From: Mesobacillus persicus
GTDB taxonomy: Bacteria > Bacillota > Bacilli > Bacillales > Cytobacillaceae
Assembly (NCBI RefSeq): GCF_900109925.1
Contig: NZ_FOBW01000018.1
Coordinates: 1-64,000 of the forward strand
DNA length: 64,000 nucleotides
Direction of reading: 5' to 3'
Shown: piece after piece, positions 1 through 64,000 of the stretch
How the letters are laid out: every line of letters begins with the position of its first letter
Numbering within the stretch: position 1 is the stretch's first letter
Position numbers and translations under genes: made by a program
Notes under the pieces: model-generated
Database searches by the model: none
The model's input: only the letters and a program-made list of their open reading frames with translations
What the model was told of the DNA's origin: nothing

Positions 1-95
1 AATAGAAGAAACATGATAAATATTGTTTGTTGACGCTTGTTTGTTTAGTTTTCAAAGAACAATTGTTTCAGCATCGCTCAGAAGCGACATCTATT
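1..95 (-). other. leader of an rRNA operon running off the left edge
   Basis: Read on the minus strand, positions 65-40 give GTTCTTTGAAAACTAAACAA, the boxA-like segment typical of Bacillus 16S rRNA leaders and spacers. It lies directly downstream of two strong consensus promoters. The 16S gene itself would start beyond position 1 and is not visible. The rRNA identity is inferred from the leader motif and the tandem promoters. Confidence 0.75.
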
Positions 96-124
96 AATAT
101 ATCATATCCATCTCGTAAAATCAA
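96..124 (-). promoter_or_regulatory. rRNA operon promoter P2 (sigma A)
   Basis: On the minus strand the -35 is TTGATT (124-119) and the -10 is TATATT (101-96), with a 17-bp spacer. It lies about 90 bp downstream of a second strong promoter, the tandem layout usual for Bacillus rrn operons. Confidence 0.8.
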
Positions 125-187
125 GTAGAATGTTTTTTTAATATAATTGATTTGATAAGACGTTGCTGTTGTTAACAGCGGATACTT

Positions 188-216
188 AATATATAACATA
201 ATGTTAAACTCGTCAA
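188..216 (-). promoter_or_regulatory. rRNA operon promoter P1 (sigma A)
   Basis: On the minus strand the -35 is TTGACG (216-211) and the -10 is TATATT (193-188), with a 17-bp spacer. It is the upstream member of the tandem pair that reads toward the left edge. Confidence 0.8.
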
Positions 217-382
217 TACTTTTAGTAGAAAAGTATTTCTTAGCGATACTTACCATTGCTGTCTGAAGCAGCTAAATTAGAATACCACCCTTTTAAAAGC
301 TAATCAATAGAAAAATATTACATTTCCAAAATCGAATAAGGAGACAGCCAAACGTTTGTATAGACCTTATTCCCATTAACAC

Positions 383-435
383 ACTAAAATAAACAAAACC
401 CAAGAGACAGCTATCAACTAGCTGGATCTCTTGGG
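383..435 (-). terminator. terminator of the M29 aminopeptidase gene
   Basis: A hairpin with arms CCCAAGAGA/TCTCTTGGG spans 399-435. On the minus strand it is followed by a T-rich run (398-383). It lies about 30 bp past the stop codon. Confidence 0.85.
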
Positions 436-463
436 CGTTAAACTTGTTTCTTCTATAGTAAAA

Positions 464-1705
464 TTAAATTGCCCAGTCCCCATTACGGAAGATTGGAACG
501 ATGGTACCGTCTATTTTAATGCCGTCAATATCCATCTTGTCAGAACCAATCATAAAATCAACATGAACGATGGATGTGTTCATGCCATTTTTCAACAATT
601 CTTCTTGGCTCATTTTCGTTCCGCCTTGAATCGTCGTTGGGTAAGCGGAACCTATTGCTAAGTGATTGGAGGCATTTTCATCGAATAACGTGTTAAAGAA
701 AGTCACTCCTGATTGAGAAATTGGCGAAGGATTTGGGACAAGGGCGACTTCACCTAAACCTGTTCCGCCTTCATTATCGAAAACCAATTTCTTAATGGTT
801 TCATCGCCTTTTTCAGCGGAAACCTCGATAATCTTCCCATCTTTGAAACGGACTTCAATCCCTTCAATTAATGTTCCCGCATAACTTAGAGGTTTCGTAC
901 TGCGAACTACCCCGTCCATGCGATGGGTATCAGGAGCCGAATACACTTCTTCAGTTGGCATATTGGCAATAAACTCTTCACCTTTTGGGTTTTTGCTTTC
1001 CGCACTACACCAAATATGATTCTTCGCTAATCCTAATGTAAGGTCTGTACCAGGTGCTGTGTAATGCAGCGCATCAAATTGCATTTCATTCAACTTGGCT
1101 GCTTTTTCGTTTAACGTTTTTTTATGCTCATCCCATGCGGCAATTGGATCTTCTTCATACACACGGCACGTTTTAAAAATTTGATCCCATAAAGCGTCGA
1201 TTTGCTCTTCTGTTGTTGCTAAGTCAGGAAATACTTTTGCAGCCCAACCAGCTCCAGCCGCTGAAGCAACCGTCCATTTCAAATCATCATTTTGCGTTGC
1301 CTTACGCTGAGCATGAAACGCTTGTCCGAATACCTTCTGATAGGCAGCAATTTTAGCTGGATCGACTTCATTCAATAATCCTGGGTCGCTTGATACAATC
1401 GATAGACGACTAACGCGATGGTTCAATACATGATCTTCGGACTCTTGAATTTCGTAGTCAGGGATGTTCGTAAGCACCTCTGTTGGCTGATGCAAGTAAT
1501 GAAGCTTGCTAATTTCATCATCAGACCATTTAACGATGACTTTTTCCGCACCTAGGGCATAGGCTTCTTGTGTGACTAAACGAGCTAAAGGAGCTTGATC
1601 AACTGAGATTGTCATTTTCACCCAATCACCAGCTTGAACATTGATTCCTTTGGATACTAAAAGTTTTGCATATTTATGTAGATTTTCTTTAAAGTTTCGT
1701 AGCAC
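464..1705 (-). CDS. ampS: M29-family metallo-aminopeptidase (AmpS/PepS-like)
   Basis: This is a 413-residue soluble dinuclear-metal aminopeptidase that removes N-terminal residues from peptides in the cytoplasm. The length is normal for the family. The C-terminal half holds the conserved metal-ligand segments of M29 enzymes: a Glu in NMPTEEVYSAPD, a Glu in FDNEGGTGLGEVALVP, the His in ASNHLAIG, and the HVD of HVDFMIG. The frame is open to a TTG at 1720, but that TTG lies inside the GGAGGT ribosome binding site. The GTG at 1705, 8 nt after GGAGG, is therefore the likely start. It is a single-gene unit closed by a hairpin terminator and lies next to an rRNA operon. The physiological substrate is not evident. 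Confidence 0.92.
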   Translation of the reverse strand: MLRNFKENLHKYAKLLVSKGINVQAGDWVKMTISVDQAPLARLVTQEAYALGAEKVIVKWSDDEISKLHYLHQPTEVLTNIPDYEIQESEDHVLNHRVSRLSIVSSDPGLLNEVDPAKIAAYQKVFGQAFHAQRKATQNDDLKWTVASAAGAGWAAKVFPDLATTEEQIDALWDQIFKTCRVYEEDPIAAWDEHKKTLNEKAAKLNEMQFDALHYTAPGTDLTLGLAKNHIWCSAESKNPKGEEFIANMPTEEVYSAPDTHRMDGVVRSTKPLSYAGTLIEGIEVRFKDGKIIEVSAEKGDETIKKLVFDNEGGTGLGEVALVPNPSPISQSGVTFFNTLFDENASNHLAIGSAYPTTIQGGTKMSQEELLKNGMNTSIVHVDFMIGSDKMDIDGIKIDGTIVPIFRNGDWAI

Positions 1706-1805
1706 CTTTTTTACCTCCAATTATGTAATTTCTAGTTATTATAGTAGCATAATTCAGGATAACCTCCTAAAGTTCACCCTTATCCTGCCTTTCTTTAGTA
1801 TGGAC

Positions 1806-2906
1806 CTAAATAGAAGAAAACCTTTGTTTCATTAACGCATCTAGTTGCTTGAATACCTTTTCGAGTAATTCCCTCGGCACAGTCTCATACAAATCTCCTA
1901 AGCTAACTTCGAAAGAACAGCTATTTTCATCAATTTCTTTTAAGTAACTCGTAAGACCAATTCCTGTTTGCTGTTGAACTTCAGTCAAAATAGGCTCGAC
2001 TAGCTCTTTTGCTTGATGGAAATGAACATGAAACATATTTGAAACAGGCTCAAGCGGCAAGGTAGAAATGCCATGACACGCATTATAAAACCCAGCGAGT
2101 TCTTTTGCCGCCTCATAATATAGTTCCATTTTATCTGCTCGTTGACGATAATAATAATCCGCAGAGAGAATATATGGATATAAGCTGATCAAATCTCCAC
2201 CATAGCGCCTTTTCCATACCTTAGAGTGTTTGATAAACTCCTTATCCCCAGCCAAAACCGCTCCAGCAATTCCACCTACCCCTTTATAAAACGAGATGTA
2301 GACGCTGTCAAAAAGGGCGCAAACCTCGGCGGCAGACTTCTGGTAATAAGGAAGGACTTCTAGTAATCGTGCTCCGTCTAGATGCAGCTTAATGCCATGT
2401 TCCTGGCAGTGTTTCGATATTTGTTCTAGCGTTTCAAAGCTCGGCAATTGCCCACCAATTTCACGCTGAGGCAATTCCAGTAAGATACTTGCGATTGGTT
2501 CCTCTATTCTCAAAACATCTTCGAGCTCGATAACTCGATTTTTCTCTGCAAGCAAAACCGTTTCAATCTTATGTAATTCTTTCAATCCATCTTCTTCGTG
2601 AATTTCTATATGACTTAACGGATGATAAGCTACTTTTCGCAAACCTTTTTCATCACACCAGATACGAAGGGCAATTTGCTGCGCCATTGTCCCACTAGGG
2701 AAGAATACCGCTTCCTCTTTGCCTAGGGTCGCTGCCATCTTTTCTTCAAATTCCTGGATGACCGCGCCCTCTCCATAATTATCACTTTCCAAATCACCAT
2801 CAATCGATTTAAATGCTTCCTTTAATACATGGATGTTACGTTCACCGTGGCCCGCCAACTTGTAATTACTATTTTTGAAAGTATCTTTTAAAGTGTTTTG
2901 TACCAT
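1806..2906 (-). CDS. threonine-aldolase-like PLP enzyme (beta-eliminating lyase family)
   Basis: This is a 366-residue fold-type I PLP enzyme of the beta-eliminating lyase/threonine aldolase family. Such enzymes typically cleave threonine or allo-threonine to glycine and acetaldehyde. The PLP-phosphate region PSGTMAQQ is near residue 73, LHLDGARL carries the Asp that contacts the pyridine nitrogen, and SFYKGVGG contains the Schiff-base lysine. The ATG at 2906 is preferred because a GGGGG Shine-Dalgarno sits 7 nt upstream; a TTG one codon earlier is less well placed. The exact substrate cannot be read from sequence, and related enzymes act on other beta-hydroxy amino acids. Confidence 0.85.
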   Translation of the reverse strand: MVQNTLKDTFKNSNYKLAGHGERNIHVLKEAFKSIDGDLESDNYGEGAVIQEFEEKMAATLGKEEAVFFPSGTMAQQIALRIWCDEKGLRKVAYHPLSHIEIHEEDGLKELHKIETVLLAEKNRVIELEDVLRIEEPIASILLELPQREIGGQLPSFETLEQISKHCQEHGIKLHLDGARLLEVLPYYQKSAAEVCALFDSVYISFYKGVGGIAGAVLAGDKEFIKHSKVWKRRYGGDLISLYPYILSADYYYRQRADKMELYYEAAKELAGFYNACHGISTLPLEPVSNMFHVHFHQAKELVEPILTEVQQQTGIGLTSYLKEIDENSCSFEVSLGDLYETVPRELLEKVFKQLDALMKQRFSSI

Positions 2907-2942
2907 CAAATATCCCCCTCTCCTCTATCAGATTATAACAAG

Positions 2943-2998
2943 AGGACGGTTCTTCGCGCTTCTTTTTCGTAGAAAAAGAAGTAGAAGAACCGTCCCCA
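2943..2998. repeat. R1 interspersed hairpin repeat, copy 1 (paired arms)
   Basis: The R1 core is GGACGGTTCTNNTGCTTCC or its complement. Here two arms face each other around a short loop, both with NN = TC. The inner ends have diverged (GCGCTTC and TACTTC). The copy begins 8 nt after the stop codon of the UspA gene. Confidence 0.9.
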
Positions 2999-3005
2999 AA
3001 ACGAA

Positions 3006-3443
3006 TTATTTTACCACCAAAACCGGGCATGTTGCCTTGTGTAGAACATGGTTGCTTACGCTTCCGAGGAACATTTCCTTTAGTCCACTCAATCCTCTGC
3101 TTCCAATGACGATGAAATCTGCATCGTTCACCCTTGCAAATTCTTCAATCACTTGTGCAGGATCCCCGTCTAACACATAGGTTCTCGTTTTATTCGGCAA
3201 GGACTCCAACTTTTGTTCAATTTCTTTTCGGATTTCCTGTGCGCCTTCATGTTGAAGTTCGAGCCTAGGTAATAAAGGAGTCATCGCAAGGGAAGCAGCT
3301 GGAATCTCCGGTTGGATAACCATCAAAACATTCACTTCAATTTTTTCATCTTGGGCTGCTAGTGTCATCGCCATTTCTAAGGCTTTTTTACTGGAATTCG
3401 AATGATCATAAGGAACCACCATTCTTGAACAAATCGCTAACAT
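3006..3443 (-). CDS. universal stress protein, UspA family
   Basis: This is a single-domain, 145-residue cytoplasmic universal stress protein. The C-terminal motif GSRGLSGLKEMFLGSVS matches the G-2x-G-9x-G(S/T) nucleotide-binding signature of the ATP-binding UspA subgroup, and the core strand VVPYDHSNSS carries the conserved Asp. Four ATG codons follow GGAGG directly (ATG at 3452, 3449, 3446 and 3443). The last one, with a 9-nt spacing, is given here; 3446 is equally possible. It is a single-gene unit whose stop codon is followed 8 nt later by an R1 hairpin, which may act as its transcript end. Its stress role is known only at family level. Confidence 0.9.
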   Translation of the reverse strand: MLAICSRMVVPYDHSNSSKKALEMAMTLAAQDEKIEVNVLMVIQPEIPAASLAMTPLLPRLELQHEGAQEIRKEIEQKLESLPNKTRTYVLDGDPAQVIEEFARVNDADFIVIGSRGLSGLKEMFLGSVSNHVLHKATCPVLVVK

Positions 3444-3862
3444 CATCATCATCCTCCAAATATAAACTTTTAAACTCATTTTATTCATCTGGTCTGATCA
3501 ATGGTGGGATAAAACTACATCTGTTTGTTCGGCTTAAAACCATGTCATCGTGTTTTTCGTTGGCTTTAGGCAATGGTCTCCTTAGACATCTTCCTCCCAT
3601 TTTGAACTTCGTTATAGTAACAACCTTTACACATATATTTTAGCTCTTTTTTATCTTTAATTGACTATTTAGATAATATTGTCAATAATCCGTCACTATC
3701 ATCGTTCAAACAATCTACATAATTTCATTCTTGCTAAGTTTTAAGACTACATTTATACAAGGTAACTAAATCTATTTCTTATCAAAAAAAAGATGGTAAA
3801 TACAGGTAAAAATTGTTATAATATTGAAATGAATAAGTCCATTAAATAAGGAGTGCTCATTG
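3444..3862. other. intergenic region, no gene seen
   Basis: This 419-bp AT-rich gap lies between divergent genes. A TATAAT at 3817-3822, about 40 bp before the next start codon, is a plausible -10 for the membrane protein gene, but its -35 is poor. No coding remnant or repeat was recognised. Confidence 0.5.
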
Positions 3863-4435
3863 ATGGTAACTCTTGAAGAATTACAGTCTGATATCATAAT
3901 AGAAGCCAAAAAAGGATATCCGATTTTGTTGTCAGGCTCAATTGTATTTTTGCTCTTTACTTTTCTCCCTTTTATCCTCCCGATGGAGCTAATTCATTTA
4001 ATTTGGATCTTTGGTTTAGGTGCCATCTTTCCCCTTGGGTTATTGCTCAGTAAGCTACTTGGTGTCAACCTTCTATCCACCAAAAACCCACTAGGTACGT
4101 TAGGAGGAATCGTTGCCGGACCACAAGCTTTCTACATACCCGTCTTTATTATCGTTTATATGCACATTCCCGCGTACCTTCCCTTTACCATAGGCTTACT
4201 TGGAGGATCGCATTTCCTTCCTTACATGTGGATTTATAAAAGTAAAGCTTATCTATTCGTTACCTTAGGTGTTTGCCTATCTGCAATGATTATTGGCGGA
4301 TGGATGGTCGATTACGCGTTTACTCTTGTACCGTTAGCTATTTCGATCGTGTATGGGCTTGGCGTAGTACTAATCTTAAAAGAACTCAAAACGGAAAGAA
4401 AAGAACTCACTCCTTCCAGTCAGCTAACCAGATAA
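3863..4435 (+). CDS. uncharacterised integral membrane protein (DUF7010-like)
   Basis: This 190-residue protein has about six hydrophobic segments (approximately residues 20-40, 45-65, 85-105, 108-125, 130-150 and 152-172) joined by short polar loops, with a charged C-terminal tail. The segment LGAIFPLGLLLSKLLGVNL followed by NPLG recalls the DUF7010 membrane family, but I could not confirm this. The ATG at 3863 lies 9 nt after AAGGAG and is preferred to the adjacent TTG. No catalytic motif is visible and no neighbouring gene suggests a role. A strong terminator shared with the converging gene follows. Confidence 0.75.
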   Translation: MVTLEELQSDIIIEAKKGYPILLSGSIVFLLFTFLPFILPMELIHLIWIFGLGAIFPLGLLLSKLLGVNLLSTKNPLGTLGGIVAGPQAFYIPVFIIVYMHIPAYLPFTIGLLGGSHFLPYMWIYKSKAYLFVTLGVCLSAMIIGGWMVDYAFTLVPLAISIVYGLGVVLILKELKTERKELTPSSQLTR

Positions 4436-4440
4436 AAAAA

Positions 4441-4486
4441 GACCGCCTTCCACTAACCTATACAGGCCCAATGGAGGCGGTCTTTC
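4441..4486. terminator. bidirectional terminator
   Basis: GACCGCCTTCCA (4441-4452) pairs with TGGAGGCGGTC (4472-4482). An A-run precedes it and a T-run follows, so it can serve the membrane protein gene and the converging SEC-C gene. Confidence 0.9.
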
Positions 4487-4541
4487 CTATTCCTGCATCC
4501 CCTAACAGGATCACTACTAATCATAAAAGCTGTCCACCTAA

Positions 4542-5705
4542 TTATTTCCCACAGCACTTTTTATATTTCTTCCCACTCCCGCATGAACATGGATCATTCC
4601 GACCTACTTTGTTGTCAATGCGAAATGGGCTCCCCACCCCTTCACTGCTCTCTTCACTTGTTCCTCTGAATTCAAGCTCTCTTCCAAGTGCTGCTTGTCG
4701 CCATTTCTCTAAGTCCGGATGTTCCAGCCCTAAGATTGTGTAATAACTATAAACGGTGTGCTCCATATCCACGAGCCCAGAAAAATACTCGTTTTCCATA
4801 TGGTCTTTAATCTCTGGTAGAGCTTCTACCGAAAATTGGTGGCAAAGTGCTTCAATCAAGACATCTTGACTGTCTAGTTCTTCTACCTGATGATAGGCGT
4901 CTTTTAACACTTGAACAGCAAGGTCCGATTTTATATTCTCCACGATTGAAGTCGCATAAATCGCGGATTCGTCTTTTAGTAAATAAGGTTTTACCTCCTT
5001 GACCACTTCATCGGATTGGAAACAAATTAAGGCAGCTGACACTTCTTCTAATAAAGTATCATCTTCGCGATCCAATAAGCGAGAAAGTGTTGGGATATAT
5101 TTTTCTAATTTTAATAAACCAATCATAAAGACGGTTAAAATCCCATTAAAAGAGAACCAATCTTTTTGTAACTCCTTTTGAAGCTCTCTGTCGATTTCAT
5201 CCTCAGTAATCCAGCCTTTATTTACGATACAGGCAGCCAGTTTTTTCGCTTTTATGTATTCTTCAGGCTGAAAAGAATCGGCCTGATCAAGGGCATTTAC
5301 GGCCTCTAGAAACTTTGGGTAGACTTCTTCTTTTGTTCCATTTACAAGTAACTCATAAAAGGGCCATACATCATTCGTCATAAACGGTTCCAGCTGGTCC
5401 TTATTTTTTAAAGCAAGTTCAGGTTCAATCTGACCTAACAAGCTTAACGCTAAAGGTAAATTGGACTGATCTACCCCAGGGATATTGTCAGTTAAAATCT
5501 TTATTGATTCATCATTAAACGATTGATGATCGATATAGACAAAAATCGAGGGTTGTTTTTCTTTATTTTTAAATGCCTCTCTTAATAATTCATTTGTCCA
5601 TTCTACCGGGAGATTCGGATAATCATGGATTGAACGAAGAACCGTCTCCTGAATTAACAGATCATCGCTGATTAAATGCGGTTGGATTTTTTCTAAAAAG
5701 GTCAT
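4542..5705 (-). CDS. SEC-C motif protein with HEAT-like helical body
   Basis: This 387-residue soluble protein ends in a SecA-type zinc-binding motif, GRNDPCSCGSGKKYKKCC (C-x-C-x8-C-C). The motif is normally used for Zn2+ binding and docking to ribosomes, SecB-like partners or other proteins. The preceding 340 residues are mostly amphipathic helices with repeated acidic and leucine patterns, which suggests a HEAT-like scaffold; no catalytic motif is visible. The ATG at 5705 has AAGGA 9 nt upstream. It is a single-gene unit that converges on the shared terminator at 4441. The function is unknown, and an adaptor or protein-quality role is only a guess from the motif. Confidence 0.85.
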   Translation of the reverse strand: MTFLEKIQPHLISDDLLIQETVLRSIHDYPNLPVEWTNELLREAFKNKEKQPSIFVYIDHQSFNDESIKILTDNIPGVDQSNLPLALSLLGQIEPELALKNKDQLEPFMTNDVWPFYELLVNGTKEEVYPKFLEAVNALDQADSFQPEEYIKAKKLAACIVNKGWITEDEIDRELQKELQKDWFSFNGILTVFMIGLLKLEKYIPTLSRLLDREDDTLLEEVSAALICFQSDEVVKEVKPYLLKDESAIYATSIVENIKSDLAVQVLKDAYHQVEELDSQDVLIEALCHQFSVEALPEIKDHMENEYFSGLVDMEHTVYSYYTILGLEHPDLEKWRQAALGRELEFRGTSEESSEGVGSPFRIDNKVGRNDPCSCGSGKKYKKCCGK

Positions 5706-5800
5706 GTACGTAATTCCTTTCTCTTTGCTATTGCTGATAATTTACCATATCCTTTATCTATAGGAAAGCAAGGCCTATCCAATTGTTTCCAAATTTAATT

Positions 5801-5901
5801 AACGGCTGCCAACAAGTTAACCCTGCGGTTACGGGACAGAGCTTCAACTCGCCCTGTAACTTTAAAAAGTTACCTCATTTCCAGAATGAGCGGTTGCCGT
5901 T
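5801..5901. other. compact multi-helix structured element of unknown function
   Basis: Five helices fit into 101 nt. A closing stem AACGGC (5801-5806) pairs with GCCGTT (5896-5901). It encloses TAACC/GGTTA (5818-5831), GGG-GAG/CTC-CCC (5833-5854), GTAACTTT/AAAGTTAC (5856-5873) and CTCATT/AATGAG (5874-5890). The folding is seen by eye only. It could be a leader RNA for dpaA, a small RNA or a mobile-element end. No known riboswitch consensus was recognised. Confidence 0.45.
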
Positions 5902-5974
5902 CCTAATATAGATGGTTATACATATCTTTTACTATATTCTATATTAGCTTGGTTTTCTTCGCCTATAAAATAAG

Positions 5975-6049
5975 TGTGAGTTATTTGAAGGCTGTGTTAA
6001 CCGGGTCTATGATTTCCGCTCCATTCAACAGTAAGTCAAACAACTCACA
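5975..6049 (+). promoter_or_regulatory. long inverted repeat in the dpaA 5' region
   Basis: TGTGAGTTATTTGA (5975-5988) pairs with TCAAACAACTCACA (6036-6049) with one mismatch, leaving a 47-nt loop. It ends 26 nt before the dpaA start and could be a leader hairpin or a protein-binding site. Its function is unknown. Confidence 0.5.
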
Positions 6050-6075
6050 GCCATTTTAAAAAAGGTGGTATCAGA

Positions 6076-6957
6076 ATGAAAAAGGATTTTCATTTATTGA
6101 TTTTAGGTGGCGATGTTCGCCAAAAGGAAGTTGCAAAGATCGTACATGAAAAGAACGTCCGCGTTTCTTTAGTTGGCTTTGATCAACTATCCGATCCTAG
6201 TATTGAAAAGATAAAATGCGATGCCCAAAACATCGATTACACGCAAGTAGATGCCATCCTTGTGCCGGTTTCTGGTATCGACCATGAAGGAACCATTGAA
6301 GCGCAGTTTTCACGTGAAAATATCCTTTTTACCAAGGAAGATTTATTCAAAACACCTGAACACTGTGTCGTCTACACTGGCATCAAAACACCGTATCTAA
6401 ACCAATTAGAGGATGGAACCGGAAGAAAAGTCGTTCCTTTATTTGAGCGGGACGATATGGCGATTTTCAATTCCATCCCCACCGCAGAAGGGACATTGAA
6501 GATTGCGATTGAACATACCGATTTTATGATTCATGGATCTCAAGTAATGGTTCTCGGCTACGGGAGAGTGGGAAAAACGATTGCACGACTGTTTGATGCC
6601 GTGGGAGCTAAAGTGTCTGTTGGGGCACGAAACGAGGCCGATTTGGCCCGAATCATCGAAGTGGGCTTAACCCCTATCCCGTTAAAAAATCTTGAAAACG
6701 AAATAAGTAAAATTGATATTTGCATCAATACGATTCCAAATAGGATCCTAACACCAGCGGTCCTTGATAAAATGGCCCAGCACGCCCTCATTATTGATGT
6801 TGCTTCTAAGCCTGGCGGCACCGACTTTCAATATGCTCAAGATATAGGTTTACAAGCATTATTGGAACTTGGCATTCCAGGCAAAGTGGCGGCAAAATCA
6901 GCAGGAGAAATTATTGCCAAGGTGCTAATTGAAATTTTAGAGGCCGATTTCACGTAA
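6076..6957 (+). CDS. dpaA: dipicolinate synthase subunit A, without an adjacent dpaB
   Basis: This 293-residue protein resembles Bacillus SpoVFA along its whole length. DpaA is the NAD(P)-dependent subunit of dipicolinate synthase, which oxidises dihydrodipicolinate to dipicolinic acid in the mother cell during sporulation. Visible markers are the N-terminal LGGDVRQ, FERDDMAIFNSIPTAEGT in the middle, a Rossmann glycine motif VLGYGRVGKT near residue 160, and DVASKPGGTDF near residue 240. The start follows AAAGGTGG by 7 nt. In most Bacillaceae dpaA is followed at once by dpaB and often asd, dapG and dapA. Here a terminator and an unrelated gene follow, so this is an orphan or duplicate copy. 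No clear sigma-K promoter was found. Confidence 0.92.
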   Translation: MKKDFHLLILGGDVRQKEVAKIVHEKNVRVSLVGFDQLSDPSIEKIKCDAQNIDYTQVDAILVPVSGIDHEGTIEAQFSRENILFTKEDLFKTPEHCVVYTGIKTPYLNQLEDGTGRKVVPLFERDDMAIFNSIPTAEGTLKIAIEHTDFMIHGSQVMVLGYGRVGKTIARLFDAVGAKVSVGARNEADLARIIEVGLTPIPLKNLENEISKIDICINTIPNRILTPAVLDKMAQHALIIDVASKPGGTDFQYAQDIGLQALLELGIPGKVAAKSAGEIIAKVLIEILEADFT

Positions 6958-7050
6958 GCAGCACCCCTAGGGAAATTCTTTAACCCGGCTCATATGAATG
7001 CTTTTCTAGACTTCCACTTTCACTGCAGCATGAACATAATCTTCATTATT

Positions 7051-7082
7051 GCTCCCGTTTTCATGATTGACGGGGGCTTTTC
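7051..7082 (+). terminator. terminator after dpaA
   Basis: GCTCCCGT (7051-7058) pairs with ACGGGGGC (7070-7077), followed by TTTT. It lies about 95 bp after the dpaA stop codon. Confidence 0.8.
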
Positions 7083-7290
7083 GTGTGAATCGGTGTTCAC
7101 TATTTATTTTTGCCTTTTAGGAATACCAAAGTTTCACACTCTTCTCAAAAATCTTTCACAATTTAGAGATATAATCCTGATTGGAAATTCTTGTTTTTTT
7201 ATATAATAGAAGTAAGAAAGCGATTACAATCAGCGACTATCATAGTACAAACTGAATGAAAACCAAATCCTAAAATAGAGGGTGATGAGA

Positions 7291-7473
7291 TTGGATTATA
7301 AAGAAGTTAGAGCTTATTTAGAGGAAATGAAACAAACCTTGGAAACTAAAATGACCGATCCTAGCCTCTCAATGGAAGAAAAGGAAGAGATCCGAAGATC
7401 CATTGGGAATTATGAATACATCATTGAATTAACGGATATGAATCATTTTGAACGTGGGTCAGTGAACCAGTAA
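7291..7473 (+). CDS. small conserved protein, probably DUF3896 type
   Basis: This 60-residue acidic protein is largely helical and has no Cys or membrane segment. The segments DPSLSMEEKEEIRRSIGNYEY and IIELTDMNHFERG look like the small Bacillus DUF3896 family, from memory and unconfirmed. The GTG at 7282 and ATG at 7285 overlap the ribosome binding site GAGGGTGA, so TTG at 7291 is the better start. A TATAAT (7202-7207) about 80 bp upstream is a possible -10. A terminator follows at 7501. The function is unknown. Confidence 0.75.
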   Translation: MDYKEVRAYLEEMKQTLETKMTDPSLSMEEKEEIRRSIGNYEYIIELTDMNHFERGSVNQ

Positions 7474-7500
7474 TAGTTTTCCGATTTAGTTAAATCATTT

Positions 7501-7534
7501 AGGAGCATGGCATCCCCCAGGCTCCTTTTTTATT
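7501..7534 (+). terminator. terminator after the small conserved gene
   Basis: AGGAGC (7501-7506) pairs with GCTCCT (7521-7526) and is followed by a T-run. Confidence 0.8.
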
Positions 7535-7622
7535 GGTTCCTTATAGCACTCTTCTGTCCCTAGTCAGTAAGACCAAAGGGCATCCTATCACAAATTAAAT
7601 TTTCAGGAATTGTAAGGCTATT

Positions 7623-8183
7623 TTATTTGGTAGCCTTTACAAAGAAATCAGTGTCTGTAAGCTGACAGGGATGAGAACTGTTTAGATCTTTTTTAAGAGA
7701 TTCAGATAGTCGGTCGGCATCGTAGGCACAAACGGAAGTGGTGTTCATTGAGGAAACCGTTTGATTGGCTACTTCTTCAAACTCTTTGATTTTACAAGTA
7801 ATTTCATCATCGTTTCCCCACTCGACATGGGCCCACGTACAAATAGTACCTCCTCTTTTCCTATAAGGTTCTAAGAGATCCGTAAAAGTTGAGATAATCG
7901 TGGGCGTATGAAAATCACCATGTGAAAAGTAAAAATCAAAATTATTTACATAGTTAATTAGCTTCTGCCCCTCCTCAGATATCTGCGAGTTTAGTTTCTT
8001 TTTGATTAATTGGAAAATCCTCTCGTTTTCTATTAATATGATAAAATTCCCCTGCTCAACCTCAGTTAAAATAAATGTGACGACATTTTCAATATAACAA
8101 TCTAGTTTCTCAAAACAATAAAGGATATGGTTGCATATTGGCTCCTGAAGTGGGTTAGCCAGTTGCCCTGATATTTTATTCAT
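7623..8183 (-). CDS. MEDS (DcmR-like sensory) domain protein
   Basis: This 186-residue soluble protein is made of a single MEDS domain, found in sensory or regulatory proteins such as DcmR and in stand-alone Bacillus proteins. Typical features are HILYCFEKLDCYIENVVTF near residue 20, a hydrophobic strand IILIENE, a central FYFSHGDFHTP and the CAYDADRLSE segment near residue 152. No DNA-binding or kinase domain is attached, so it probably acts through a partner. The ATG at 8183 has AAGGAG at good spacing. No terminator is obvious immediately downstream. The ligand is unknown. Confidence 0.7.
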   Translation of the reverse strand: MNKISGQLANPLQEPICNHILYCFEKLDCYIENVVTFILTEVEQGNFIILIENERIFQLIKKKLNSQISEEGQKLINYVNNFDFYFSHGDFHTPTIISTFTDLLEPYRKRGGTICTWAHVEWGNDDEITCKIKEFEEVANQTVSSMNTTSVCAYDADRLSESLKKDLNSSHPCQLTDTDFFVKATK

Positions 8184-8478
8184 TCTTGTTCTCCTTCTTA
8201 CCGATTGGACGTAGATCAGTTGTGTCTAATTTTTAGTTACTATTTCGGTATGGATTGCTGTGTTTCCTTCTTGACAGACCCAACCAACTTCATTTGCTTC
8301 TGTACAGCCAACTCCCATAAAAAGATAAACCGGTTAAAGTGGTTTGGAACCTTAACAATTGATGCCATCCACCTATTCATCCTAGGTTTAAAAATGATCA
8401 GCGTTCTTTCCTCTTGAATGTTATAATCAAAAGCATAAATGTGCATAATTTAAAACTATAAAAGTTGAGGATATCCAA
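8184..8478. other. intergenic region with a doubtful minus-strand reading frame
   Basis: A 68-codon minus-strand frame (8446-8240) reads as a plausible protein (starts MHIYAFDYNIQEE), but it has no ribosome binding site and no recognised family, so it is not called. A TATAAT at 8422-8427 could be the -10 for the hydrolase gene on the plus strand. Confidence 0.35.
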
Positions 8479-9510
8479 GTGAAAAGGAAGATTACAACTA
8501 ATCGAACTACCCATTCAATTTTCTCTGATGTGGACTTTGAACCAAAATCTCCAACAGATAAAGACCCTTCTATTAATCTAGCTGAATTTGTTGAGATTAA
8601 TGGCATTGAACAGTTCCTGTACCATGCTGGGGATAAGACAGAAAATCAGGTGATTCTTCACTTACATGGTGGGCCTGGTAATGCATTCTCAAATAAAGCT
8701 TATTTACTTAAGGAATGGAATTCGTCGTTTACGATGGTTTATTGGGATCAACGCGGTGCTGGGAAAACAGCGTTAAAAAATCCTGATGCGGTACCAACAT
8801 TTGCGAACATGTTAGAAGATATCCATGAAATTATTTTATATTTAAAAAGAAAATATCACAAACAGAAGATTGGTCTATTCGCTCATTCCTGGGGCACCAT
8901 CATCGGCTCCATTTTCGCAAACCAGCATCCAGATGATGTTGAATTTTATATCGGGGTTGGTCAGGTCATCGCACCCGTTCAAAATGAAATCGTCGGCTAT
9001 CAAGAAACCCTTCGCAGATTGAAAGAAAATGGGGATACAGAAGGGCTAAAACAGCTAGAAGTGCTCGGTGACTATCCGGGGGATAAGCCAGAAGAAATGT
9101 TAACCAAAATGAGTGTCGTCCGCGAATGGCAAGGGAAGCTCGGTATGACTAAATTTGACCCACAGGAACATTTAGATCAAATCAAACAGAGTCCCTTGTT
9201 TCATCCGGATGATTTAAAAGCTCAAAACGTTAGTGCCAAATTGCTAACCGGTTTGTTTATTGAAATGTTCCATTATAGTCTATATGATTACCCGCTTACT
9301 TATGAGGTTCCCGTATATTACATCTTAGGAAAAGACGACTGGCAAGTCCCTTCAATATTAGGAATCGAATACCTAAAGCAAATCACTGCACCAGAAAAGC
9401 AACTACTCCTAATCAAGGACAGCATGCACTCCCCCATGCTCGAAAAACCAACAGAATTCCTCCACGCCCTGCGCAAGATCATTGGGGACGGTTCTCTTGC
9501 TTCCTTTTAG
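8479..9510 (+). CDS. alpha/beta hydrolase, proline iminopeptidase-like (S33)
   Basis: This 343-residue alpha/beta-hydrolase has an oxyanion motif LHLHGGPG, the S33 signature DQRGAGKT, a nucleophile elbow FAHSWGT, and an Asp (LGKDDWQVP) and His (DSMHSPM) that complete the triad. The family includes proline iminopeptidases and related esterases or lactonases; the substrate is not predictable. It begins at GTG, 8 nt after GAGG. The last residues, GDGSLASF, are encoded by an R1 repeat that supplies the stop codon. The native gene probably ended shortly before, near KIIG. A bidirectional terminator follows. Confidence 0.85.
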   Translation: MKRKITTNRTTHSIFSDVDFEPKSPTDKDPSINLAEFVEINGIEQFLYHAGDKTENQVILHLHGGPGNAFSNKAYLLKEWNSSFTMVYWDQRGAGKTALKNPDAVPTFANMLEDIHEIILYLKRKYHKQKIGLFAHSWGTIIGSIFANQHPDDVEFYIGVGQVIAPVQNEIVGYQETLRRLKENGDTEGLKQLEVLGDYPGDKPEEMLTKMSVVREWQGKLGMTKFDPQEHLDQIKQSPLFHPDDLKAQNVSAKLLTGLFIEMFHYSLYDYPLTYEVPVYYILGKDDWQVPSILGIEYLKQITAPEKQLLLIKDSMHSPMLEKPTEFLHALRKIIGDGSLASF

Positions 9511-9535
9511 CAAAGGAAGCAAAAGAACCGTCCCC
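9484..9535. repeat. R1 repeat, copy 2 (paired arms)
   Basis: Two R1 arms face each other around a short loop; NN is CT on the left and TT on the right. The left arm forms the last seven codons and the stop region of the S33 hydrolase gene. Confidence 0.92.
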
Positions 9536-9545
9536 ACTTCAACAA

Positions 9546-9590
9546 AAGACTGAAGAGATTTCCGTAGTGGATTCTCTTCAGTCTTTTTTG
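9546..9590. terminator. bidirectional terminator
   Basis: AAGACTGAAGAGA pairs with TCTCTTCAGTCTT, with an A-run before and a T-run after. It serves the hydrolase and the converging nucleotidase gene. Confidence 0.9.
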
Positions 9591-9597
9591 TTTTGGC

Positions 9598-12500
9598 TTA
9601 TTGAACTCTTTGAATTCTTCCTTCTGATTTATATTCAAAAGGAGATGATAGTGCGTTTACGTAGTCAACTGTTGCTTCTAGGTCGACTGGTCCAACTTCC
9701 ATGTCAGTAGAAAGTCTGCCGATGCTTGTACCGATATTCCCGTACATATAGTTGTTTACGACAACTGAATATTCTTTAGATGGATCGATTGGAGTTCCAT
9801 CTGGCAGTAAGATATCAACAATTTCACCTGATGTAGCCTCATCGTCATACGTGTATGTGTAGGTGAAACCTGAGATATGGTAATCAAGCCCACGAGCGGT
9901 GATTTGCTCGTCTAAAATCACTCGTAAATCCGCACCGCTTAGGTTTACCTTATTAAGGACGTTCCCAAATGGTTGGACCGAGAATAAATCTCCGTATGTG
10001 ACTTCACCAGCTTCTAATGGGGAGCGAACACCGCCACCGTTCATTAAGGCAAAGTCTGAATCCATTGCGACTTTCATCCCATCAGCAATCAGGTTTCCAA
10101 GGGCAAGATCACCGAACTCTCTTGTGACAGTTGGGTAGCCTTTTTCTAGGGTAGAAACGGACTGGCCAACAACTTGTGCTTTGATTGGCTCGACTTTCGC
10201 CTCGTACTTATCCATAATAGCCGCTACTCCTAAGTCTGGAGTATAATCCTTTTGGAAAACCGTTTTAATTTCTGCTGTTTTGCTATAGATATCTCCAGTT
10301 AAAGGATCAATCTCTAAATCTACATCTGAGAAAGCAGAACCGTAAGAATATGCTTGAACAATTAGTTTATTGTCCACCAAACGGTTTACACTCACATGGT
10401 TGTGGGCCGCAAAGATTACGTCTACTTCATCATTGACTTGTTCGGCGATTCGACTAGCATCGAATCGATCGGTGTAACCTGTTTGTGTAGCAGGGTTATG
10501 GGCAAGTACTACAATCGCTTCAACGCCTTGTTCTTTTAACTCAGCTGTATATTTGTTAATTGCCTCTACTTCATCCGTGATTTCTAGTGTTTCGTTGCCT
10601 TTTCTTACAATCATCTCAGGTGTTTCTTGTGTGACGACACCAATTACCCCAATCTTTTCTCCACCTGTTTCTAAAACAGTATAAGGATTAGTAATTAACT
10701 GCCCGTCTCTTGTATCGTACGCATTAGCTGCTACCATTGGGAAATCGATTCCATCATAACCAGCAGTTCCATTTGGGTGCTCTCCACCATTGATCATACG
10801 ATTCAGTTCATCAATGCCTTCATCAAACTCGTGATTGCCAAGAGTACCCGCATCAAAGCCAATCTCTTCAAGAATCTCAATGGTCGGCTCGTCCTGGAAT
10901 AAAGCCGAAATTAACGGGCTTCCACCAACCATGTCGCCTGAATGAAGGATTAACGTGTTCGGATTTGTAGCTTCTTCTTGCTTTAATGCAGCGGCCGTAT
11001 ATTCAATATGACCGGCTAGTTGTTCGCCAACTTTTGTCACAGTATCCAACTGCCCATGTAAATCATTTAATCCCAAAAGCTGGACCTTTACCCCACGGTT
11101 AAGGTCGATATTGAAGATACCAAAACCGTTAGCATCTGTTAGGCCAGAATAGGAGAACGGACTTCCTTCACCAATGTATTGCTCAGCCTTTGGTGAAGTC
11201 GTAAACGTAACATTCACATCCGCAGAGATTGGTGCAATCGACCAGTTGTTGTCTGCAGTTGGTGTAATTTCTTTTACTTCAGAAATGTAATCCATTAAAA
11301 TCTGACGGTTTTCATCGGCTGAATCAACCACTAACTCACTGCCTTTTAACCCAGGGAAGTTTCCGCCCCCGCCTGCACGGTAGTTATTTGTTACAACAAC
11401 AAACTCCTGCTCAAGGTCAATTGGTTCTCCATTGTATTCAAGGTTTACGACACGGCTGGATTCTGGGTTAATCAGGTTTCCGTTCTTGTCATATTTCGGC
11501 TCTTTCGTTACATCGATTTGGTATTCAACACCGTCAATGACATCAAAGTTGTAAACCGGGAAGCTAGGATTTAGTAATTCCTGTGCTTCTGTTGTCGAAG
11601 TGTCAATGGTATTGAATTTACCTGCAGTCATCTCAATCCATTCCTTGACAACGGACCCACTCACTTTAACCGCTTTTAACGTATTGTCATAAAGGTATAA
11701 ATCACCCGCACTGCGGATCGTTAAATCGCCTTTTTTAATCTCGGTGTATTCGTCCACGCCATTACGACCTGCTTTGAACGGGGCACCTACTGATAAAATT
11801 GGAAGATCTTTTAATTCTGGCTTGTTTAACTCAAGGTAATTTTCTACATACCATTTCTGAGCGTTCGTAACGACTTGAATTGATGGATCATCCTGTACAA
11901 GCGCAAAATAGCTGTAAATGTCATCTGTTGTTGTGCCGATTGGCGTATTTACATACTCAATTGTAGCCTCGTGTTCATCCGTAACTGCCTTCACAATCTC
12001 TTCATCAGCTTGGACTCCTTCGATTGCTCTTGTGGAAGATTGAGAGCTAGCAACCGACCACTTTCCTTTCACCTTTTGTAAAGTAAGGTCAATGATCCCC
12101 AATGCTCCGCCGCCGTAACCAGCTTGGACGGCTACTACACCATTGATTGTACCTTTTGCGTTATCTACTCCTGGTAAAGGTTGTCCATCTGCCCCCTTGA
12201 ACAAAGCATCTAAACTCTTAACATCTTTGGCCGGGAATACTTTATGAGTGTGCGAGAACGTAATCGCATCAATGCCAGAGACTTTACTTAATGCATAAAC
12301 GGTGTCTTCCGTGTTTGCTTCATTTCCGCTAAAGCCCGAGTGGGCCATGGCAATAACAACATCTGCTCCTTCAGCCCTCATTTGCGGAACAAACTTTTCA
12401 GCCGCCTCGGTCACATTTTTCGTAATCACCTTGCCATCAAGATGAGCCTTGTCCCACTCATTGATTTGAGGCGGAACAAATCCAATGTAGCCAATTTTAA

Positions 12501-13104
12501 TCACTTTGGTTTTTCCGGCTTCATCGACAACTTTTTTATTAACAATTTTATATGGTGAATATTTATTTACATCATTTGTCGGGTCATTGTCATGGTCATC
12601 TACATAAACGTTTGCATTCACATATGGGAAATTTGCATCATCATAGACTTCATCTAGATACTCTAACCCATAGTTAAATTCATGGTTACCTAATGTAGCC
12701 ATGTCATAATCCATGATATTCATAGCTTCGATCGCAGGATGGACTTCTCCCTCTTCAAGTGGATCAATCTTCGCTTTGTATGTGCCAAGCGGAGTTCCCT
12801 GGATGAGGTCACCGTTGTCTACTAGTACAGAGTTGTCTGCTTCTGCACGCGCTTGTTTTACAAGAGTGGCCGTTTTCGCGAGCCCAAGTTTGGGTGCCGC
12901 GGCATTCTTGTAATAATCATAGCTTAATAGATTTGTATGAATGTCAGTTGTTTCCATGATGCGGAGTTCTACCTCTGATTGAACCTTTGGTGCAGTAGGT
13001 TTTGCTGCTAGGACATTAAACGGCATTAAAGGTGTTGCTAGCAAGCTTAGCGCAAGAGTACTAGATAAAATCTTTTTCCCCTTAGATTTGCTCCTCTTTT
13101 TCAT
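9598..13104 (-). CDS. yfkN: exported bifunctional 2',3'-cyclic-nucleotide phosphodiesterase/nucleotidase (YfkN-like)
   Basis: This 1168-residue exported enzyme has two tandem 5'-nucleotidase modules. A lysine-rich Sec signal peptide (residues 1-33, cut near VLAAK) is followed by metallophosphoesterase domain 1 with TTDIHTNLL, DNGDLIQG, LGNHEF and FSHTHK, then a 5'-nucleotidase C-terminal domain. The second module has LNDLHGQLD, HSGDMVGGSP, LGNHEFDEG and AAHNHVS, followed by a second C-terminal domain. All metal-ligand motifs are intact in both modules. The family releases phosphate and nucleosides from extracellular nucleotides. Bacillus subtilis YfkN is longer (about 1460 residues) and wall-anchored. 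This copy ends soon after the second domain without an LPxTG signal, so it is probably released or held non-covalently. Confidence 0.9.
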   Translation of the reverse strand: MKKRSKSKGKKILSSTLALSLLATPLMPFNVLAAKPTAPKVQSEVELRIMETTDIHTNLLSYDYYKNAAAPKLGLAKTATLVKQARAEADNSVLVDNGDLIQGTPLGTYKAKIDPLEEGEVHPAIEAMNIMDYDMATLGNHEFNYGLEYLDEVYDDANFPYVNANVYVDDHDNDPTNDVNKYSPYKIVNKKVVDEAGKTKVIKIGYIGFVPPQINEWDKAHLDGKVITKNVTEAAEKFVPQMRAEGADVVIAMAHSGFSGNEANTEDTVYALSKVSGIDAITFSHTHKVFPAKDVKSLDALFKGADGQPLPGVDNAKGTINGVVAVQAGYGGGALGIIDLTLQKVKGKWSVASSQSSTRAIEGVQADEEIVKAVTDEHEATIEYVNTPIGTTTDDIYSYFALVQDDPSIQVVTNAQKWYVENYLELNKPELKDLPILSVGAPFKAGRNGVDEYTEIKKGDLTIRSAGDLYLYDNTLKAVKVSGSVVKEWIEMTAGKFNTIDTSTTEAQELLNPSFPVYNFDVIDGVEYQIDVTKEPKYDKNGNLINPESSRVVNLEYNGEPIDLEQEFVVVTNNYRAGGGGNFPGLKGSELVVDSADENRQILMDYISEVKEITPTADNNWSIAPISADVNVTFTTSPKAEQYIGEGSPFSYSGLTDANGFGIFNIDLNRGVKVQLLGLNDLHGQLDTVTKVGEQLAGHIEYTAAALKQEEATNPNTLILHSGDMVGGSPLISALFQDEPTIEILEEIGFDAGTLGNHEFDEGIDELNRMINGGEHPNGTAGYDGIDFPMVAANAYDTRDGQLITNPYTVLETGGEKIGVIGVVTQETPEMIVRKGNETLEITDEVEAINKYTAELKEQGVEAIVVLAHNPATQTGYTDRFDASRIAEQVNDEVDVIFAAHNHVSVNRLVDNKLIVQAYSYGSAFSDVDLEIDPLTGDIYSKTAEIKTVFQKDYTPDLGVAAIMDKYEAKVEPIKAQVVGQSVSTLEKGYPTVTREFGDLALGNLIADGMKVAMDSDFALMNGGGVRSPLEAGEVTYGDLFSVQPFGNVLNKVNLSGADLRVILDEQITARGLDYHISGFTYTYTYDDEATSGEIVDILLPDGTPIDPSKEYSVVVNNYMYGNIGTSIGRLSTDMEVGPVDLEATVDYVNALSSPFEYKSEGRIQRVQ

Positions 13105-13252
13105 ACGCTACATCCATCCTTCGATATTTTTTGAACCCGAATAGGCTCTAAAGCTAAATATAGCAGAATTATTTTTTAAAGGTTTAAAACATTTGAAATA
13201 TGAATCTAACAGCCTATAATATTTTTTATCCAGTGAATCTGAAGACCTAAAC

Positions 13253-13275
13253 AGGGACGGTTCTCCTGCTTCTTT
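13253..13275 (+). repeat. R1 repeat, copy 3 (single arm)
   Basis: This is one R1 arm with NN = CC, about 150 bp upstream of the nucleotidase start. No matching second arm lies nearby. Confidence 0.85.
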
Positions 13276-13315
13276 GGTAGGAATTCCGTGGATGATAAAT
13301 AGCATACAATAGACA

Positions 13316-13343
13316 ACAAAAAGCGCTTTAAATAATAAAGCGC
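13316..13343 (-). terminator. terminator of the Dph6-like gene
   Basis: GCGCTTTA (13323-13330) pairs with TAAAGCGC (13336-13343). On the minus strand it is followed by TTTTTGTTG. Confidence 0.8.
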
Positions 13344-13379
13344 CTAAGTAGATTTCTTCATCCTTAGTTTCTATTCCTT

Positions 13380-13527
13380 TTATATTGAGTAATCCATTTC
13401 GTGCAGAAACACTGTAACTTCACTACAAGAACCCATATCTTTGTTGAATCTCTCTGCACCTTTAGCACAATAATAGCTTCCAGAACGAAAACTCCTAATA
13501 CTTATAAAGCAAATATATCGACAGCCC
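13380..13527 (-). other. possible gene remnant or tiny open frame
   Basis: The minus-strand frame ending at the TAA at 13380-13382 reads as protein-like sequence: SGSYYCAKGAERFNKDMG, later EVTVFLHEMDY. It has no ATG, GTG or TTG start between it and the upstream stop. It may be the decayed 3' end of a gene. Nothing in it was recognised. Confidence 0.25.
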
Positions 13528-13555
13528 AGACTAATCTAATTTAGAAACTTAAAAT

Positions 13556-14227
13556 TTAGGTTTGAAGACCATATTTCCTATACTCTAGCTTTTTCGTTGT
13601 TTCTAGTTCAATGACTTCAGGTTGCTCAAGTATAATTCTTTGTTTAAAAAGTGGGCCATCATAAACAAAGGTATGATACTCCCCAGCTTCCCCCATTGGA
13701 CAGACCTTTTCTAGTTTAATATCTCGTAAAAAGGAGTCATCTAAGTCTCTCCCGAGCCATGATTCATCAAGCACATCTTCCCTCACTCGAATTACCGTTG
13801 ATTTGTACCCTGAATCGACGAATGTTTTTAATCCATTCAACGCATCTTTCTCCTCCATCCAAAGAGGATAGATTGCATCAATGCCAACTGCCTCGGCGAC
13901 CTTTTCTCCCCACTCCCGATGGGGATCAAAATATAAATCTCCAAAAGCAACTCCAGTAATCTTAAGTTGCCCCTTTAATTCTATTAAATCTTTTACAAAG
14001 CTGTCCGTGTACCCTTCAAAGGAACAACGTATAAAATGTACAGGAATCCCTAATGCTTCCCCTTGAAGTTTAATCATTTCCATCTTCTCTCCGTGGCCAA
14101 AGGTTCTGCCAATTTCAGCGGGAACCGTCGTCACCAAACAAGCAACCTCAATCCCCTGCCTTGTCAAAACATCCAGAGCGAGACAACCATCTTTCCCCCC
14201 ACTCCAAGAAAGTGCTAATCTTTTCAT
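13556..14227 (-). CDS. Dph6-like PP-loop ATPase (diphthine-ammonia ligase family)
   Basis: This 223-residue protein carries the N-type PP-loop SGGKDG at residues 9-14 and the family signature MGEAGEYHTFVYDGPLF near residue 180. In archaea and eukaryotes the family amidates diphthine on elongation factor 2. Bacteria lack diphthamide, so the bacterial members are ATP-dependent amide-forming enzymes of unknown substrate. The ATG at 14227 follows GGAGGAAACTAA. An R1 hairpin lies only 15 nt upstream of the start codon, just outside the ribosome binding site. It is a single-gene unit with its own terminator at 13316. Confidence 0.85.
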   Translation of the reverse strand: MKRLALSWSGGKDGCLALDVLTRQGIEVACLVTTVPAEIGRTFGHGEKMEMIKLQGEALGIPVHFIRCSFEGYTDSFVKDLIELKGQLKITGVAFGDLYFDPHREWGEKVAEAVGIDAIYPLWMEEKDALNGLKTFVDSGYKSTVIRVREDVLDESWLGRDLDDSFLRDIKLEKVCPMGEAGEYHTFVYDGPLFKQRIILEQPEVIELETTKKLEYRKYGLQT

Positions 14228-14241
14228 TTAGTTTCCTCCTC

Positions 14242-14294
14242 TGGGGACGGTTCTCCTGCTTCCCGATAACCAAAAAGCAGCAAGAGAACCGTCC
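14242..14294. repeat. R1 repeat, copy 4 (paired arms)
   Basis: Two R1 arms lie directly upstream of the Dph6-like ribosome binding site. NN is CC on the left and CT on the right, with a longer, imperfect loop. Confidence 0.88.
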
Positions 14295-14416
14295 ATCCTT
14301 TACGAACAATTGAATAAAATCATCAAGGCTGCATGTCCCCTGATTCTAAAGTTTGTTACCAACAATATAATAATTTGAACGCAAGTATGTAAAGAAAATA
14401 ATAGGTGGTGATTGGA

Positions 14417-15670
14417 GTGAAGCAACAAAGACCCTTTTCGTACCAGAAGGTTTTTGTTATCGGGAGTGGTTTCCTTGCCTTATCGCTTGCCTGGGCATTC
14501 TATAACGCCTATATGCCTCTAATTTTAGGAGACTTTATCGATAGTAGGGCTATTCGTGGTGCGATTATGGGGTTAGATAATCTCCTTGCTGTTCTTTTAA
14601 TCCCTGTCATTGGTGCATGGTCAGATAAAATTGATACCCGAATCGGAAACAGACTACCCTTTATAGTCATCGGTATGCCGTTAGCTGCGTTTTCTTTTAT
14701 TTTGCTCCCTTTTGCTTCCGTATCTACCTTCTGGATTCTCATATTTGTTGACATCATCTTTCTACTTGCCATGACCATCTACCGAGCACCGGTTATTGCA
14801 CTCATGCCTGACCACACTCCACCAGAGAAACGCTCAACGGCAAACGGGATCATCAATCTTATGGGTGGAATCGGTGCCATCATTGCTTTATTTGGATTAT
14901 CAACTCTATATGGAATCAACCGAACATACCCGTTTATCGTTGCAGGACTTTTGTTGCTGATTACCTTCATTTTACTCTTCTTCACAGTAGACCGAAAGCC
15001 ACCCTATGCAGAAAAAGCAAAAGATGAGTTAGGGGAAGCTTTAGCATCAAATTCGTTTTTAGCCCTATTTAGACTACTGAAAATGAAAGAATTTCGTGGA
15101 CACCTCTTCGTCTTAGTAGCTATTTTCCTGTATTTTATCGGATTTACTGGCGTAGAATCCCAATTTACAGTCTATGCGGTCGAACATTTGAACATGAAAG
15201 AAAGTACTGCTGGCTTCACGCTTGGATTTTTCAGTTTATCTTTCGTCCTGTTTGCCGTTCCAGCTGGAATTTTAGGAAGTAAATGGGGAAAAGCCCCCTC
15301 CATGCTGGTTGGATTAATCGTGCAGCCAATCATTTTTATCAGCATCCCTCTCATTCCTTTACTAGGGTCAATCGTTCCGGATATTAACCAGGTTTTACTT
15401 TTACAAGTCATGCTGTTCCTAGGTGGAATCGCTTGGGCGTTCATTAATGTTCAGGCTTATCCATTGGTGGCCGATTTAGGTGGCAAGAGCAAAATTGGCT
15501 TTTTCACAGGGCTCTATTATCTCTTCTCGATGGCCTCTGCCATCGTAGCACCAGGAATCCTCGGGCTCCTGATGGATTTGTTCACCCACTCCGCTCTCTT
15601 TTACGGTTCTGCCGTGACGTTCGTTGCAGCCTACTATTTTCTAAGAAAGGGACACCATTTGATCAAGTGA
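14417..15670 (+). CDS. MFS transporter, SLC45-like sugar/cation symporter type
   Basis: This 417-residue protein has 12 predicted membrane segments and fits the major facilitator superfamily. The loop between TM2 and TM3 contains GAWSDKIDTRIGNRLPF, the D-R-GRRRPF-like motif typical of the SLC45/GPH-type sugar transporters. A long cytoplasmic loop around residues 200-225 divides the halves. The GTG at 14417 sits 5-6 nt after AGGTGGTGA; upstream GTG codons fall inside that site. Its stop codon is followed at once by an R1 arm. No sugar gene is adjacent, so the substrate is open. Confidence 0.85.
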   Translation: MKQQRPFSYQKVFVIGSGFLALSLAWAFYNAYMPLILGDFIDSRAIRGAIMGLDNLLAVLLIPVIGAWSDKIDTRIGNRLPFIVIGMPLAAFSFILLPFASVSTFWILIFVDIIFLLAMTIYRAPVIALMPDHTPPEKRSTANGIINLMGGIGAIIALFGLSTLYGINRTYPFIVAGLLLLITFILLFFTVDRKPPYAEKAKDELGEALASNSFLALFRLLKMKEFRGHLFVLVAIFLYFIGFTGVESQFTVYAVEHLNMKESTAGFTLGFFSLSFVLFAVPAGILGSKWGKAPSMLVGLIVQPIIFISIPLIPLLGSIVPDINQVLLLQVMLFLGGIAWAFINVQAYPLVADLGGKSKIGFFTGLYYLFSMASAIVAPGILGLLMDLFTHSALFYGSAVTFVAAYYFLRKGHHLIK

Positions 15671-15702
15671 GGAAGCAAAGGGACGGTTCTCCTGCTTCCT
15701 CG
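15669..15702 (+). repeat. R1 repeat, copy 5 (single arm with short inverted flank)
   Basis: Directly after the MFS stop codon, GAGGAAGC is followed by a full R1 arm (NN = CC) that ends in GCTTCCTC. It looks like a shortened hairpin. Confidence 0.88.
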
Positions 15703-15823
15703 CAATCCAAGCTAAACCATTCAATCAGCTAGCAATTCCCGAATCTGTCTAGCTAAACTAAAAAGACCGTCATATGACGATCTCCATTAGTGTCCTTACC
15801 TAATTAAGGACAAAATACTAATC

Positions 15824-15949
15824 TTATTTAGATTTCTTTTGTGACTGAAGTACTACTTTCTCTAGGCCAGCTTCCCCAGCAAATTCTGCTTCTCCTTTTG
15901 GTGGGACATTTTTGTTATTCTTCAAATGGGTATGATTCTTTTTAGCCAT
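15824..15949 (-). CDS. 41-residue basic protein, possibly a gamma-type-like small acid-soluble spore protein
   Basis: This short gene encodes 41 residues starting MAKKNHTHLKNNKN and ending in a lysine-rich tail. It is strongly supported by AAAAAGGGGGTGACAGT directly upstream of the ATG. The middle segment GEAEFAGEAGLEKVVLQSQK lines up with the repeat of gamma-type SASPs (consensus like GTEFASETNAQQVRKQN): E-F-A and E are kept, and so is a later V. The resemblance is by eye, and the protein has only one such unit, so a spore role is inference. No sigma-G promoter was identified. The gene converges on the MFS gene. Confidence 0.7.
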   Translation of the reverse strand: MAKKNHTHLKNNKNVPPKGEAEFAGEAGLEKVVLQSQKKSK

Positions 15950-16110
15950 ACTGTCACCCCCTTTTTATTTGGTTTACTCCTATATGGATGCCGCTCGGAG
16001 TTTTCCTCCAAGACGTTATATTACTGGCACCCCGAATTTAGTTTGCTATCTTTTTCGAGGCTTATGCTTTTGATCTTCCCCAATCATAACCCTAAGGACC
16101 AAAACGAAAT

Positions 16111-16142
16111 AAGGGAAGCAGGATTCATTCCCTGCTCCCCTT
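16111..16142 (-). terminator. terminator of the nrd operon
   Basis: On the minus strand a GGGGAGCAGG/CCTGCTTCCC hairpin is followed by TTATTTCGTTTT, about 40 bp after the flavodoxin stop codon. Confidence 0.8.
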
Positions 16143-16181
16143 AACTTCTAAGGTATAAACCTGCCACAGATTCTTCTTAAC

Positions 16182-16655
16182 TCAATGTCTGCCAGCCAGT
16201 CCATTAGCGACGTGTTGAATCCGCTGTACTCGATTTACGATGGCCACCACTAACCTATGACAGCGATCCACATCCTGGTCCTGTGGAGTGAGCTCTACCT
16301 TCAAAATCGCAGCCAGATTCGTATGCACATAAAGCATATCTCGAAACAAATCAACCGCTCCACAATATCGAAGATAAAAGCTATCTCCTGTTCCAAAAAT
16401 AGCGGTAACCAAACTCTTTCTCCCCAATAATTCAAACGCTTGATAAAGCCCTCGCATTTCCGTCGGGATTTCTCCGTTTCCCCAAGTGTAAGTACCAACC
16501 GCTATCGCATCGAACTGATTTAAATCCAAGAGCGGGAAATCTTCAATTTTATACAAAGTGACCTCAACTGAATGGGCAAGAAATAGTTCAAATAGCTCTT
16601 CTGCTAATTCCTTCGTATTTCCTGTGATTGACGCATAAACAATTGCAACTTTCAT
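16182..16655 (-). CDS. flavodoxin, last gene of the ribonucleotide reductase operon
   Basis: This 157-residue FMN protein starts MKVAIVYASITGNTKE, with the phosphate-binding loop at SITGNT. GTYTWGNGEIP and TAIFGTGDSFYLRYCGA form the flavin-side loops typical of short-chain flavodoxins. Its ATG lies 1 nt after the nrdB stop codon (TAAAATG), so it is translationally coupled; a longer in-frame ATG at 16676 has no ribosome binding site. Position in the operon suggests it delivers electrons to the reductase or helps assemble the metal cofactor, as NrdI does in class Ib systems. It is longer than NrdI, so this role is inferred. Confidence 0.88.
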   Translation of the reverse strand: MKVAIVYASITGNTKELAEELFELFLAHSVEVTLYKIEDFPLLDLNQFDAIAVGTYTWGNGEIPTEMRGLYQAFELLGRKSLVTAIFGTGDSFYLRYCGAVDLFRDMLYVHTNLAAILKVELTPQDQDVDRCHRLVVAIVNRVQRIQHVANGLAGRH

Positions 16656-16656
16656 T

Positions 16657-17697
16657 TTACAATTCATCAAATCCATTGGACTGCGAAACTTTCGTATACG
16701 TTCTTGATTTTTGTTCGAAGAAATCGGATTTTGTCTCGTTCATCATTTCATCACCAAATACTTGAATCCACGGCATAGGGTTCGTTCTTTCTTCATAAAG
16801 ATTCTTCAAGCCAAGCTGGCGTAATCGTTTATTCGCCAAGTATTCGACATACCCTTCGAACTCAACTAAATCAATACCCTCTATATCCGTTAAAATGTAA
16901 TGGGCCCACTCTTTTTCTAACATCACAGCCTGACCAATAGCTTCATAAATATACTGAATGTTTTCTTCCGTATGAAGGCCAGGGTTTTCCGTTAAAAGAA
17001 TCCGAATAAACTGTGAGATAAAATAGGCGTGCTGCATTTCATCTCGTTGAATATAGCTGATCATCGTGCTTGTTTTCAGCATTTTTTGTTGACGAGCTAA
17101 ATGATAGAAAAACGCAAACCCTGCATAAAAATAGATTCCTTCCAAATTTATCGAATTCACAGCTAATTTTAATAACGACTGGGGCATCGGCTCTTGTCTA
17201 AACTCTTCATAGGCATCTAGTATAAGTTGATTGCGCTTCCTGACGATGGGATCATTTTTCGCTTCATTAAACCGTGCATTTTGTTCTCCAATTGGAACAA
17301 GAGAACTTAAAATATACGAATACGATTCATTATGGACGGCTTCTTGCTGGGAAATCACCGCAAAAATTGCTTTAAAACTTGAGTCTGTGACATAATCCAT
17401 AACTTGACTCATTGTCGGTGTTTGCAAGCTGTCCAAACATGCAAGCTGCGTATTAATCCGTAGGAAAACGTCTTTTTCAATCGCACTTAGAGAGTCCCAT
17501 TGTTTAATATCATCCTGCATATTAATCTCTTGTGCTTTCCAAAAGTTTGCCAGCAAGGTTTGATACATATCGTACATCTGTGGATAAGCGATATCATTCC
17601 AATTCAACAAACCTGAGGATTTGCCATTGATGATCCCAGTTGATTTATTTGGATCATCTGGATTTAACAGTTTAATTTTAGTTAATTTATGATCCAT
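16657..17697 (-). CDS. nrdB: class I ribonucleotide reductase, small (radical) subunit
   Basis: This 346-residue beta subunit holds the diiron/dimetal centre and radical of class I ribonucleotide reductase. The expected ligands are visible: D89, E119 and H122, the radical tyrosine Y126 with the canonical E-x2-H-x3-Y spacing, then E186, E220 and H223. The C-terminal tail SQSNGFDEL supplies the peptide that docks on the large subunit. The frame extends upstream to 17736, but the ATG at 17697 is chosen because GAGGGGAGAAGGA precedes it. It lies between nrdA and a flavodoxin gene in one transcript controlled by a cobalamin riboswitch. Whether it uses Fe or Mn cannot be read from sequence. Confidence 0.93.
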   Translation of the reverse strand: MDHKLTKIKLLNPDDPNKSTGIINGKSSGLLNWNDIAYPQMYDMYQTLLANFWKAQEINMQDDIKQWDSLSAIEKDVFLRINTQLACLDSLQTPTMSQVMDYVTDSSFKAIFAVISQQEAVHNESYSYILSSLVPIGEQNARFNEAKNDPIVRKRNQLILDAYEEFRQEPMPQSLLKLAVNSINLEGIYFYAGFAFFYHLARQQKMLKTSTMISYIQRDEMQHAYFISQFIRILLTENPGLHTEENIQYIYEAIGQAVMLEKEWAHYILTDIEGIDLVEFEGYVEYLANKRLRQLGLKNLYEERTNPMPWIQVFGDEMMNETKSDFFEQKSRTYTKVSQSNGFDEL

Positions 17698-17723
17698 TCT
17701 ATCCTTCTCCCCTCTTCTGTCCA

Positions 17724-20006
17724 CTAACTTTGACATGCTTCACATGCCTCCATCTCAGTTTGAGAAGTACTTCTAACGTAATAAGTCGTTTTCAAACCCT
17801 TTCGCCAGGCTTCCATATGAAACTGTAATAACTCTTTTGCCTTAATATCGTGACGAACATAAAGGTTAAAACTAATCGACTGATCAACATGGCGCTGGCG
17901 TGCCGCGTTTTGGCGGATACTCCAATGCTGGTCCAACATATGCCTCGTTCGGCGATAATAGTTGTAGGTATGATGGTCCAAATCCGGTGCGGTCACTTTA
18001 AATTTAAAATTTTTCTTTTCCTCCGCATATTCAACAGCATACAAAGGATCAATTCCATCTGTTGAACCACCAATTTTAGCAGTTGAAGAGTTCGGGGCAA
18101 CCGCCATCATCCAGCCATTACGGACTCCATACTTCGAAACATCCTTCCGCAAATCCTTCCACCTATCATCGTGATACTGCTTGCGCTCAAAGTACTCACC
18201 CGTTTGCCACTCAGAACCTGAGAACTCACTGTAAGCCCCTTTTTCCTTTGCTAATTCCATTGACGAACGAATCGTAAAATAAGCTATATCCTCATATAGT
18301 TGATCCGCATAGGAAACCGCTTCTTCTGATTCCCAATAGATCCCCTTTAAAGCAAGGAGATGATGCCAGCCAAAGGTACCCAAGCCTACGGCCCGATATT
18401 TTTTATTCGTGACGTCGGCTTGTCCGACCGAAATCGTCTGCTGATCAATGACATTATCGAGCATTCGCATCTGAATCGGGATCAACTTATCTAACACATT
18501 CTCTCGCACAGCTCTCGGTAGATTAATAGACGACAAATTACAGACAACAAAATCACCTGGTTTCCGAACGATGACAATGTTTCCATCCTCATCCTTATAT
18601 TCCTTTACAATCGTCGTAGCGGACATGTTCTGGGTAATTTCCGTACATAAATTGCTGCAATAAATCGATGTTCGGCCCGTTCCTTTTTTATGCTTGTTCG
18701 CATTTTGGCGGTTGACTTCATCCCGATAAAACATATAAGGAGTCCCTGTTTCCAATTGAGAAATCATGATCCTTGCCATAATATCCATCGCCCGATACGT
18801 TTTTCGTGGTAGAAGCGGGTGGTTTACGGCCTCTTCGTATTTTTCGGAAAAGAACTTTCCATTTTTCTCATCATAGAAGTCTTCTAGACCAAGAGAAGTT
18901 CCACTTTCATCCGTCCATCCCATCACTTGCTTTACTTGATGAGGACAAAAAGTATGCCATTCTCCAATACTCCGTCCCTGTTCATCTGTTTCATTTAATT
19001 TCTCCATAAACAGGTCAGGAATTGACACACCGGTAAAAAGATCATGTGCCTTGCGCCTTTCGTCGCCATTGTTTGTTTTTAAATCTAAAAAACCATTCAT
19101 GATATCCTTATGAAAAACATCTAAATAAACAGCGATCGCTCCTTGTCGTTGGCCAAGCTGGTCAACACTCACGGCAGTATCATTAATTAAACGAATCCAA
19201 GGGACAACACCGGAAGAATTCCCTTTGAACTTCTTGATATCTGAACCTAACGCACGTACTTTTCCTAAGTAAATTCCTAGGCCCCCACCGTCTTTACTTA
19301 ATCTAGCAATATCCCAATTATTTAAATAAATTCCGTCTAGCGAATCATCGACCGTATCAATAAAACAAGAGGACAACTGGCCATAGCTTTTCCCAGCATT
19401 CGCGAGCGTTGGAGTCGCGACGGTCATATATAAGTTACTCATCGCCCAGTAGGCATCTTTTACAAGCTGTAGGCGTTGTCCGCGTTCCTCCTTTTTCATT
19501 AACGTCATCGCAATGATCATAAACCGCTCCTGAGGTAACTCGTAAACATTGCCTTCGTAATCTTTCGCCAAGTACCGATCCGCTAATAAAAACAACCCTA
19601 TGTATTGGAATAACTCGTCTCGTTCAGGAACAATTACGACACCCAATTGTTCAATTTCTTCTTTAGAATATTCACTAAGTAGATCCTCAGAGTAGATTCC
19701 TATCCTAGTTAATTCTGTAATCAGAGCATAAAAATCTCCATATTTACTTTCCTGCGAAAATCCGCGGTTAACAGAAGCCTTCCGGTAAAGTTCATGTACA
19801 TATAGTTTTGCCGCAAGAAACGTCCAGTTTGGATCCGCCATTGAAACTTGATTCAAAGCATAATGAAGAGCTGCTTCATTTTGCGACAATCCCTCTAGTC
19901 GTGCTACTTTTTCAATCATTTGCGCTGTGTCTAGATTATATTTTTCAGAAGCTATAGTAATTGTTTCGATAACCGAATTTAATTCTAAATGAATCATTCT
20001 ACTCAT
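17724..20006 (-). CDS. nrdA: class I ribonucleotide reductase, large (catalytic) subunit
   Basis: This 760-residue alpha subunit reduces ribonucleotides to deoxyribonucleotides. The active-site cysteines are present: C214 (SSCF), the thiyl-radical C454 in NLCTE with E456, and C489 in VVCNLSS. The C-terminal redox pair is C755/C758 in EACEACQ. The N-terminal 50 residues do not show the VxKRDG start of an ATP-cone, so overall allosteric inhibition by dATP may be absent or altered. The ATG at 20006 follows AGAGGAG by 7-8 nt and lies 1 nt from the thioesterase stop. With nrdB and a flavodoxin it forms a coupled operon behind a B12 riboswitch, which suggests a B12-dependent class II enzyme elsewhere in the genome. 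Confidence 0.94.
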   Translation of the reverse strand: MSRMIHLELNSVIETITIASEKYNLDTAQMIEKVARLEGLSQNEAALHYALNQVSMADPNWTFLAAKLYVHELYRKASVNRGFSQESKYGDFYALITELTRIGIYSEDLLSEYSKEEIEQLGVVIVPERDELFQYIGLFLLADRYLAKDYEGNVYELPQERFMIIAMTLMKKEERGQRLQLVKDAYWAMSNLYMTVATPTLANAGKSYGQLSSCFIDTVDDSLDGIYLNNWDIARLSKDGGGLGIYLGKVRALGSDIKKFKGNSSGVVPWIRLINDTAVSVDQLGQRQGAIAVYLDVFHKDIMNGFLDLKTNNGDERRKAHDLFTGVSIPDLFMEKLNETDEQGRSIGEWHTFCPHQVKQVMGWTDESGTSLGLEDFYDEKNGKFFSEKYEEAVNHPLLPRKTYRAMDIMARIMISQLETGTPYMFYRDEVNRQNANKHKKGTGRTSIYCSNLCTEITQNMSATTIVKEYKDEDGNIVIVRKPGDFVVCNLSSINLPRAVRENVLDKLIPIQMRMLDNVIDQQTISVGQADVTNKKYRAVGLGTFGWHHLLALKGIYWESEEAVSYADQLYEDIAYFTIRSSMELAKEKGAYSEFSGSEWQTGEYFERKQYHDDRWKDLRKDVSKYGVRNGWMMAVAPNSSTAKIGGSTDGIDPLYAVEYAEEKKNFKFKVTAPDLDHHTYNYYRRTRHMLDQHWSIRQNAARQRHVDQSISFNLYVRHDIKAKELLQFHMEAWRKGLKTTYYVRSTSQTEMEACEACQS

Positions 20007-20007
20007 A

Positions 20008-20496
20008 TCAAATCTCCTCTGAAAACTCGTTTATTTTTAAGCGCCGTTCTTTTCTTCTTTGGGCATTTTGAAAGAGCTTCTTTTCTTCTTCTGTTTCTGG
20101 GGTTACACCATAAACAGGGGTAGGCTTCCCTTCCTTATTAACTGCAACCATTGTTAAAATCGCTGTTGTCGTCACGGTTTTTTTTCCTGTTTCGATATTT
20201 TGACAATCGACTTTTACATACACTTCCATTGACGTTCTCCCCGTCGAGATCACGACACCTTCCAAATTTAAGATATCGCCCACTTTTGCCGAAGATAAAA
20301 AATTGACCGTGTCGATGGATGCCGTAACAACGGCTTGTTTACTATGTTTCATCGCTGTTATCGCGGCTATTTCATCAATGTATGATAGAACCGTTCCTCC
20401 AAATATAGTTCCCATGTGATTCGTATTCGGTGGTAATACTAGCTTTGTTTGGTTTGTTCTAGAAATACTAGCTGGCAATTGTTCAGGCATTTCCAT
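20008..20496 (-). CDS. hot-dog acyl-CoA thioesterase (YkhA-like)
   Basis: This 162-residue single hot-dog protein resembles YkhA/YciA-type acyl-CoA hydrolases. The family core NTNHMGTIFGGTVLSYIDEIAAI contains the catalytic region, followed by ASIDTVNFLSSAKVGD and GRTSMEVYV. It probably hydrolyses acyl-CoA in the cytoplasm. The start may be ATG 20496 or ATG 20490, both near a GGGGA. It is the first gene after the cobalamin riboswitch and its stop codon is within 2 nt of the nrdA start, so it is co-transcribed with ribonucleotide reductase. That pairing is unusual, and its biochemical logic is not evident. Confidence 0.88.
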   Translation of the reverse strand: MEMPEQLPASISRTNQTKLVLPPNTNHMGTIFGGTVLSYIDEIAAITAMKHSKQAVVTASIDTVNFLSSAKVGDILNLEGVVISTGRTSMEVYVKVDCQNIETGKKTVTTTAILTMVAVNKEGKPTPVYGVTPETEEEKKLFQNAQRRKERRLKINEFSEEI

Positions 20497-20613
20497 TCCC
20501 CATTTCCATTAATTTCTGTTGGTTACACAATCTTCAAGAGCGAATCAAGCCGCTTGAGGATAACGTTAGCATACCCCCTTTTGGGTGAAGCTAGATGCGT
20601 AATTCCTCTTCAA

Positions 20614-20645
20614 CATAAAAAAACCCATCAAGAAAGATGGGTTTA
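20614..20645 (-). terminator. expression-platform terminator of the cobalamin riboswitch
   Basis: On the minus strand AAACCCATC pairs with GATGGGTTT and is followed by TTTT, between the aptamer and the thioesterase start. It probably forms when B12 is bound. Confidence 0.8.
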
Positions 20646-20756
20646 ATAAAAACGTAGAATAATCTAGTGAAAAACAGGTAGCATGGGCGCATCACTGCCT
20701 TCATAAGAAGACCCTCGTTTTACCTTCCCAACTCCCGAAGAAGATAATACGTGTAA

Positions 20757-20908
20757 AAATGGCAGGTCTCCTGACTTATGCTTCATCCTACTCTAAGCCC
20801 TTCCCGTCCAAAGACAGTGGATTTGCTTATTTAGTCAGCATTTACAGTTGCGGGTACAGTTCTGGATTTTCACCAGATTCCCTATTAGGTCTTTTCAGAC
20901 ACCATTAT
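20757..20908 (-). ncRNA. cobalamin (B12) riboswitch aptamer
   Basis: On the minus strand the region contains the conserved AdoCbl riboswitch blocks in order: GGTG near the 5' end, AATAGGGAATCTGGTGAAAA, the core ACTGTACCCGCAACTGT, and the 3' block AGTCAGGAGACCTGCC. It lies between a strong promoter and a terminator hairpin, upstream of thioesterase-nrdA-nrdB-flavodoxin. By analogy with actinobacterial nrdAB operons, cobalamin would turn off this B12-independent reductase. Confidence 0.95.
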
Positions 20909-20971
20909 TATCGGTAGTTATCTATATTTAGTATTAAAAATTAAAAACCAATACCATATATTGTATTAACA

Positions 20972-21000
20972 ACTATAATATACTAAATTATCTTTGACAA
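20972..21000 (-). promoter_or_regulatory. promoter of the riboswitch-nrd operon
   Basis: On the minus strand TTGTCA (21000-20995) and TATAGT (20977-20972) are separated by 17 bp, about 65 bp upstream of the aptamer. Confidence 0.7.
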
Positions 21001-21021
21001 GCCCCTTTATCGAATTTTAGC

Positions 21022-21060
21022 AAAAAAAGACCTCCGATAAAACTTCTTCGGAGGCCTTTT
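21022..21060 (-). terminator. terminator of the composite kinase gene
   Basis: GACCTCCGA (21029-21037) pairs with TCGGAGGCC (21048-21056). On the minus strand a long T-run follows. Confidence 0.88.
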
Positions 21061-21120
21061 GCTATTTTTTCATTCGTATAATAGGAACTAGACACCGAGA
21101 TAGATAGGTCCACGGACCTT

Positions 21121-21146
21121 GGTTAGGAAGCAGGAGAACCGTCCCC
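21121..21146 (-). repeat. R1 repeat, copy 6 (single arm)
   Basis: One R1 arm (NN = CC) in the forward sense of the kinase gene encodes its last residues GDGSPAS and the TAA stop. Confidence 0.92.
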
Positions 21147-24100
21147 AACTGGTAATCTAATCTGTGAGGTGGTTCCTTCGTTTTCTTTGCTATGGAAGGT
21201 GAGGGATCCGTTATGTTGTCTGATGATCCTAAAGCATAGCATTAAACCTAAGCCGGTCCCTTTTTCCTTGTTACTATAGAAAGGTTCTCCTAGTCTTTTT
21301 AAACGTTCTTGACTGATTCCAATTCCGTTATCGACGACATTAATGAGTAATTGACCTTTGTCGGTTTGAACGGTAATCTTTATTAACCCTTTTCGGTTTG
21401 GATCCATAGCCTCAATACTGTTTTTACATAGATTGATTAACACTTGTTTGATTTGATTTGCGTCACACATAATCGACGGGATTTCTGAGTTTATATCAAG
21501 GAAAAGTTCGACACCATTAAGAGAGGCTTCCGATTTTATTAAGGTTACTACCTCTTGCAAAAGAATGGGAATGTTCACTTGATTCAAGTGAATTTCTTGC
21601 GGTTTTGCAATCGAGAGAAATTCCTTAATAATACCTTCAATCCGATTGAATTCTGAAAGAATGATGTCAAAGTATTCTTCTTTTATCATTCCTTGTTGAA
21701 ACAATTGAATAAACCCTTTAATCGCGGTAATCGGATTTCGGATTTCATGTGCAACCCCAGCAGCCAATTCGCCCACTAAAGAGAGTTTCTCAGAATTCGA
21801 TAATAGCTCTTCTGCTCTTCTTTTCTCGGTAATGTCCTTCCCGACCGCCATGATATGTTCCACTTTTCCATTTTCACCAATGACTGGCGTTGCGGTACAT
21901 TCAAATAATCTCCATTCACCATTTGCATGCAATAGGCGAACTTCCACTTTGGCTGTAGAAGCCTTTTTAATGACATCTGCAAATTGCCTCGTGACGATGG
22001 AAGTATCTTCAGGATGAACGAGGTTTAATGTGCTCGAGCCTTCAAAGTATTCAGGAGCATAACCTAGGACAGTTTTATGGGAGGGGGAAGCATAAACGCC
22101 TTGACCTTGTTTATCGAATAAAATAACTAAGTCACTCATATTTTCTGCGATTAAACGATATTTATTTTCACTTTCAGCTAATGCTTTTTCCGTCTGTTTT
22201 CGTTCTGTAATATCAATACACGAAGCAATGACCTCGACTACCTTTCCCCCTCGTTTAATCGGGCTTAAGGCTGCAAAATAGAGGATACCATTCAACTCTT
22301 CTTCATAGGTTACGTGCTCTTCTCCATTCCAGGCTCTTTCATAATAAACCAGCTTTTCTTTCGCTGTCTCCTCAGGAAGGAACTCGCTTAACTGTTTGCC
22401 AACCACTTGGCTAGGAACAAGACCAATCCGATACAGTAATTCACCATCACATAATGTATGGATAAATTGATCATTCACTTTTTTGTATTTATAAATCATC
22501 CCTTGTTGCAGGCGAACCGTTTCATCTAATTCCTTACGAGCTAATCGGAGTAACTCTTCCGCCCGCATTCGTTCATTTACATCTTGAGAGAGACCAAAAT
22601 CCCTCACCACATCTTGAATTTCGAGCAAAGCTTCTTCTAATTCATTCGCTTGTATCGGTTTTGAAAAAAAGAAGCCTTGGCCCTCGTCACAAAGATGCTG
22701 CTGTAGAAAAATGAGTTGTTCTTTCGTCTGAATTCCTTCGGCCACAACATTCAAATTAAGGTTATGAGCCATTGAAATAATGGTTTTCACAATCGTTTTA
22801 TCTTCCTCGTTCGTTTGCATTCTTTCGACAAATGACCGGTCAATTTTTAACGTATCCACCGGGAACTTCTGTAAGAAATTCAAAGAACTATAGCCTGTTC
22901 CAAAATCATCAATACTAATCCGCACACCCAGACTTTTAAGATTTTCTAACGCCGTAAAAGTACGTTCGTTATCACCTGCCATATTCTCAGAAATTTCCAA
23001 TTCTAAATACTGAGGTTCTAACTTGGTTTCTAAAAGGATCCGGGCAACCGTTTCATCCAAATTGGATTGAGTAAATTGCCTTGGTGATAGATTGACTGAT
23101 ACCGTTGTGGTAAACCCTTTTTGTTGCCACCTTTTATTTTGCTGACAAGCCGTATAGAGGACCCACTCCCCAATTGGTATAATTAATCCTGTCTCTTCCG
23201 CAATCGTAATAAAAGTTCCAGGTGATACCAACCCTAGCTCAGGATGTTCCCAACGGATTAATGCTTCTACCCCTACGATTTTTCCACTATGTAAACTCAC
23301 TTTCGGTTGATAGTGAAGGATTAACTCATCCTTGCGAATCGCCTGATGAAGGTCCATCCCTAATTTCAAAGGGTTGAAATTTGGGTCCTCTTCATTCAGA
23401 GAGTAAAATTTAAAATGATTTTTCCCTGCCTTTTTTGCTTGGTACATCGCAAAATCGGCATGTTTAATTAGCGATTCAACCGTATCTCCATCCTCAGGAA
23501 ACAAGCTGATGCCAATGCTAACGGAAGTGAAGATATCATAACTTTTAATCATAAAAGGGCTGGCAAGTGCTTCGAGGATTCGCTTACACACTGTTGAAGC
23601 TACCTGTCGATCCGCATCTGTTAAAATGACAATGAACTCATCTCCGTACTCTCTGAAAATGCTATCCATATCCTCTAAGGAAGATTTCACCCTTTGCGCT
23701 ACTTCTTTTAAAAGCTGATCTCCTGTATCGTAACCAAGTGTATTATTAATCACTTTAAACCGGTCAAGGTCCATAAATAATACAGCCATCTTTTGTTTCT
23801 TTTCACGCGCCGTCATTAATTCACTTGATAAACTCGCTTTTAACTGGTTATCAATCAGGAAAGGGGTTATTTTATCGTTCAACTCCCAATTTTCGGTGTC
23901 ATCTTTTGGAGGGTTGGTCTCTGAAACTAGCGAATCAAACGGGGCTTCTTCATATGCAGAGAGCCCTTCCTCAAACTTTTTAAGTTGTTTTTGCAATCTG
24001 AATGTCTCGTTTTTATGTTCGGTGATGTCGTAAACAGAACCAGTTATCCCGACCACTTCACCTGCATTATCCAAAATCGGATGGGCGTGATTTTGTAACC

Positions 24101-24413
24101 ACTTTGTCTCCCCATTTGATTGAACAATTCTGTATTCTAGAGTTGTTACAACCCCTAATTCATTCTGATTCATTGAGTTCACAAACATCAACTGATCCTC
24201 AGAATGCACTAATTCAAACCATAGATTAGGAAACTCTTTAAACTCTTCTTGTGTATGTCCATAAATAGCGGCAATTCCTTTTGAAACCCATACTATATCG
24301 TTCCGTAGATCTCTATACCAAATCATCAATTCAGGGGTATCCAATAGATTTTGCACGATTTCATTTGAGCCTTTATTTTCATCAAAAAGGGTAGCAATAG
24401 ACTTCAAGTTCAT
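21123..24413 (-). CDS. composite PAS-GGDEF-EAL-PAS-PAS-histidine kinase
   Basis: This 1096-residue soluble protein joins a c-di-GMP module to a sensor kinase. Domains: PAS (about 20-135), GGDEF (195-345), EAL (350-600), PAS (635-740), PAS (745-865), HisKA (875-940), HATPase (980-1088). The GGDEF motif is degenerate (YGDEF, 256-260), so cyclase activity is doubtful. The EAL domain looks active: E383-A-L, VNLSPRQF, LEISEN, IDDFGTGYSS, KIDRSFV and VVAEG are all kept. The kinase keeps H889 in VAHEIRNPITAIKGF, the N box, DNGIGIS and GTGLGL, and resembles KinA-type sporulation kinases. No receiver domain or adjacent regulator is present. The tail GDGSPAS comes from an R1 repeat. GGDEF-EAL proteins and KinA-like kinases are normally separate. 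Confidence 0.93.
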   Translation of the reverse strand: MNLKSIATLFDENKGSNEIVQNLLDTPELMIWYRDLRNDIVWVSKGIAAIYGHTQEEFKEFPNLWFELVHSEDQLMFVNSMNQNELGVVTTLEYRIVQSNGETKWLQNHAHPILDNAGEVVGITGSVYDITEHKNETFRLQKQLKKFEEGLSAYEEAPFDSLVSETNPPKDDTENWELNDKITPFLIDNQLKASLSSELMTAREKKQKMAVLFMDLDRFKVINNTLGYDTGDQLLKEVAQRVKSSLEDMDSIFREYGDEFIVILTDADRQVASTVCKRILEALASPFMIKSYDIFTSVSIGISLFPEDGDTVESLIKHADFAMYQAKKAGKNHFKFYSLNEEDPNFNPLKLGMDLHQAIRKDELILHYQPKVSLHSGKIVGVEALIRWEHPELGLVSPGTFITIAEETGLIIPIGEWVLYTACQQNKRWQQKGFTTTVSVNLSPRQFTQSNLDETVARILLETKLEPQYLELEISENMAGDNERTFTALENLKSLGVRISIDDFGTGYSSLNFLQKFPVDTLKIDRSFVERMQTNEEDKTIVKTIISMAHNLNLNVVAEGIQTKEQLIFLQQHLCDEGQGFFFSKPIQANELEEALLEIQDVVRDFGLSQDVNERMRAEELLRLARKELDETVRLQQGMIYKYKKVNDQFIHTLCDGELLYRIGLVPSQVVGKQLSEFLPEETAKEKLVYYERAWNGEEHVTYEEELNGILYFAALSPIKRGGKVVEVIASCIDITERKQTEKALAESENKYRLIAENMSDLVILFDKQGQGVYASPSHKTVLGYAPEYFEGSSTLNLVHPEDTSIVTRQFADVIKKASTAKVEVRLLHANGEWRLFECTATPVIGENGKVEHIMAVGKDITEKRRAEELLSNSEKLSLVGELAAGVAHEIRNPITAIKGFIQLFQQGMIKEEYFDIILSEFNRIEGIIKEFLSIAKPQEIHLNQVNIPILLQEVVTLIKSEASLNGVELFLDINSEIPSIMCDANQIKQVLINLCKNSIEAMDPNRKGLIKITVQTDKGQLLINVVDNGIGISQERLKRLGEPFYSNKEKGTGLGLMLCFRIIRQHNGSLTFHSKENEGTTSQIRLPVGDGSPAS

Positions 24414-24743
24414 TTAAAAATTCCCTCTCTTTATAGCAGAAATAAGCTAGTAAGGCATTCATCCTAAGATCAAATCCCGAGGCCACTCTGCATTCTATCC
24501 TTTAATCCTACGTTTTCTATTATTATACTATTTTTGCTAGGCAAAAAGAAGCAGCTCTCCAGCTTCTTCCTTTAGGATTCATCCTGTTTTTATTCTACGG
24601 TAAACGGGAATTGCTTAAGAATCTCTCTACCTTAAAACTACTATGTGCTTTCCTATTCCCATCATTCTACAGCAACAGGCGCTTTCTTATTCTGTTATAG
24701 TAATAGTTTGAGGTACAAATGATGTGAACCGGGGGGATTTTCT
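24414..24743. other. intergenic region, no gene seen
   Basis: This is an AT-rich gap between divergent genes. GAAGCAG at 24549 and CTGGAGAGCTG-type sequence form a weak GAAGC/GCTTC hairpin (24549-24567). No coding remnant was recognised, and promoters for both neighbours must lie here. Confidence 0.4.
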
Positions 24744-25832
24744 ATGGATATTAAGGAAAAAGGAAAAAGTCTTCCTTTGTCTCCTGGTGTTTACTTAATG
24801 AAAGATACTCTTGGAAATACAATCTATGTAGGGAAGGCCAAAAACCTCAAACAAAGGGTCCGCTCTTATTTTCAAGACTCGAAAAATCATTCACAAAAAG
24901 TTCAAAAACTCGTCAAAAATATAAATGATTTTGAAGTCATAGAAACAGATACGGAATTTGAGGCTTTTCTCTTAGAATGTAAATTGATTCAAGATATTAA
25001 GCCCTTTTTTAACTCGAGAATGAAAAGCCCGCAAACCTATCCGTACATTGTTATACGGAAAGAAAGAGGTCGTCACGACATTGAAATTACCCAGGAACCT
25101 CAACCATTTGATGATACAGATTCCTTAACTTTTGGACCTTATACGAGTAAAAATGCCGTAGAAAAAGCGCTTCAGGCAATTAAGGAACATTATCGAATCG
25201 ATTGTAGCAATCCTTCTAACAGGAAATCTGCATGTCTAAACTATTCCATAGGTACATGCATGGGAATCTGTCTTGGTGAACCGGCAAGGGAGCAATACGA
25301 AGCCGTAATTGACAAGATCATTCATCTGTTAAATGGGAGAGATAGTAGCATTCTTATGGAAATGAAGAGAAAGATGAACCTTGCTTCTGAAAGTTTCGAT
25401 TTCGAAACTGCCGCAAAGTATAAGGAAAATATAGACGCCATTCATTTCTTGCTAGATCGTAAAAAGGTCATTACCTTTGCAACGAATCCAAAGAATATGG
25501 TGGTAATTGAATTGCTAGATGATAACAACATCAAACTCTTCTTAATCCGAGGCAATAAGGTGCTATTTTCTGAAAAACACTCCCGATTGGAACCCAAGCA
25601 GCTAACATCAATCATTAGCATAAAGGTTTTATCCCTTTTTAAAAAGAACGAAGTAACACGATCCAAACAAATGAACCAGACGGAAATGGACCAAGCGAGA
25701 ATCATATACAGCTACCTAAAAAGCAACCATAGTCGCTACCTTATGATTCCACAAATCTGGCTTAAATCGGGTAATGAAGGAAAATTAGCAGAAGCCGTTG
25801 AAAACTGGCTTACTGAAGGGCAGTTCTTGTAA
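24744..25832 (+). CDS. UvrC-like GIY-YIG endonuclease without the C-terminal nuclease half
   Basis: This 362-residue protein matches the N-terminal part of UvrC. The GIY-YIG domain (residues 10-95) reads PGVYLMKDTLGNTIYVGKAKNLKQR. A cysteine cluster ACLNYSIGTCMGIC near residue 165 matches the Fe-S-linked region of UvrC. A UVR motif (about 205-240) follows. The RNase H-like second nuclease and the HhH domains of UvrC (about 600 residues) are missing. It therefore resembles Cho/YurQ-type homologues that make a single incision in damaged DNA. The start is well supported by GGGGGGATTTTCT before the ATG. It is a single-gene unit; a DNA repair role is inferred from the family. Confidence 0.85.
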   Translation: MDIKEKGKSLPLSPGVYLMKDTLGNTIYVGKAKNLKQRVRSYFQDSKNHSQKVQKLVKNINDFEVIETDTEFEAFLLECKLIQDIKPFFNSRMKSPQTYPYIVIRKERGRHDIEITQEPQPFDDTDSLTFGPYTSKNAVEKALQAIKEHYRIDCSNPSNRKSACLNYSIGTCMGICLGEPAREQYEAVIDKIIHLLNGRDSSILMEMKRKMNLASESFDFETAAKYKENIDAIHFLLDRKKVITFATNPKNMVVIELLDDNNIKLFLIRGNKVLFSEKHSRLEPKQLTSIISIKVLSLFKKNEVTRSKQMNQTEMDQARIIYSYLKSNHSRYLMIPQIWLKSGNEGKLAEAVENWLTEGQFL

Positions 25833-25898
25833 CAAGTGTTTCACTAATAAATGTCTGCCCTCCCGAAGGCTAGTTCTTCCTACCAAATACACAAATCA

Positions 25899-25926
25899 GA
25901 AGCAGGAGAACCGTCCCCATGCTTCT
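25899..25926 (-). repeat. R1 repeat, copy 7 (single arm)
   Basis: One R1 arm (NN = CC) directly follows the TAG stop of the phosphatase gene. The junction reads TAGAAGCATGGGGACGG. Confidence 0.9.
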
Positions 25927-26503
25927 ATGTCAGATGTTTCGTACAGTTATACAAGGAGCATTCCCAGTTGCCTTCGTTATGTTTTAGGATGGTAAGCGAG
26001 GTATTATCGATATAGGTTTTTTGAAATCTTTGAGGCAAGACTTGTTGCAGTGTTAGCCCAATCAACGCACCGTGACTAACAACTAGCACTCGTTTACCGT
26101 TATAAGTTTGTACGATTTCCGCTAAAAACTCTAACCCTCGATTGGACACGTCTTCAAACGTTTCCATACCAAGGTTTAGCTCCCGCCAATTCCTTCCCCA
26201 TTTTGTAATTCTTTCTTCCTCAGTGGTGCCCTCAATCTTTCCACAGTCAATCTCCCGAATCCTTTTATCATAAAGATTTATAGGGAAATTCACTTTACTT
26301 CCGATAATCTTTGCCGTTTCCATTGCCCTAGACAAATCACTTGAAATCATCACGTCCCACTTTTCATCTTGTAACAGCCTCCCCGCAACTTCTAAAGCTT
26401 GCCTTCTTCCTTGATCGTTTAAAGGAATATCCGAAATTCCTTGAGCTTTGCCTAGCGCATTCCATTCCGTTAACCCGTGTCGAATGAGTCCAATTGTCGT
26501 CAC
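25925..26503 (-). CDS. histidine phosphatase family protein (phosphoglycerate mutase-like)
   Basis: This 192-residue histidine phosphatase has the catalytic RHG box in LIRHGLTEWN, LSRAMETAKI with the second Arg, a Glu in REIDCGKIEG, and the second catalytic His in VVSHGAL. The family covers cofactor-dependent phosphoglycerate mutases, CobC-like and broad-specificity phosphatases; this length suits a phosphatase rather than the mutase. GTG 26503 follows AAAGGAGCGGAAAA. It heads leftward and ends against an R1 repeat. The substrate is unknown. Confidence 0.88.
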   Translation of the reverse strand: MTTIGLIRHGLTEWNALGKAQGISDIPLNDQGRRQALEVAGRLLQDEKWDVMISSDLSRAMETAKIIGSKVNFPINLYDKRIREIDCGKIEGTTEEERITKWGRNWRELNLGMETFEDVSNRGLEFLAEIVQTYNGKRVLVVSHGALIGLTLQQVLPQRFQKTYIDNTSLTILKHNEGNWECSLYNCTKHLT

Positions 26504-26594
26504 TTTTCCGCTCCTTTCTTACACAAATCTTGTTTACATAATAAAATTATTGTTGATAATCTCCTTTAAAATAGAACAATCTTAGAAAACCAGC

Positions 26595-27098
26595 CTACAA
26601 AAGCTTCCCCATATAATATTCATCATAAAATTCCCCATCAATAATCAACGACTTTCTTTTGATTCCCTCTATCTCAAACCCCATTTTTTGATAAAGTCCT
26701 ATTCCACCTTTGTTCTCGGTGACGACGGTTAATTCCAAACGATGAATGCCATGCTCAACGGCCCAGTGATCCAGACACCTAAACAATTGGGTTCCTACTC
26801 CATGACCTCTGTGTTCTTTTAAAATTCCAACCACAAGATAAGCAGAATGTCGGTTCCTTCTTGCGTTACCAGCAAAGACCATTAGATAACCGACTAAATT
26901 CTTCTGGTCATCTATGGCTACTAGAATCGTAGAGTTCTCTTTTAGTAGGAGATCCTCAATCATTTTTCGTTGTTGTTCCGGTTGAATGCTTCTTTCTCCT
27001 GCCTCCCAAAGCATAAAATCCGCACTTCCCTCTACCTGCTGTACCAGTCGAGAAAATTTTTCTGAGTCTGAAGGAGTTATTTCCCTAACAATCATCAT
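26595..27098 (-). CDS. GNAT family N-acetyltransferase
   Basis: This 167-residue GNAT fold protein has the acetyl-CoA binding loop VGILKEHRGHGVGTQLF (Q/RxxGxG/A-type) near residue 92 and the terminal beta-strand motif GIGLYQKMGFEIEG. It probably N-acetylates a small molecule or a protein terminus; the substrate cannot be assigned. Start codons ATG 27098 or 27095 both follow AGAGGGG. It lies 18 bp downstream of a VOC protein gene on the same strand, so the two may share a transcript. Confidence 0.85.
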   Translation of the reverse strand: MMIVREITPSDSEKFSRLVQQVEGSADFMLWEAGERSIQPEQQRKMIEDLLLKENSTILVAIDDQKNLVGYLMVFAGNARRNRHSAYLVVGILKEHRGHGVGTQLFRCLDHWAVEHGIHRLELTVVTENKGGIGLYQKMGFEIEGIKRKSLIIDGEFYDEYYMGKLL

Positions 27099-27116
27099 CC
27101 CTCGTTCCCCTCTAAT

Positions 27117-27497
27117 CTATATGTTTTTATATATTTCAATTAAAGTCCCATTCGGGTCTCTGAAATGGGCCACTCGTATTCCCCAATCTTCCCGATTATG
27201 CGGTTCTGTCACAAAATTTATTTTCAATTTTAACCGTTTATATACCTCATCTACGTCGTCTACCGCAAAAATCAAGACCACTTCATTAAGCATCGCTTGC
27301 GTAATCCCAGTCTGTACCTTTAAATCCGCAAGCATTTCAGATTTATTAAATAGGGCAAGCAGCGTCTCCCCAACCTTAAACTGAGCATACTGACTTGTTT
27401 CATTGCCCCAAGTACATTCAAAATTTAAAACCTCTTTATAAAAACGGAAACATTCCTCGTAGTTATCAACTAACAATCTAGTATGTGTCAGCCTCAA
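27117..27497 (-). CDS. VOC (glyoxalase/bleomycin resistance) family protein
   Basis: This 126-residue single VOC protein begins with the typical first beta-strand LTHTRLLVDNYEECFRFYKEVL. It ends with GIRVAHFRDPNGTLIEIYKN, which carries the usual C-terminal metal-site Glu. The family includes glyoxalases, dioxygenases and antibiotic-binding proteins, and no specific activity is implied. The start is TTG 27497, placed 7 nt after AGGGGGAG. It probably shares a transcript with the following GNAT gene. Confidence 0.85.
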   Translation of the reverse strand: MRLTHTRLLVDNYEECFRFYKEVLNFECTWGNETSQYAQFKVGETLLALFNKSEMLADLKVQTGITQAMLNEVVLIFAVDDVDEVYKRLKLKINFVTEPHNREDWGIRVAHFRDPNGTLIEIYKNI

Positions 27498-27610
27498 TCT
27501 TTTCTCCCCCTATCACCCTCTAGCAAAAAGGTTCAACTTGTTAACAGGTTTTCTACTATGTATATGATACTTTTTTTATCAGCAAATGAAATCAACCATC
27601 ATCGAATACC

Positions 27611-27943
27611 TTAATCCCTAATTCGTTCTCCATACACAATGTGCCAATGCAAATGTTTGGATTCTTGATATTCACCTAGGTTGGTCATGATCTTACAAGC
27701 GCCATATTCCTCTGTTACCTGGGCCGCTACTTTCCTTATTATTGATAAAAGCTCATGTAAGATTGGGGTATCTTCATCAGATACATCAACAAAGGATAGA
27801 ATGTGTTTTTTCGGAATTGCAACAATATGAACCTCATAAAAAGGTCTAGTATGATAATAAGCCAACACATTTTCCGTCTCTATTACCTTATTAACTGGCG
27901 TTTTCCCATTTAAAACTTGATCACAGTAAAAGTCATTTGACAT
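27611..27943 (-). CDS. HIT family nucleotide-binding hydrolase
   Basis: This 110-residue protein has the histidine triad HLHWHIV at its C-terminus and the supporting segment VHIVAIPKKH, typical of HIT hydrolases of the Hint branch, which cleave nucleoside phosphoramidates or related compounds. It is somewhat shorter than the 140-residue YhiT/Hit proteins but complete for a core HIT domain. The ATG at 27943 follows GGAGGAGGAGATTTC. It lies 55 bp downstream of a GNAT gene on the same strand. Confidence 0.85.
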   Translation of the reverse strand: MSNDFYCDQVLNGKTPVNKVIETENVLAYYHTRPFYEVHIVAIPKKHILSFVDVSDEDTPILHELLSIIRKVAAQVTEEYGACKIMTNLGEYQESKHLHWHIVYGERIRD

Positions 27944-27998
27944 GAAATCTCCTCCTCCTATTCTGCTACTTTTTCAATCATCGATGAATTCCATATCA

Positions 27999-28451
27999 TT
28001 ATAAATCCATAGCCAACCGAATCATATCCCTGCACATAATCCCATTTTCAACAATCTCTTCAGGGTAATGCCGAACAAAAAAATCGATATCCACGCCAAC
28101 CATACGAAAACCGCATTTTTGGTAAAGCGCTAATTGTCCGATACTCGAATTTCCAGTACCAATTTCGACGGTTTTGTACCCACTCCCTTTTGCCGCTTCA
28201 ATCGCATGAAGGATTAACTTCTTGCCTATCCCTTTCCCCTGCTGGGATCCTGCCACAGAAATGTTCACCAGCTCTACCGTTTTCGGTCTTGTGGGAAGAA
28301 GAACATACACACCAATGATTTCCTCATCGATTTCGGCAACATAACATTCTCCCCGTCCTAAATAGTCCTCTACCAATTTCTCAGAAGGATCCGCTACCAA
28401 CAATAACTCCATCGGAGGTTTTTCATTTTCACTAACTTTTCTAATGTTCAT
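27999..28451 (-). CDS. GNAT family N-acetyltransferase
   Basis: This 150-residue acetyltransferase has VNISVAGSQQGKGIGKKLI as the acetyl-CoA pyrophosphate loop near residue 65, and GNSSIGQLALYQKCGFRM as the C-terminal signature. The ending VDIDFFVRHYPEEIVENGI resembles a subgroup of uncharacterised bacterial GNATs. The ATG follows GAGGGAGAAA. It is followed by the HIT gene on the same strand. The substrate is unknown. Confidence 0.85.
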   Translation of the reverse strand: MNIRKVSENEKPPMELLLVADPSEKLVEDYLGRGECYVAEIDEEIIGVYVLLPTRPKTVELVNISVAGSQQGKGIGKKLILHAIEAAKGSGYKTVEIGTGNSSIGQLALYQKCGFRMVGVDIDFFVRHYPEEIVENGIMCRDMIRLAMDL

Positions 28452-28602
28452 TTTCTCCCTCTCATACTCTTTTGAAGAATCTACAACGCATCAATTCAGT
28501 CATTTTTTAGAATCATAAAACAATCCCAGTATTCTGATTATTTTAACATAAAATACCATTAAATTAGATGACAAAACAAAATCCTTAATAGGAAAAACAA
28601 GA

Positions 28603-28636
28603 AAAATAAAACCGCTCAGCGTGATTCTGAGCGGTT
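28603..28636 (-). terminator. terminator of the LLM oxidoreductase gene
   Basis: ACCGCTCAG and CTGAGCGGT form the hairpin. On the minus strand it is followed by TTTATTTTTC. Confidence 0.88.
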
Positions 28637-28679
28637 CTGTCGTTATTTTATCCACGAAATACCTTTGAAGTTCACTCCA

Positions 28680-29738
28680 CTACTTTTTAGCCGTGTACTT
28701 TTTAATCGCTGGCAAAATTTCCGTTCCAATCAGCTCAATGTTTTTCTGCAAGCGTTCAAATGGAACACCACCAAAATCGATTTGAGCAATATAGCGCTGA
28801 TGACCAAAGACTTCATGCTGATAAAGAATTTTTTCAATGATTTCCTGAGGACTTCCGATATTCATCACATTATGTGGGTCGGCACCCTGAGCAAAGGCCT
28901 GTTCAGGAAACCCACGGCCATTCGTTTTTTTCATGCCTTCATTAATATGAGGGTACATCTCTTTAATCGCTTGCTGCGATGTTTCCGCTGCATAGAAAAA
29001 TCCAGCTGTTGCCAATGGTAGTTCCGCTGGGTCGAAGCCTCCTTGCCGAGCGGCTTGACGATAGGCATCTACCGTTTGTTTAAAGGCAGACACAGGTCCC
29101 CCTAAATGAGCCATAAACATTGGAACCCCAGCATAGCCCGCTTTAATAGCACTTCCTGGTGACCCTCCAACCGCTCGCCAAATTGGCATCGAGCCATTTT
29201 GTGGCCGTGGAAGAACCTCAGCATTCCTTAATGGCGCACGAAATTGCCCTTCCCAATTGACGGTTTTTTCTTCGTTTATCTTCAACAACAGCTCAAACTT
29301 TTCTTCATATAACTCTTCATAATTCCGAACATCGTAGCCTAATAACTCAAAAAGCCCGATTCTTGATGCCCGACCAGCCACAATCTCAGCACGACCTCCC
29401 GAAATTAAATCAATCGTCGCAAAATCCTCATACACCCGGACCGGATCGGACGTACTAATGATCGTCGATGAACTCGCAATCTTAATTTTATCAGTCGCTT
29501 GGGCAATCGCCGAGAGAACCACCGTATGAGCTTGAGTCGCGAAATAATCCTGATGGCTTTCTCCTACGCTGAAAAAGTCAATCCCTGCCTGGTCAGCAAG
29601 CTTTGCATATTCAATGATTTCTTTGATCCGTTCCTGTGCGGAAATTCGGTCTCCCGTTAGCGGATTTGGCAAGTGGTCACCAAGCGTATAAATCCCAAAC
29701 TCCAACCCTTTACTAGCATCAATCCGATACTTTTCCAT
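28680..29738 (-). CDS. LLM-class flavin-dependent oxidoreductase (luciferase-like)
   Basis: This 352-residue TIM-barrel flavoprotein is of the bacterial luciferase-like superfamily. It shows FGIYTLGDH at the start, GIDFFSVGESHQ, IASSSTIISTSDPVRVYEDFATIDLISGGRAEIVAGR, and an IWRAVGGSPGSA segment. Members use FMNH2 or F420 for oxygenation; Bacillus members use FMN. It has its own terminator and is divergent from an HxlR regulator gene 158 bp away, an arrangement common for electrophile-responsive oxidoreductases. The substrate is unknown. The ATG follows GAGGTGATAG. Confidence 0.88.
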   Translation of the reverse strand: MEKYRIDASKGLEFGIYTLGDHLPNPLTGDRISAQERIKEIIEYAKLADQAGIDFFSVGESHQDYFATQAHTVVLSAIAQATDKIKIASSSTIISTSDPVRVYEDFATIDLISGGRAEIVAGRASRIGLFELLGYDVRNYEELYEEKFELLLKINEEKTVNWEGQFRAPLRNAEVLPRPQNGSMPIWRAVGGSPGSAIKAGYAGVPMFMAHLGGPVSAFKQTVDAYRQAARQGGFDPAELPLATAGFFYAAETSQQAIKEMYPHINEGMKKTNGRGFPEQAFAQGADPHNVMNIGSPQEIIEKILYQHEVFGHQRYIAQIDFGGVPFERLQKNIELIGTEILPAIKKYTAKK

Positions 29739-29839
29739 CTATCTATCACCTCTATTATGTTTTAAACCAATATCTGCAACTGAAACTCTTTTTACTTTAA
29801 AGTTCATGATGTTATTATAGGAGATAGAAGAACAGAATA

Positions 29840-29881
29840 TAAGTACGCACTTAAGAGTGGTATAGTATCTTAAAAGATACT
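29840..29881. promoter_or_regulatory. palindromic operator candidates between the LLM and HxlR genes
   Basis: A perfect inverted repeat AGTATCTT-AA-AAGATACT (29864-29881) lies 15 bp before the HxlR start. A second, TAAGT-ACGC-ACTTA (29840-29853), lies just upstream. HxlR proteins bind AGTA/TACT-type dyads, so these are good autoregulatory sites. Binding is inferred. Confidence 0.6.
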
Positions 29882-29896
29882 TAGGGAGGACAATAG

Positions 29897-30262
29897 ATGG
29901 AAAAGAAACCGGAACTTTGCCAAGTAGAAGATGCCTTAGGAATTTTAGTCGGGAAATGGAAACCGATTATTTTATTATATTTATTGCAGCAAGGAACCAA
30001 ACGATTTAGTGAATTAAAGCGCAGCTTGCCTGGTATCACTCAAAAGATGTTAACAAAACAATTACGCGAACTAGAAGATGAAGACATCATTGAACGCGTC
30101 GTCTACCCACAAGTTCCACCAAAGGTTGAATACTCCATCACCGAATACGGGAGAACCTTAGAACCCATCTTAGAAGCGATGCACGAATGGGGAAAAAGTC
30201 ATACGGCTCATAAACGCAAAAAAAGCCAACAACAATTGACCGAGATAAACAAGCTGTCGTAA
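29897..30262 (+). CDS. HxlR family winged-helix regulator
   Basis: This 121-residue HxlR-type regulator has the N-terminal Cys at position 8 (ELCQVEDALGILVGKWKPIIL), the recognition region FSELKRSLPGITQKMLTKQLREL, and the wing PPKVEYSITEYGRTL. A Cys in this position is used for thiol sensing in YodB, CatR and HypR, so it may sense quinones, aldehydes or disulfide stress. It is divergent from the LLM oxidoreductase, the likely target. Two palindromes lie just upstream of its ribosome binding site GGGAGG. A terminator follows. Confidence 0.9.
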   Translation: MEKKPELCQVEDALGILVGKWKPIILLYLLQQGTKRFSELKRSLPGITQKMLTKQLRELEDEDIIERVVYPQVPPKVEYSITEYGRTLEPILEAMHEWGKSHTAHKRKKSQQQLTEINKLS

Positions 30263-30280
30263 TGACAGCTTGTTGTTTTT
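30248..30280 (+). terminator. terminator of the HxlR gene
   Basis: AACAAGCTGTC pairs with GACAGCTTGTT and is followed by GTTTTT, overlapping the gene's stop region. Confidence 0.88.
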
Positions 30281-30328
30281 AGAAAATTTCTCAATACATT
30301 TAGATAAGTATTTTATCAATGACTCCTT

Positions 30329-30862
30329 CTATTGTTCCCACTCTTCACGAAGTAACCCCATTCGAATCGAGTCATAATATTCCCCGTTATAGTAACGGAC
30401 TTTTCGTATTCTTCCTTCCATTGTCATTCCAAGCTTTTCCCCCACTTTGATCATTCTGATATTTCCAGACCATGTAGTATACCCTACTCGCACCAAAGGC
30501 ATAGTTGTAAACAAGTGATCAATCCAAAGACGAAGCACCTTTGTTCCATAGCCACCACTCCAATACCTCGGATCATAAATGCCAATTCCCATTTCAAGCC
30601 ATTTTGAAGGCTCGTGCTCCCAATAATAACTAACGGTACCAATGACCTCTCCATCCACCTCAATCAGCCATTGGTCATCTTGATGTATGATCGTATCTTT
30701 TCTACTTATGTACTCATCGTATGAAATAGCTTTATGATCGAAGTATGGAGCGTCCCATTTTTTCCACTCCGGCTTGGTTTCTTTGTACATTAATTCCCAC
30801 AATCTTGGTAAATCCGTTTCAATAATAGGTCTGATCCTCACTTCGTTATCTTGATAGAACAC
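30329..30862 (-). CDS. GNAT family acetyltransferase, RimJ/RimL type
   Basis: This 177-residue acetyltransferase has the RimJ/RimL-like layout: VRIRPIIETDLPRLWELM at the start, GIGIYDPRYWSGGYGTKVL as the acetyl-CoA loop, and NIRMIKVGEKLGMTMEGRIRK with YYNGEYYDSIRMGLL at the end. Such proteins acetylate N-terminal residues or small amines. GTG 30862 follows TAGGAGGAAGAATAA. It is a single-gene unit; an R1 pair lies between it and the divergent GGDEF gene. Confidence 0.87.
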   Translation of the reverse strand: MFYQDNEVRIRPIIETDLPRLWELMYKETKPEWKKWDAPYFDHKAISYDEYISRKDTIIHQDDQWLIEVDGEVIGTVSYYWEHEPSKWLEMGIGIYDPRYWSGGYGTKVLRLWIDHLFTTMPLVRVGYTTWSGNIRMIKVGEKLGMTMEGRIRKVRYYNGEYYDSIRMGLLREEWEQ

Positions 30863-30942
30863 TTATTCTTCCTCCTACATCTAGAAACACCACCCCTACA
30901 TCATGTCATTAAAGCTAGGTAAGAATCAAAGATTTTATATCA

Positions 30943-31054
30943 GAGGGACGGTTCTTCTGCTTCCTAACCCCTTTTATACACCCTGTGTACATACATCAAT
31001 TATAAAAGAAGGCATTTTTGTGAAATGATGCAGAAGAACCGTCCCCTTGCTTCC
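30943..31054. repeat. R1 repeat, copy 8 (paired arms with a 63-bp interval)
   Basis: A left arm (30943-30965) and an opposed right arm (31029-31054), both NN = TC, are separated by AT-rich DNA. They lie between the divergent GNAT and GGDEF genes. Confidence 0.85.
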
Positions 31055-31113
31055 ACTTTGGACCAACATGAAGTAAAATAGGATATTGAGTTTTTATTAT
31101 AGGAGATCTTTTA

Positions 31114-32193
31114 ATGCACATCATCTTTGATTCGTTTTTAGAAAACATGACATTGATTATTGCGTTTATGTTTTTGGCTCTTAAACTGAAAGAATATTCA
31201 ACCATCAAGCTGAAGAATCATGCTTCTATTGTTTGGCTTGCAGCACTCGCTCTCAGCCTTTTGTCATTGTTTATCATGCATCATCCGCTGGAGTATGAGG
31301 GGATACGTTTAGATTTGCGGGGTGTACCGCTGTTTTTTATCTCTTATCTAGCTGGTTGGAAGTATGGACTATTCTCCATTATCCTTCCGATTTGGTACCG
31401 TTACGATCTTGGTGGGCCTACCGTCATAGAAGGGATCTTCCACAGTATCTTAATCCCTTTTATAATTGGAGCGCTTTTCCATAGAAGAGAGGCCTTTAAT
31501 CCTCCGCACACTATCATTGATATTAAACATATGATGGTCGCATTTATGTTTTATCAGGTCGCTAGATTAGCTCTTATTCTATGGATACTCCCAGTTCCCT
31601 TTCCTATTGCAACAACAAGGATTATTTTTGAGTCTGTTGCCGTTCTTTGCATTGGACTCATGCAAAACGATTCAAACCGAAATTTCTTAACCAAAAAAGA
31701 ATTAGAATTTCAGTCAAGGCATGATACCATGACCAATTTATATAACCTCCGACACTTTCGAAGCAAGGTCGAGCAACTTATTAATAAAAAGAAACCATTT
31801 GTTATTGCGATGGTCGATGTCGACTATTTCAAAAATTACAATGATACGCATGGACATCCAGCAGGTGATGTAGTTCTACGAACATTGGGTCAGCTACTTA
31901 ATCATAGCGTGCGTGAAGAAGACGTATTTGCAAGATACGGAGGCGAGGAATTCATTATCTGTTTTTCTCATGTAAATAATGTTGAAACAGCCGCTCGTAT
32001 TGCCGAACGTTTTAGGCAAAATGTAGAAGAATATAAATTTTACCGAGAAGAAACACAACCAACCGGAAATCTAACCATCTCCATCGGCTTAAGTGGACCT
32101 TCGTATAACAAAGGACTAGATGAATTAATTGATGAAGCAGACCAAGCATTATACAAAGCAAAAAGGACAGGGCGAAACTGTGTAGAAACATAG
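31114..32193 (+). CDS. dgcK: membrane diguanylate cyclase, DgcK-like
   Basis: This 359-residue protein has an N-terminal block of five or six membrane helices (residues 5-182) of the 5TM-5TMR/LytS-like sensor type, followed by a GGDEF domain (about 195-355). The signature GGEEF (276-280) is intact, and an RxxD inhibitory site (REED, 267-270) sits at the standard spacing. It should therefore make c-di-GMP and be feedback-inhibited. Length and domain order match Bacillus subtilis DgcK (YhcK). The ATG follows AGGAGATCTTTTA. The TAG stop codon is shared with the start of an R1 arm. The large PAS-GGDEF-EAL kinase nearby is a possible counter-acting phosphodiesterase. Confidence 0.9.
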   Translation: MHIIFDSFLENMTLIIAFMFLALKLKEYSTIKLKNHASIVWLAALALSLLSLFIMHHPLEYEGIRLDLRGVPLFFISYLAGWKYGLFSIILPIWYRYDLGGPTVIEGIFHSILIPFIIGALFHRREAFNPPHTIIDIKHMMVAFMFYQVARLALILWILPVPFPIATTRIIFESVAVLCIGLMQNDSNRNFLTKKELEFQSRHDTMTNLYNLRHFRSKVEQLINKKKPFVIAMVDVDYFKNYNDTHGHPAGDVVLRTLGQLLNHSVREEDVFARYGGEEFIICFSHVNNVETAARIAERFRQNVEEYKFYREETQPTGNLTISIGLSGPSYNKGLDELIDEADQALYKAKRTGRNCVET

Positions 32194-32213
32194 GGACGGT
32201 TCTTTTGCTTCCA
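32191..32213 (+). repeat. R1 repeat, copy 9 (single arm)
   Basis: One R1 arm with NN = TT. Its first bases TAGGGACGG contain the stop codon of the diguanylate cyclase gene. Confidence 0.9.
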
Positions 32214-32368
32214 ATCTAACAGGAGCCCTTATCTCTCATTAAAATTGCGTGACCTATTTTTGTTTTATCAACAGTCCGAAATGACATCCCAATGTCTAAA
32301 AGTACTATAGGTTACATTAAACAAGGCTCTTTTCGTAAAGTTTGTTGTTAAAATCCTAAAATAAAGAT

Positions 32369-32412
32369 AAAAAAACTCCGCAGAAAGTGAACTTCTCTCT
32401 GCGGAGTTTTTA
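32369..32412. terminator. bidirectional terminator
   Basis: AAAAACTCCGCAGA and TCTGCGGAGTTTTT form a strong symmetric hairpin that serves DegV from the right and the GGDEF gene from the left. Confidence 0.9.
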
Positions 32413-32432
32413 TCTTTAACTCGAGAATATTT

Positions 32433-33287
32433 CTATCTCTCTAAACCTGCAATCCCAAAACCACCAGGGCCAGCATGGGTCGAAATCATTGCGCCAGCTT
32501 GAATCCATTTCACATCGTTAAAACCATTGTCTTTTGCAAGTTCAGCCATCCGCTGTTTGATGCTTTCATCAAGTCCAATGGAGTAGATGAAAAATATTTG
32601 TTGATCCCGATCAATTTCATAATCACTCAAATAGTCTTGCAAAAGTTTCTCTGTCACTCCACGCATATTCCCACGATATTTCTTCGTTGAAACAAGTTTG
32701 CCTTCAATTAATTCAATACGCGGCTTTATTTTTAACAAAGCCCCTCCGAGATACGCAACATTACTGACACGCCCACCCGCTCGCAAAAATTCCAAGCTTC
32801 CGGGAACGAAGGCGAGCCTTGATTTCGGAACAATCGCTTCAACTTTCTCAACCAGTTGAACCGGTTCAATTGTAGGTTCCTTTTCTAATAAATTTACTGC
32901 ATACATCACAACTGCCGCTAATCCACCAGTCACATTCAAAGCATCGACAAGATATACATCTTCCATATCCTCACATGCGACAACCGCACACTGGAAAGAA
33001 GCAGAGGCTCTCGACGTATACCCAATATGGATAATCACGCAATCAGGGAAATCCGCTTTGATCTTCGTGAAAAACTCATAATATTCATGGGAGTTTGTTG
33101 CCGAAGTAGAGGGTATCTTTTTCGTCCGATTATAATAGTCGTAGATATCTGTTACAGGTAATGATCCATCTAAATAATCTTGCCCCTCCATAATGACGTG
33201 CATCGGGACGACTTGAACTTGGTGTTTGTCTGCTAAATCTACTGGTAAATCTGCTCCACTCTCTGTTGTTAAAATAATTTTAGGCAT
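32433..33287 (-). CDS. DegV family fatty-acid-binding protein
   Basis: This 284-residue EDD-fold protein is of the DegV/FakB family, which binds fatty acids and can present them to the FakA kinase. Typical segments are ILTTESGADLP at the start, TSATNSHEY, GYTSRASASFQ, LRAGGRVSNVAYLGGALLKIKPRI and HAGPGGFGIAG at the end. The ATG at 33287 follows GGAGG by 5 nt; a GTG at 33299 lies inside the ribosome binding site. It is a single-gene unit with a strong terminator. No FakA gene is in the window, so partner and lipid are unknown. Confidence 0.9.
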   Translation of the reverse strand: MPKIILTTESGADLPVDLADKHQVQVVPMHVIMEGQDYLDGSLPVTDIYDYYNRTKKIPSTSATNSHEYYEFFTKIKADFPDCVIIHIGYTSRASASFQCAVVACEDMEDVYLVDALNVTGGLAAVVMYAVNLLEKEPTIEPVQLVEKVEAIVPKSRLAFVPGSLEFLRAGGRVSNVAYLGGALLKIKPRIELIEGKLVSTKKYRGNMRGVTEKLLQDYLSDYEIDRDQQIFFIYSIGLDESIKQRMAELAKDNGFNDVKWIQAGAMISTHAGPGGFGIAGLER

Positions 33288-33419
33288 AATATCCTCCACT
33301 CCATCTAAAAAGCCAATCCTGTTTGTTCCGCTTGATGATGTACACCCTTAACTATACAGAAAAGAGGAGGACAATTATATACAGAACCTCACATCCTCCA
33401 CATCAAACTAGTGTTTATT

Positions 33420-34430
33420 TTAGAGAAGGGAAATATTCGCATTTTTACATTCCTCAATAATCTCGTCATTCCATACAGAAACTTGAACTTCCCCAATATG
33501 AGCCTTCTGGAGCAAGAACATACAAACTCGTGACTGACCAATTCCCCCACCAATGGTATAAGGCAATTCGCCGTTTAACACGGCTTGATGATACTCTAAT
33601 TTAACGCGATCTTCACAATCTGACGCTTTTAGCTGACGCAGAAGTGCTTTTTCATCTACTCGAATTCCCATCGAGGATAACTCTAGTGCGCGACCTAATG
33701 TTGGATACCAAACAACGATGTCTCCGTTTAGAGTCCAATCATCATAATCCGGGGAACGACCGTCATGCGCTTCTCCAGAACGTAACCTGTCACCAATCTG
33801 CATTATAAAAACAGCCCCATACTTCTTACAAATTTCATCTTCTCTTTCCTTTGGTGTCAATGATGGATAGAGCGTCTCGAGTTCCTGGGTTGTAACGAAG
33901 GAAATAGATTTTGGTAAAATCGGCTGTAAGAACGGATACAGCTCATGTACGGATTGTTCAGTGGAAGTTAATGCCTTGTATATTTTTTCAACTTCTATTT
34001 TTAACGTCGCGATGGTCCGTTGTTGTTTTGTAATGACCTTCTCCCAGTCCCACTGATCGACAAACATTGAATGTAGATTATCGAGGACTTCATCCCTTCT
34101 GATTGCTTTCATGTCCGTGTAAAGCCCGGTCCCCGTTTTAAACCCGTACTTAGCAAGTGCGATCCTTTTCCATTTAGCGAGTGATTGAACAATTTCTAAG
34201 TTCCCGCATTTCACATCTGATGCATCGAAAGAAACTACCCTTTCAACCCCATTTAAGTTGTCGTTCACGCCGGTTCTCTCTTTAACAAATAACGGTGCGG
34301 AAACACGAATAATTTGCAATTCTTCCGCTAACTTTCTTTCAAAATTGGCCTTAATTTGATGGATGGCCATTTCTGTTTCCAATCGATCTAACTTCGATTT
34401 ATATGCTGTAGGAAGCATTGATTTGGACAC
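33420..34430 (-). CDS. asnA: aspartate-ammonia ligase
   Basis: This 336-residue AsnA makes asparagine from aspartate, ammonia and ATP and is related to class II aminoacyl-tRNA synthetases. Recognisable regions are ETEMAIHQIKANFE near the N-terminus, ERVVSFDA, HSMFVDQWDWEKVI, SGEAHDGRSPDYDDW, and the C-terminal GGGIGQSR that carries the motif-3-like Arg. Length is normal (about 330). The start is GTG 34430 after GGGGTGA; ATG 34418 is the alternative. No T-box or other leader was seen upstream. It is a single-gene unit; a weak hairpin at 33365-33401 may end it. Confidence 0.94.
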   Translation of the reverse strand: MSKSMLPTAYKSKLDRLETEMAIHQIKANFERKLAEELQIIRVSAPLFVKERTGVNDNLNGVERVVSFDASDVKCGNLEIVQSLAKWKRIALAKYGFKTGTGLYTDMKAIRRDEVLDNLHSMFVDQWDWEKVITKQQRTIATLKIEVEKIYKALTSTEQSVHELYPFLQPILPKSISFVTTQELETLYPSLTPKEREDEICKKYGAVFIMQIGDRLRSGEAHDGRSPDYDDWTLNGDIVVWYPTLGRALELSSMGIRVDEKALLRQLKASDCEDRVKLEYHQAVLNGELPYTIGGGIGQSRVCMFLLQKAHIGEVQVSVWNDEIIEECKNANISLL

Positions 34431-34536
34431 ACGTTCACCCCATTACTTTAAATGATTGAATAATGTAATTTATGGTCAACGGACCAAATTGGTTATTACC
34501 TTTTCATGTATATTCATTCAAACGCCTGATTATTAA

Positions 34537-34587
34537 GGGACGGTTCTTATGCTTCCTTTTCCAAAAGGAAGCATAAGAACCCCCCCT
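34537..34587. repeat. R1 repeat, copy 10 (paired arms)
   Basis: Two R1 arms, both NN = TA, have a CTTTTCCAAAAG-type loop. The outer end of the right arm has decayed to CCCCCC. The copy lies between divergent asnA and a hypothetical gene. Confidence 0.92.
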
Positions 34588-34650
34588 GTAATAATTCCAG
34601 TCTTGTCCCATAAAATGAAGTAATGAAAATTTATTCAGGAGGGGTTTGAA

Positions 34651-34974
34651 ATGGGAAGAATGTATCATTTGGATCATGGATATATCACGATACCTGAGGC
34701 AAACAACATTGTGAAACGAACGCTTGGCATCGTTAAGAAAGACGATAAGACGTATTATTTTAAGATCTTAAGATTTGCGAAGAAAGGCTGGTTTGGTGGG
34801 AAAATGCACGGGAAAAGAATGTTTCAGGTACGAAGAAAAGACATCGTTCAATATGCCGAGGAACTTCTTGAGGCTCAGAGATATAATCTATTTAATTTTC
34901 ATCTCGCAACCGAGTTAACTGAAGTCAGGCAGCTCAGCAAATCAATGGAACTTGTTCAAGTTCAGCAAAATTGA
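34651..34974 (+). CDS. uncharacterised 107-residue protein
   Basis: This short soluble protein is basic in its middle part (FAKKGWFGGKMHGKRMFQVRR) and has no Cys pair, signal peptide or membrane helix. The start YHLDHGYITIPEANNIVKRTL resembles no family I can name. The ribosome binding site AGGAGGGG is excellent, and codon use matches the neighbours, so it is a real gene. Its TGA stop is the first triplet of a decayed R1 arm. A terminator shared with the converging small membrane protein gene follows. Confidence 0.75.
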   Translation: MGRMYHLDHGYITIPEANNIVKRTLGIVKKDDKTYYFKILRFAKKGWFGGKMHGKRMFQVRRKDIVQYAEELLEAQRYNLFNFHLATELTEVRQLSKSMELVQVQQN

Positions 34975-34993
34975 AGCAGGGAACCGTTCCCTT
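34972..34993 (-). repeat. R1 repeat, copy 11 (single, decayed arm)
   Basis: GAAGCAGGGAACCGTTCCC is an R1 arm in reverse sense with one base lost and one changed. It overlaps the TGA stop of the 107-residue gene. Confidence 0.7.
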
Positions 34994-35002
34994 AGCATGT
35001 GA

Positions 35003-35034
35003 CAAAGCGACTGTCACGGCAACAGTCGCTTTTC
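35003..35034. terminator. bidirectional terminator
   Basis: AAAGCGACTGT and ACAGTCGCTTT form a symmetric hairpin between converging genes. Confidence 0.9.
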
Positions 35035-35042
35035 CTCATTAT

Positions 35043-35240
35043 TTATTGTTTCTCGTTCTTCTCTGATAGAAGTTGATCTAATTTCTCCTCCACCCGTTTT
35101 AACCGGTTGTTTCTTTTCTTAACAATCAAAAAGACAACAAGAATCACCAACGGAATAAACAGTAAGCTAATAAACATCATTAATTGAAAAATAATATCCC
35201 CGGTATGAAGTGCCCCTTGCGCTGCTCCTAATAGATACAA
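35043..35240 (-). CDS. small single-span membrane protein (DUF4083-like)
   Basis: This 65-residue protein has one strong membrane helix (residues 18-40) followed by a basic stretch KKRNNRLKR and a short coiled-coil-like VEEKLDQLLSEK. That layout, with GDIIFQLMMF before the helix, recalls the DUF4083 family of small Bacillus membrane proteins, unconfirmed. The start is TTG 35240, about 8 nt after GGGAGAG; no better start is in frame. An R1 pair lies 26 bp upstream. The function is unknown. Confidence 0.7.
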   Translation of the reverse strand: MYLLGAAQGALHTGDIIFQLMMFISLLFIPLVILVVFLIVKKRNNRLKRVEEKLDQLLSEKNEKQ

Positions 35241-35265
35241 AAAACATCTCTCCCATATAGAAGCA

Positions 35266-35359
35266 GAGGGACGGTTCTATTGCTTCCATCCCCCCACTTA
35301 AGTTATGTAATCAGTGATAATAATAACATGGAAGCAGAAGAACCGTCCCCTTGCTACCA
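35266..35359. repeat. R1 repeat, copy 12 (paired arms with a 42-bp interval)
   Basis: A left arm with NN = AT and an opposed right arm with NN = TC are separated by AT-rich DNA, upstream of the small membrane protein gene. The two arms differ at NN, so they are not simple copies of each other. Confidence 0.85.
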
Positions 35360-35503
35360 TGAAAAATTTAACATTTCTGTAATTGACAGAAGATGGAGAG
35401 GGCTGTTACTATTACTATCAGATAATTCATAATATTAGCGAAAATAATAATGCCTTTGAATTAAAAAAAGGTTGCCCTTGCAATCCCATTTTCAACTCCA
35501 TTA

Positions 35504-35533
35504 TTGAAAGCGTTATCATAAAAAATACATAAT
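35504..35533 (+). promoter_or_regulatory. promoter with overlapping cre box, upstream of the phosphotriesterase gene
   Basis: TTGAAAGCGTTATCA (35504-35518) fits the CcpA cre consensus WTGNAANCGNWNNCW at every fixed position. Its first six bases also form a -35 (TTGAAA), with CATAAT 18 bp downstream (35528-35533). CcpA bound here would block RNA polymerase, so glucose repression is predicted. Confidence 0.75.
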
Positions 35534-35645
35534 TTTACAACCTCTTCAATAATGAGTGCTGTTATGAATTATCTATTATTCTACTACGAACTTAGCTGAA
35601 ATCTGTAAGCCACCACATGATCTAAATATGAAAGGAGATTATTAC

Positions 35646-36671
35646 ATGGTAATGATTAATACGGTTACAGGACAAGTTAATTCTTCAGAATTGGGTTTAA
35701 CATTGATTCATGAGCATATGCGTGTGCGCTCTGAGTCTGTATTTGTCCAATTCCCCCATTTATATGATGAAGAGAAAGAATTTGCGAAAGCAGTAGCGCA
35801 AGTGAACAAGGTTAAAGCTCTTGGTGTGAAAACGATTTGCGACCCAACAGTGATGGAGCTTGGCCGTGACATCCGTTTTATTGAACGAGTCTCTCGTGAA
35901 ACGGGAGTGCAAATCATTGCCGCAACTGGAATCTACTCCTACCATTACATCCCGCCTCATTTTCAAAATCGTGATATTGACTATATGGCTGATCTATTTG
36001 TCCATGATATTGAAGTTGGCATCCAAAACACTTCGATTAAGGCAGGCTTTTTAAAATGCGCTGCAGATGCGCAGGGAATCACACCTGATGTTGAAAAAGT
36101 CATTCGCGCTGCAGCCCGTGCGCATAAGAAAACCGGAGTTCCAATTATGACTCATTCCCACCCCGGGGCAGGAACAGGCTTAAATCAGCTTGAAATCCTC
36201 ACAGAAGAAGGCGTTGATCCAAGCAGAATTCTCATCGGTCACACCGGTGATACCGACAATATGGAATATATCCTAAGAGTCCTAGAATACGGATCTTTTA
36301 TTGGTATGGACCGTTATGGCCTAACAAGTGAGTGTTCAACGGAAAACCGAAACACAACCGTGATTGAACTTGCGAAAAAAGGATATGCTGACCGCATGTT
36401 CTTATCCCAAGACCATTGTTGCTCAATCGATTGGTACCCTGAGGAAGTTCCAGGACTCATGTTCCCAAAATGGACAATGAGTTTTGTATTAGAAGAAATC
36501 ATTCCAGAGTTAAGAACTAGCGGGGTCACAGAGGAACAAATCAACCTAATGATGGTGGAGAACGCCCGCCATTGGTTCGAAGGAAACAACCAATCAACCA
36601 ATCTCTCCAACACCAAAATCGGGGGCGTGGAGTTTGGTATACCAAGTAGAAAGCAGCACGAAAGCAACTAG
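35646..36671 (+). CDS. phosphotriesterase-family amidohydrolase (lactonase-like)
   Basis: This 341-residue TIM-barrel metal hydrolase is of the phosphotriesterase family. Metal ligands are visible: HEH near the start (LIHEHM), the bridging carboxylated Lys in SIKAGFLKCA, His in MTHSHPG, His in IGHTGD and the catalytic Asp in LSQDHC. Family members hydrolyse lactones, including acyl-homoserine lactones, or phosphotriesters; the natural role is usually lactone or sugar-derivative hydrolysis. The ATG at 35646 follows AAAGGAG. The promoter carries a perfect cre box. It is followed, after a terminator, by an acyl-CoA ligase gene with the same cre arrangement, which suggests joint catabolite-repressed use of an organic acid or lactone. 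Confidence 0.9.
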   Translation: MVMINTVTGQVNSSELGLTLIHEHMRVRSESVFVQFPHLYDEEKEFAKAVAQVNKVKALGVKTICDPTVMELGRDIRFIERVSRETGVQIIAATGIYSYHYIPPHFQNRDIDYMADLFVHDIEVGIQNTSIKAGFLKCAADAQGITPDVEKVIRAAARAHKKTGVPIMTHSHPGAGTGLNQLEILTEEGVDPSRILIGHTGDTDNMEYILRVLEYGSFIGMDRYGLTSECSTENRNTTVIELAKKGYADRMFLSQDHCCSIDWYPEEVPGLMFPKWTMSFVLEEIIPELRTSGVTEEQINLMMVENARHWFEGNNQSTNLSNTKIGGVEFGIPSRKQHESN

Positions 36672-36679
36672 GCTATAAA

Positions 36680-36731
36680 GCTATCAGAAATGGCGACGAT
36701 TTAACACGTCATTTTTGATAGCAATTTTTTT
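36680..36731 (+). terminator. terminator of the phosphotriesterase gene
   Basis: GCTATCAGAAATG and CATTTTTGATAGC form a long imperfect stem followed by TTTTTTT. Confidence 0.85.
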
Positions 36732-36843
36732 AGAGTTAGCACTTCCCTAAAACGAAATTTAACAACTAGCCTTCCTTCTTTATAATTAATTGACTTAATT
36801 TAACGCACAGTGGAATATTATGGTATCAACGAACTATCTATAA

Positions 36844-36873
36844 TTGTAAGCGATTACATCTATTTGTTATAAT
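36844..36873 (+). promoter_or_regulatory. promoter with overlapping cre box, upstream of the acyl-CoA ligase gene
   Basis: TTGTAAGCGATTACA (36844-36858) fits the cre consensus at every fixed position. TTGTAA doubles as the -35, and TATAAT (36868-36873) lies 18 bp further. The layout is the same as at the preceding gene. Confidence 0.8.
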
Positions 36874-36904
36874 CTCTTAATCTCTATAATGGTGGTGTTA
36901 CTTT

Positions 36905-38578
36905 ATGTTTACAAGACATTTTGAGTATTGGCCAAAGCGGTTGCCGAAATCGTTACCTATTCCTGAAACAACGATTTACGACAATTTAGAGACAACTACA
37001 AAACGGTATCCGAATAAAACAGCGATCGTCTTTTATGGCACGGAAATCACTTATAAACAGCTCGATACCGAAGTAACGAAGCTCGCTGGGTACTTGCAGA
37101 AGGAACTTGGTGTTTCCAAAGGGGATCGAGTTGTACTCTACATGCAAAATTCTCCTCAGTACATCATTAGCTTTTACGCGATTTTACGAGCGGATGCTGT
37201 CGTGGTCCCGATTAATCCGATGAATGTAAAAGACGAAGTCGCGTTTTATTTATCGGATTGTGACGCAAAAGTTGCACTGGCGGGTCAAGAGTTAATCGCT
37301 GAAATTGAACCATGTCTTGAGAATACACCACTTACCAACATTGTCGTTGCCGCCTATTCGGACTATGCGCAAAAGGAAGTGGATTATTCGGTCCCTCCTG
37401 CGGTTGCAGCTGCTAAAGAAACCTTTGCCTCAACAAGCATCATTGACTGGAATGATGCGTTATCAGCAGGCGTCGAGCCGAGCCCAAGCCAAGCGAAGTC
37501 CGACGATTTATGTTGTTTGCCATATACATCCGGAACAACAGGGAAACCAAAAGGCTGCATGCATACACATAAAACCTTACAGGCTACGCTTTTAGGCGGA
37601 ATTGTTTGGGCACATTCTTCCCCTGCTGATATTGGCTTGTCCACATTACCGCTATATCATGTAACCGGTCTACAGCATAACATGAATGGACCAATTTACT
37701 TAGGAGCTACCATGGTGGTGATGACCCGCTGGGATCGCGATGTGGCCTTAACCTTAATCGAACGTTATGGGGTAACAAGGTGGACGAATATTTCGACGAT
37801 GGTGGTTGATTTCTTGGCGAATCCTAAATTAAAAAAGGAGGCCATTTCATCTCTCAAAATGATTGGCGGCGGCGGTGCTCCCCTTCCTGAAGCTGTTGGC
37901 GAGAAGCTTTTTGATCTAACAGGACTCCGGTATGTCGAAGGATATGGATTAACTGAAACGATGTCACAAATCCACCAAAACCCGCTTGAGCGAGCAAAGC
38001 TTCAGTGCTTAGGGATGCCCCAATTCGATGTCGATGCAAGAATCGTCGACCCGGTTACCTTAAAAGAGCTAGGTCCAAATGAAGAAGGCGAAATCATTTG
38101 CACTGGAGAACAAGTTTTCAAAGGATATTGGAACCGACCTGATGAAACCAGAGGTGCCTTTGTTACCTTAGATGGAAAGGAATTTTTCAGAACAGGCGAC
38201 ATTGCCCGCTATGATGTGGAAGGTTATTTCTTCTTAGTCGATCGCGTCAAGCGAATGATCAATGCCTCTGGCTTCAAAGTATGGCCAGCCGAAGTCGAAA
38301 TGACCTTGTATAAACATCCATCCGTTCAGAATGCCTGTGTTATCGGGGTACCGGATGAAAGACGCGGAGAAACTGTAAAAGCATTTATCGTCCTAAACGA
38401 CCAAGGCAAAGGAACATCCGAAGAGGAAATTATAGCTTGGTCAAAAGAACATATGGCAGCTTACAAAATCCCAAGAATCGTCCAATTCCTAGACGCACTC
38501 CCAGTATCAGGAAGCGGCAAAATCCTCTGGCGAAAGCTCCAAGAACAAGGGGACGGTTCTTCTGCTTCCTTGACTTAA
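36905..38578 (+). CDS. acyl-CoA synthetase (AMP-forming), fatty-acid-CoA ligase type
   Basis: This 557-residue ANL-superfamily enzyme activates a carboxylic acid to its CoA thioester through an acyl-adenylate. The P-loop YTSGTTGKPKGCMHTH is near residue 210, the A5 motif YGLTETMSQ near 345, the hinge YFFLVDRVKRMINASGFKVWP near 440, and the A10 lysine in PVSGSGKILWRKL near residue 540. Chain-length specificity is not predictable. The ATG follows GGTGGTG. The final residues GDGSSASLT are encoded by an R1 arm, so the native C-terminus was probably near LQEQ. A cre box overlaps its -35. The phosphotriesterase-like gene upstream is probably co-regulated. Confidence 0.9.
   Translation: MFTRHFEYWPKRLPKSLPIPETTIYDNLETTTKRYPNKTAIVFYGTEITYKQLDTEVTKLAGYLQKELGVSKGDRVVLYMQNSPQYIISFYAILRADAVVVPINPMNVKDEVAFYLSDCDAKVALAGQELIAEIEPCLENTPLTNIVVAAYSDYAQKEVDYSVPPAVAAAKETFASTSIIDWNDALSAGVEPSPSQAKSDDLCCLPYTSGTTGKPKGCMHTHKTLQATLLGGIVWAHSSPADIGLSTLPLYHVTGLQHNMNGPIYLGATMVVMTRWDRDVALTLIERYGVTRWTNISTMVVDFLANPKLKKEAISSLKMIGGGGAPLPEAVGEKLFDLTGLRYVEGYGLTETMSQIHQNPLERAKLQCLGMPQFDVDARIVDPVTLKELGPNEEGEIICTGEQVFKGYWNRPDETRGAFVTLDGKEFFRTGDIARYDVEGYFFLVDRVKRMINASGFKVWPAEVEMTLYKHPSVQNACVIGVPDERRGETVKAFIVLNDQGKGTSEEEIIAWSKEHMAAYKIPRIVQFLDALPVSGSGKILWRKLQEQGDGSSASLT
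38548..38572 (+). repeat. R1 repeat, copy 13 (single arm)
   Basis: One R1 arm with NN = TC forms the 3' end of the acyl-CoA ligase reading frame (GDGSSAS), with the stop codon six bases further on. Confidence 0.92.
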
Positions 38579-38618
38579 CAAAACACTGAATTATTGCGCT
38601 TCACCTCTTGCCTTATCA

Positions 38619-38665
38619 TAAAAAGAAAAGCATTGCTTCTCGTGGAGCAATGCTTTTCTTTTTAT
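38619..38665. terminator. bidirectional terminator
   Basis: AAAAAGAAAAGCATTGCT and AGCAATGCTTTTCTTTTT form a long symmetric hairpin between converging genes. Confidence 0.92.
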
Positions 38666-38711
38666 GTACAATTTTATAATCAGATAGATAAACTGAACCT
38701 GCCATTTTAAC

Positions 38712-39005
38712 TTACATGAAAATAGGAGGCACCCTGATAGGCTTTATGTCTATCTCCCTCCATACATCTCCAACAACATAAGGTTCATCTTTTAGCCATT
38801 GATCCAACTCTGCTCTAGATGGATAGTCCACAACCATCATAGAACCAATCATTTTTCCTTCTTCATCAAGAATCGCTCCAGCATATAAATGCCGTCCAGC
38901 TTTCACGTTTTCTTCCACTCCTTTTACATGTTCCTCCCTTACTGCTATTCTTCTTTCCAAAGCTTTTTCATCTGTGCCGTCATAAGCCATAATCATGAAT
39001 TGCAT
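38712..39005 (-). CDS. YciI-family protein
   Basis: This 97-residue small protein is of the YCII/ferredoxin-like fold family: MQFMIMAYDGTD at the start, RREEHVKGVEENVKAGRHLYAGAILDEEGKMIGSMMVVDYPSRAELDQWLKDEPYV-type core (several segments), and WREIDIKPIRV at the end. The core His and Asp may be catalytic, as in YciI-like dehydrochlorinases, but most members have no known role. ATG 39005 after GGGAGG is chosen; an upstream in-frame extension lacks a ribosome binding site. It is a single-gene unit. Confidence 0.85.
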   Translation of the reverse strand: MQFMIMAYDGTDEKALERRIAVREEHVKGVEENVKAGRHLYAGAILDEEGKMIGSMMVVDYPSRAELDQWLKDEPYVVGDVWREIDIKPIRVPPIFM

Positions 39006-39104
39006 ACTAGTATCCTCCCTATGTATTAATCTAATTACTATACACAATTATTCAACATAAATGATCAAACTCCTACCTGGCAATTCTAGGTTGTTTCTGT
39101 TGCT

Positions 39105-39133
39105 ACCTTTTAGGAGCGAAGAACCGTCACCAA
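39105..39133 (-). repeat. R1 repeat, copy 14 (single, decayed arm)
   Basis: TAGGAGCGAAGAACCGTCACC is an R1 arm in reverse sense (NN = TC) with several changes. It lies between the YciI-like and hydrolase genes. Confidence 0.65.
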
Positions 39134-39158
39134 CAATAAAAGCCGCCCGAAGGCAGCT
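39134..39158 (-). terminator. terminator of the alpha/beta hydrolase gene
   Basis: On the minus strand AGCTGCC-TTCG-GGCGGCT has a stable tetraloop and is followed by TTTTATTG. Confidence 0.75.
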
Positions 39159-39245
39159 AAGGTTTTGACCAAATTTAGAGTTAGGTACGTATTTTCAGAT
39201 GGTAGACCTCCAATTCTAGACATTTATATAACCGTTTGGTCTGTA

Positions 39246-40049
39246 CTAGGCAGAAAACACATTCGACGATTTCATAACATCTTCTAGTAAAAAGTCCAGT
39301 ACGACAGTATTGAATTCTTCTGCCTTTTCGATTTTTCCTACATGCCCCGCTTTTTTTATCATATGTAGCTTTGAGTTCGGGATTAGCTTATGCATCTGCT
39401 TTTGACAGAAGGTAGGCAAGATTTTATCGTTTTGACAAGCAATGATTAAAGTTGGAACATCAATCTTTTTCAGTGTTTCTCGGTAATCGATTTTGAGAGT
39501 GGCCTTCCAGGCTGGAAGAAAACCGTCTAGATGCTCCGACCAAGCTGGGATGACTTTTTGAACCGTTTCATCGCTATGATCATACAAGCAACTCAATGTC
39601 GCTTTCGATGTATACTGATTATACGTCATATTTTGATAGCGCTTTTCTCTTATGAATAATAAAAGTTTTTCAAGCCAGTTTGGTACATAAGAAATTGAGC
39701 TTGCGAGAATGAAAGACTTAACTTTTTCAGGATGAATTTGATAAATCTCTTGGGATACGATTCCGCCCATTGATAAACCGCAGATATGGGCCTCTTTTAT
39801 CCCTAAGTGATCCAGCAATCCTACAACATCCTTTGCAAATACATTGATGGTAATTTCCTCTCCCTCTGGACACTCCGTTTTCCCAAAGCCCCGTAAATCC
39901 GGGATAATTAAATCGAAATGCTCTGCTAACTCATGTTGAAACTTCCACCCTTCTTTTCGTTCGCCCAAACCATGAATAAGTACAAGTGGCTCCCCACTTC
40001 CCAATCGGTCATAGTGGAGATTGATCCCATTAACAAATGCCTGATACAA
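39246..40049 (-). CDS. alpha/beta hydrolase
   Basis: This 267-residue alpha/beta-hydrolase has an oxyanion region VLIHGLGERKEGW, DLRGFGKTECP, a nucleophile elbow CGLSMGGIVS, an Asp in IACQNDKILP and a His in KKAGHVGKIE. This order matches esterase, lactonase and 3-oxoadipate-enol-lactonase-like enzymes; the substrate is not defined. The TTG at 40049, placed 7 nt after GGGAGG, is the start. It is a single-gene unit with a terminator at 39134. A nucleotidyltransferase pseudogene lies immediately upstream. Confidence 0.85.
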   Translation of the reverse strand: MYQAFVNGINLHYDRLGSGEPLVLIHGLGERKEGWKFQHELAEHFDLIIPDLRGFGKTECPEGEEITINVFAKDVVGLLDHLGIKEAHICGLSMGGIVSQEIYQIHPEKVKSFILASSISYVPNWLEKLLLFIREKRYQNMTYNQYTSKATLSCLYDHSDETVQKVIPAWSEHLDGFLPAWKATLKIDYRETLKKIDVPTLIIACQNDKILPTFCQKQMHKLIPNSKLHMIKKAGHVGKIEKAEEFNTVVLDFLLEDVMKSSNVFSA

Positions 40050-40146
40050 ACAACCGCCTCCCTCGAATGAACTAGTTATCTATACCTACCATATAACATA
40101 GTATAAAAGTTTCATAGCAGGTATTCATAATTTTCGCAAATCAAGC

Positions 40147-40171
40147 AAGGGGACGGTTCTTATGCTTCCTA
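40147..40171 (+). repeat. R1 repeat, copy 15 (single arm)
   Basis: One R1 arm with NN = TA. Its end CCTAAAG provides, on the minus strand, the TAG stop of the nucleotidyltransferase remnant. Confidence 0.9.
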
Positions 40172-40424
40172 AAGTTCATCAAGCCAATGGTGTCCTCCAG
40201 GGAATTGCATTTTTAAAGAAAGATTTAGCCATTCCTTTTTCTTTGGGTAATAGGGAAGGGAGAAAGATTTGAAATTCTTAGAAATCCTTCTCTCGATGAT
40301 CCCCTATATAAAGAAGTTGGACTTCAGGTTTTAAATAGGGAATACCATCACTAGTTCTTAGAAAGATTGGGTTGTTCGCCCGTTTATGTTCAAGTTCACT
40401 TTTATTATAAAATTCAAACAAACA
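40169..40424 (-). pseudogene. 3' remnant of an aminoglycoside-type nucleotidyltransferase gene
   Basis: The minus strand from 40424 reads FEFYNKSELEHKRANNP, then FLRTSDGIPYLKPEVQLLYIG and DHREKDF, and then meets a TAA. In another frame the protein-like sequence goes on as LPYYPKKKEWLNLSLKMQ, FPGGHHWLDEL and a stop at 40169-40171. Together these match the C-terminal part of nucleotidyltransferase-domain proteins with the pattern PEVxLLYK...RxKDxxDF...LP...R.WL...L...P.HHWL..L. The N-terminal half with the catalytic GS..D motif is gone, and at least one frameshift is present. A terminator for the next gene begins right beside the truncated end. The remnant ends in an R1 arm. Confidence 0.65.
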
Positions 40425-40427
40425 CAA

Positions 40428-40452
40428 AGAAAAGGACCTTATTGGTGGTCCC
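40428..40452 (-). terminator. terminator of the 75-residue protein gene
   Basis: On the minus strand GGACC-ACCAATAA-GGTCC is followed by TTTTCTTTG. Confidence 0.7.
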
Positions 40453-40486
40453 TTCAGCCCATTTCATGATCATCAATCATAACGCA

Positions 40487-40714
40487 CTAGATTCGTTGTT
40501 CCACTTCTCTCCTTAGTACTTCAATCATCTCATCCGATAAATTCGCCGGCAGAGAGGTCTCTTTCTCAAAAATCCAACTATTCACCAATTCTAAATCTGC
40601 TTTTTTAAAGGTAATGCTATATCTTTTAGCATCATAAGCAAAATCAGCTGTTACGAATTCTTCCCCGTCAAATCCATCATCAATAATCATTTCTTTAATT
40701 TCATATGGGTTCAT
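40487..40714 (-). CDS. uncharacterised 75-residue acidic protein
   Basis: This small soluble protein has a mixed beta start (IIDDGFDGEEFVTADFAYDAKRYSITF in two segments) and a C-terminal helix LSDEMIEVLRREVEQRI. It has no Cys and no membrane segment. The ribosome binding site AGAAGGAGCGATATC before ATG is good, and a terminator follows, so it is a real single-gene unit. I do not recognise the family. It lies 75 bp downstream of the K+ channel gene on the same strand and could be read through from it. Confidence 0.7.
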   Translation of the reverse strand: MNPYEIKEMIIDDGFDGEEFVTADFAYDAKRYSITFKKADLELVNSWIFEKETSLPANLSDEMIEVLRREVEQRI

Positions 40715-40789
40715 GATATCGCTCCTTCTAACCGTTATGTATATAGCGTCTTCTAGATGCCTTTGTTTATTCTCTTTACGGGCTTGCTC

Positions 40790-41827
40790 CTAATCCACTC
40801 CCGCAATTTTCTTGTAGGACTCAGGACTACAAATCACATACAGTTCGGCATTAGTTGGGATGCGTTCTTCTAATTTGGTGAGAATATTGAAATCGTTGCC
40901 ATCAGAAATCAAGTTCGCCCCCACCTTCTTGAGCTCCTCGAAAGCATCGTTATAGGTCGTCCACCGATCGCAATTCTCAACTTTTCGAATATCCACTCCA
41001 CTTCTGCTGCTCAAAAGTTCCATAATCATTTTACTAGATCCTTTATCCACGGCAGCCTTTGCCATCATATCGGACAATGCCTCATCAGAAACGATGAACT
41101 CATCCACATTCGCATGCTTAAAATTAGAAATATGTTTATCTTTTAGAATTTCAACGATTGTATAAATCTCGGTTTTCATCTCAACTGCAAAACCTTCAAT
41201 AGCTGACACAATTAAAAGAGATTGTCCGTCAGCAGCAACTGAATTGACCTCATTATCTCTTGTAAAAACTAAAACAGCTCTAGCCGCAACAACATTCGCT
41301 TTCTGTAATGTCGCTTTGTCGGTAGGATCTCCTTGTATGTAAGAGAACCTTTCGTGTTCAAAGGGCGCATTTTTTAATGAGTCAATGACAAGAATCTTTG
41401 CCTGCTGATCAATTTCTAGCAATTCATTCATTGTATGTTTCGACTTATTTGACCAGCCAATGATGACATAATGACCCTTGCCCTTAAACCTCAATTTCCC
41501 TTCCTCCTTCAACCTCCGATAAATCCCAAAACTCTCAACAATCTTGCCGATGACAATCCCAATCAAGCCAATCCCTATTAAGTATAAAAGCAACCCAAAA
41601 ATCCGCCCGATTATTGTGTGGGGGACATAATCACCATAACCTGTTGTGGTAACCGTCGTCATCACAAACCAGAAGCCAACAAAGGCGTTCGGAAATGTTT
41701 CAGGTTCTAACCAATGGATGATAAAAGAACTACTAATTAAAAAAAGGATCGTTACAATCAATAAAGTATATTTTTTGATCCGTACGGTCATTTTCATAAT
41801 TTCGAACATAAACAGTATCGTTAACAT
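40790..41827 (-). CDS. yugO: two-TM potassium channel with RCK domain (YugO-like)
   Basis: This 345-residue K+ channel subunit has two membrane helices (residues 20-40 and 73-95) around a pore loop with the filter TTTGYGD (G63-Y-G-D66). It is followed by an RCK/TrkA-N domain (from about 115; HYVIIGWSNKSKHTM with the Rossmann glycine partly changed) and a C-terminal domain. Length matches Bacillus subtilis YugO, which carries K+ waves in biofilm signalling. The ATG follows AGGAGGTCCCGG. It is a single-gene or two-gene unit. Gating ligands (Ca2+, nucleotide) are not evident from sequence. Confidence 0.9.
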   Translation of the reverse strand: MLTILFMFEIMKMTVRIKKYTLLIVTILFLISSSFIIHWLEPETFPNAFVGFWFVMTTVTTTGYGDYVPHTIIGRIFGLLLYLIGIGLIGIVIGKIVESFGIYRRLKEEGKLRFKGKGHYVIIGWSNKSKHTMNELLEIDQQAKILVIDSLKNAPFEHERFSYIQGDPTDKATLQKANVVAARAVLVFTRDNEVNSVAADGQSLLIVSAIEGFAVEMKTEIYTIVEILKDKHISNFKHANVDEFIVSDEALSDMMAKAAVDKGSSKMIMELLSSRSGVDIRKVENCDRWTTYNDAFEELKKVGANLISDGNDFNILTKLEERIPTNAELYVICSPESYKKIAGVD

Positions 41828-41999
41828 CCGGGACCTCCTGAAAAACCTTCATTCTATATTTGTTCCCGATGACTTTAAAATATATTTAGCAGAGGTATCA
41901 GATCTATGGCTCACCAAACGATTTTAATTTTTATTAAATACCCCTCTCAGAATGTATATTTTCTCCCCTTTTTGGGGATTAATCGAAGAGATAAAAGCT

Positions 42000-42461
42000 A
42001 TGAAAAGGATGAGTAACTTGACTGTTAAAAATAAAAATTTATTTATCTCAGGATTTATTTTAGGACTAGGAATATTAGGGGCCGTAGATGGAATTGTTTT
42101 TCATCAGCTGTTGCAATGGCATCACATGGTTCTGAGTCCGAATATTCAATTTGAAATTATTACAGATGGTATTTTTACAGCTGCCTTTTCAGCTTTGCTT
42201 ATTTGGGGTGGAATGAAAATATTTCGAGATGCCAGAAGAAATGAATTGGGTGATAAATGGAGAATTTTTCTTGGCGGAATCTTCATGGGTGGCGGAACCT
42301 TTAATCTTGTAGAAGGAATCGTTAATCATCATATCCTCCAAGTCCATCGTGTCCGACCATTAGCCGAAAATCCATTATTGTATGATTTAGCGTTTTTAGC
42401 CATTGGACTGTTATTGCTGTTTATTGGTTATATGATGAAAAGACAGGAAAAAACCGCATAA
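42000..42461 (+). CDS. DUF2243 family membrane protein
   Basis: This 153-residue protein has four membrane helices. Helices 1 and 3 carry histidine-rich ends: GAVDGIVFHQLLQWHHM and LVEGIVNHHILQVHRV. This repeated G-x-V/I-x-G-I-V-x-H-x2-L-Q-x-H pattern is the mark of DUF2243 and could form a metal or haem site. ATG 42000 is chosen; the frame upstream lacks a ribosome binding site, and a GAAGAG sits about 9 nt before. It is followed 24 bp later by a membrane-anchored exported protein, and the two are probably co-transcribed. A terminator closes the unit. A metal-related role is inference only. Confidence 0.85.
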   Translation: MKRMSNLTVKNKNLFISGFILGLGILGAVDGIVFHQLLQWHHMVLSPNIQFEIITDGIFTAAFSALLIWGGMKIFRDARRNELGDKWRIFLGGIFMGGGTFNLVEGIVNHHILQVHRVRPLAENPLLYDLAFLAIGLLLLFIGYMMKRQEKTA

Positions 42462-42485
42462 AATCAATTAAAGTGGGGCTTTTAC

Positions 42486-42971
42486 ATGCAAAAGTTAACA
42501 AGTTTTCTTAGTTTCATGCTACTCTTTTTAGGATTCTTTTTTTATTTTATTAACCAAAATTCACATAACCATCCTGCCAATGCTGAAAAGGCCCATCTAA
42601 ACCATGAGGTTGTCGAGATTCCTGAAGGTTATAGAATCCCTTCCGTAAAAACAACGGTTACACAAGACCTCTCTGGCACTTGGCTTTTGAAAGTAGAGAC
42701 CAATGATTTCAAATTCACTCCAGAAAAAGTAGGGGAGAATTCTCCAAGTTATAATGAAGGTCATGCCCATTTATACATCAATGGTGAAAAAATCAACCGG
42801 CTATATGGTCAATATTATAACTTAGGTACACTTAAGTCAGGTATAAACGAAATTAAAGTAACGCTCCATTCCAATAATCACGGTGCCTTAGTGTATAAAG
42901 CAAAAGCGATTGAAGATACGACGATTGTAGAAGTTCCTTCTGAGACGATGAAGAACGGGACTTTGAATTAA
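42486..42971 (+). CDS. exported His-containing protein paired with the DUF2243 protein
   Basis: This 161-residue protein has one N-terminal hydrophobic anchor (residues 5-23) and an extracytoplasmic part beginning with the histidine-rich NQNSHNHPANAEKAHLNHE. The body (residues 45-145) reads as a beta-sandwich: TWLLKVETNDFKFTPEKVG, EGHAHLYINGEKINRLYGQYY and INEIKVTLHSNNHGALVY. The last stretch recalls cupredoxin-like or copper-handling domains without the full type 1 copper ligand set. Next to DUF2243 it suggests a two-gene metal-handling unit, unproven. The ATG follows GTGGGG and lies 24 bp after the upstream stop. Confidence 0.8.
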   Translation: MQKLTSFLSFMLLFLGFFFYFINQNSHNHPANAEKAHLNHEVVEIPEGYRIPSVKTTVTQDLSGTWLLKVETNDFKFTPEKVGENSPSYNEGHAHLYINGEKINRLYGQYYNLGTLKSGINEIKVTLHSNNHGALVYKAKAIEDTTIVEVPSETMKNGTLN

Positions 42972-42986
42972 GGAGAAAAAGCATAA

Positions 42987-43022
42987 AAAAGCGCATGGGG
43001 CGTGTTTTAACCCATGCGTCTT
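42987..43022. terminator. bidirectional terminator
   Basis: GCGCATGGG (42991-42999) pairs with CCCATGCGT (43011-43019), with an A-run before it. It serves the DUF2243 unit and the converging hydroxylase gene. Confidence 0.88.
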
Positions 43023-43120
43023 TGTGCTTTCTATTATGAACTTAGTTACCACTAAGCTAATCTATAATCATTGATTGAAGACAGAATCATAATCACTTAG
43101 AGCTAATTTACAAGTTTCTT

Positions 43121-43774
43121 TTAGTTTGCTCTTTGTCTTCTCATCCATTGTGTTGCCGCCCATTTATCTCCAATAATAACTGGCGCCCCACCATGTAACG
43201 TTAAATCATTTAGCATTTGGTCGTTGTAGAAGTATTCAAAATACACGGCCATGCCTTTTTGTGGTGAAACCGATAAATTCAGTTTCGGAAAGTACGTTTC
43301 TCCCCCAAGCTCCACATCGTTTAGATACATAACAAGTGTGCTAATTCTAGGGTTACTTACAGGTCTCGCTCCTGAGAAAAAGTCAAAATGAGCCTTATAC
43401 TCTTGACCAATTTGATATTTAAGAATTTGGAGACCTTCTCCATGTTCCACCGGTATATTCATGATAGTAGAAATTCTTTTTTCCACTCTAGTAACAACCT
43501 CATGTTCCCCTTCTTGAAAAAACATGCTGCTACTTGTTCTAAGTTCATCGATTTCACGACTACTCCCGATTTTCGAACGCTGTATTCGATCTTTTGACAA
43601 TTGAATTAACTCATCACATTCTTCATGACTTAAAACATTTCCTAAAATAACGATAAGGGGTTCCTCTAACCTAGCAATAATGTTTATCTCTCGGTCCTCT
43701 GTAATAATTTTATTGCCAATGTGATTAAAAATTGTTGGTTCCTTCATCGTTAATTCTTTTGCATCCATTGTCAA
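43121..43774 (-). CDS. 2-oxoglutarate/Fe(II) dioxygenase, prolyl 4-hydroxylase-like
   Basis: This 217-residue protein matches the prolyl 4-hydroxylase alpha-like fold. Fe ligands are H129 and D131 (YKAHFDFF) and H194 (LTLHGGAPV), with the 2-oxoglutarate-binding K204 (GDKWAATQW). The double-stranded beta-helix segments RISTLVMYLNDVELGGETYFP and KGMAVYFEYF are complete. Similar Bacillus anthracis enzymes hydroxylate proline in collagen-like or elongation-factor peptides; the target here is unknown. Start TTG 43774, about 10 nt after AGAGG, is preferred; ATG 43768 is possible. It is a single-gene unit. Confidence 0.88.
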   Translation of the reverse strand: MTMDAKELTMKEPTIFNHIGNKIITEDREINIIARLEEPLIVILGNVLSHEECDELIQLSKDRIQRSKIGSSREIDELRTSSSMFFQEGEHEVVTRVEKRISTIMNIPVEHGEGLQILKYQIGQEYKAHFDFFSGARPVSNPRISTLVMYLNDVELGGETYFPKLNLSVSPQKGMAVYFEYFYNDQMLNDLTLHGGAPVIIGDKWAATQWMRRQRAN

Positions 43775-44240
43775 CTTTCATCAACCTCTTGATATTTTAT
43801 TTTTACTATTCGGAATAATTAGACTGCAACAACCGGAAACGTTCATTTAGTTATTATTATCGCTTTCTCTAATCGAAGGAACAATCGCAACAACTGTACA
43901 TCTGATTAGATTTACTCTTCCTCCTCGAACAAAAAATAGGGGGAAATTGATTGTATTGCTGAACTAATTTTACAACCTGCACGGACGTAATACTACTTAT
44001 TTATTTTTATATTTGATAAAAAAATCAGTAACTCCAAAAGCCCTCATCATGCTATAATTATTGGCCTAAAAAAGCAGCACGGGGACGGTTCTGTTGCTTC
44101 CTTTTAGGAAGCAACAGAACCGTCCCCGTGCTTTTATCAATCAGGGTGAATTATAGGATAGATTAATTATGATATTATTGAGAAACGTTTAGATAAAAAA
44201 TCCGCTCTTAAAACGTGATATTTTCCGCCTCCATTCCAGC
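43775..44240. other. intergenic region with one R1 palindrome and a doubtful tiny frame
   Basis: Apart from the perfect R1 palindrome at 44076-44132, a 37-codon minus-strand frame (43982-43869, GTG start) reads VQVVKLVQQYNQFPPIFC and ends CCDCSFD. It looks protein-like and is cysteine-rich, but it has no ribosome binding site. It could be a tiny gene or a remnant. Confidence 0.35.
44076..44132. repeat. R1 repeat, copy 16 (perfect palindrome)
   Basis: Two identical 26-bp arms (NN = GT), extended outward by AGCAC/GTGCT, surround a 5-nt loop TTTTA. There is no mismatch. It is the best-preserved copy in the window and probably the most recent. Confidence 0.97.
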
Positions 44241-44444
44241 CTAAAGAGTCCCTTTAAATTTCTCAGGCTTTTTCACATACCCTTCAATCAAAAATCCACA
44301 ATCTGTACAAATAATGTATTCAAAATCCGAACCAAAGCTCATCTTGTTTACTGGATAGATAACTCCGTATCCACTATGCTTGCCTTTCCCAAATTCGGTT
44401 CCTCCACATTTCGGACATTCAGATATTTTCGTAGAGTATTTCAT
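44241..44444 (-). CDS. zinc-ribbon nucleic-acid-binding-like protein
   Basis: This 67-residue protein has two CxxC knuckles: CPKCGGTEFGKGKHSGYG near the start and CTDCGF about 30 residues later. This is a typical zinc ribbon with beta-strands between. Small Bacillus proteins of this kind are annotated as nucleic-acid binding, but no function is established. ATG 44444 with GGGGG 7 nt upstream is chosen over an upstream ATG. It is a single-gene unit. Confidence 0.8.
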   Translation of the reverse strand: MKYSTKISECPKCGGTEFGKGKHSGYGVIYPVNKMSFGSDFEYIICTDCGFLIEGYVKKPEKFKGTL

Positions 44445-44666
44445 AGAAAAACCCCCAGTCATGTAGGATTCGTATAGTTACCCATTTTGACATGATATAA
44501 CAAAATCATTTTCCTGTACCTTTCGTTGACAGGATTCAAACTATCCTAATCCTAGTAGTTAAAGATGACATCACCAACTCGGTCAGGTTTCCAAAGAGCT
44601 AGAATTCTATAATTATACACACAGATTCCACTCCACTCATCCCCTACCCCTTCACTCCATAAAACC

Positions 44667-45173
44667 TCAAATGTTTTTATAGTAAATAATCGTAGCATCC
44701 AATTCGCCACTAGCCGATCTCGCATATTTAGGAATAGACCCTCCTTGAATATATCCTAAGGAACCATACAGATAGTTTGAAGCATCTCCTTCTCTTGTAT
44801 CCAAAACGATTAATGATCGACTTTCCTGCTTTGCCACTGCTTCGGCTTCTTCCATCAGTAAACGACCAATCCCCATGCGGCGAAAATCGGGGTGTGTCAT
44901 CAATTTAGCGATTTCAGCTCGATGTCCACCATTCTGCTTCGTTGATAAATGGACCTGCACACTTCCAGCTATTTGATTGCCGACCTTCGCCACTAATAAA
45001 ACCACTTCAGGGCAAAGGACGGTTTCCCAATACTTCTTTGCCTCTTGGTTACTAATTGGTGGCAAAAAACCAATCGAAGCACCCTCTTCAACCACGTTAA
45101 TTAATAGCTCAGATAACTCGTTCAAATATTCTTTGACTTTGGTTAATTCCTTTATTTCCACCTTACTTCGCAA
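44667..45173 (-). CDS. GNAT family N-acetyltransferase
   Basis: This 168-residue GNAT protein has KLMTHPDFRRMGIGRLLMEEAE as the acetyl-CoA loop and SLIVLDTREGDASNYLYGSLGYIQGGSIPKYA as the C-terminal part, split over two segments. The latter is typical of the PseA/SpeG-like uncharacterised acetyltransferases of Bacillus. The ribosome binding site AGAGGTGA overlaps the GTG and ATG at 45182 and 45179, so TTG 45173 is the likely start. The substrate is unknown. Confidence 0.83.
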   Translation of the reverse strand: MRSKVEIKELTKVKEYLNELSELLINVVEEGASIGFLPPISNQEAKKYWETVLCPEVVLLVAKVGNQIAGSVQVHLSTKQNGGHRAEIAKLMTHPDFRRMGIGRLLMEEAEAVAKQESRSLIVLDTREGDASNYLYGSLGYIQGGSIPKYARSASGELDATIIYYKNI

Positions 45174-45322
45174 GCACATCACCTCTATTAACCCAACTTA
45201 TATATTTATATACATTAACAATCAGTTCATTTCCTGCTAGTATAGGCTATCAGAGAAAATTTTCACTAATCTTCCATCTACAGTAGGTAAACTCCTGGTT
45301 TCTTAGACGTATTTTCTTAATA

Positions 45323-45359
45323 TAAAAAAGGAAGCAGCTCACAAACCGAACTGCTTCCC
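45323..45359 (-). terminator. terminator of the HAD-IB phosphatase gene
   Basis: On the minus strand GGAAGCAG (arms at 45358-45351 and 45337-45330) closes a 13-nt loop and is followed by TTTTTTATA. The arm resembles part of R1, but the rest of R1 is absent. Confidence 0.85.
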
Positions 45360-45373
45360 AATAGTAAATACTA

Positions 45374-46030
45374 TTATATAATTTCCCACTTTCGATTACG
45401 AGCTACTTCCGAGAGCCGCGAATCAGGCTTCACGGCCACTGGATTTCCAACTAATTCAAGAACATCTAAATCTGAATAACTATCGCCGTAAGAGTAACTA
45501 TTGGCCCAATCTACTTCCATATTAATAAACTGGTTCATTACAACTTCCCTTTTCCTCACGCCTTGGATCGGATCAATCGACAACTGTTTGTCCTTTTTAT
45601 GTAGTGGCGGAACGCTGGTCCCAATGATCTTATCGAAAGCAACATTTTTCGTAACGGAATGAAGTAGCGGCTCGAACGCACCAGACACAAGCATGATGTA
45701 ATAGCCATCCCTTCGATGTTCCTCGAGTCTTTGTAAAACAGATTCACTTAGATTTTCGCTCATCGTGTCCCCTAACTCATAAAAAAATTTCTCCATTTCT
45801 GTCTCCGGACTAGATGTAAAAGAATGTAAATAATGGCGCATCGAATATTCTTTCATTGTCTTTTCCGGACAAAGCTTACACTTATAAGCTAAATAAATTG
45901 GAATTAATCTTGTCATAAATGGACGGTACTTTTGATGAAATCTAGGGTGTGTTTTTAAATGGTTCATTAAAAGCGGAAACGTTTCATTCGGAAATAACGT
46001 TCCATCAAAATCAAATATCGCAACCTTCAT
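45374..46030 (-). CDS. HAD-superfamily subfamily IB phosphatase
   Basis: This 218-residue HAD phosphatase has motif I DFDGTLFPN at residues 7-15 (catalytic DFD), motif II in IMLVSGAFEP, Lys/Arg in the GVRKREVV region, and motif III GDSYSDLDVLELVGNPVAV. The HAD-IB group includes phosphoserine and other small-molecule phosphatases. The start MKVAIFDFDGTL at 46030 follows AAGGTGG; an upstream start extension is not needed. It is a single-gene unit. The substrate is unknown. Confidence 0.88.
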   Translation of the reverse strand: MKVAIFDFDGTLFPNETFPLLMNHLKTHPRFHQKYRPFMTRLIPIYLAYKCKLCPEKTMKEYSMRHYLHSFTSSPETEMEKFFYELGDTMSENLSESVLQRLEEHRRDGYYIMLVSGAFEPLLHSVTKNVAFDKIIGTSVPPLHKKDKQLSIDPIQGVRKREVVMNQFINMEVDWANSYSYGDSYSDLDVLELVGNPVAVKPDSRLSEVARNRKWEII

Positions 46031-46196
46031 AAAAAATCCACCTTTCTGCAACAACGGAACGTTTTTTCTCCTTTTAGCCTAAGCCCTGAACTGGCCCCTC
46101 ACTCTACCACACCAACATTTTTTGGATAAAAAAGGAAATAAACCCCTTGTTTATCATATTATAAACCATATGAGAATAAAAAAGGAGGGAAGAAAT

Positions 46197-46832
46197 TTGT
46201 TTGTACGCAATGTTTACGTCGAAAAACACAAGGTAACCTGTTGCCCCAGTACATTTACAGTGAAACAAGCTCATGAGTTGATAAAGAAAACGGGGTACCG
46301 TTGTATACCGGTCATTGACTCCGAAACAAATGAATATAAGGGCCAAATTTACAAAGTAGATTTGCTTGAACATTTATATGAGAACGGTGGCCACCTCGAA
46401 GACTCTATCATAAAGATAACCAAAGAGGAAGATTCCTTTGTCCCAAAAGATGCCTCCTTAAGTCTTGCTTTATTAATGATTGATCGCCTCCCGTTCCTTG
46501 CTGTAACCGATGAGTTTAAAGAATTCCAAGGCATCATCACTCACTCGGTATTAATGGATTTATTCCGCGATGGTTTTGGGATGAAAACAGGAGGATACTG
46601 CTTTACAGTTGCTATCTGGGACCACACAGGCGCCTTCTTAAAGTTATTAAAACTATTAAAATCCTATAATATCGAAGGCGCCCACACCTTTGGCAATGGA
46701 AATGAACTGTTTCGCAGACTCACTTTTACCATTTCAGAAGAAAACGAATACGTCATCGAAAAATTAAAAGCAAAAATCATAAAATCCGGCTTCCGTGTCC
46801 TTCATATTGAGAAGATTGAAAAAGCCCTCTAA
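46197..46832 (+). CDS. CbpA-like CBS-domain protein, copy 1 (candidate c-di-AMP sensor)
   Basis: This 211-residue soluble protein has two CBS motifs (residues 8-60 and 75-130) and an ACT-like C-terminal part (TGGYCFTVAIWDHTGAFLKLLKLLKS, later FTISEENEYVIEKLK). The arrangement matches Listeria/Bacillus CbpA, which binds cyclic di-AMP in its CBS domains. The start is TTG 46197 after AAGGAGGGAAGAAA; an upstream ATG at 46122 is in frame but lacks a ribosome binding site. A second, closely similar gene lies 0.7 kb downstream. C-di-AMP binding is inferred from the family. Confidence 0.8.
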   Translation: MFVRNVYVEKHKVTCCPSTFTVKQAHELIKKTGYRCIPVIDSETNEYKGQIYKVDLLEHLYENGGHLEDSIIKITKEEDSFVPKDASLSLALLMIDRLPFLAVTDEFKEFQGIITHSVLMDLFRDGFGMKTGGYCFTVAIWDHTGAFLKLLKLLKSYNIEGAHTFGNGNELFRRLTFTISEENEYVIEKLKAKIIKSGFRVLHIEKIEKAL

Positions 46833-47033
46833 GGAAGATTGTCAGGTGTCAAAAATGAAACCAACCGGCCTCCTACTATCTGAATCCTATCTTTGAAGTT
46901 TTGCTCTAATTTCCCACATCGAAGAACATTCCACTCTTGTAAAATACATTCAGCCACACTTCACAATCTGCAACAAATGTTTTATCCAGTAACCCCCTTA
47001 AAACCGTGACCACCGGTACTAGAGCCAAAAAGG

Positions 47034-47072
47034 AAAAGGCATCATCAAGCTATTTCTAGTGTGATGGTGCCC
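47034..47072. terminator. hairpin, probable terminator
   Basis: GGCATCATCA and TGTGATGGTGCC pair around a loop. On the minus strand TTTTCCTTTTT follows. It overlaps the end of a protein-like minus-strand fragment. Confidence 0.55.
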
Positions 47073-47233
47073 TTGTTTGGATTCCGTAACCTTGAATGCC
47101 TTTCAATTCCCCATATTTTCATAAGATCCTTGAATTCATAAGAAAAGGATTTTTCTAAATCCAGCACAATAAGCGTACGATGCTGAAGAAAGTTAGTCAA
47201 AGACTTTGGCAAATAACCTCGCTGTGATAATTG
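47045..47233 (-). pseudogene. unidentified gene fragment between the two CbpA-like genes
   Basis: The minus-strand frame ending at a TGA (47047-47045) gives about 60 residues of protein-like sequence: RGYLPKSLTNFLQHRTLIVL, DLEKSFSYEFKDLMKIWGIE and RHSRLRNPNKGTITLEIA. It has no start codon or ribosome binding site, an upstream stop, and a terminator-like hairpin at its end. It looks like the 3' end of a lost gene. I do not recognise the family. Confidence 0.4.
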
Positions 47234-47543
47234 TCATTGCTTTTTTATAATTATTTTAATTCTTCCCCTCAATATTTAGAAACGAAGAAGGAATTTTATA
47301 AAAAAGCTAGAATTTATTAAGTGTGTAAAAGAATTCCTTATTTTCCACTCTATAACTCTTTCCAAGTCAATCCTCTATGTTTCTAGTTACCAATATTTTT
47401 GGATTAAACATGCTTTCATTCGGCCGTTCCACTTTTGCCTATTCTAATTTAGTTTAACCAAAGTAACTGACAAAGAACGAAGACTGAAAAAGTACACTAA
47501 TCAAACATACACAATCAACGATAAAACAAAGGGAGGACTCGAA

Positions 47544-48203
47544 ATGTTTGTACGTAATGTTTATATTGAGAAACACAAAGTAACTTGCTGTCCTAGTACA
47601 TTAACTGCAATCAAAGCTCTAGAACTTTTAAAAGAAACCAATTATCGCTGCATCCCAGTTGTTGACACCGAAACGAATGAATACAAAGGCCAAGTTTACA
47701 AAGTGGATTTGTTGGAGTATTTATTTGAAAACGGTGGGAAGCCAGAAGACTCCGTCATGAATGTAGTTGATGAGGTAGATTCTTTTCTACATAAGGATAG
47801 CTCCTTAAGCCTTGCCTTGTTAACCATTGATCGCCTTCCTTTCCTTGCAGTAACAGGTGAAAACAGAGAATTTCAGGGAATCATCACCCACTCGGTCCTC
47901 ATGGATTTATTCCGCGATGGGTTTGGTATGAAAACGGGTGGATATTGCTTCACCGTCGCTATCTATGAACAAACAGGTGCCCTTCTAAAATTAATGAAGC
48001 TTCTTAAATCGTTTAATATTGAAGGCGCCCATACTTTTGGAAACGGAAACGAACTCTTCCGCCGCCTTACTTTTACTATTTCAGAAGAAAACGAAGATGT
48101 CATCGACAAATTAAAAGAGAAAATCATTAAAGCTGGGTTCCGTGTCTTACATATTGAAAGGATTGAAACAAACAAAAATATCGCAAATGCTTTTCGTGAA
48201 TAA
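47544..48203 (+). CDS. CbpA-like CBS-domain protein, copy 2 (candidate c-di-AMP sensor)
   Basis: This 219-residue protein is collinear with and clearly similar to copy 1 over its whole length. They share the KHKVTCCPST start, the NGNELFRRLTFTISEENE segment and the FRDGFGMKTGGYCFTVAI core. It differs mainly in the CBS2 linker (DEVDSFLHKDSS against KEEDSFVPKDAS) and in a longer C-terminal tail, NKNIANAFRE. The ATG follows GGGAGG. The two genes form a tandem duplication interrupted by 0.7 kb of decayed DNA. Ligand binding is inferred from the CbpA family. Confidence 0.82.
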   Translation: MFVRNVYIEKHKVTCCPSTLTAIKALELLKETNYRCIPVVDTETNEYKGQVYKVDLLEYLFENGGKPEDSVMNVVDEVDSFLHKDSSLSLALLTIDRLPFLAVTGENREFQGIITHSVLMDLFRDGFGMKTGGYCFTVAIYEQTGALLKLMKLLKSFNIEGAHTFGNGNELFRRLTFTISEENEDVIDKLKEKIIKAGFRVLHIERIETNKNIANAFRE

Positions 48204-48269
48204 CAAGAGATAACAACTTTTAGTATTCCTTTACTAAGCTAATTTATTTTATAAACCCCAAGTATTAAG

Positions 48270-48314
48270 CCCTCCCGCCTTGCACAGACTACAAATGTCT
48301 AACAAGAGGGAGGG
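48270..48314 (+). promoter_or_regulatory. hairpin that encloses the ribosome binding site of the 45-residue gene
   Basis: CCCTCCC (48270-48276) can pair with GGGAGGG (48308-48314), with TTG/CAA and AGAC/GTCT inside. The 3' arm is the Shine-Dalgarno of the next gene. It may instead be a weak terminator of the CbpA-like gene; the T-run after it is short. Confidence 0.5.
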
Positions 48315-48321
48315 TGTCTTT

Positions 48322-48459
48322 ATGGATGAACCATGCTTTTATTGCAACGAAGAAATGGAAAATAAATATCATGGGGTGTTCATCATGCAAAATGAACATG
48401 TAGAGAAACCCCTTTGCGAGGAATGCTATAAAGATTGGTTAGATGGCATAAAAGAATAG
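48322..48459 (+). CDS. 45-residue zinc-knuckle protein
   Basis: This tiny gene encodes 45 residues beginning MDEPCFYCNEEMENK, with a second cysteine pair in PLCEECYKDW about 27 residues later. That is a two-knuckle CxxC...CxxC zinc-binding pattern. The ribosome binding site AGAGGGAGGGTG is excellent and the codon use is normal, so the gene is probably real. Its Shine-Dalgarno lies in the 3' arm of a GC-rich hairpin. The stop TAG overlaps an R1 arm. The role is unknown; small zinc proteins of this kind often bind nucleic acid or another protein. Confidence 0.75.
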   Translation: MDEPCFYCNEEMENKYHGVFIMQNEHVEKPLCEECYKDWLDGIKE

Positions 48460-48530
48460 CATGGGGACGGTTCTACTGCTTCCTACTTTGGTGATTATTA
48501 TGGAGGTAAGTAGAAGATACGTCCCTATAC
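48458..48530. repeat. R1 repeat, copy 17 (paired arms, right arm decayed)
   Basis: The left arm (NN = AC) starts at the stop codon of the 45-residue gene. The right arm GTAGAAGATACGTCCCT has several changes. Confidence 0.8.
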
Positions 48531-48584
48531 TCCCCGAACTTAAAAAATGAAGCATAGGAAAGTTCCTATACTCCACCTGTCGTT

Positions 48585-49733
48585 TTATTCTGTTAAAGGT
48601 ACATACCCTGTCAAATCAACAATCTTTTGCCCCTGATCAGATTGCATCCACTTGATAAAAGCTTCAACATGAGGGTTTTCGCTGCCTGCCGTAATCGCAT
48701 AGAACTGATCGACGATTGGATAGCTTTCGTTTTGGATATTTTCCTTTGTAGGGAGGACTCCTTCTACTGCAATGTTTTTAATTTTCCCATCATGCACCAT
48801 CTCTTGGGAGAAATGTCTAAAGGAAAATCCTATTGCATTGGTTCTATTACGATAATTTGTCGTCTCCTTGATGATACCGCCCATTGCCGAAACGATATCT
48901 TCTGAAGGAGCATCCATCAACGGAATTCCATCCATCACACTGATTAACGCAGATTGACTTCCACTTCCTTCAGGACGTTGGAAGGCACGGATTTCCTCAT
49001 CCGTTCCACCTACTTCCTTCCAATTCGTAATTTTCCCAGAATAGATTCTTTGGATTTGTTCAACCGTTAATTCCTCAACTGAATTATTATTATGTACGAA
49101 GAACACAAACGCCTCTCTCCCAATTGGAGTGAGGGACAATTCAACCCCATTCCTCTCGGCACCCTTCATCTGCTTTTCAGAAGGATGAGCCATAAAGACG
49201 ATATCCACCTCTCCTTTAACCAAGCGATCAAAGGCATGGCTCGTCTGGCTTGAAACAACTTCACTATTATATAAGTCATACTCTTTCTCCGGATACACCG
49301 CTTGTGCAAAAGCTGCATAGACAGGGTATAATGCCGTTGCCCCATCTAAACTTGGGAGATTGTCTTCTATTTTGAAAGTTGAATCCTCATCCAAACGAAC
49401 CGCTTTTGAACCATCAATAAACGGACGGTATTCAGATAAATCAACATCCTGAGAACTGACCACTTCAAGGCTGTGAAGATAGGCTTGATACCCTTCAAAG
49501 GCACTGACTGAAAGCACAGCTAAAATGGCAAAAATCAGCATACTAACCTTCGGAATTTTCTCCTTCAACTTTCCATAGATTGCTAGAATGATGGTAATGA
49601 TAATCCCTACAGTTACAGCAGGAACAAAGGCAGAATAAAACTCCGCATTCCTAGAGAGTGATGCAAAAATTGTAGCAACAAGTCCAACAAACCCCACTGC
49701 CATTACTGTAAGAATTGTGACAAAGAGTTTCAT
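48585..49733 (-). CDS. membrane-anchored phosphate-binding-type (PstS-like) protein
   Basis: This 382-residue protein has three membrane helices at the N-terminus (residues 5-27, 35-53, 62-82) and an extracytoplasmic periplasmic-binding-protein domain. The domain carries PstS-like features: DGATALYPVYAAFAQ, VDIVFMAHPSEKQ, LTVEQIQRIYSGKITNWKEVGG, FQRPEGSGSQSA and the final SDQGQKIVDLTGYVPL. PstS proteins are normally lipoproteins next to pstCAB; here no permease genes are near, and the anchor is a three-helix block. It may act as a sensor or scavenging protein. ATG 49733 follows AGGAGG. The ligand (phosphate or other oxyanion) is inferred. Confidence 0.8.
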   Translation of the reverse strand: MKLFVTILTVMAVGFVGLVATIFASLSRNAEFYSAFVPAVTVGIIITIILAIYGKLKEKIPKVSMLIFAILAVLSVSAFEGYQAYLHSLEVVSSQDVDLSEYRPFIDGSKAVRLDEDSTFKIEDNLPSLDGATALYPVYAAFAQAVYPEKEYDLYNSEVVSSQTSHAFDRLVKGEVDIVFMAHPSEKQMKGAERNGVELSLTPIGREAFVFFVHNNNSVEELTVEQIQRIYSGKITNWKEVGGTDEEIRAFQRPEGSGSQSALISVMDGIPLMDAPSEDIVSAMGGIIKETTNYRNRTNAIGFSFRHFSQEMVHDGKIKNIAVEGVLPTKENIQNESYPIVDQFYAITAGSENPHVEAFIKWMQSDQGQKIVDLTGYVPLTE

Positions 49734-49807
49734 CTCGCTCCTCCTATTTGGTAGAGTCATAGCTCTTTCCTGATACTTCCTCTATATCATATCGTTGTTT
49801 AACCTTC

Positions 49808-49881
49808 CATTCCATACCAGAATGGATCAATTCATAATTTTAAAATATTGGCCGTGTCATTATATCAGAAGGTATGGAATG
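49808..49881. repeat. 11-bp inverted repeat of unknown function
   Basis: CATTCCATACC (49808-49818) and GGTATGGAATG (49871-49881) are perfect complements 52 bp apart, in the gap between divergent genes. They could be paired operator half-sites or a long hairpin. Confidence 0.45.
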
Positions 49882-49998
49882 ACACCCTCTCCATTATCTC
49901 AGGAATCAATTGATAATAATAACAATTCATATTGCTCCTTTTTTAAAAATATATGTTTTAAAATCAACCTCGAGGGGATATTCCTCTATAGGTACTTG

Positions 49999-50028
49999 TT
50001 TACACTACTATTCCATTCATTGTAAAAT
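49999..50028 (+). promoter_or_regulatory. promoter of the OpuF/EgtU-type importer
   Basis: TTTACA (49999-50004) and TAAAAT (50023-50028) are 18 bp apart, about 70 bp upstream of the start codon. Confidence 0.5.
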
Positions 50029-50095
50029 AACTTTCCATTTAAAGGACCAGACATCTTTCTGTATCCTACGCACTACATAAGGAGTAATGAATTTT

Positions 50096-51049
50096 ATGAT
50101 TACATTTAAAAATGCTACCAAAAACTATCAAGACGGGACGACTGCAGTCGATTCGGTAAGCTTTGAAATTAAAAAAGGGGAATTTTTTGTCCTAATTGGC
50201 CCTAGTGGTTGCGGCAAAACCACTACCTTAAAAATGATTAACCGCTTAACCCCCTTATCCGAGGGAACTATTTTTATTGATGGAAAAAAAATAAGTGACT
50301 ACAACATTGATGAATTACGCTGGAACATAGGGTATGTCCTTCAACAGATTGCTTTATTCCCTCATATGACGATAGAGGAAAACATTTCAATTGTTCCTGA
50401 ATTAAAAAAATGGAACAAGGCGGATATTCATAACCGGGTCACGGAGCTCTTAGAAATGGTTGGCTTAGAACCTGCTACCTATCGAAGCAGAAAACCAAGC
50501 GAGCTGTCTGGTGGAGAACAACAAAGGGTTGGGGTCATTCGTGCTTTAGCAGCTGACCCCGACATCATTTTAATGGACGAGCCCTTTAGCGCACTTGATC
50601 CAATTAGTCGGGAAAAATTACAAAATGACATGATCCATTTACAAAAAACGATTAAGAAAACGATTGTGTTTGTCACACACGACATGCAGGAAGCTATCAA
50701 GCTAGCCGATCGTATTTGTTTGATGAAGGATGGAAGAGTGGTTCAAATGGGAACTCCGAATGAAATCATCGAGAATCCAACGAATGACTTTGTTCAAGAT
50801 TTTGTAGGTTCAGGGCAAAAAATCGGTAGTGATCTTCAATTGAAGGATATCATTGAGCCCTTAGGAGATGCCAAGTTCTCTACTACTATTCCTGTGACTG
50901 CAACACTAGAGGAAATTCTAGCACAACTCTCTACCCACGATCAGCTTGGGATTGAAAAGGATGGAAACATTATTGGTACCGTGAATCGGCAAAGAATCAT
51001 CCAATATTTCTCGAAACAACTAGAGAACGGAGGAGCTACAAATGCCTAG
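50096..51049 (+). CDS. ABC importer ATPase with CBS region (OpuF/EgtU/BilE type)
   Basis: This 317-residue ATPase has Walker A GPSGCGKTT, the Q-loop QQIALFPHMT, signature LSGGEQQRV, Walker B IILMDEPFSALD and the switch H in VTHDMQEA. The C-terminal 80 residues (from about 235) form the CBS-like regulatory region usual in OpuCA/OpuF ATPases. ATG 50096 is preferred because the first ATG (50087) is only 2 nt from AAGGAG. It overlaps the fused permease-binding protein gene by 8 nt. With it, it forms a two-gene importer for a quaternary amine, compatible solute or ergothioneine-like compound. Confidence 0.9.
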   Translation: MITFKNATKNYQDGTTAVDSVSFEIKKGEFFVLIGPSGCGKTTTLKMINRLTPLSEGTIFIDGKKISDYNIDELRWNIGYVLQQIALFPHMTIEENISIVPELKKWNKADIHNRVTELLEMVGLEPATYRSRKPSELSGGEQQRVGVIRALAADPDIILMDEPFSALDPISREKLQNDMIHLQKTIKKTIVFVTHDMQEAIKLADRICLMKDGRVVQMGTPNEIIENPTNDFVQDFVGSGQKIGSDLQLKDIIEPLGDAKFSTTIPVTATLEEILAQLSTHDQLGIEKDGNIIGTVNRQRIIQYFSKQLENGGATNA

Positions 51050-52559
51050 TTTAATCGCGGTATTTCAAAATCGCCAAGACCAACTTCTCCAAGCCCTATT
51101 CGAACATATACAAATATCATTTGTTGCGCTATTACTTGCAGTAATCATTGCGATTCCATTAGGGATTTACTTAACAAAAAAAGAAAAAATGGCAGAAGGG
51201 ATGATTGGGATTACAGCTGTTTTGCAAACAATCCCCTCCTTAGCGCTATTAGGTCTGTTCATTCCGTTATTTGGGATTGGCAAAGTACCTGCCATCATTG
51301 CCCTTATCATTTACGCATTGCTTCCAATTCTTCGGAATACATACACTGGAATTAAAGAAGTCGATCCATCCCTAACGGAAGCAGCAATGGCCATGGGGAT
51401 GAACACTAGGAAGCGTTTGCTCAAGGTAGAATTGCCACTCGCCATGCCGGTCATTATGGCTGGAATTCGAACGGCGATGGTTCTTATCGTTGGAACCGCC
51501 ACCCTCGCTGCTTTAATTGGTGCTGGTGGTTTAGGAGACATCATTCTTTTAGGTATTGATCGCAACAATACGGAGCTGATTGTCCTCGGTGCAATCCCAG
51601 CAGCCCTACTAGCAATTGTTTTTGATTTTTTACTTCGAAAAATGGAAAAGCTTAGCTATAAACAATCACTGGGGACCATTGGCGTGATTGCGGTGATTGC
51701 CCTAATGATTACCGTCGTTCCGAATTTACTGAATGCGGAAGAAGAAACACTTGTCATCGGTGGCAAGCTTGGTACAGAGCCTGAGATTTTAATCAATATG
51801 TATAAATTATTAGTCGAAGAGGAAACAAACTTACAAGTTGAATTAGAGCCTGGCCTAGGTAAAACCTCCTTTCTCTTTAATGCCCTACAAACAGGTAGTA
51901 TTGACGTATATCCAGAGTTTACGGGGACAGCGATTTCTCAATTTTTAAAGGAAACGGCCGTAAGCAATGATCGACAAGAAGTATATGAACAAGCAAGAGA
52001 TGGGTTAGAAGAGGATTTCAATCTCGTGATGTTGAAGCCAATGCAGTTTAACAACACGTATGCATTAGCTGTCCCGACAGCGTTTGCTGAAGAACATCAG
52101 CTTGAAGCGATATCGGATTTACGAGCAGTGGAAAATCAGATAAAACCGGGGTTTACTTTGGAATTTTCCGATCGAGAAGATGGCTACATAGGCATTCAAG
52201 ACCTTTATAACCTCGAATTCCCTGATATAACAACGATGGAGCCACAGCTTCGCTATAATGCGATTGAACAGGGGGACATCAACCTAATCGATGCTTACTC
52301 GACTGATAGTGAGTTAAGAAGATATAATCTAACGGTTTTAACAGATGATAAAGAGCTTTTCCCTCCCTACCAGGGAGCTCCATTGCTACGACAAGAAACC
52401 ATAGATAATTATCCAGTAATTGCAGATATACTCAATCAATTAGCCGATAAAATTACCGATGACCAGATGCGCGAAATGAACTACCAAGTCGCCGTCGAAG
52501 GAAAAAGTTCCGCCGAAGTCGCACAAGAATATCTTAGACAAGAAGGACTTATTGATTAA
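51042..52559 (+). CDS. fused ABC permease and substrate-binding protein (OpuFB/EgtUBC/BilEB type)
   Basis: This 505-residue fusion has an N-terminal permease (residues 1-225, five or six helices, with the EAA-like SLTEAAMAMGMNTRKRLLKVELPLAMP loop split over its length). It is followed by an extracytoplasmic binding domain of the OpuAC type (about 232-503; GGKLGTEPEILINMYKLL, DVYPEFTGTAIS, FNNTYALAVP). The architecture is that of Bacillus OpuFB, Listeria BilEB and Streptococcus EgtUBC. These carry glycine betaine-type solutes, bile or ergothioneine, respectively, and sequence by eye does not decide between them. It overlaps the ATPase gene and ends at a strong terminator. Confidence 0.9.
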   Translation: MPSLIAVFQNRQDQLLQALFEHIQISFVALLLAVIIAIPLGIYLTKKEKMAEGMIGITAVLQTIPSLALLGLFIPLFGIGKVPAIIALIIYALLPILRNTYTGIKEVDPSLTEAAMAMGMNTRKRLLKVELPLAMPVIMAGIRTAMVLIVGTATLAALIGAGGLGDIILLGIDRNNTELIVLGAIPAALLAIVFDFLLRKMEKLSYKQSLGTIGVIAVIALMITVVPNLLNAEEETLVIGGKLGTEPEILINMYKLLVEEETNLQVELEPGLGKTSFLFNALQTGSIDVYPEFTGTAISQFLKETAVSNDRQEVYEQARDGLEEDFNLVMLKPMQFNNTYALAVPTAFAEEHQLEAISDLRAVENQIKPGFTLEFSDREDGYIGIQDLYNLEFPDITTMEPQLRYNAIEQGDINLIDAYSTDSELRRYNLTVLTDDKELFPPYQGAPLLRQETIDNYPVIADILNQLADKITDDQMREMNYQVAVEGKSSAEVAQEYLRQEGLID

Positions 52560-52604
52560 ATCGTGTTCCGGTCCACACAAAAAAAGAACACTCTGATAAC
52601 AATA

Positions 52605-52649
52605 ATGAAAGCCATCTCTTTTATGTACATTTACAAAGAGATGGCTTTT
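52605..52649. terminator. bidirectional terminator
   Basis: AAAGCCATCTCTTT and AAAGAGATGGCTTT flank a 13-nt loop. It serves the importer operon from the left and the 44-residue gene from the right. Confidence 0.9.
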
Positions 52650-52670
52650 GTATTCAAAGCAGTATTTATC

Positions 52671-52805
52671 TTATTGCTTTTTTACTGGCGTACACACTGC
52701 ATAGATACTTTGAGCTGGGTCCATTACATTGACTTCAATAACCTTGAACCCATTTCCTCCATTTGCAGTAGAGATTTTACCAGTGGTTACTTTAATATTC
52801 TTCAT
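52671..52805 (-). CDS. 44-residue uncharacterised protein
   Basis: This tiny gene encodes 44 residues starting MKNIKVTTGKISTANGGNG and ending IYAVCTPVKKQ. The glycine-rich turn followed by FKVIEVNVMDPAQ suggests a small beta-structured peptide. It has a good ribosome binding site (AAGGAAGAAGGATA before ATG), normal codon use, its own terminator, and no overlap with other genes. It has no homologue that I recognise. It converges on the importer operon and sits beside an R1 pair. Confidence 0.65.
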   Translation of the reverse strand: MKNIKVTTGKISTANGGNGFKVIEVNVMDPAQSIYAVCTPVKKQ

Positions 52806-52887
52806 TATCCTTCTTCCTTCCTTTATCCAAATGTCTCACCAAAATTTACTATATGCTGGAAGTCAGATAATGTTCCATTTATTTTTT

Positions 52888-52962
52888 AGCACAGGGACGG
52901 TTCTTCTACTTCTTAAGATGGTGCAATATGAGCGGAAGCAAGAGAACCGTCCCTACGCTTGC
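52888..52962. repeat. R1 repeat, copy 18 (paired arms)
   Basis: The left arm has NN = TC and decayed ends (TACTTCT). The right arm has NN = CT. They are opposed across about 19 bp, just upstream of the 44-residue gene and past the treR end. Confidence 0.8.
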
Positions 52963-53007
52963 AAAGAAAAAGCAGGAGAACCATGAGTTCCACTGCTTTT
53001 TCTTTCT
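52963..53007 (-). terminator. terminator of the tre operon
   Basis: AAAGAAAAAGCAG and CTGCTTTTTCTTT form a hairpin directly after the treR stop codon. The interior GGAGAACC may be another trace of R1. Confidence 0.75.
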
Positions 53008-53717
53008 TATTTCCTCCGAGCAAAATCAACAAACCGGAATTTATCTGGTCGATGGCGTGATTCCGTATATTGAAACATACTAGCATCATCTAAGTAGACA
53101 AAGTTTTTGACCACGACAATGTACTGAAAGCCATCTAAATCCAAGTAACGGCAATCTTCTTCGGTTGGCATTTCCATTGTAATTTCTTTTTTCGCAAAAG
53201 AGATGGTTAACCCTAACTCCCCTTCAAGATATTCGTAAATAGAATTTTGACAGATCTCTTTTGTCAAATCAGGCGCAAATTTCTCCACTAGATAATCCTT
53301 GTCTAGGATAATTTTTTCGCCGTCAATCTCGCGGACGCGATAGATTTTCCACATCGCATCATCCTTTTCAAGGCGCATCGTTTTTTTCATTTCAGTCGTA
53401 GGGCGAATTTGCTCGAACTCTTCGACAATCGTTTTCGCACGATGGCCCATCTTTTTAGCCAGTTCCTTGAAACTAACCAGTCCAGAAATCGGAAAGTCAA
53501 ACTTTGAAACATCAAGGACGATCGAGCCTTTTCCTTGTACCTTATGGATGAAACCCTCTTCTGATAACATATTCAGCGCTTTACGAATCGTTTCTCTTGA
53601 AGCGGAATACCTCTCTGCCAATTCATTCTCAGACGGAAGTAAGGCCCCTACTTCCATCTTCCCGTTGCGAATTTGGTCTGCAAGCTCTTCTTTTATTTTT
53701 ATAAATTTGTTTTTCAT
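53007..53717 (-). CDS. treR: trehalose operon repressor, GntR/HutC family
   Basis: This 236-residue GntR-type repressor has an N-terminal winged helix (FIKIKEELADQIRNG, LPSENELAERYSASRETIRKAL, GFIHKVQGKGSIV) and a HutC/UTRA ligand domain (about 85-232). In Bacillus TreR, trehalose-6-phosphate releases the repressor. It is the third gene of treP-treA-treR, and three TTGTATATACAA-type operators lie upstream of treP. The ATG lies 50 bp after the treA stop. Length and context match TreR closely. Confidence 0.92.
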   Translation of the reverse strand: MKNKFIKIKEELADQIRNGKMEVGALLPSENELAERYSASRETIRKALNMLSEEGFIHKVQGKGSIVLDVSKFDFPISGLVSFKELAKKMGHRAKTIVEEFEQIRPTTEMKKTMRLEKDDAMWKIYRVREIDGEKIILDKDYLVEKFAPDLTKEICQNSIYEYLEGELGLTISFAKKEITMEMPTEEDCRYLDLDGFQYIVVVKNFVYLDDASMFQYTESRHRPDKFRFVDFARRK

Positions 53718-53767
53718 GCTTTATCACCAATCTTATTATACCTATAAGCCTGGCACACAGGGAAGAA

Positions 53768-55435
53768 TCATTTCTTTTTCAAATGATAAACAAATGATTC
53801 GTATGGACCAACCTGCATATTTGCCGTCAATTCTGGAGCCTTTTCGATGTTTGCCAACAGTACCTCATTGTCATACTTCTGTACAAGCTCTTCAGTTAAA
53901 GTAAGCTTCGCATCTTTTCCATAAAAATTATTAATGACAAGTAATCGTTCATTTTCTAAAACCCGTTCATACACAAATAGGTCTGGATGCTCTTCATCTA
54001 ATAAACGGTATTCACCATCGGTAATAATCGAATATTGTTTGCGCAGTTCAATCAGTTTCTGATAATGATAAAAAATCGAGTCCTTATCTTCAAGTGCTTT
54101 TTTTGCGTTGATCTCGTGATAATTTTCAGCTACCGGAATCCAAGGGGTTCCCGTTGTAAATCCAGCCTGAGCATCCTCGTTCCATTGCACCGGTGTTCGT
54201 GAATTATCGCGGGATTTTTCTTTTAGAATAGAAAGAATTTCGTCTTCGCTCTTTCCTTCTTCTTTCATAATTCTATAATAATTTAAGGTCTCTACATCCC
54301 GATATTGGTCAATCGAATTGAATTTAGGATTGGTCATTCCGAATTCTTCACCTTGGTAAATATACGGCGTCCCCTGCATCATGTGAATAGTCGTGGCCAG
54401 CATTTTTGCCGATTCCTTATGGTACTGACCATCATCACCAAATCGGGAAACGATACGTGGCTGGTCATGATTACACCAGAACAACGCATTCCAACCTCCA
54501 CCTTGTTGCATCTCCGTTTGCCAAAGCGATAAGATCCTTTTTAACGCTAAAAAATCAAAATCAGCAAGTGCCCACTTCTCCCCATTTGGATAATCGACTT
54601 TTAAATGATGGAAATTAAATGTCATGCTTAATTCCTTGCGATCGGGGTTGCTGTATTTGATACAGTTTTCAATCGTCGTTGACGACATTTCCCCTACAGT
54701 CAAGCTATCGTATTGTGCCAAAACTTCCCGGTTCATTTCCTGAAGGTACTCATGAACTCGCGGGCCATCTGTATAATATTTACGCCCATCCCCTGGAGGT
54801 GTGAGACCATCATCATCCGCGAAGCTTTGATCTTTTGAAATTAAATTGATGACATCTAACCGAAAGCCGTCAATCCCCTGCTTGAACCAATAGTGCATCA
54901 TCTCATATACTTCTTGGCGAACCTTTTCGTTTTCCCAGTTTAAATCCGCTTGGGTCTCATCGAACAAATGGAGATAATATTGCTCCGTCTTTTCATCATA
55001 CTTCCACGCCGAACCACCAAACTTTGAAATCCAGTTCGTCGGCTCATCCTTCCAAATATAATAATCGCGATAAGGACTTTCTTTTGAGGAAGCCGATTCC
55101 TTAAACCAACGATGTTCAGTAGAAGTGTGGTTAACGACAAGGTCCATAATCACCTTAATACCACGGTCATGTGCTTGTTTAAGTAATGCTTTGAAGTCTT
55201 CCATCGTTCCATACTCTTCATGAATACTATAATAATCACTAATATCATAACCATTGTCACGCTGTGGGGATTGATAAACCGGAGTCAGCCAAATCACGTC
55301 GACTCCAAGCGTTTTAAGGTAATCTAGTTTCTCAATAATCCCTTGGAGATCACCAACACCACTCCCGGTACTATCATTAAAACTTTTCGGATAAATTTGA
55401 TAGACAACAGATGTTTTCCACCATGGTTGCTTCAT
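53768..55435 (-). CDS. treA: trehalose-6-phosphate hydrolase (GH13)
   Basis: This 555-residue GH13 enzyme (phospho-alpha-1,1-glucosidase) splits trehalose-6-phosphate into glucose and glucose-6-phosphate. The catalytic residues are visible: nucleophile D194 (GFRLDVIN), acid/base E249 (TVGEMSST) and transition-state D324 (CNHDQPR). DLVVNHTS is the conserved region I. The length is the usual one. It is the second gene of the tre operon, separated from treP by 504 bp that hold a 52-bp tandem repeat. The substrate assignment rests on the operon. Confidence 0.94.
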   Translation of the reverse strand: MKQPWWKTSVVYQIYPKSFNDSTGSGVGDLQGIIEKLDYLKTLGVDVIWLTPVYQSPQRDNGYDISDYYSIHEEYGTMEDFKALLKQAHDRGIKVIMDLVVNHTSTEHRWFKESASSKESPYRDYYIWKDEPTNWISKFGGSAWKYDEKTEQYYLHLFDETQADLNWENEKVRQEVYEMMHYWFKQGIDGFRLDVINLISKDQSFADDDGLTPPGDGRKYYTDGPRVHEYLQEMNREVLAQYDSLTVGEMSSTTIENCIKYSNPDRKELSMTFNFHHLKVDYPNGEKWALADFDFLALKRILSLWQTEMQQGGGWNALFWCNHDQPRIVSRFGDDGQYHKESAKMLATTIHMMQGTPYIYQGEEFGMTNPKFNSIDQYRDVETLNYYRIMKEEGKSEDEILSILKEKSRDNSRTPVQWNEDAQAGFTTGTPWIPVAENYHEINAKKALEDKDSIFYHYQKLIELRKQYSIITDGEYRLLDEEHPDLFVYERVLENERLLVINNFYGKDAKLTLTEELVQKYDNEVLLANIEKAPELTANMQVGPYESFVYHLKKK

Positions 55436-55612
55436 ATTGACACCTACCTATTCTTCTTTTATGTAACAATGAAAATAAAGAATCTTTATTTTCGGTTCGG
55501 GAACTCTCTAATCGCGAACACTCGCTTTTCCCATTCAAATTCTTTTATCCTGGGTTTGTTTCAACTAGAAAGTTCGCTCTTTTCCCGTCCGGACTCTTTC
55601 CTTGGGGTTTTG
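55436..55612. other. degenerate upstream part of the tre intergenic repeat region
   Basis: This part of the gap between treP and treA contains diverged versions of the 52-bp unit (for example 55561-55612, with CTAGAAAG, TTTCCCGTCCGGACTCTTTCC). No gene was seen. Confidence 0.5.
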
Positions 55613-55768
55613 GCAATTAGAAGCTTTCTATCTTACCGTTCTAGCTCTTTCCCTCAGGTTCCGGGCAAGTAGAAGCTCTCTATCTTACCGTTCTGGCTCT
55701 TTCCCTCAGGTTTCGGGCAAATAGAAACTCTCTATCTTACCGTTCTGGCTCTTTCCCTCGGGTTTCGG
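55613..55768. repeat. tandem repeat, three 52-bp units
   Basis: Units start at 55613, 55665 and 55717, exactly 52 bp apart, and a fourth begins at 55769 but is cut short. Each reads GCAANTAGAANCT, then CTATCTTACCGTTCT, then CTCTTTCCCTC, ending in GG. Identity between units is over 90%. 52 is not a multiple of 3, so it is not coding. It sits inside the tre operon. Confidence 0.95.
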
Positions 55769-55939
55769 GCAAAAGAGGTCCCTTTTTTACATGCAATGAT
55801 CTTTCCCCATTTACTTGCTCAAATAAATGCCTACTTAGACGAAACCCTAATAGTATTAGCCTGCACAAAAAAACTCACAACTACAAATTGAAATTCTAAA
55901 AAAGGAAAGAGGAACAAATAATTGTTCCTCCTTGTGTTT

Positions 55940-57379
55940 TTATGCACGCTTTTTCTTAAAAGCAATGTTTCCTACATTTAGTTTGTTGAACACAATTGTT
56001 AGAACGAATGGAACGGCAATGGCAACGATCATCGCAAGAGCGAATGTTCCCATAAATTGCGGTTGGATGGAAAGTATTCCTGGTAACCCACCGACACCGA
56101 TGGAGTTCGCCATTACGCCGCTACCTACTGAAATCACAGCGGCAACTAATGAACCCAACATCGCAGCTAAGAATGGGAAGCCGTATTTCAAGTTGATACC
56201 GAACATCGCTGGCTCTGTTACCCCAAGGTAACAAGAAATTGCTGCTGGAATCGATACTTGCTTTTCCGCTTCATTTTTACGATTAATATAGATCATCGCT
56301 AGAACCGCAGAACCTTGAGCGATATTTGATAATGCAATCATCGGCCATAGGTTTGTTCCACCAAGCTCACTCATAAGCTGCAAGTCGATGGCATTTGTCA
56401 TATGGTGTAAACCAGTAATAACAAGTGGTGCATAGATAAACCCAAATACTGCGGCAAACAACCAACCGAAAGCTGAAGTTAGGCCAGAGTATACGATATT
56501 TGAAATCCATGAACCAATTTCCCAACCGATAGGACCAAGAATCGTATGAGCTAGTAAAACAGCTGGTACTAATGATAAAAATGGAACAACAATCATTGAA
56601 ATCGCATTCGGAATCACTTTACGCAACTGAATTTCTAAATAAGAGAACACTAAACCTGCTAAAATTGCCGGAATAACTTGTGCCTGATATCCAATCATTT
56701 GAATTTGAGCAAAACCAAAATCCCAATATGGAATATCTTCGGCACCAGCGCCAGCCACACCATAAGCATTTAAGAGCTGAGGCGATACAAGGGTAATACC
56801 AAGGACAATCCCGAGAATTTGAGAAGCACCCATTTTTCTAGCAACCGCCCAGGTAATCCCTACAGGCAAGAAGTGGAAGATCGCTTCCCCAATTAACCAA
56901 AGGAACGCATGGACCCCTGCCCAAAACTGAGATGACTCGACAATGGTCATTGTCCCATCTTCAAGCAACTTGATATCACCGATAACATTTCTAAAACCAA
57001 GGATTAGACCACCGACAACAAGTGCCGGAATAAGCGGTGTGAATATATCCGCTAAATGAGAAATCATTCTTTGCAATAGATTCATATTTTGTTTCGCAGC
57101 AACCTTTGCCTCATCTTTTGAGGTGTCACTTACACCCGCAATTTTAATAAATTCATTATAGAAGGACGGAACTTCATTTCCAACTACAACCTGAAATTGA
57201 CCGGCTTGGGTAAAAGTCCCCTTTACCACATCGATTTTCTCAATCTCTTCAACATTTGCTTTATTCGGATCGTTTAACACAAATCTCATTCTTGTTACAC
57301 AATGCGTAACCACTGAGATGTTATCGCTTCCCCCGATATGCTTTAAAAGCTCTTCTGCTGAGTTTTTATATTTACTCAT
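55940..57379 (-). CDS. treP: trehalose-specific PTS enzyme IIBC
   Basis: This 479-residue PTS permease takes up trehalose and phosphorylates it at the phosphate-carrier cysteine. The IIB domain (1-85) contains C27 in VVTHCVTRMRF. The IIC domain (from about 105) has about 10 membrane helices, with IYAPLVITGLHHM and the GVTEPAMFGINLKYGFPF signature. No IIA domain is attached; Bacillus TreP uses the glucose IIA. ATG 57379 follows GGTGAGGAGGAG; an upstream extension to 57406 lies before the ribosome binding site. It is the first gene of the operon, with a TreR operator in the promoter spacer and a cre box. Confidence 0.94.
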   Translation of the reverse strand: MSKYKNSAEELLKHIGGSDNISVVTHCVTRMRFVLNDPNKANVEEIEKIDVVKGTFTQAGQFQVVVGNEVPSFYNEFIKIAGVSDTSKDEAKVAAKQNMNLLQRMISHLADIFTPLIPALVVGGLILGFRNVIGDIKLLEDGTMTIVESSQFWAGVHAFLWLIGEAIFHFLPVGITWAVARKMGASQILGIVLGITLVSPQLLNAYGVAGAGAEDIPYWDFGFAQIQMIGYQAQVIPAILAGLVFSYLEIQLRKVIPNAISMIVVPFLSLVPAVLLAHTILGPIGWEIGSWISNIVYSGLTSAFGWLFAAVFGFIYAPLVITGLHHMTNAIDLQLMSELGGTNLWPMIALSNIAQGSAVLAMIYINRKNEAEKQVSIPAAISCYLGVTEPAMFGINLKYGFPFLAAMLGSLVAAVISVGSGVMANSIGVGGLPGILSIQPQFMGTFALAMIVAIAVPFVLTIVFNKLNVGNIAFKKKRA

Positions 57380-57431
57380 TCTTTTCTCCTCCTCACCTTT
57401 TGGCAAGACTATTTATCTTTTTTCTACTCAA

Positions 57432-57520
57432 CCTGTATACAAAAGTCCTATTTGCGTTTTCGCATTAACTTGTATATACATGTTTTGTTGACGCTTTCAT
57501 CATAACTTGTATATACAAAT
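57432..57520 (-). promoter_or_regulatory. TreR operator sites
   Basis: The palindromic TTGTATATACAA (57507-57518) lies between -35 and -10 of treP. A second site with one change, TTGTATATACAT (57470-57481), and a weaker CTGTATACAAAA (57433-57444) lie downstream. The spacing suits cooperative TreR binding. Confidence 0.8.
57486..57500 (-). promoter_or_regulatory. cre box (CcpA) of treP
   Basis: TGTTGACGCTTTCAT matches the reversed cre consensus WGNNWNCGNTTNCAW at all but one position. It lies just downstream of the -10, where CcpA would repress. Confidence 0.65.
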
Positions 57521-57527
57521 CCGTCAA
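57499..57527 (-). promoter_or_regulatory. treP promoter
   Basis: On the minus strand TTGACG (57527-57522) and TATGAT (57504-57499) are 17 bp apart, with the TreR palindrome filling the spacer. Confidence 0.8.
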
Positions 57528-57656
57528 CATATAAAATAAACAAAGAAAATTCAAATTTTTTTCAGCCCGTTTCCAAAGACAATCACAGAAATACCACAAA
57601 GATTTCCCAGGCAAGCGCATGAAGTGACAAGATACCCAACTCTTTCGACAAAAAAA

Positions 57657-57706
57657 CAAGGGGACGGTTCTCCTGCTTCCGCAGAAGAACCGTCCCCTTG
57701 CTTCCT
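57657..57706. repeat. R1 repeat, copy 19 (paired arms)
   Basis: Two opposed R1 arms overlap slightly at the centre (left NN = CC, right NN = TC), extended outward by CAAG and CTTG. The outer end TAGGAAGC holds the stop codon of the acyl-CoA dehydrogenase gene. Confidence 0.92.
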
Positions 57707-58850
57707 ATCTATTCATCTTTACTATCTCCTCAAGAATGGTCTCTTTTTTTTGTAAGTCTACTCTTGCTAACCGGATTTCTTTATACCATCTCTCAATTGG
57801 TAAATCACCAGCATATCCAGACCCACCGCAAATCTGCAAACTGTCATCAATAATTTTTGCGGCTGCTTCTGTAGCAAATAGTTTAGCCATCTTCGCACTA
57901 ATCCTGCCGTCTTTATCCCCCGCATCGATTTGCTTAGCCGCATCATAAACCATCAACCGTGCCGCTTTTATGTTGAGCACCGCTTCAGCGATCATTGTTT
58001 GAACCGCAGGAAACTCGATTAATGCTTTTCCCCTCGTTATACGAAGCATTGCGTAATCCCTCGCATATTGCAAGGCTTTTTCTGCAACCCCCAAACATCG
58101 AGCACCAAGCAAAACTTGAGTTTCAGCTAACCACTGCTTTATTAATTGTGCCCCTTCACCAACCTTGCCAATTCTACGATCATCCGGCAGCCGTACATCT
58201 TTTAAGATGACCTCATGCCTTGTCTGGACATCCATTAAGACTGTTTCTTTTAGTTCATAAGAGTCAGTAGGCGCTAGGATAAACAAGGTCGCCTCCTTTG
58301 CTCCGTTATCACCGAGACAGTTTACAAGGATGATGCCAAAGCTAGATTGTTCAAGCTTTTGGATATACGATTTATGCCCATTTATCACCCAATCGGCACC
58401 TTGTTTAACCGCCTCACACCGTAGCCGCTCGATGTGATTATCTTCCAATGCCTCCCACAAAGCCATAAAGCAACCTTTGCCCCGTTCAATAGCTGGTTTT
58501 ACATACGTTTCTATTTGTTCTAGTGTGCACTGTTCAAGAAAGCTTGGCAGTTCCTCCCCAAATGCGTCAGCTGCAGGATGATACAATCCCAATCGATGCT
58601 TGGCTGCCTCTTCATAAATCACACTTCTTATAAACAGGGATAACCCTGCTCCGCCCCATTCTTCCTTTGCGCCTAATGCGAACAATCCTGCCATTCTTGC
58701 TTTTTCTTTTAAAAGTTCCACTTGTTCTACCGGTAACTTTTGAAGATAATCTTTCTGTGACTGCTCCAAAACAGCCACTTGTTCCGCTACAAAGGATTTT
58801 ACTGTCCGTTTTAATAGCACCAAGTCACTTTCAACAAACACATCTTCCAC
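57705..58850 (-). CDS. acyl-CoA dehydrogenase-like protein lacking the YEGT glutamate
   Basis: This 381-residue protein has the acyl-CoA dehydrogenase fold: an N-terminal helical domain, a beta domain, and a C-terminal helical domain (GARCLGVAEKALQYARDY, LQICGGSGYAGDLPIERWYKE). The usual C-terminal YEGT motif with the catalytic Glu is replaced by ARVDLQKKE. A Glu in LAETQVLLG occupies roughly the place where isovaleryl- and long-chain-type enzymes keep their base. Activity is therefore uncertain. The start is GTG 58850 after AGGGGGGACCGGC. It lies 100 bp downstream of a second acyl-CoA dehydrogenase and may form a heteromer with it. Its stop codon lies in an R1 repeat. Confidence 0.85.
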   Translation of the reverse strand: MEDVFVESDLVLLKRTVKSFVAEQVAVLEQSQKDYLQKLPVEQVELLKEKARMAGLFALGAKEEWGGAGLSLFIRSVIYEEAAKHRLGLYHPAADAFGEELPSFLEQCTLEQIETYVKPAIERGKGCFMALWEALEDNHIERLRCEAVKQGADWVINGHKSYIQKLEQSSFGIILVNCLGDNGAKEATLFILAPTDSYELKETVLMDVQTRHEVILKDVRLPDDRRIGKVGEGAQLIKQWLAETQVLLGARCLGVAEKALQYARDYAMLRITRGKALIEFPAVQTMIAEAVLNIKAARLMVYDAAKQIDAGDKDGRISAKMAKLFATEAAAKIIDDSLQICGGSGYAGDLPIERWYKEIRLARVDLQKKETILEEIVKMNR

Positions 58851-58952
58851 GCCGGTCCCCCCTATTCTTCAATCATCACGCACTCCACTTGTTCCTCAAG
58901 ATGCTTATCAAGCTTGACGAAGCAACCTTTCTGCAAAACCACCACTCTACTT

Positions 58953-60149
58953 TCAAATTTGCCATTGCTCCCTAGCTTTAAATTCCTTTAACACTTGTCT
59001 AGCCACGACCATTCGATGAACCTCATCTGCTCCATCATAAATTCGTGCTGCTCTAGCTTCCCGATACAAGCCCTCTAAAAGTACACTTGGGGTTAGTCCA
59101 TACAACCCAAGTGTTTCTATCGCACGGTCAAGGACATGATTTAATACGTTTGCCCCATAAAGTTTAATGAGGGATACTTCTTTACGTGCTTCATCGCCTT
59201 GATCCATTTTCCACGCAGCCTGTAATGTTAATAATCTAGCTGCCTGAATTTCAGCTTCTGAATCGGCAATCATATTCTGAACGGTTTGAGAATCTGCTAA
59301 AGATTTGTCCCCAACTTTTTTATCTAAGGAATAGGCAATCATTTCATTTAAAGCACGCCGAGCCACCCCTAACCACCGCATCGCATGGGTGATTCTTCCT
59401 GGGCCTAAACGGAGCTGGGCCAACTTAAATCCATCCCCTCGATGGCCAAGCATGTTCTTTTCTGGGATTCGGCAATCATTGAAACGAACTTCACAATGCC
59501 CACCTGGAGAATGATCGCCAAGTACTGGCACCTCGCGAACAAGTTCAAATCCTGGATTATCCGTCTCAACAATAAACAGACTTGTTCGGCGATGCTTGTC
59601 GGCGTCAGGATCAGTCACAACCATAGCAATACAAAAAGAAGCACCCACAGCCCCTGTGGTATACCATTTCGTTGCATTAATGACCCATTCATCTCCATCT
59701 TTTACGGCTTTCCCTTGAAGGGTCGTTGGATCAGACCCAGAAACTTCTGGTTCTGTCATCGCAAAACAGGATCGAACCTCTCCACTAGCTAACGGGTATA
59801 GATAGGGTTCTTTTTGCTCGTCTGTTGCTGCATGTAAAAGAATTTCCCCATTTCCAGCATCAGGAGCCATTGAACCAAACACTAAAGGTCCGATTGGGCT
59901 TTGCCCCATCACTTCAGATAGAAGGCCAAGCGAGACATAGCCCTCCCCCATCCCCCCAACTTCTCTGGGGAGGTGGGCCGCCCATAGCCCTTTTTCTTTC
60001 ACAATTTCCTGCAAGGGCTTTAGAATATGGTATGGAAGGCCCCGGTGTGGAAGCATATACTTTTCATTCGGGTAGACGTATTTGTCCATGATTTCAGTGG
60101 CTTCTGCCAGCATTCTTTGCTGATTTTCACTCTCCATAAAATTGAACAT
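58953..60149 (-). CDS. acyl-CoA dehydrogenase, ACAD10/11-like
   Basis: This 398-residue FAD enzyme is of the acyl-CoA dehydrogenase family: LPREVGGMGEGYVSLGLLSE at the N-terminus, CFAMTEPEVSGSDPTTLQ and WYTTGA in the beta domain, RWLGVARRALNEMIAYSL, and the C-terminal ARIYDGADEVHRMVVAR. The YDGADEVH motif, with Asp where most enzymes have Glu, is typical of the ACAD10/11 group that acts on 4-hydroxy or branched acyl-CoAs. ATG 60149 follows AAAGGAG. It is the first of two acyl-CoA dehydrogenase genes; the substrate is not predictable. Confidence 0.9.
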   Translation of the reverse strand: MFNFMESENQQRMLAEATEIMDKYVYPNEKYMLPHRGLPYHILKPLQEIVKEKGLWAAHLPREVGGMGEGYVSLGLLSEVMGQSPIGPLVFGSMAPDAGNGEILLHAATDEQKEPYLYPLASGEVRSCFAMTEPEVSGSDPTTLQGKAVKDGDEWVINATKWYTTGAVGASFCIAMVVTDPDADKHRRTSLFIVETDNPGFELVREVPVLGDHSPGGHCEVRFNDCRIPEKNMLGHRGDGFKLAQLRLGPGRITHAMRWLGVARRALNEMIAYSLDKKVGDKSLADSQTVQNMIADSEAEIQAARLLTLQAAWKMDQGDEARKEVSLIKLYGANVLNHVLDRAIETLGLYGLTPSVLLEGLYREARAARIYDGADEVHRMVVARQVLKEFKAREQWQI

Positions 60150-60198
60150 GTTTATCACTCCTTTAATTAACAGGGGAAAATTTTAATAAAAATTTCAA

Positions 60199-60250
60199 TA
60201 AAAAAAGAGTGACTCAATTTACCGCTCATTCGCGAAATGGAGTCACTCTC
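60199..60250 (-). terminator. terminator of the reductase gene
   Basis: AGAGTGACTC (60206-60215) pairs with GAGTCACTCT (60240-60249). On the minus strand a T-run follows. Confidence 0.88.
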
Positions 60251-60285
60251 TTGTAGGTTAAAAGCATTATTCAATTGAATTATTT

Positions 60286-61449
60286 TTAATACACATCACG
60301 CTGGTAACGCTTTTGCTTCTGCATATCCGTTAGATACGCTTCGGCTTCTTCATGTGTCATGTTACCTTCATTTTCAAAGATAGTGATTAGCGTATTATGA
60401 ACGTCTTTCGCCATATACTGCTTATCGCCACAAACATAGAAATAAGCTCCGTTGTTTAGCCACTCAAACAGCTCTTTGCTGTGTTCAAACATTTTGTGCT
60501 GAACATATACTTTCTGGTCTGTGTCACGAGAAAACGCGGCATCTAACTTAGTTAAAACGCCGTCCTTTTGGTAAGCTTCTAATTCGTCTTGGTAAAGGAA
60601 GTCCGTCGTTGAATGTTGATCTCCAAAAAACAACCATGAACGACCTTTCGCTTCATTTACAGCGCGTTCCTGGATAAAGGAACGGAAAGGTGCGATTCCA
60701 GTCCCTGGACCAACCATAATGATGTCGGTATCCTGTGATTCAGGCAAATAGAAATGTTTATTTGTTTGGATAAACACTGGGAGTGTCTCTCCTACCGGAA
60801 GACGTTCCGCACATTGAACAGAACAAACGCCCTTTCGCTCACGACCATGAGCTGTATAACGTACCGCTCCAATGGTTAAATGGACTTCGTCTGGATTCGC
60901 CGCAAGACTGCTAGCAATCGAGTAAAGTCGTGGTGGCATTTTTCTTAAGAGCGATACCAACTCTTGGGCAGATGCCTTCCATGGACCAAATTCGCGCAAT
61001 AGATCTAGGAAATCACGACCGTCAATGTACGCTTTTAGTTGATCGACATTTTCAACTGCAACAAGGTTTTGTAGTTCCTCATTGTCCGTTAATCCCGCCG
61101 CCTGTTGAAGAATTTTTTTCGTCAACAAGGTAATTTCAAAGTAAGTTGTAAGTGCTTCCTTTAGTGGCAGCGTATCGCCCTGTTTATTAATCGTAACTGC
61201 CTCTTCCGCATTCCAGTTCATTTCCTTCATAAGGGACTCAACTAATTGCGGATTATTCTCAGGAAGAATCCCGAGGCAATCCCCTGGTCCATAAGCTAAC
61301 CCTGAACCTTTTAAAGACAACTCGATATGTCTCGTTTCTTTACTAGAGCCTTCTCTGTTTAGGTCTATATTTTTTAGAACTTTCGCATGAAATGGATTCG
61401 TTCTTGAATAAGTTGCTGGAACCTTTGCTTTGTCTACCGTAAGTACCAT
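60286..61449 (-). CDS. CysJ-like diflavin reductase module without the flavodoxin domain
   Basis: This 387-residue protein matches the FAD- and NADPH-binding half of sulfite reductase alpha subunit (CysJ). An FAD-binding region begins FHAKVLKNIDLN. RLYSIASS and GVCSVQCAERLPVGE are the FAD motifs, VGPGTGIAPFRSFIQERA is the NADPH pyrophosphate loop, and FYVCGDKQYMAKDVH with the C-terminal RYQRDVY completes it. CysJ proteins are about 600 residues because a flavodoxin domain precedes this part; here it is absent, and the ATG at 61449 starts cleanly before the FAD domain. It must pair with a separate flavodoxin or ferredoxin. No cysI gene is adjacent. It is a single-gene unit with a terminator. 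Confidence 0.88.
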   Translation of the reverse strand: MVLTVDKAKVPATYSRTNPFHAKVLKNIDLNREGSSKETRHIELSLKGSGLAYGPGDCLGILPENNPQLVESLMKEMNWNAEEAVTINKQGDTLPLKEALTTYFEITLLTKKILQQAAGLTDNEELQNLVAVENVDQLKAYIDGRDFLDLLREFGPWKASAQELVSLLRKMPPRLYSIASSLAANPDEVHLTIGAVRYTAHGRERKGVCSVQCAERLPVGETLPVFIQTNKHFYLPESQDTDIIMVGPGTGIAPFRSFIQERAVNEAKGRSWLFFGDQHSTTDFLYQDELEAYQKDGVLTKLDAAFSRDTDQKVYVQHKMFEHSKELFEWLNNGAYFYVCGDKQYMAKDVHNTLITIFENEGNMTHEEAEAYLTDMQKQKRYQRDVY

Positions 61450-62095
61450 AATCCTCACCCCACAAAAAATGTTCTATCTCGAAAATAGCATAGCATATAA
61501 AATTACGCTGTGTTATTTTTCACACTATTGAAACATTTTTTAAAAAAATCCTCTTGATAATCAAATGGGACTCCAAGTTTATAACTCCTAATTCACCGGT
61601 TAAGCTACTTGTGACCACTCAGATTTTTTGGGACTTACCTATAGTGTTCTTCATTAGAGGTTTTTTAAAGGATGATAATATTTACAGGGATAATAAATAG
61701 ATGAGGTTCACAAAATGTTAACACCTAAGCAGTGACAAAGGTATATTTTTTTAATTGCTAACTTGGCTTAATTCCTTTAAATGAAGTCATGTCCTTCGTT
61801 AGCAGTTAGTTATAGAAATAAGAGGAGATTTTTCCGTTCAATATAGATTAGAGCTCGTTTTTGGGTATATAAGGGAGTTTTCCTTCTATTCGAGCAAAGT
61901 TACCTTTTTCACGTTTTCCGAATCAATTAAGCGGAATTACTCCCTCTATTTTAGCAATTTTCATTGTTATTTAATAAATAAGGGGAATTTTCCCACTATT
62001 TCCCCTGATCAAAGTGCCTAGTCTATAAGCGTGAACATTGGTCCTTTAACAGCCATTTTTGTATTAAGAACTTAAAAACTCAACAAATAACCTTT
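61450..62095. other. 646-bp intergenic region with diverged direct repeats
   Basis: No gene was found. From about 61819 on, four related stretches occur (starting near 61819, 61869, 61928 and 61979). Each has a GGGAGTTTTCC/GGGGAATTTTCCC-like start, CTATT, and AGCAA-like continuation. They look like old tandem duplications. The rest is AT-rich. Confidence 0.45.
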
Positions 62096-62326
62096 TCAGG
62101 AAAACCATATTCTTGATATTTGAAGTGGGTTCACAACCGACTTTAGCCTACCGTCAGGGTGATATAATTTTATGGAATTCAACTTTTTAAAATCGTATGA
62201 AACCTTTTCTAAGTCCTCTACGAGTTTTATTGTCTCATTTTTGTCGAGCTTAAAGGAAAGTGTCTGACCGGACAATAAAATTTCTGCTATTATAGTTTCT
62301 TTTTCTTCATTCCTTCTACCAAACAT
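62096..62326 (-). CDS. uncharacterised 76-residue protein
   Basis: This small protein has a charged start MFGRRNEEKETII, two beta-like segments (IAEILLSGQTLSFKL, SIKLYHPDGRLKSVV) and a hydrophobic end ISRIWFS. It has no Cys and no membrane helix. AGGAGGGGCAAGAT before the ATG is a very good ribosome binding site. I do not recognise the family. It lies 51 bp downstream of a four-helix membrane protein gene on the same strand and may share its transcript. Confidence 0.7.
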   Translation of the reverse strand: MFGRRNEEKETIIAEILLSGQTLSFKLDKNETIKLVEDLEKVSYDFKKLNSIKLYHPDGRLKSVVNPLQISRIWFS

Positions 62327-62376
62327 ATCTTGCCCCTCCTAAAACGTATTCACTTATTTGGGTGAATCCGAACTAT

Positions 62377-62799
62377 TTACTGGCTTTCATCCTTCTCTTT
62401 CACTGTATTTGATTGGTTCACTTTTCTCCACCTAGTAGACATTTCATAAATTGAAAACAAGAGAACAATCCACACCAGACCACTGTCTAGTGATAGTCCA
62501 GAAACGGATTCTCCGCCTAAGGCAGTCAACAAGCTCATTAACAAAAGGATATAAATGGTCGAAGTCAATTGCCATTTTAATATCTCTTTACTGTCGCGAT
62601 TTCGATATCTTTTCAAAAGAAAACTCAAGATAATTATCCCAAAAAACGCACTGATCACAAGGAACTTTGGAATTTTATACGCAAGTAGACTTTCCGGAAA
62701 ATAATCATAGATAAATAATAATGTAATCGCCAAAAGATTCATGATATCTAGTGGTTTAAAAAATTTCAAATAACCCCTCCTGCTTTTAATAGGCAACAT
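62377..62799 (-). CDS. uncharacterised four-helix membrane protein
   Basis: This 140-residue protein has four predicted membrane helices (approximately 17-35, 44-64, 76-96 and 104-122) and charged ends (KKRYRNRDSKEI loop, RWRKVNQSNTVKEKDE tail). ATG 62799 after GAGGAG and TTG 62769 after AGGAGGGG are both well-supported starts; the shorter form would lack ten residues. No conserved motif was recognised. It is probably in a two-gene unit with the 76-residue protein gene downstream. Confidence 0.7.
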   Translation of the reverse strand: MLPIKSRRGYLKFFKPLDIMNLLAITLLFIYDYFPESLLAYKIPKFLVISAFFGIIILSFLLKRYRNRDSKEILKWQLTSTIYILLLMSLLTALGGESVSGLSLDSGLVWIVLLFSIYEMSTRWRKVNQSNTVKEKDESQ

Positions 62800-62843
62800 A
62801 TTACACTCCTCTTCGCTTTTGGAAAAGGTCTTCAATAAATAAG

Positions 62844-62873
62844 TAAAGGTACAAACCATTAACGATTTGTACC
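62844..62873 (-). terminator. terminator of the old yellow enzyme gene
   Basis: GGTACAAA (62848-62855) pairs with TTTGTACC (62866-62873). On the minus strand TTTACTTATTT follows. Confidence 0.7.
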
Positions 62874-62913
62874 CCTACGATATGGTTATTCCTTGAGTTC
62901 TCTTCTTCTCTAA

Positions 62914-63975
62914 TTAAATTAAAACAGGAAGGTGCTTCCTTGCTTCATACTCTTCCAACTCATCCCCATTTTTCAATCGTGAGATAAAATCTGGGTTCGA
63001 TACTAATGGGCGTCCGAAAGCAGCCACATCAATTGTTCCTTCTTCTAAAGCCTGTTCCGCCGTTTCAGGGTCCAACGTACCAACGCCGACAATCACACCA
63101 TCCCAGTATTTGCGTACGAGCTGATGCATTGTTTTTCCGTCTGCAATCACTCGGCTAAAATCCATTGTAGAAGGATGTAGCAGTGTTGCTCCGACTTCAA
63201 GGAAAGCTGCAACAAACGTACGAATAGCTAGTTCTGGATCTTCCCACATATATGTTGGGGTATCGCTTTTATGAGCGGAAAAGCGAATCATCGTTCTCTC
63301 TGTGCCTACCGCATCAATTACTGCCCTTGTTACCTCTTTCATTAACGTTAATCTTTGGGCAAGGTCCCCACCATATTGGTCGGTACGGTGATTGGAAATA
63401 TCTGAATTGAATTGATCGATTAAATAGCCGTGCGCTCCGTGAATTTCAACGCCATCGAAGCCTGCCTCGATTGCATTTTTCGCCGCCTGTGCGTACTGGC
63501 CAACCAATTCCTCAATGTCCGCTAAGCTCATCTCTTCAGGAACATCATATGGCTTGCGGAAGCGTGGAACCTGCCCTTCCGCTTGGATGGCTGATGGTGC
63601 TTGCGGCGGATGGTTCAATGTTAATTCATGATGGGAAAGTCGTCCTACATGCCATAACTGTGCGATGATCGTTCCGCCTTCATTATGTACAGCCTCTGTT
63701 ACCTTTTTCCACGCTTCCACTTGCTCGTTCGTATAAAGCCCAGGAACTTTCGGGTTCCCTTTGGCACGAGGGCTTATTAAAACTCCCTCTGTGATGATCA
63801 AACCCACTCCGTCTGCTGCCCGCCTCCGGTAATATTCAACTACATCTTCACCAACCACACCGGTTTCATCATCAGCAAAACAGCGGGTCATCGGAGCCAT
63901 GGCTGTTCGAGTTTTCAAATTCCAAGCACCAATTTTAACCGGTTCAAAAAGTTTGCTATCTAAGCCATTCTTCAA
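62914..63975 (-). CDS. old yellow enzyme family flavin oxidoreductase (NemA/YqjM-like)
   Basis: This is an FMN TIM-barrel ene-reductase of about 353 residues. It shows LFEPVKIGAWNLKTRTAMAPMTR at the start, QLWHVGRLSHHEL (FMN- and substrate-side His), GFDGVEIHGAHGYLIDQF, SNHRTDQYGG and VGVGTLDPETAEQALEEGTIDVAAFGRPLVSNP at the end, spread over several segments. Such enzymes reduce activated C=C bonds or nitro groups with NADPH. The most probable start is TTG 63975, near a GGGGG, but the frame stays open to the right edge of the window, so an earlier start cannot be excluded. A terminator follows. Confidence 0.9.
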   Translation of the reverse strand: MKNGLDSKLFEPVKIGAWNLKTRTAMAPMTRCFADDETGVVGEDVVEYYRRRAADGVGLIITEGVLISPRAKGNPKVPGLYTNEQVEAWKKVTEAVHNEGGTIIAQLWHVGRLSHHELTLNHPPQAPSAIQAEGQVPRFRKPYDVPEEMSLADIEELVGQYAQAAKNAIEAGFDGVEIHGAHGYLIDQFNSDISNHRTDQYGGDLAQRLTLMKEVTRAVIDAVGTERTMIRFSAHKSDTPTYMWEDPELAIRTFVAAFLEVGATLLHPSTMDFSRVIADGKTMHQLVRKYWDGVIVGVGTLDPETAEQALEEGTIDVAAFGRPLVSNPDFISRLKNGDELEEYEARKHLPVLI

Positions 63976-64000
63976 CTTCCCCCAGTTTGTTACTTCGGTA

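Follow-up and report, generated by a model that had tools for sequence, protein, structure and literature searches.

Among the closest described systems are the REPINs of Pseudomonas fluorescens, inverted doublets of REP sequences that fold into a hairpin, are extragenic, are linked to a RAYT, and also occur as single arms (Bertels and Rainey, 2011, PMC3116915, as far as the accessible text goes). The repeat family analyzed here, R1, has all of these features in common with them. For P. fluorescens, the same accessible text gives 71 and 110 bp as the most common doublet spacings and reports a random distribution in extragenic space, and Pseudomonas REPs belong to the GTAG type (PMC3733652, accessible part). 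In contrast, R1 has no GTAG, its loops are mostly at most 10 nt long, its copies form RAYT-centred clusters, and it contains a variable dinucleotide that is matched between the arms. Like R1, the REP/BIME elements of Escherichia coli are imperfect palindromes in which two bases of the stem are mismatched, and they are associated with an HUH/Y1 enzyme; for their two-base bulge the unpaired state rather than the sequence seems to be crucial (PMC8266576, in the passages available). However, a 5' GTAG is required in the E. coli REP and the mismatch there is conserved, whereas R1 has no tag and its dinucleotide, NN, is free apart from a preference for a pyrimidine at the first base, N1.

The TIRtrons with their TIRYT proteins (Di Nocera, 2013, PMC3733652) and the TnpA-Y1 subclass 2.1 (Quentin, 2018, PMC6006769) resemble R1, according to the accessible parts of both papers, in a RAYT-like protein whose extended C-terminus may be HTH-like and in flanking inverted repeats without GTAG, for which dimers are possible. 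The motif GGGGWSAS, which was found in some or most TIRs but not in all, agrees with GGGGACGG of R1 at seven of eight positions; R1 lacks the motif itself, because GGGGACGG differs at position 7 and has G or A as first base. The TIR families are described as moderately abundant (PMC3733652, accessible part), whereas the copies of R1 reach about 200 and REPINs are clearly among them. According to the available text of Quentin (2018, PMC6006769), REP-like sequences were not found around the genes of subclass 2.1. A concentration near the RAYT, in common with R1, was described by Nunvar (2010, PMC2817692, accessible part), with REPs no farther than about 200 kb from the rayt gene, in three marine gammaproteobacteria and Thauera; for R1 this concentration was seen in Bacillaceae and in a second family of the same order, with greater similarity between near copies as an additional sign. 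Clusters centred on a RAYT and REPs close to stop codons have already been published, and no report of this Bacillaceae R1 family was found.

The repeat family that the original prediction had described is real. Its core, GGACGGTTCTNNTGCTTCC, has 24 matches with at most three mismatches in the window, i.e., the whole stretch of 64,000 nt that was analyzed, compared to 0.05 expected (100 shuffles, maximum of 1). In the 4.64-Mb genome there are 201 matches with at most two mismatches, versus 3 for the reversed pattern. The matches in the window group into 17 elements, seven with two arms and ten with one arm, and two of the latter (2977 and 57662) have damaged partner arms, near 2944 and 57678, that escaped the pattern:

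2944 to 2996, element with an arm at 2977-2995 (minus strand) and a damaged partner from 2944 (plus strand); core 9 nt from the stop codon 3006-3008 of a minus-strand gene
9485 to 9534, two-arm element (REPIN), NN CT/TT, loop of 10 nt; overlaps the stop codon 9508-9510
13245 to 13273, plus strand, single arm, NN CC; nearest called stop codon 282 nt away
14244 to 14295, two-arm element, NN CC/CT, loop of 12 nt
15671 to 15699, plus strand, full 29-nt unit (GGAAGCA..TGCTTCC), NN CC; directly 3' of the stop codon TGA 15668-15670
21126 to 21154, minus strand, single arm, NN CC; within the 3' end of the gene 21123-24413, 3' edge abuts the stop codon
25898 to 25926, minus strand, single arm, NN CC; 5' flank overlaps the stop codon 25925-25927
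30945 to 31045, two-arm element, NN TC/TC, loop of 61 nt
32184 to 32212, plus strand, single arm, NN TT; its 5' part provides the stop codon TAG 32191-32193
34537 to 34586, two-arm element, NN TA/TA, loop of 10 nt
35268 to 35349, two-arm element, NN AT/TC, loop of 42 nt
38541 to 38569, plus strand, single arm, NN TC; within the 3' end of the gene 36905-38578, 6 nt ahead of the stop codon
40141 to 40169, plus strand, single arm, NN TA
44076 to 44132, two-arm element, NN GT/GT; arms 3 nt apart in a perfect 27-nt inverted repeat
48455 to 48483, plus strand, single arm, NN AC; weak partner-like sequence just 3'
52894 to 52953, two-arm element, NN TC/CT, loop of 20 nt
57652 to 57706, element with an arm at 57662-57680 (NN CC) and a truncated partner (NN TC) that reaches the stop codon 57705-57707 of a minus-strand gene

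At two loci compared with the relative G003 no clean empty site was found: G003 has unrelated DNA at 14244, and at the place aligned to 15671 it has another hairpin, which shares the outer stem.

The R1 unit is likely 29 nt long, GGAAGCA-WR-GGGACGGTTCT-NN-TGCTTCC, with NN facing WR. The lower stem GGAAGCA/TGCTTCC would close on a 2x2 internal loop of WR opposite NN, with the invariant apical sequence above, and two facing units would form a long hairpin, the REPIN, as the form that is copied. In 1.16 Mb of the genome 49 of 116 elements have two arms within 100 nt, 35 of them with loops of at most 10 nt. With RNA parameters, the predicted fold energies are -52.5 kcal/mol for the region at 9486 and -58.8 kcal/mol for that at 44083. 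The lower stem varies by lineage with pairing still possible (GGAAGCA/TGCTTCC, TGAAACA/TGTTTCA, TGAGGCA/TGCCTCA, GGATGCA/TGCATCC), GGATGCA and TGAGGCA being represented by one or few examples selected for pairing. Its 5' half is poorly kept in the window's genome (pairing of 0.29-0.59 per position, 167 units), and for 366 distinct pooled units pairing was 0.59 versus 0.55 after shuffling, a small margin that nevertheless exceeded all of 500 shuffles. In 165 arms, no conserved GTAG or CGTC tag was found on the 5' side of the core; CGTC is present solely within the core, on the reverse strand.

The genome contains two Y1_Tnp genes above the Pfam cut-off, one of which, the RAYT gene, is located on contig C26 (40660-41442). 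Its product scores 78.3 bits against NF047646 (REP_Tyr_transpos), slightly under the cut-off of 80, matches 4er8, a structure of TnpA-REP from E. coli (E 4.7e-5), and keeps H60-x-H62 and Y119, which are invariant in 16 of 16 homologues and which we take to be the catalytic residues. R1 arms lie 22 nt 5' of its start codon and 180 nt 3' of its stop codon, with TT as NN in all three; a Y1/HUH RAYT flanked by the family's own arms, as sought in the original prediction, is thus present. Among 11 RAYT loci of about 50% identity or more, nine have an arm with the core, or at L064 with a one-base variant of it, within 600 bp (the exceptions are L075 and L088). At L032 the arms flank the gene in inverted orientation, a minus-strand arm preceding it and a plus-strand and a minus-strand arm following it. 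HTH matches below the curated cut-off were found in three of four proteins scanned (best E 0.0057), and none in the protein of the window's genome. The apical core would be what the RAYT recognizes, with the DNA in single-stranded form.

Across genomes, R1 copy number and the presence of the enzyme are associated. At least ten R1 copies were found in 10 of 30 genomes with a close RAYT (E<=1e-45), versus 5 of 121 without (151 genomes of the family, P=3.6e-5). The association is not absolute: G005, G018, G099, and G107 have 11-52 copies without a RAYT at that threshold, and G091, G132, G151, G153, G157, and G160 (the last two covered in part) have a RAYT and no exact core. Copy-number polymorphism was compared between species of the genus, with 166 exact cores in the window's species and 52, 25, 23, 0, 0, and 0 in the others. 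Among the genome stretches covered, copies are densest around the RAYT. On contig C26, 51 arms were found at 13-88 kb, with the RAYT at 41 kb, and in five of six other genomes only 0.8-3.8% of chromosome points have as many elements around them as the RAYT has within 50 kb. In G026, whose RAYT is at 3.74 Mb, none of the listed copies is closer to it than 100 kb, but one core with one mismatch lies beside it. Elements within 5 kb of each other are more alike; two measures were used in two genomes, and in each genome one of them was significant, namely, dimer sequence (P=0.003 in G000, 0.095 in G061) and NN (P=0.057 and 0.002, respectively). Because the RAYT is flanked by R1 arms and copies are densest nearby, we interpret R1 as a REP/REPIN family that has a transposase of its own. 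The proposal of REP/RAYT-type mobile hairpins at gene ends is supported by the flanked RAYT and by the association of copy number with RAYT presence. Judged from sequence, R1 is probably a family of non-autonomous mobile hairpins whose movement depends on the Y1/HUH RAYT encoded on C26.

In the 1.16 Mb, 34 of 116 elements lie within 8 nt of a stop codon, an about threefold excess over random intergenic placement (11.3±3.1), and none within 8 nt of a start codon. The proximity to stop codons was seen again in relatives. With home-made gene calls, 102 elements are wholly intergenic and 107 have a non-coding midpoint. Measured from the conserved core, 5 of the 17 elements in the window are at most 8 nt and 7 at most 9 nt from a called stop codon, and 57662 is an eighth at a stop codon by way of its truncated partner arm. 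Of the 11 stop codons originally listed as touched or approached by R1, eight stand (3006, 9510, 15670, 21123, 25925, 32193, 38578, 57705) and three do not: the nearest element to 34974 (35268) is about 290 nt away, and gene calling gave no gene end at 40169 and 48459. Single arms at stop codons are nearly all sense-oriented, 19:1 in the window's genome and 24:0 elsewhere (43 of 44, four genomes). R1 was also considered as an intrinsic terminator, and a hairpin with a T run was not found at most copies; with a crude detector, terminator-like structures lay inside or over 11 of 56 stop-proximal elements and beyond 12, and 33 had none. Copies would accumulate just 3' of stop codons because insertion there may be least harmful, and the nearly uniform sense orientation of the single arms would fit a directional insertion step.

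The dinucleotides in the window are CC, TC, CT, TT, TA, AT, AC, and GT, as originally claimed, and the pairs given as matched (44083 GT/GT, 34538 TA/TA, 30946 TC/TC) or mismatched (9486 CT/TT, 35269 AT/TC, 57662 CC/TC) were correct. NN carries 0.4-0.6 bits of information versus at least 1.18 at other core positions (at least 1.59 except for the last C of single arms), and is by far the most variable site rather than equal to its flanks. Across nine NN types the paired arms have the same NN in 30 of 49 dimers, compared to 10.3±2.7 expected. Pairing between NN and WR is not avoided (observed 31 where 34.1 were expected, and 65 where 69.3 were expected), and a required mismatch is therefore unsupported. 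The hypervariability of NN and its inheritance in matched form, together with the guide logic of related enzymes (PMC8266576, accessible part), would suit a dinucleotide that pairs with the target or is copied from it, like the guide sequences of IS200/IS605. However, NN is not associated with any of 30 flanking positions (15 on each side) in 67 single arms, dimer left arms gave just three weak hits in 60 tests, at +12/+14 and thus inside the element, contig C26 with its one R1-flanked RAYT has a mixture of eight NN types, and matched NN form an inverted repeat, unlike the direct repeat of a target duplication. The suggestion of a target- or family-specific NN hence found no support, and a guide role is highly improbable. 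Homogenization of the arms by hairpin-templated repair would agree with the stronger matching at short loops (22 of 28 dimers with loops of at most 5 nt versus 8 of 21 with longer loops), but the other substitutions in the same dimers are mostly not homogenized (22 unmatched versus 4 matched), which makes this explanation unlikely. NN is probably a position that the enzyme need not read and that is inherited when the element is copied; it would vary because those bases need not be read, drift mostly by transitions, pass to copies, and mark lineages.

The excess at stop codons and the sense orientation of single arms could also be expected of an immobile conserved RNA element selected at gene ends, such as a 3'-end hairpin, a terminator, or a translation-linked structure. 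In addition, separate terminator-like structures follow 12 of 56 genes with an element at the stop codon versus 352 of 880 without one (crude detector), and E. coli REPs at most 15 nt from the stop codon are reported to stall ribosomes (PMC12306157, accessible part). Nevertheless, we regard selection for such a function as very unlikely, since three congeners have no exact core, R1 is associated with the RAYT and peaks around it in most genomes examined, 59 of 116 elements have no called stop codon within 50 nt, and the R1 elements in the window give no Rfam match at or above a gathering score. A plausible, if somewhat doubtful, alternative concerns only the regional clusters, which might reflect permissive accessory DNA instead of local copying from the RAYT. 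Clusters without a RAYT hit exist in G040 (0.41-0.58 and 2.52-2.67 Mb) and G061 (0.66-0.70 Mb, the RAYT search having covered part of this genome), and contig C37 has orthologues for 30 of 66 genes in G003 and likewise 30 of 66 in G001 (stretches of each genome). In contrast, the RAYT lies within a dense block in the window's genome and in five of six genomes with listed positions, near copies resemble each other, and REPs accumulate near rayt genes in four proteobacteria (Nunvar, 2010, PMC2817692, accessible part).

For the mobile REP/REPIN family, a more specific scenario can be sketched that we consider rather unlikely as a whole: single arms would be inserted directionally behind stop codons, coupled to transcription or translation (e.g., via a displaced strand at gene ends), and come to lie in sense orientation, almost flush with the stop codon, and the two unread bases would serve as a heritable barcode of local spread from the RAYT gene. 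If the REP/REPIN reading is true, R1 would be a high-copy REPIN system for the Bacillales with an identifiable cognate transposase, similar to a subclass for which REPs are reported as absent, in genomes close to those of tractable laboratory hosts. Its testable regularities, an unread dinucleotide that is inherited in matched form, sense-oriented single arms at stop codons, and copies that resemble their neighbours, would bear on the questions of where RAYTs insert, whether their action is local to their own gene, and how REPs reach stop codons.

The interspersed family R1 of the original prediction is real. The window contains 24 matches to the core GGACGGTTCTNNTGCTTCC with up to 3 mismatches, compared to 0.05 in dinucleotide-preserving shuffles, and a scan of the whole genome (4,643,403 bases in 40 contigs, the window being C37:1–64000) at a limit of 2 mismatches yielded 201 hits, compared to 3 for the reversed control pattern. 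Arms and elements were analyzed in 1,161,241 bases, about a quarter of the genome, in stretches picked partly for the R1 copies listed there; they contain 165 arms, which form 116 elements, 49 with two arms (dimers, or REPINs) and 67 with one. In the profiles of the 67 single arms and the 98 dimer arms, GGGACGGTTCT and TGCTTCC are near-invariant. The information content of the variable dinucleotide NN is 0.55–0.61 bits at N1 and 0.43 bits at N2, versus at least 1.18 bits at each of the other core positions, and at least 1.59 bits if the last C of single arms is left aside, so that the predicted variability of NN indeed lies far above that of its neighbours. Upstream of the core are a more weakly conserved GGAAGCA, then W and R; at R, every one of the 165 arms has a purine. 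The natural reading of these profiles is that the R1 unit is a 29-nt imperfect palindrome, GGAAGCA-WR-GGGACGGTTCT-NN-TGCTTCC, in which NN would face WR. Six arms in the fetched stretches have GGGACGGACCT in place of GGGACGGTTCT.

The lower stem of this palindrome is backed by relatives, because their differing stems near RAYT transposase genes can still pair. The apical core is kept and the stem is TGAAACA/TGTTTCA in all seven units found at the RAYT locus of one genome (G044), and GAAACA/TGTTTC in all three found at that of another (G006). The pairing stems TGAGGCA/TGCCTCA in G004 and GGATGCA/TGCATCC in G040 are single or few examples selected for pairing. Several observations count against a lower stem. 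The 5' half is weakly conserved in the window's genome (G000), most G040 units show a poor fit of the 5' to the 3' half, and in the five units of G012 the two halves hardly fit at all. Across 366 distinct pooled units stem pairing was only 0.59 compared to 0.55 after shuffling, albeit higher than in each of the 500 shuffles. The view that single arms are the ends of a longer conserved element was rejected, as the sequences downstream of the 67 single arms are non-homologous, with the exception of three loci on contig C19 and of arms in overlapping or facing positions. A strong partner arm is faced at 110–750 nt by 14 of the 67, 12 on contig C26 and two on C35.

At N1 a pyrimidine is present in 150 of the 167 units of G000, 64 of the 70 of G040 and 88 of the 96 of G061, and the common NN types of a genome are connected by transitions (TC, CT, CC and TT in G000; CA, CG, TA and TG in G040). 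Both arms have the same NN in 30 of the 49 dimers, while shuffling of partners gave 10.3 ± 2.7 and at most 21 in 10,000 shuffles. Matching was found in 22 of 28 dimers with a loop of 0–5 nt versus 8 of 21 with longer loops, and the matched form was seen for nine NN types. At the remaining core positions of the 49 dimers, 22 substitutions are unmatched versus 4 matched, which argues against hairpin repair as the source of the matching. Since NN is mostly matched and the other substitutions mostly are not, differences in NN probably predate insertion and are inherited by both arms together, and the changes elsewhere in the core look like later decay for the most part. The suggestion that NN might be target-specific was not borne out: in single arms it shares no mutual information with 30 flanking positions, and thus a role as a guide was rejected. 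An obligatory mismatch between NN and WR was not supported either, as pairing between them is not avoided. For REPs of Escherichia coli, a two-base bulge seems to be crucial by its unpaired state and not by its sequence (PMC8266576). As a model, we infer that NN could be a position in an internal loop that the transposase leaves unread.

The genome contains two Y1_Tnp genes above the Pfam cut-off and one broken fragment, which was found by protein search. One of the genes, on C26 (40660–41442, 260–261 aa), lies between R1 arms in opposite orientation, as anticipated for an IS200-like RAYT. Its HUH histidines and the tyrosine in RYIHQNP, which we take to be the catalytic residues, are unchanged in all 16 homologues. 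It matches TnpA-REP 4er8 and scores 78.3 bits against NCBIfam REP_Tyr_transpos, slightly below the cut-off of 80. The other gene, on C12, exceeds that cut-off with 87 bits, and no R1 was found within its 3.3-kb locus. The only two hits of the C26 transposase in named species are those of Neobacillus drentensis and Bacillus coahuilensis, which suggests that the window's genome belongs to the Bacillaceae. At 9 of 11 homologous loci (about 50% identity or more) a core-bearing arm lies within 600 bp of the RAYT, at one of them (L064) as a one-base core variant; the loci without such an arm are L075 and L088. Within 600 bp of five distant homologues (37–43% identity) the core pattern found no R1 arm, and a search of plasmid records gave no match to the RAYT locus. 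Immediately behind the RAYT gene of G026, five R1-like arms are arranged in tandem with a period of 50 nt (L061, 1289–1489).

A comparison of 151 family genomes found ten or more exact cores in 10 of the 30 with a RAYT (about 49% identity or more) versus 5 of the 121 without (Fisher P = 3.6e-5), with exceptions in both directions; within the genus the numbers of exact cores per genome are 166, 52, 25, 23, 0, 0 and 0. On C26 all of the 51 arms found lie at 13–88 kb, around the RAYT at 41 kb, and the last 70 kb contain none by the same pattern. In the other genomes, 100 of 131, 97 of 133, 100 of 103, 26 of 37, 6 of 6 and 8 of 8 arms were listed, with varying patterns and mismatch limits. Among these listed matches, 30 of 70 elements in G061 were located no farther than 50 kb from the RAYT, as were 16 of 75 in G040, 13 of 84 in G004 (which has a RAYT of the distant kind), 13 of 26 in G011, 3 of 4 in G017 and 0 of 6 in G026; in the first five genomes equal neighbour numbers occur at only 0.8–3.8% of chromosome points, again among the matches listed.

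Elements less than 5 kb apart resemble each other more in the inner dimer sequence (P = 0.003 in G000, 0.095 in G061) and in NN (P = 0.057 and 0.002), and together with the RAYT-centred density this favours local copying. Further R1 clusters occur without a RAYT hit, and a large part of the genes on the window's contig C37 were not found in the stretches of relatives examined, so permissive DNA may also contribute to the clusters. Accumulation of REPs near a RAYT is on record for three marine gammaproteobacteria and Thauera (PMC2817692). G040 (405–578 kb, RAYT 529 kb) and G061 (664–701 kb, RAYT 583 kb) each have another R1 cluster on the other chromosome arm, about as far from dnaA as the RAYT cluster; G004 has none. 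Genes from a 20-kb part of the mirror cluster in G061 match scattered places in six genomes. For G040, two genes of the RAYT stretch, one of them the RAYT, and three genes of the mirror stretches find their reciprocal best matches on one and the same contig, C26. Rearrangement around the origin would therefore be the simpler view of the mirror clusters. R1 showed no significant association with rearrangement breakpoints (broken adjacencies 3/5 versus 2/11 in comparison with G003, P = 0.24; 3/5 versus 2/9 with G001, P = 0.27).

The predicted concentration at stop codons was recovered, with gene calls from a home-made hexamer method whose uncertainty is carried by all gene-based numbers. Within 8 nt of a stop lie 34 of the 116 elements, and 49 within 20 nt, compared to 11.3 ± 3.1 and 16.1 ± 3.7 at random intergenic sites; starts have none within 8 nt (11.5 expected) and 6 within 20 nt (16.3 expected). 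Stretches of G061, G040 and G004 with 121 elements gave 27 within 8 nt of a stop (11.6 ± 3.5) and 57 within 20 nt (17.1 ± 4.0), and none within 20 nt of a start. A position of REPs shortly after stops is already known, as is their ability to supply the stop (PMC3733652).

Single arms at stops in G000 (distances –38 to +24) turn the 5' edge toward the stop in 19 cases and the 3' edge in one, a truncated dimer at 57662; a narrower count gave 16 versus 0. Five of the 19 sense arms lie inside an ORF end, where a count bias is possible because, with most NN, an arm in sense orientation contains no stop in any frame. In G061, G040 and G004 the ratio is 24 versus 0, and in 17 of these 24 the stop is followed by the core after 6–10 nt, which puts the beginning of the 29-nt unit near it. 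Directional insertion could explain the orientation, and so could an easier loss of a dimer's gene-distal arm than of its proximal arm. No clear stop-like target motif marks the 5' edges of the arms as a whole: the upstream peak of sense stops is 0.11 in G000, 0.13 in G061, 0.11 in G040 and 0.47 in G004 (15 arms only). The antisense controls have upstream peaks of 0.10, 0.13, 0.17 and 0.20, and in G000 a downstream peak of 0.22. A terminator role was judged with a crude detector only, which placed a terminator-like structure between arm and stop for 18 of 28 arms with the 3' edge toward a stop within 400 nt.

In comparison with G003, the place aligned with window position 15671, at the end of the orthologous gene (contig C17), contains GGAAGCAAGTGACAGTTACTTGCTTCC, a hairpin with the outer stem GGAAGCA/TGCTTCC of R1 and a different apical sequence; no R1 core with up to 1 mismatch was found in G003. 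At 14244 both flanks are alignable and the DNA between them differs. Neither position is therefore a clean empty site.

Several other repeats and features were observed. In five cases, three located at contig ends, the R1 core GGGACGGTTCT is joined to a TTAAAGCGGACAATCGGAAGTTTTGC-like stretch that is conserved and to a hairpin resembling a terminator, which may be a larger repeat starting with the R1 core:

Fusions of GGGACGGTTCT with a TTAAAGCGGACAATCGGAAGTTTTGC-like stretch
L033, positions 83 and 1089: two fusions
L097, positions 308 and 16907: two fusions
L105, position 15671: one fusion

For two of these (L033, 1–1400) Rfam gave nothing near the gathering score; the sole match listed above it for the window is a cobalamin riboswitch (20744–20921, minus strand, 116 bits). 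A hairpin with arms GGGACGTACCC at 85868 and 85895 of C19 (L045) is a possible second REP-like family. The window also contains three intergenic tandem copies of a 52-nt unit (55597–55772, 83–85% alike), adjacent duplicated genes (46197–46832 and 47544–48203, about 77% DNA identity), and at about 32312–32360 a stretch of about 40 nt with many matches in G001 (about 88–98%) and several in G003 (79–94%), apparently an interspersed repeat unrelated to R1.

The C26 RAYT resembles a TnpA-Y1 subclass, 2.1, in which REP-like sequences were not found (PMC6006769); it is at most a candidate member. No prior account of the R1 family was found among the matches listed from the open-access literature; the string GGGACGGTTC does occur there, in papers of which those listed look unrelated by title and abstract opening. 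The interpretation as REP/RAYT-type mobile hairpins was of the right kind. We classify R1 as a RAYT-linked REPIN family of Bacillaceae, near the TIRtron type and without GTAG or CGTC tags, and its less expected feature is the orientation of the single arms at stops, with the 5' edge toward the stop.
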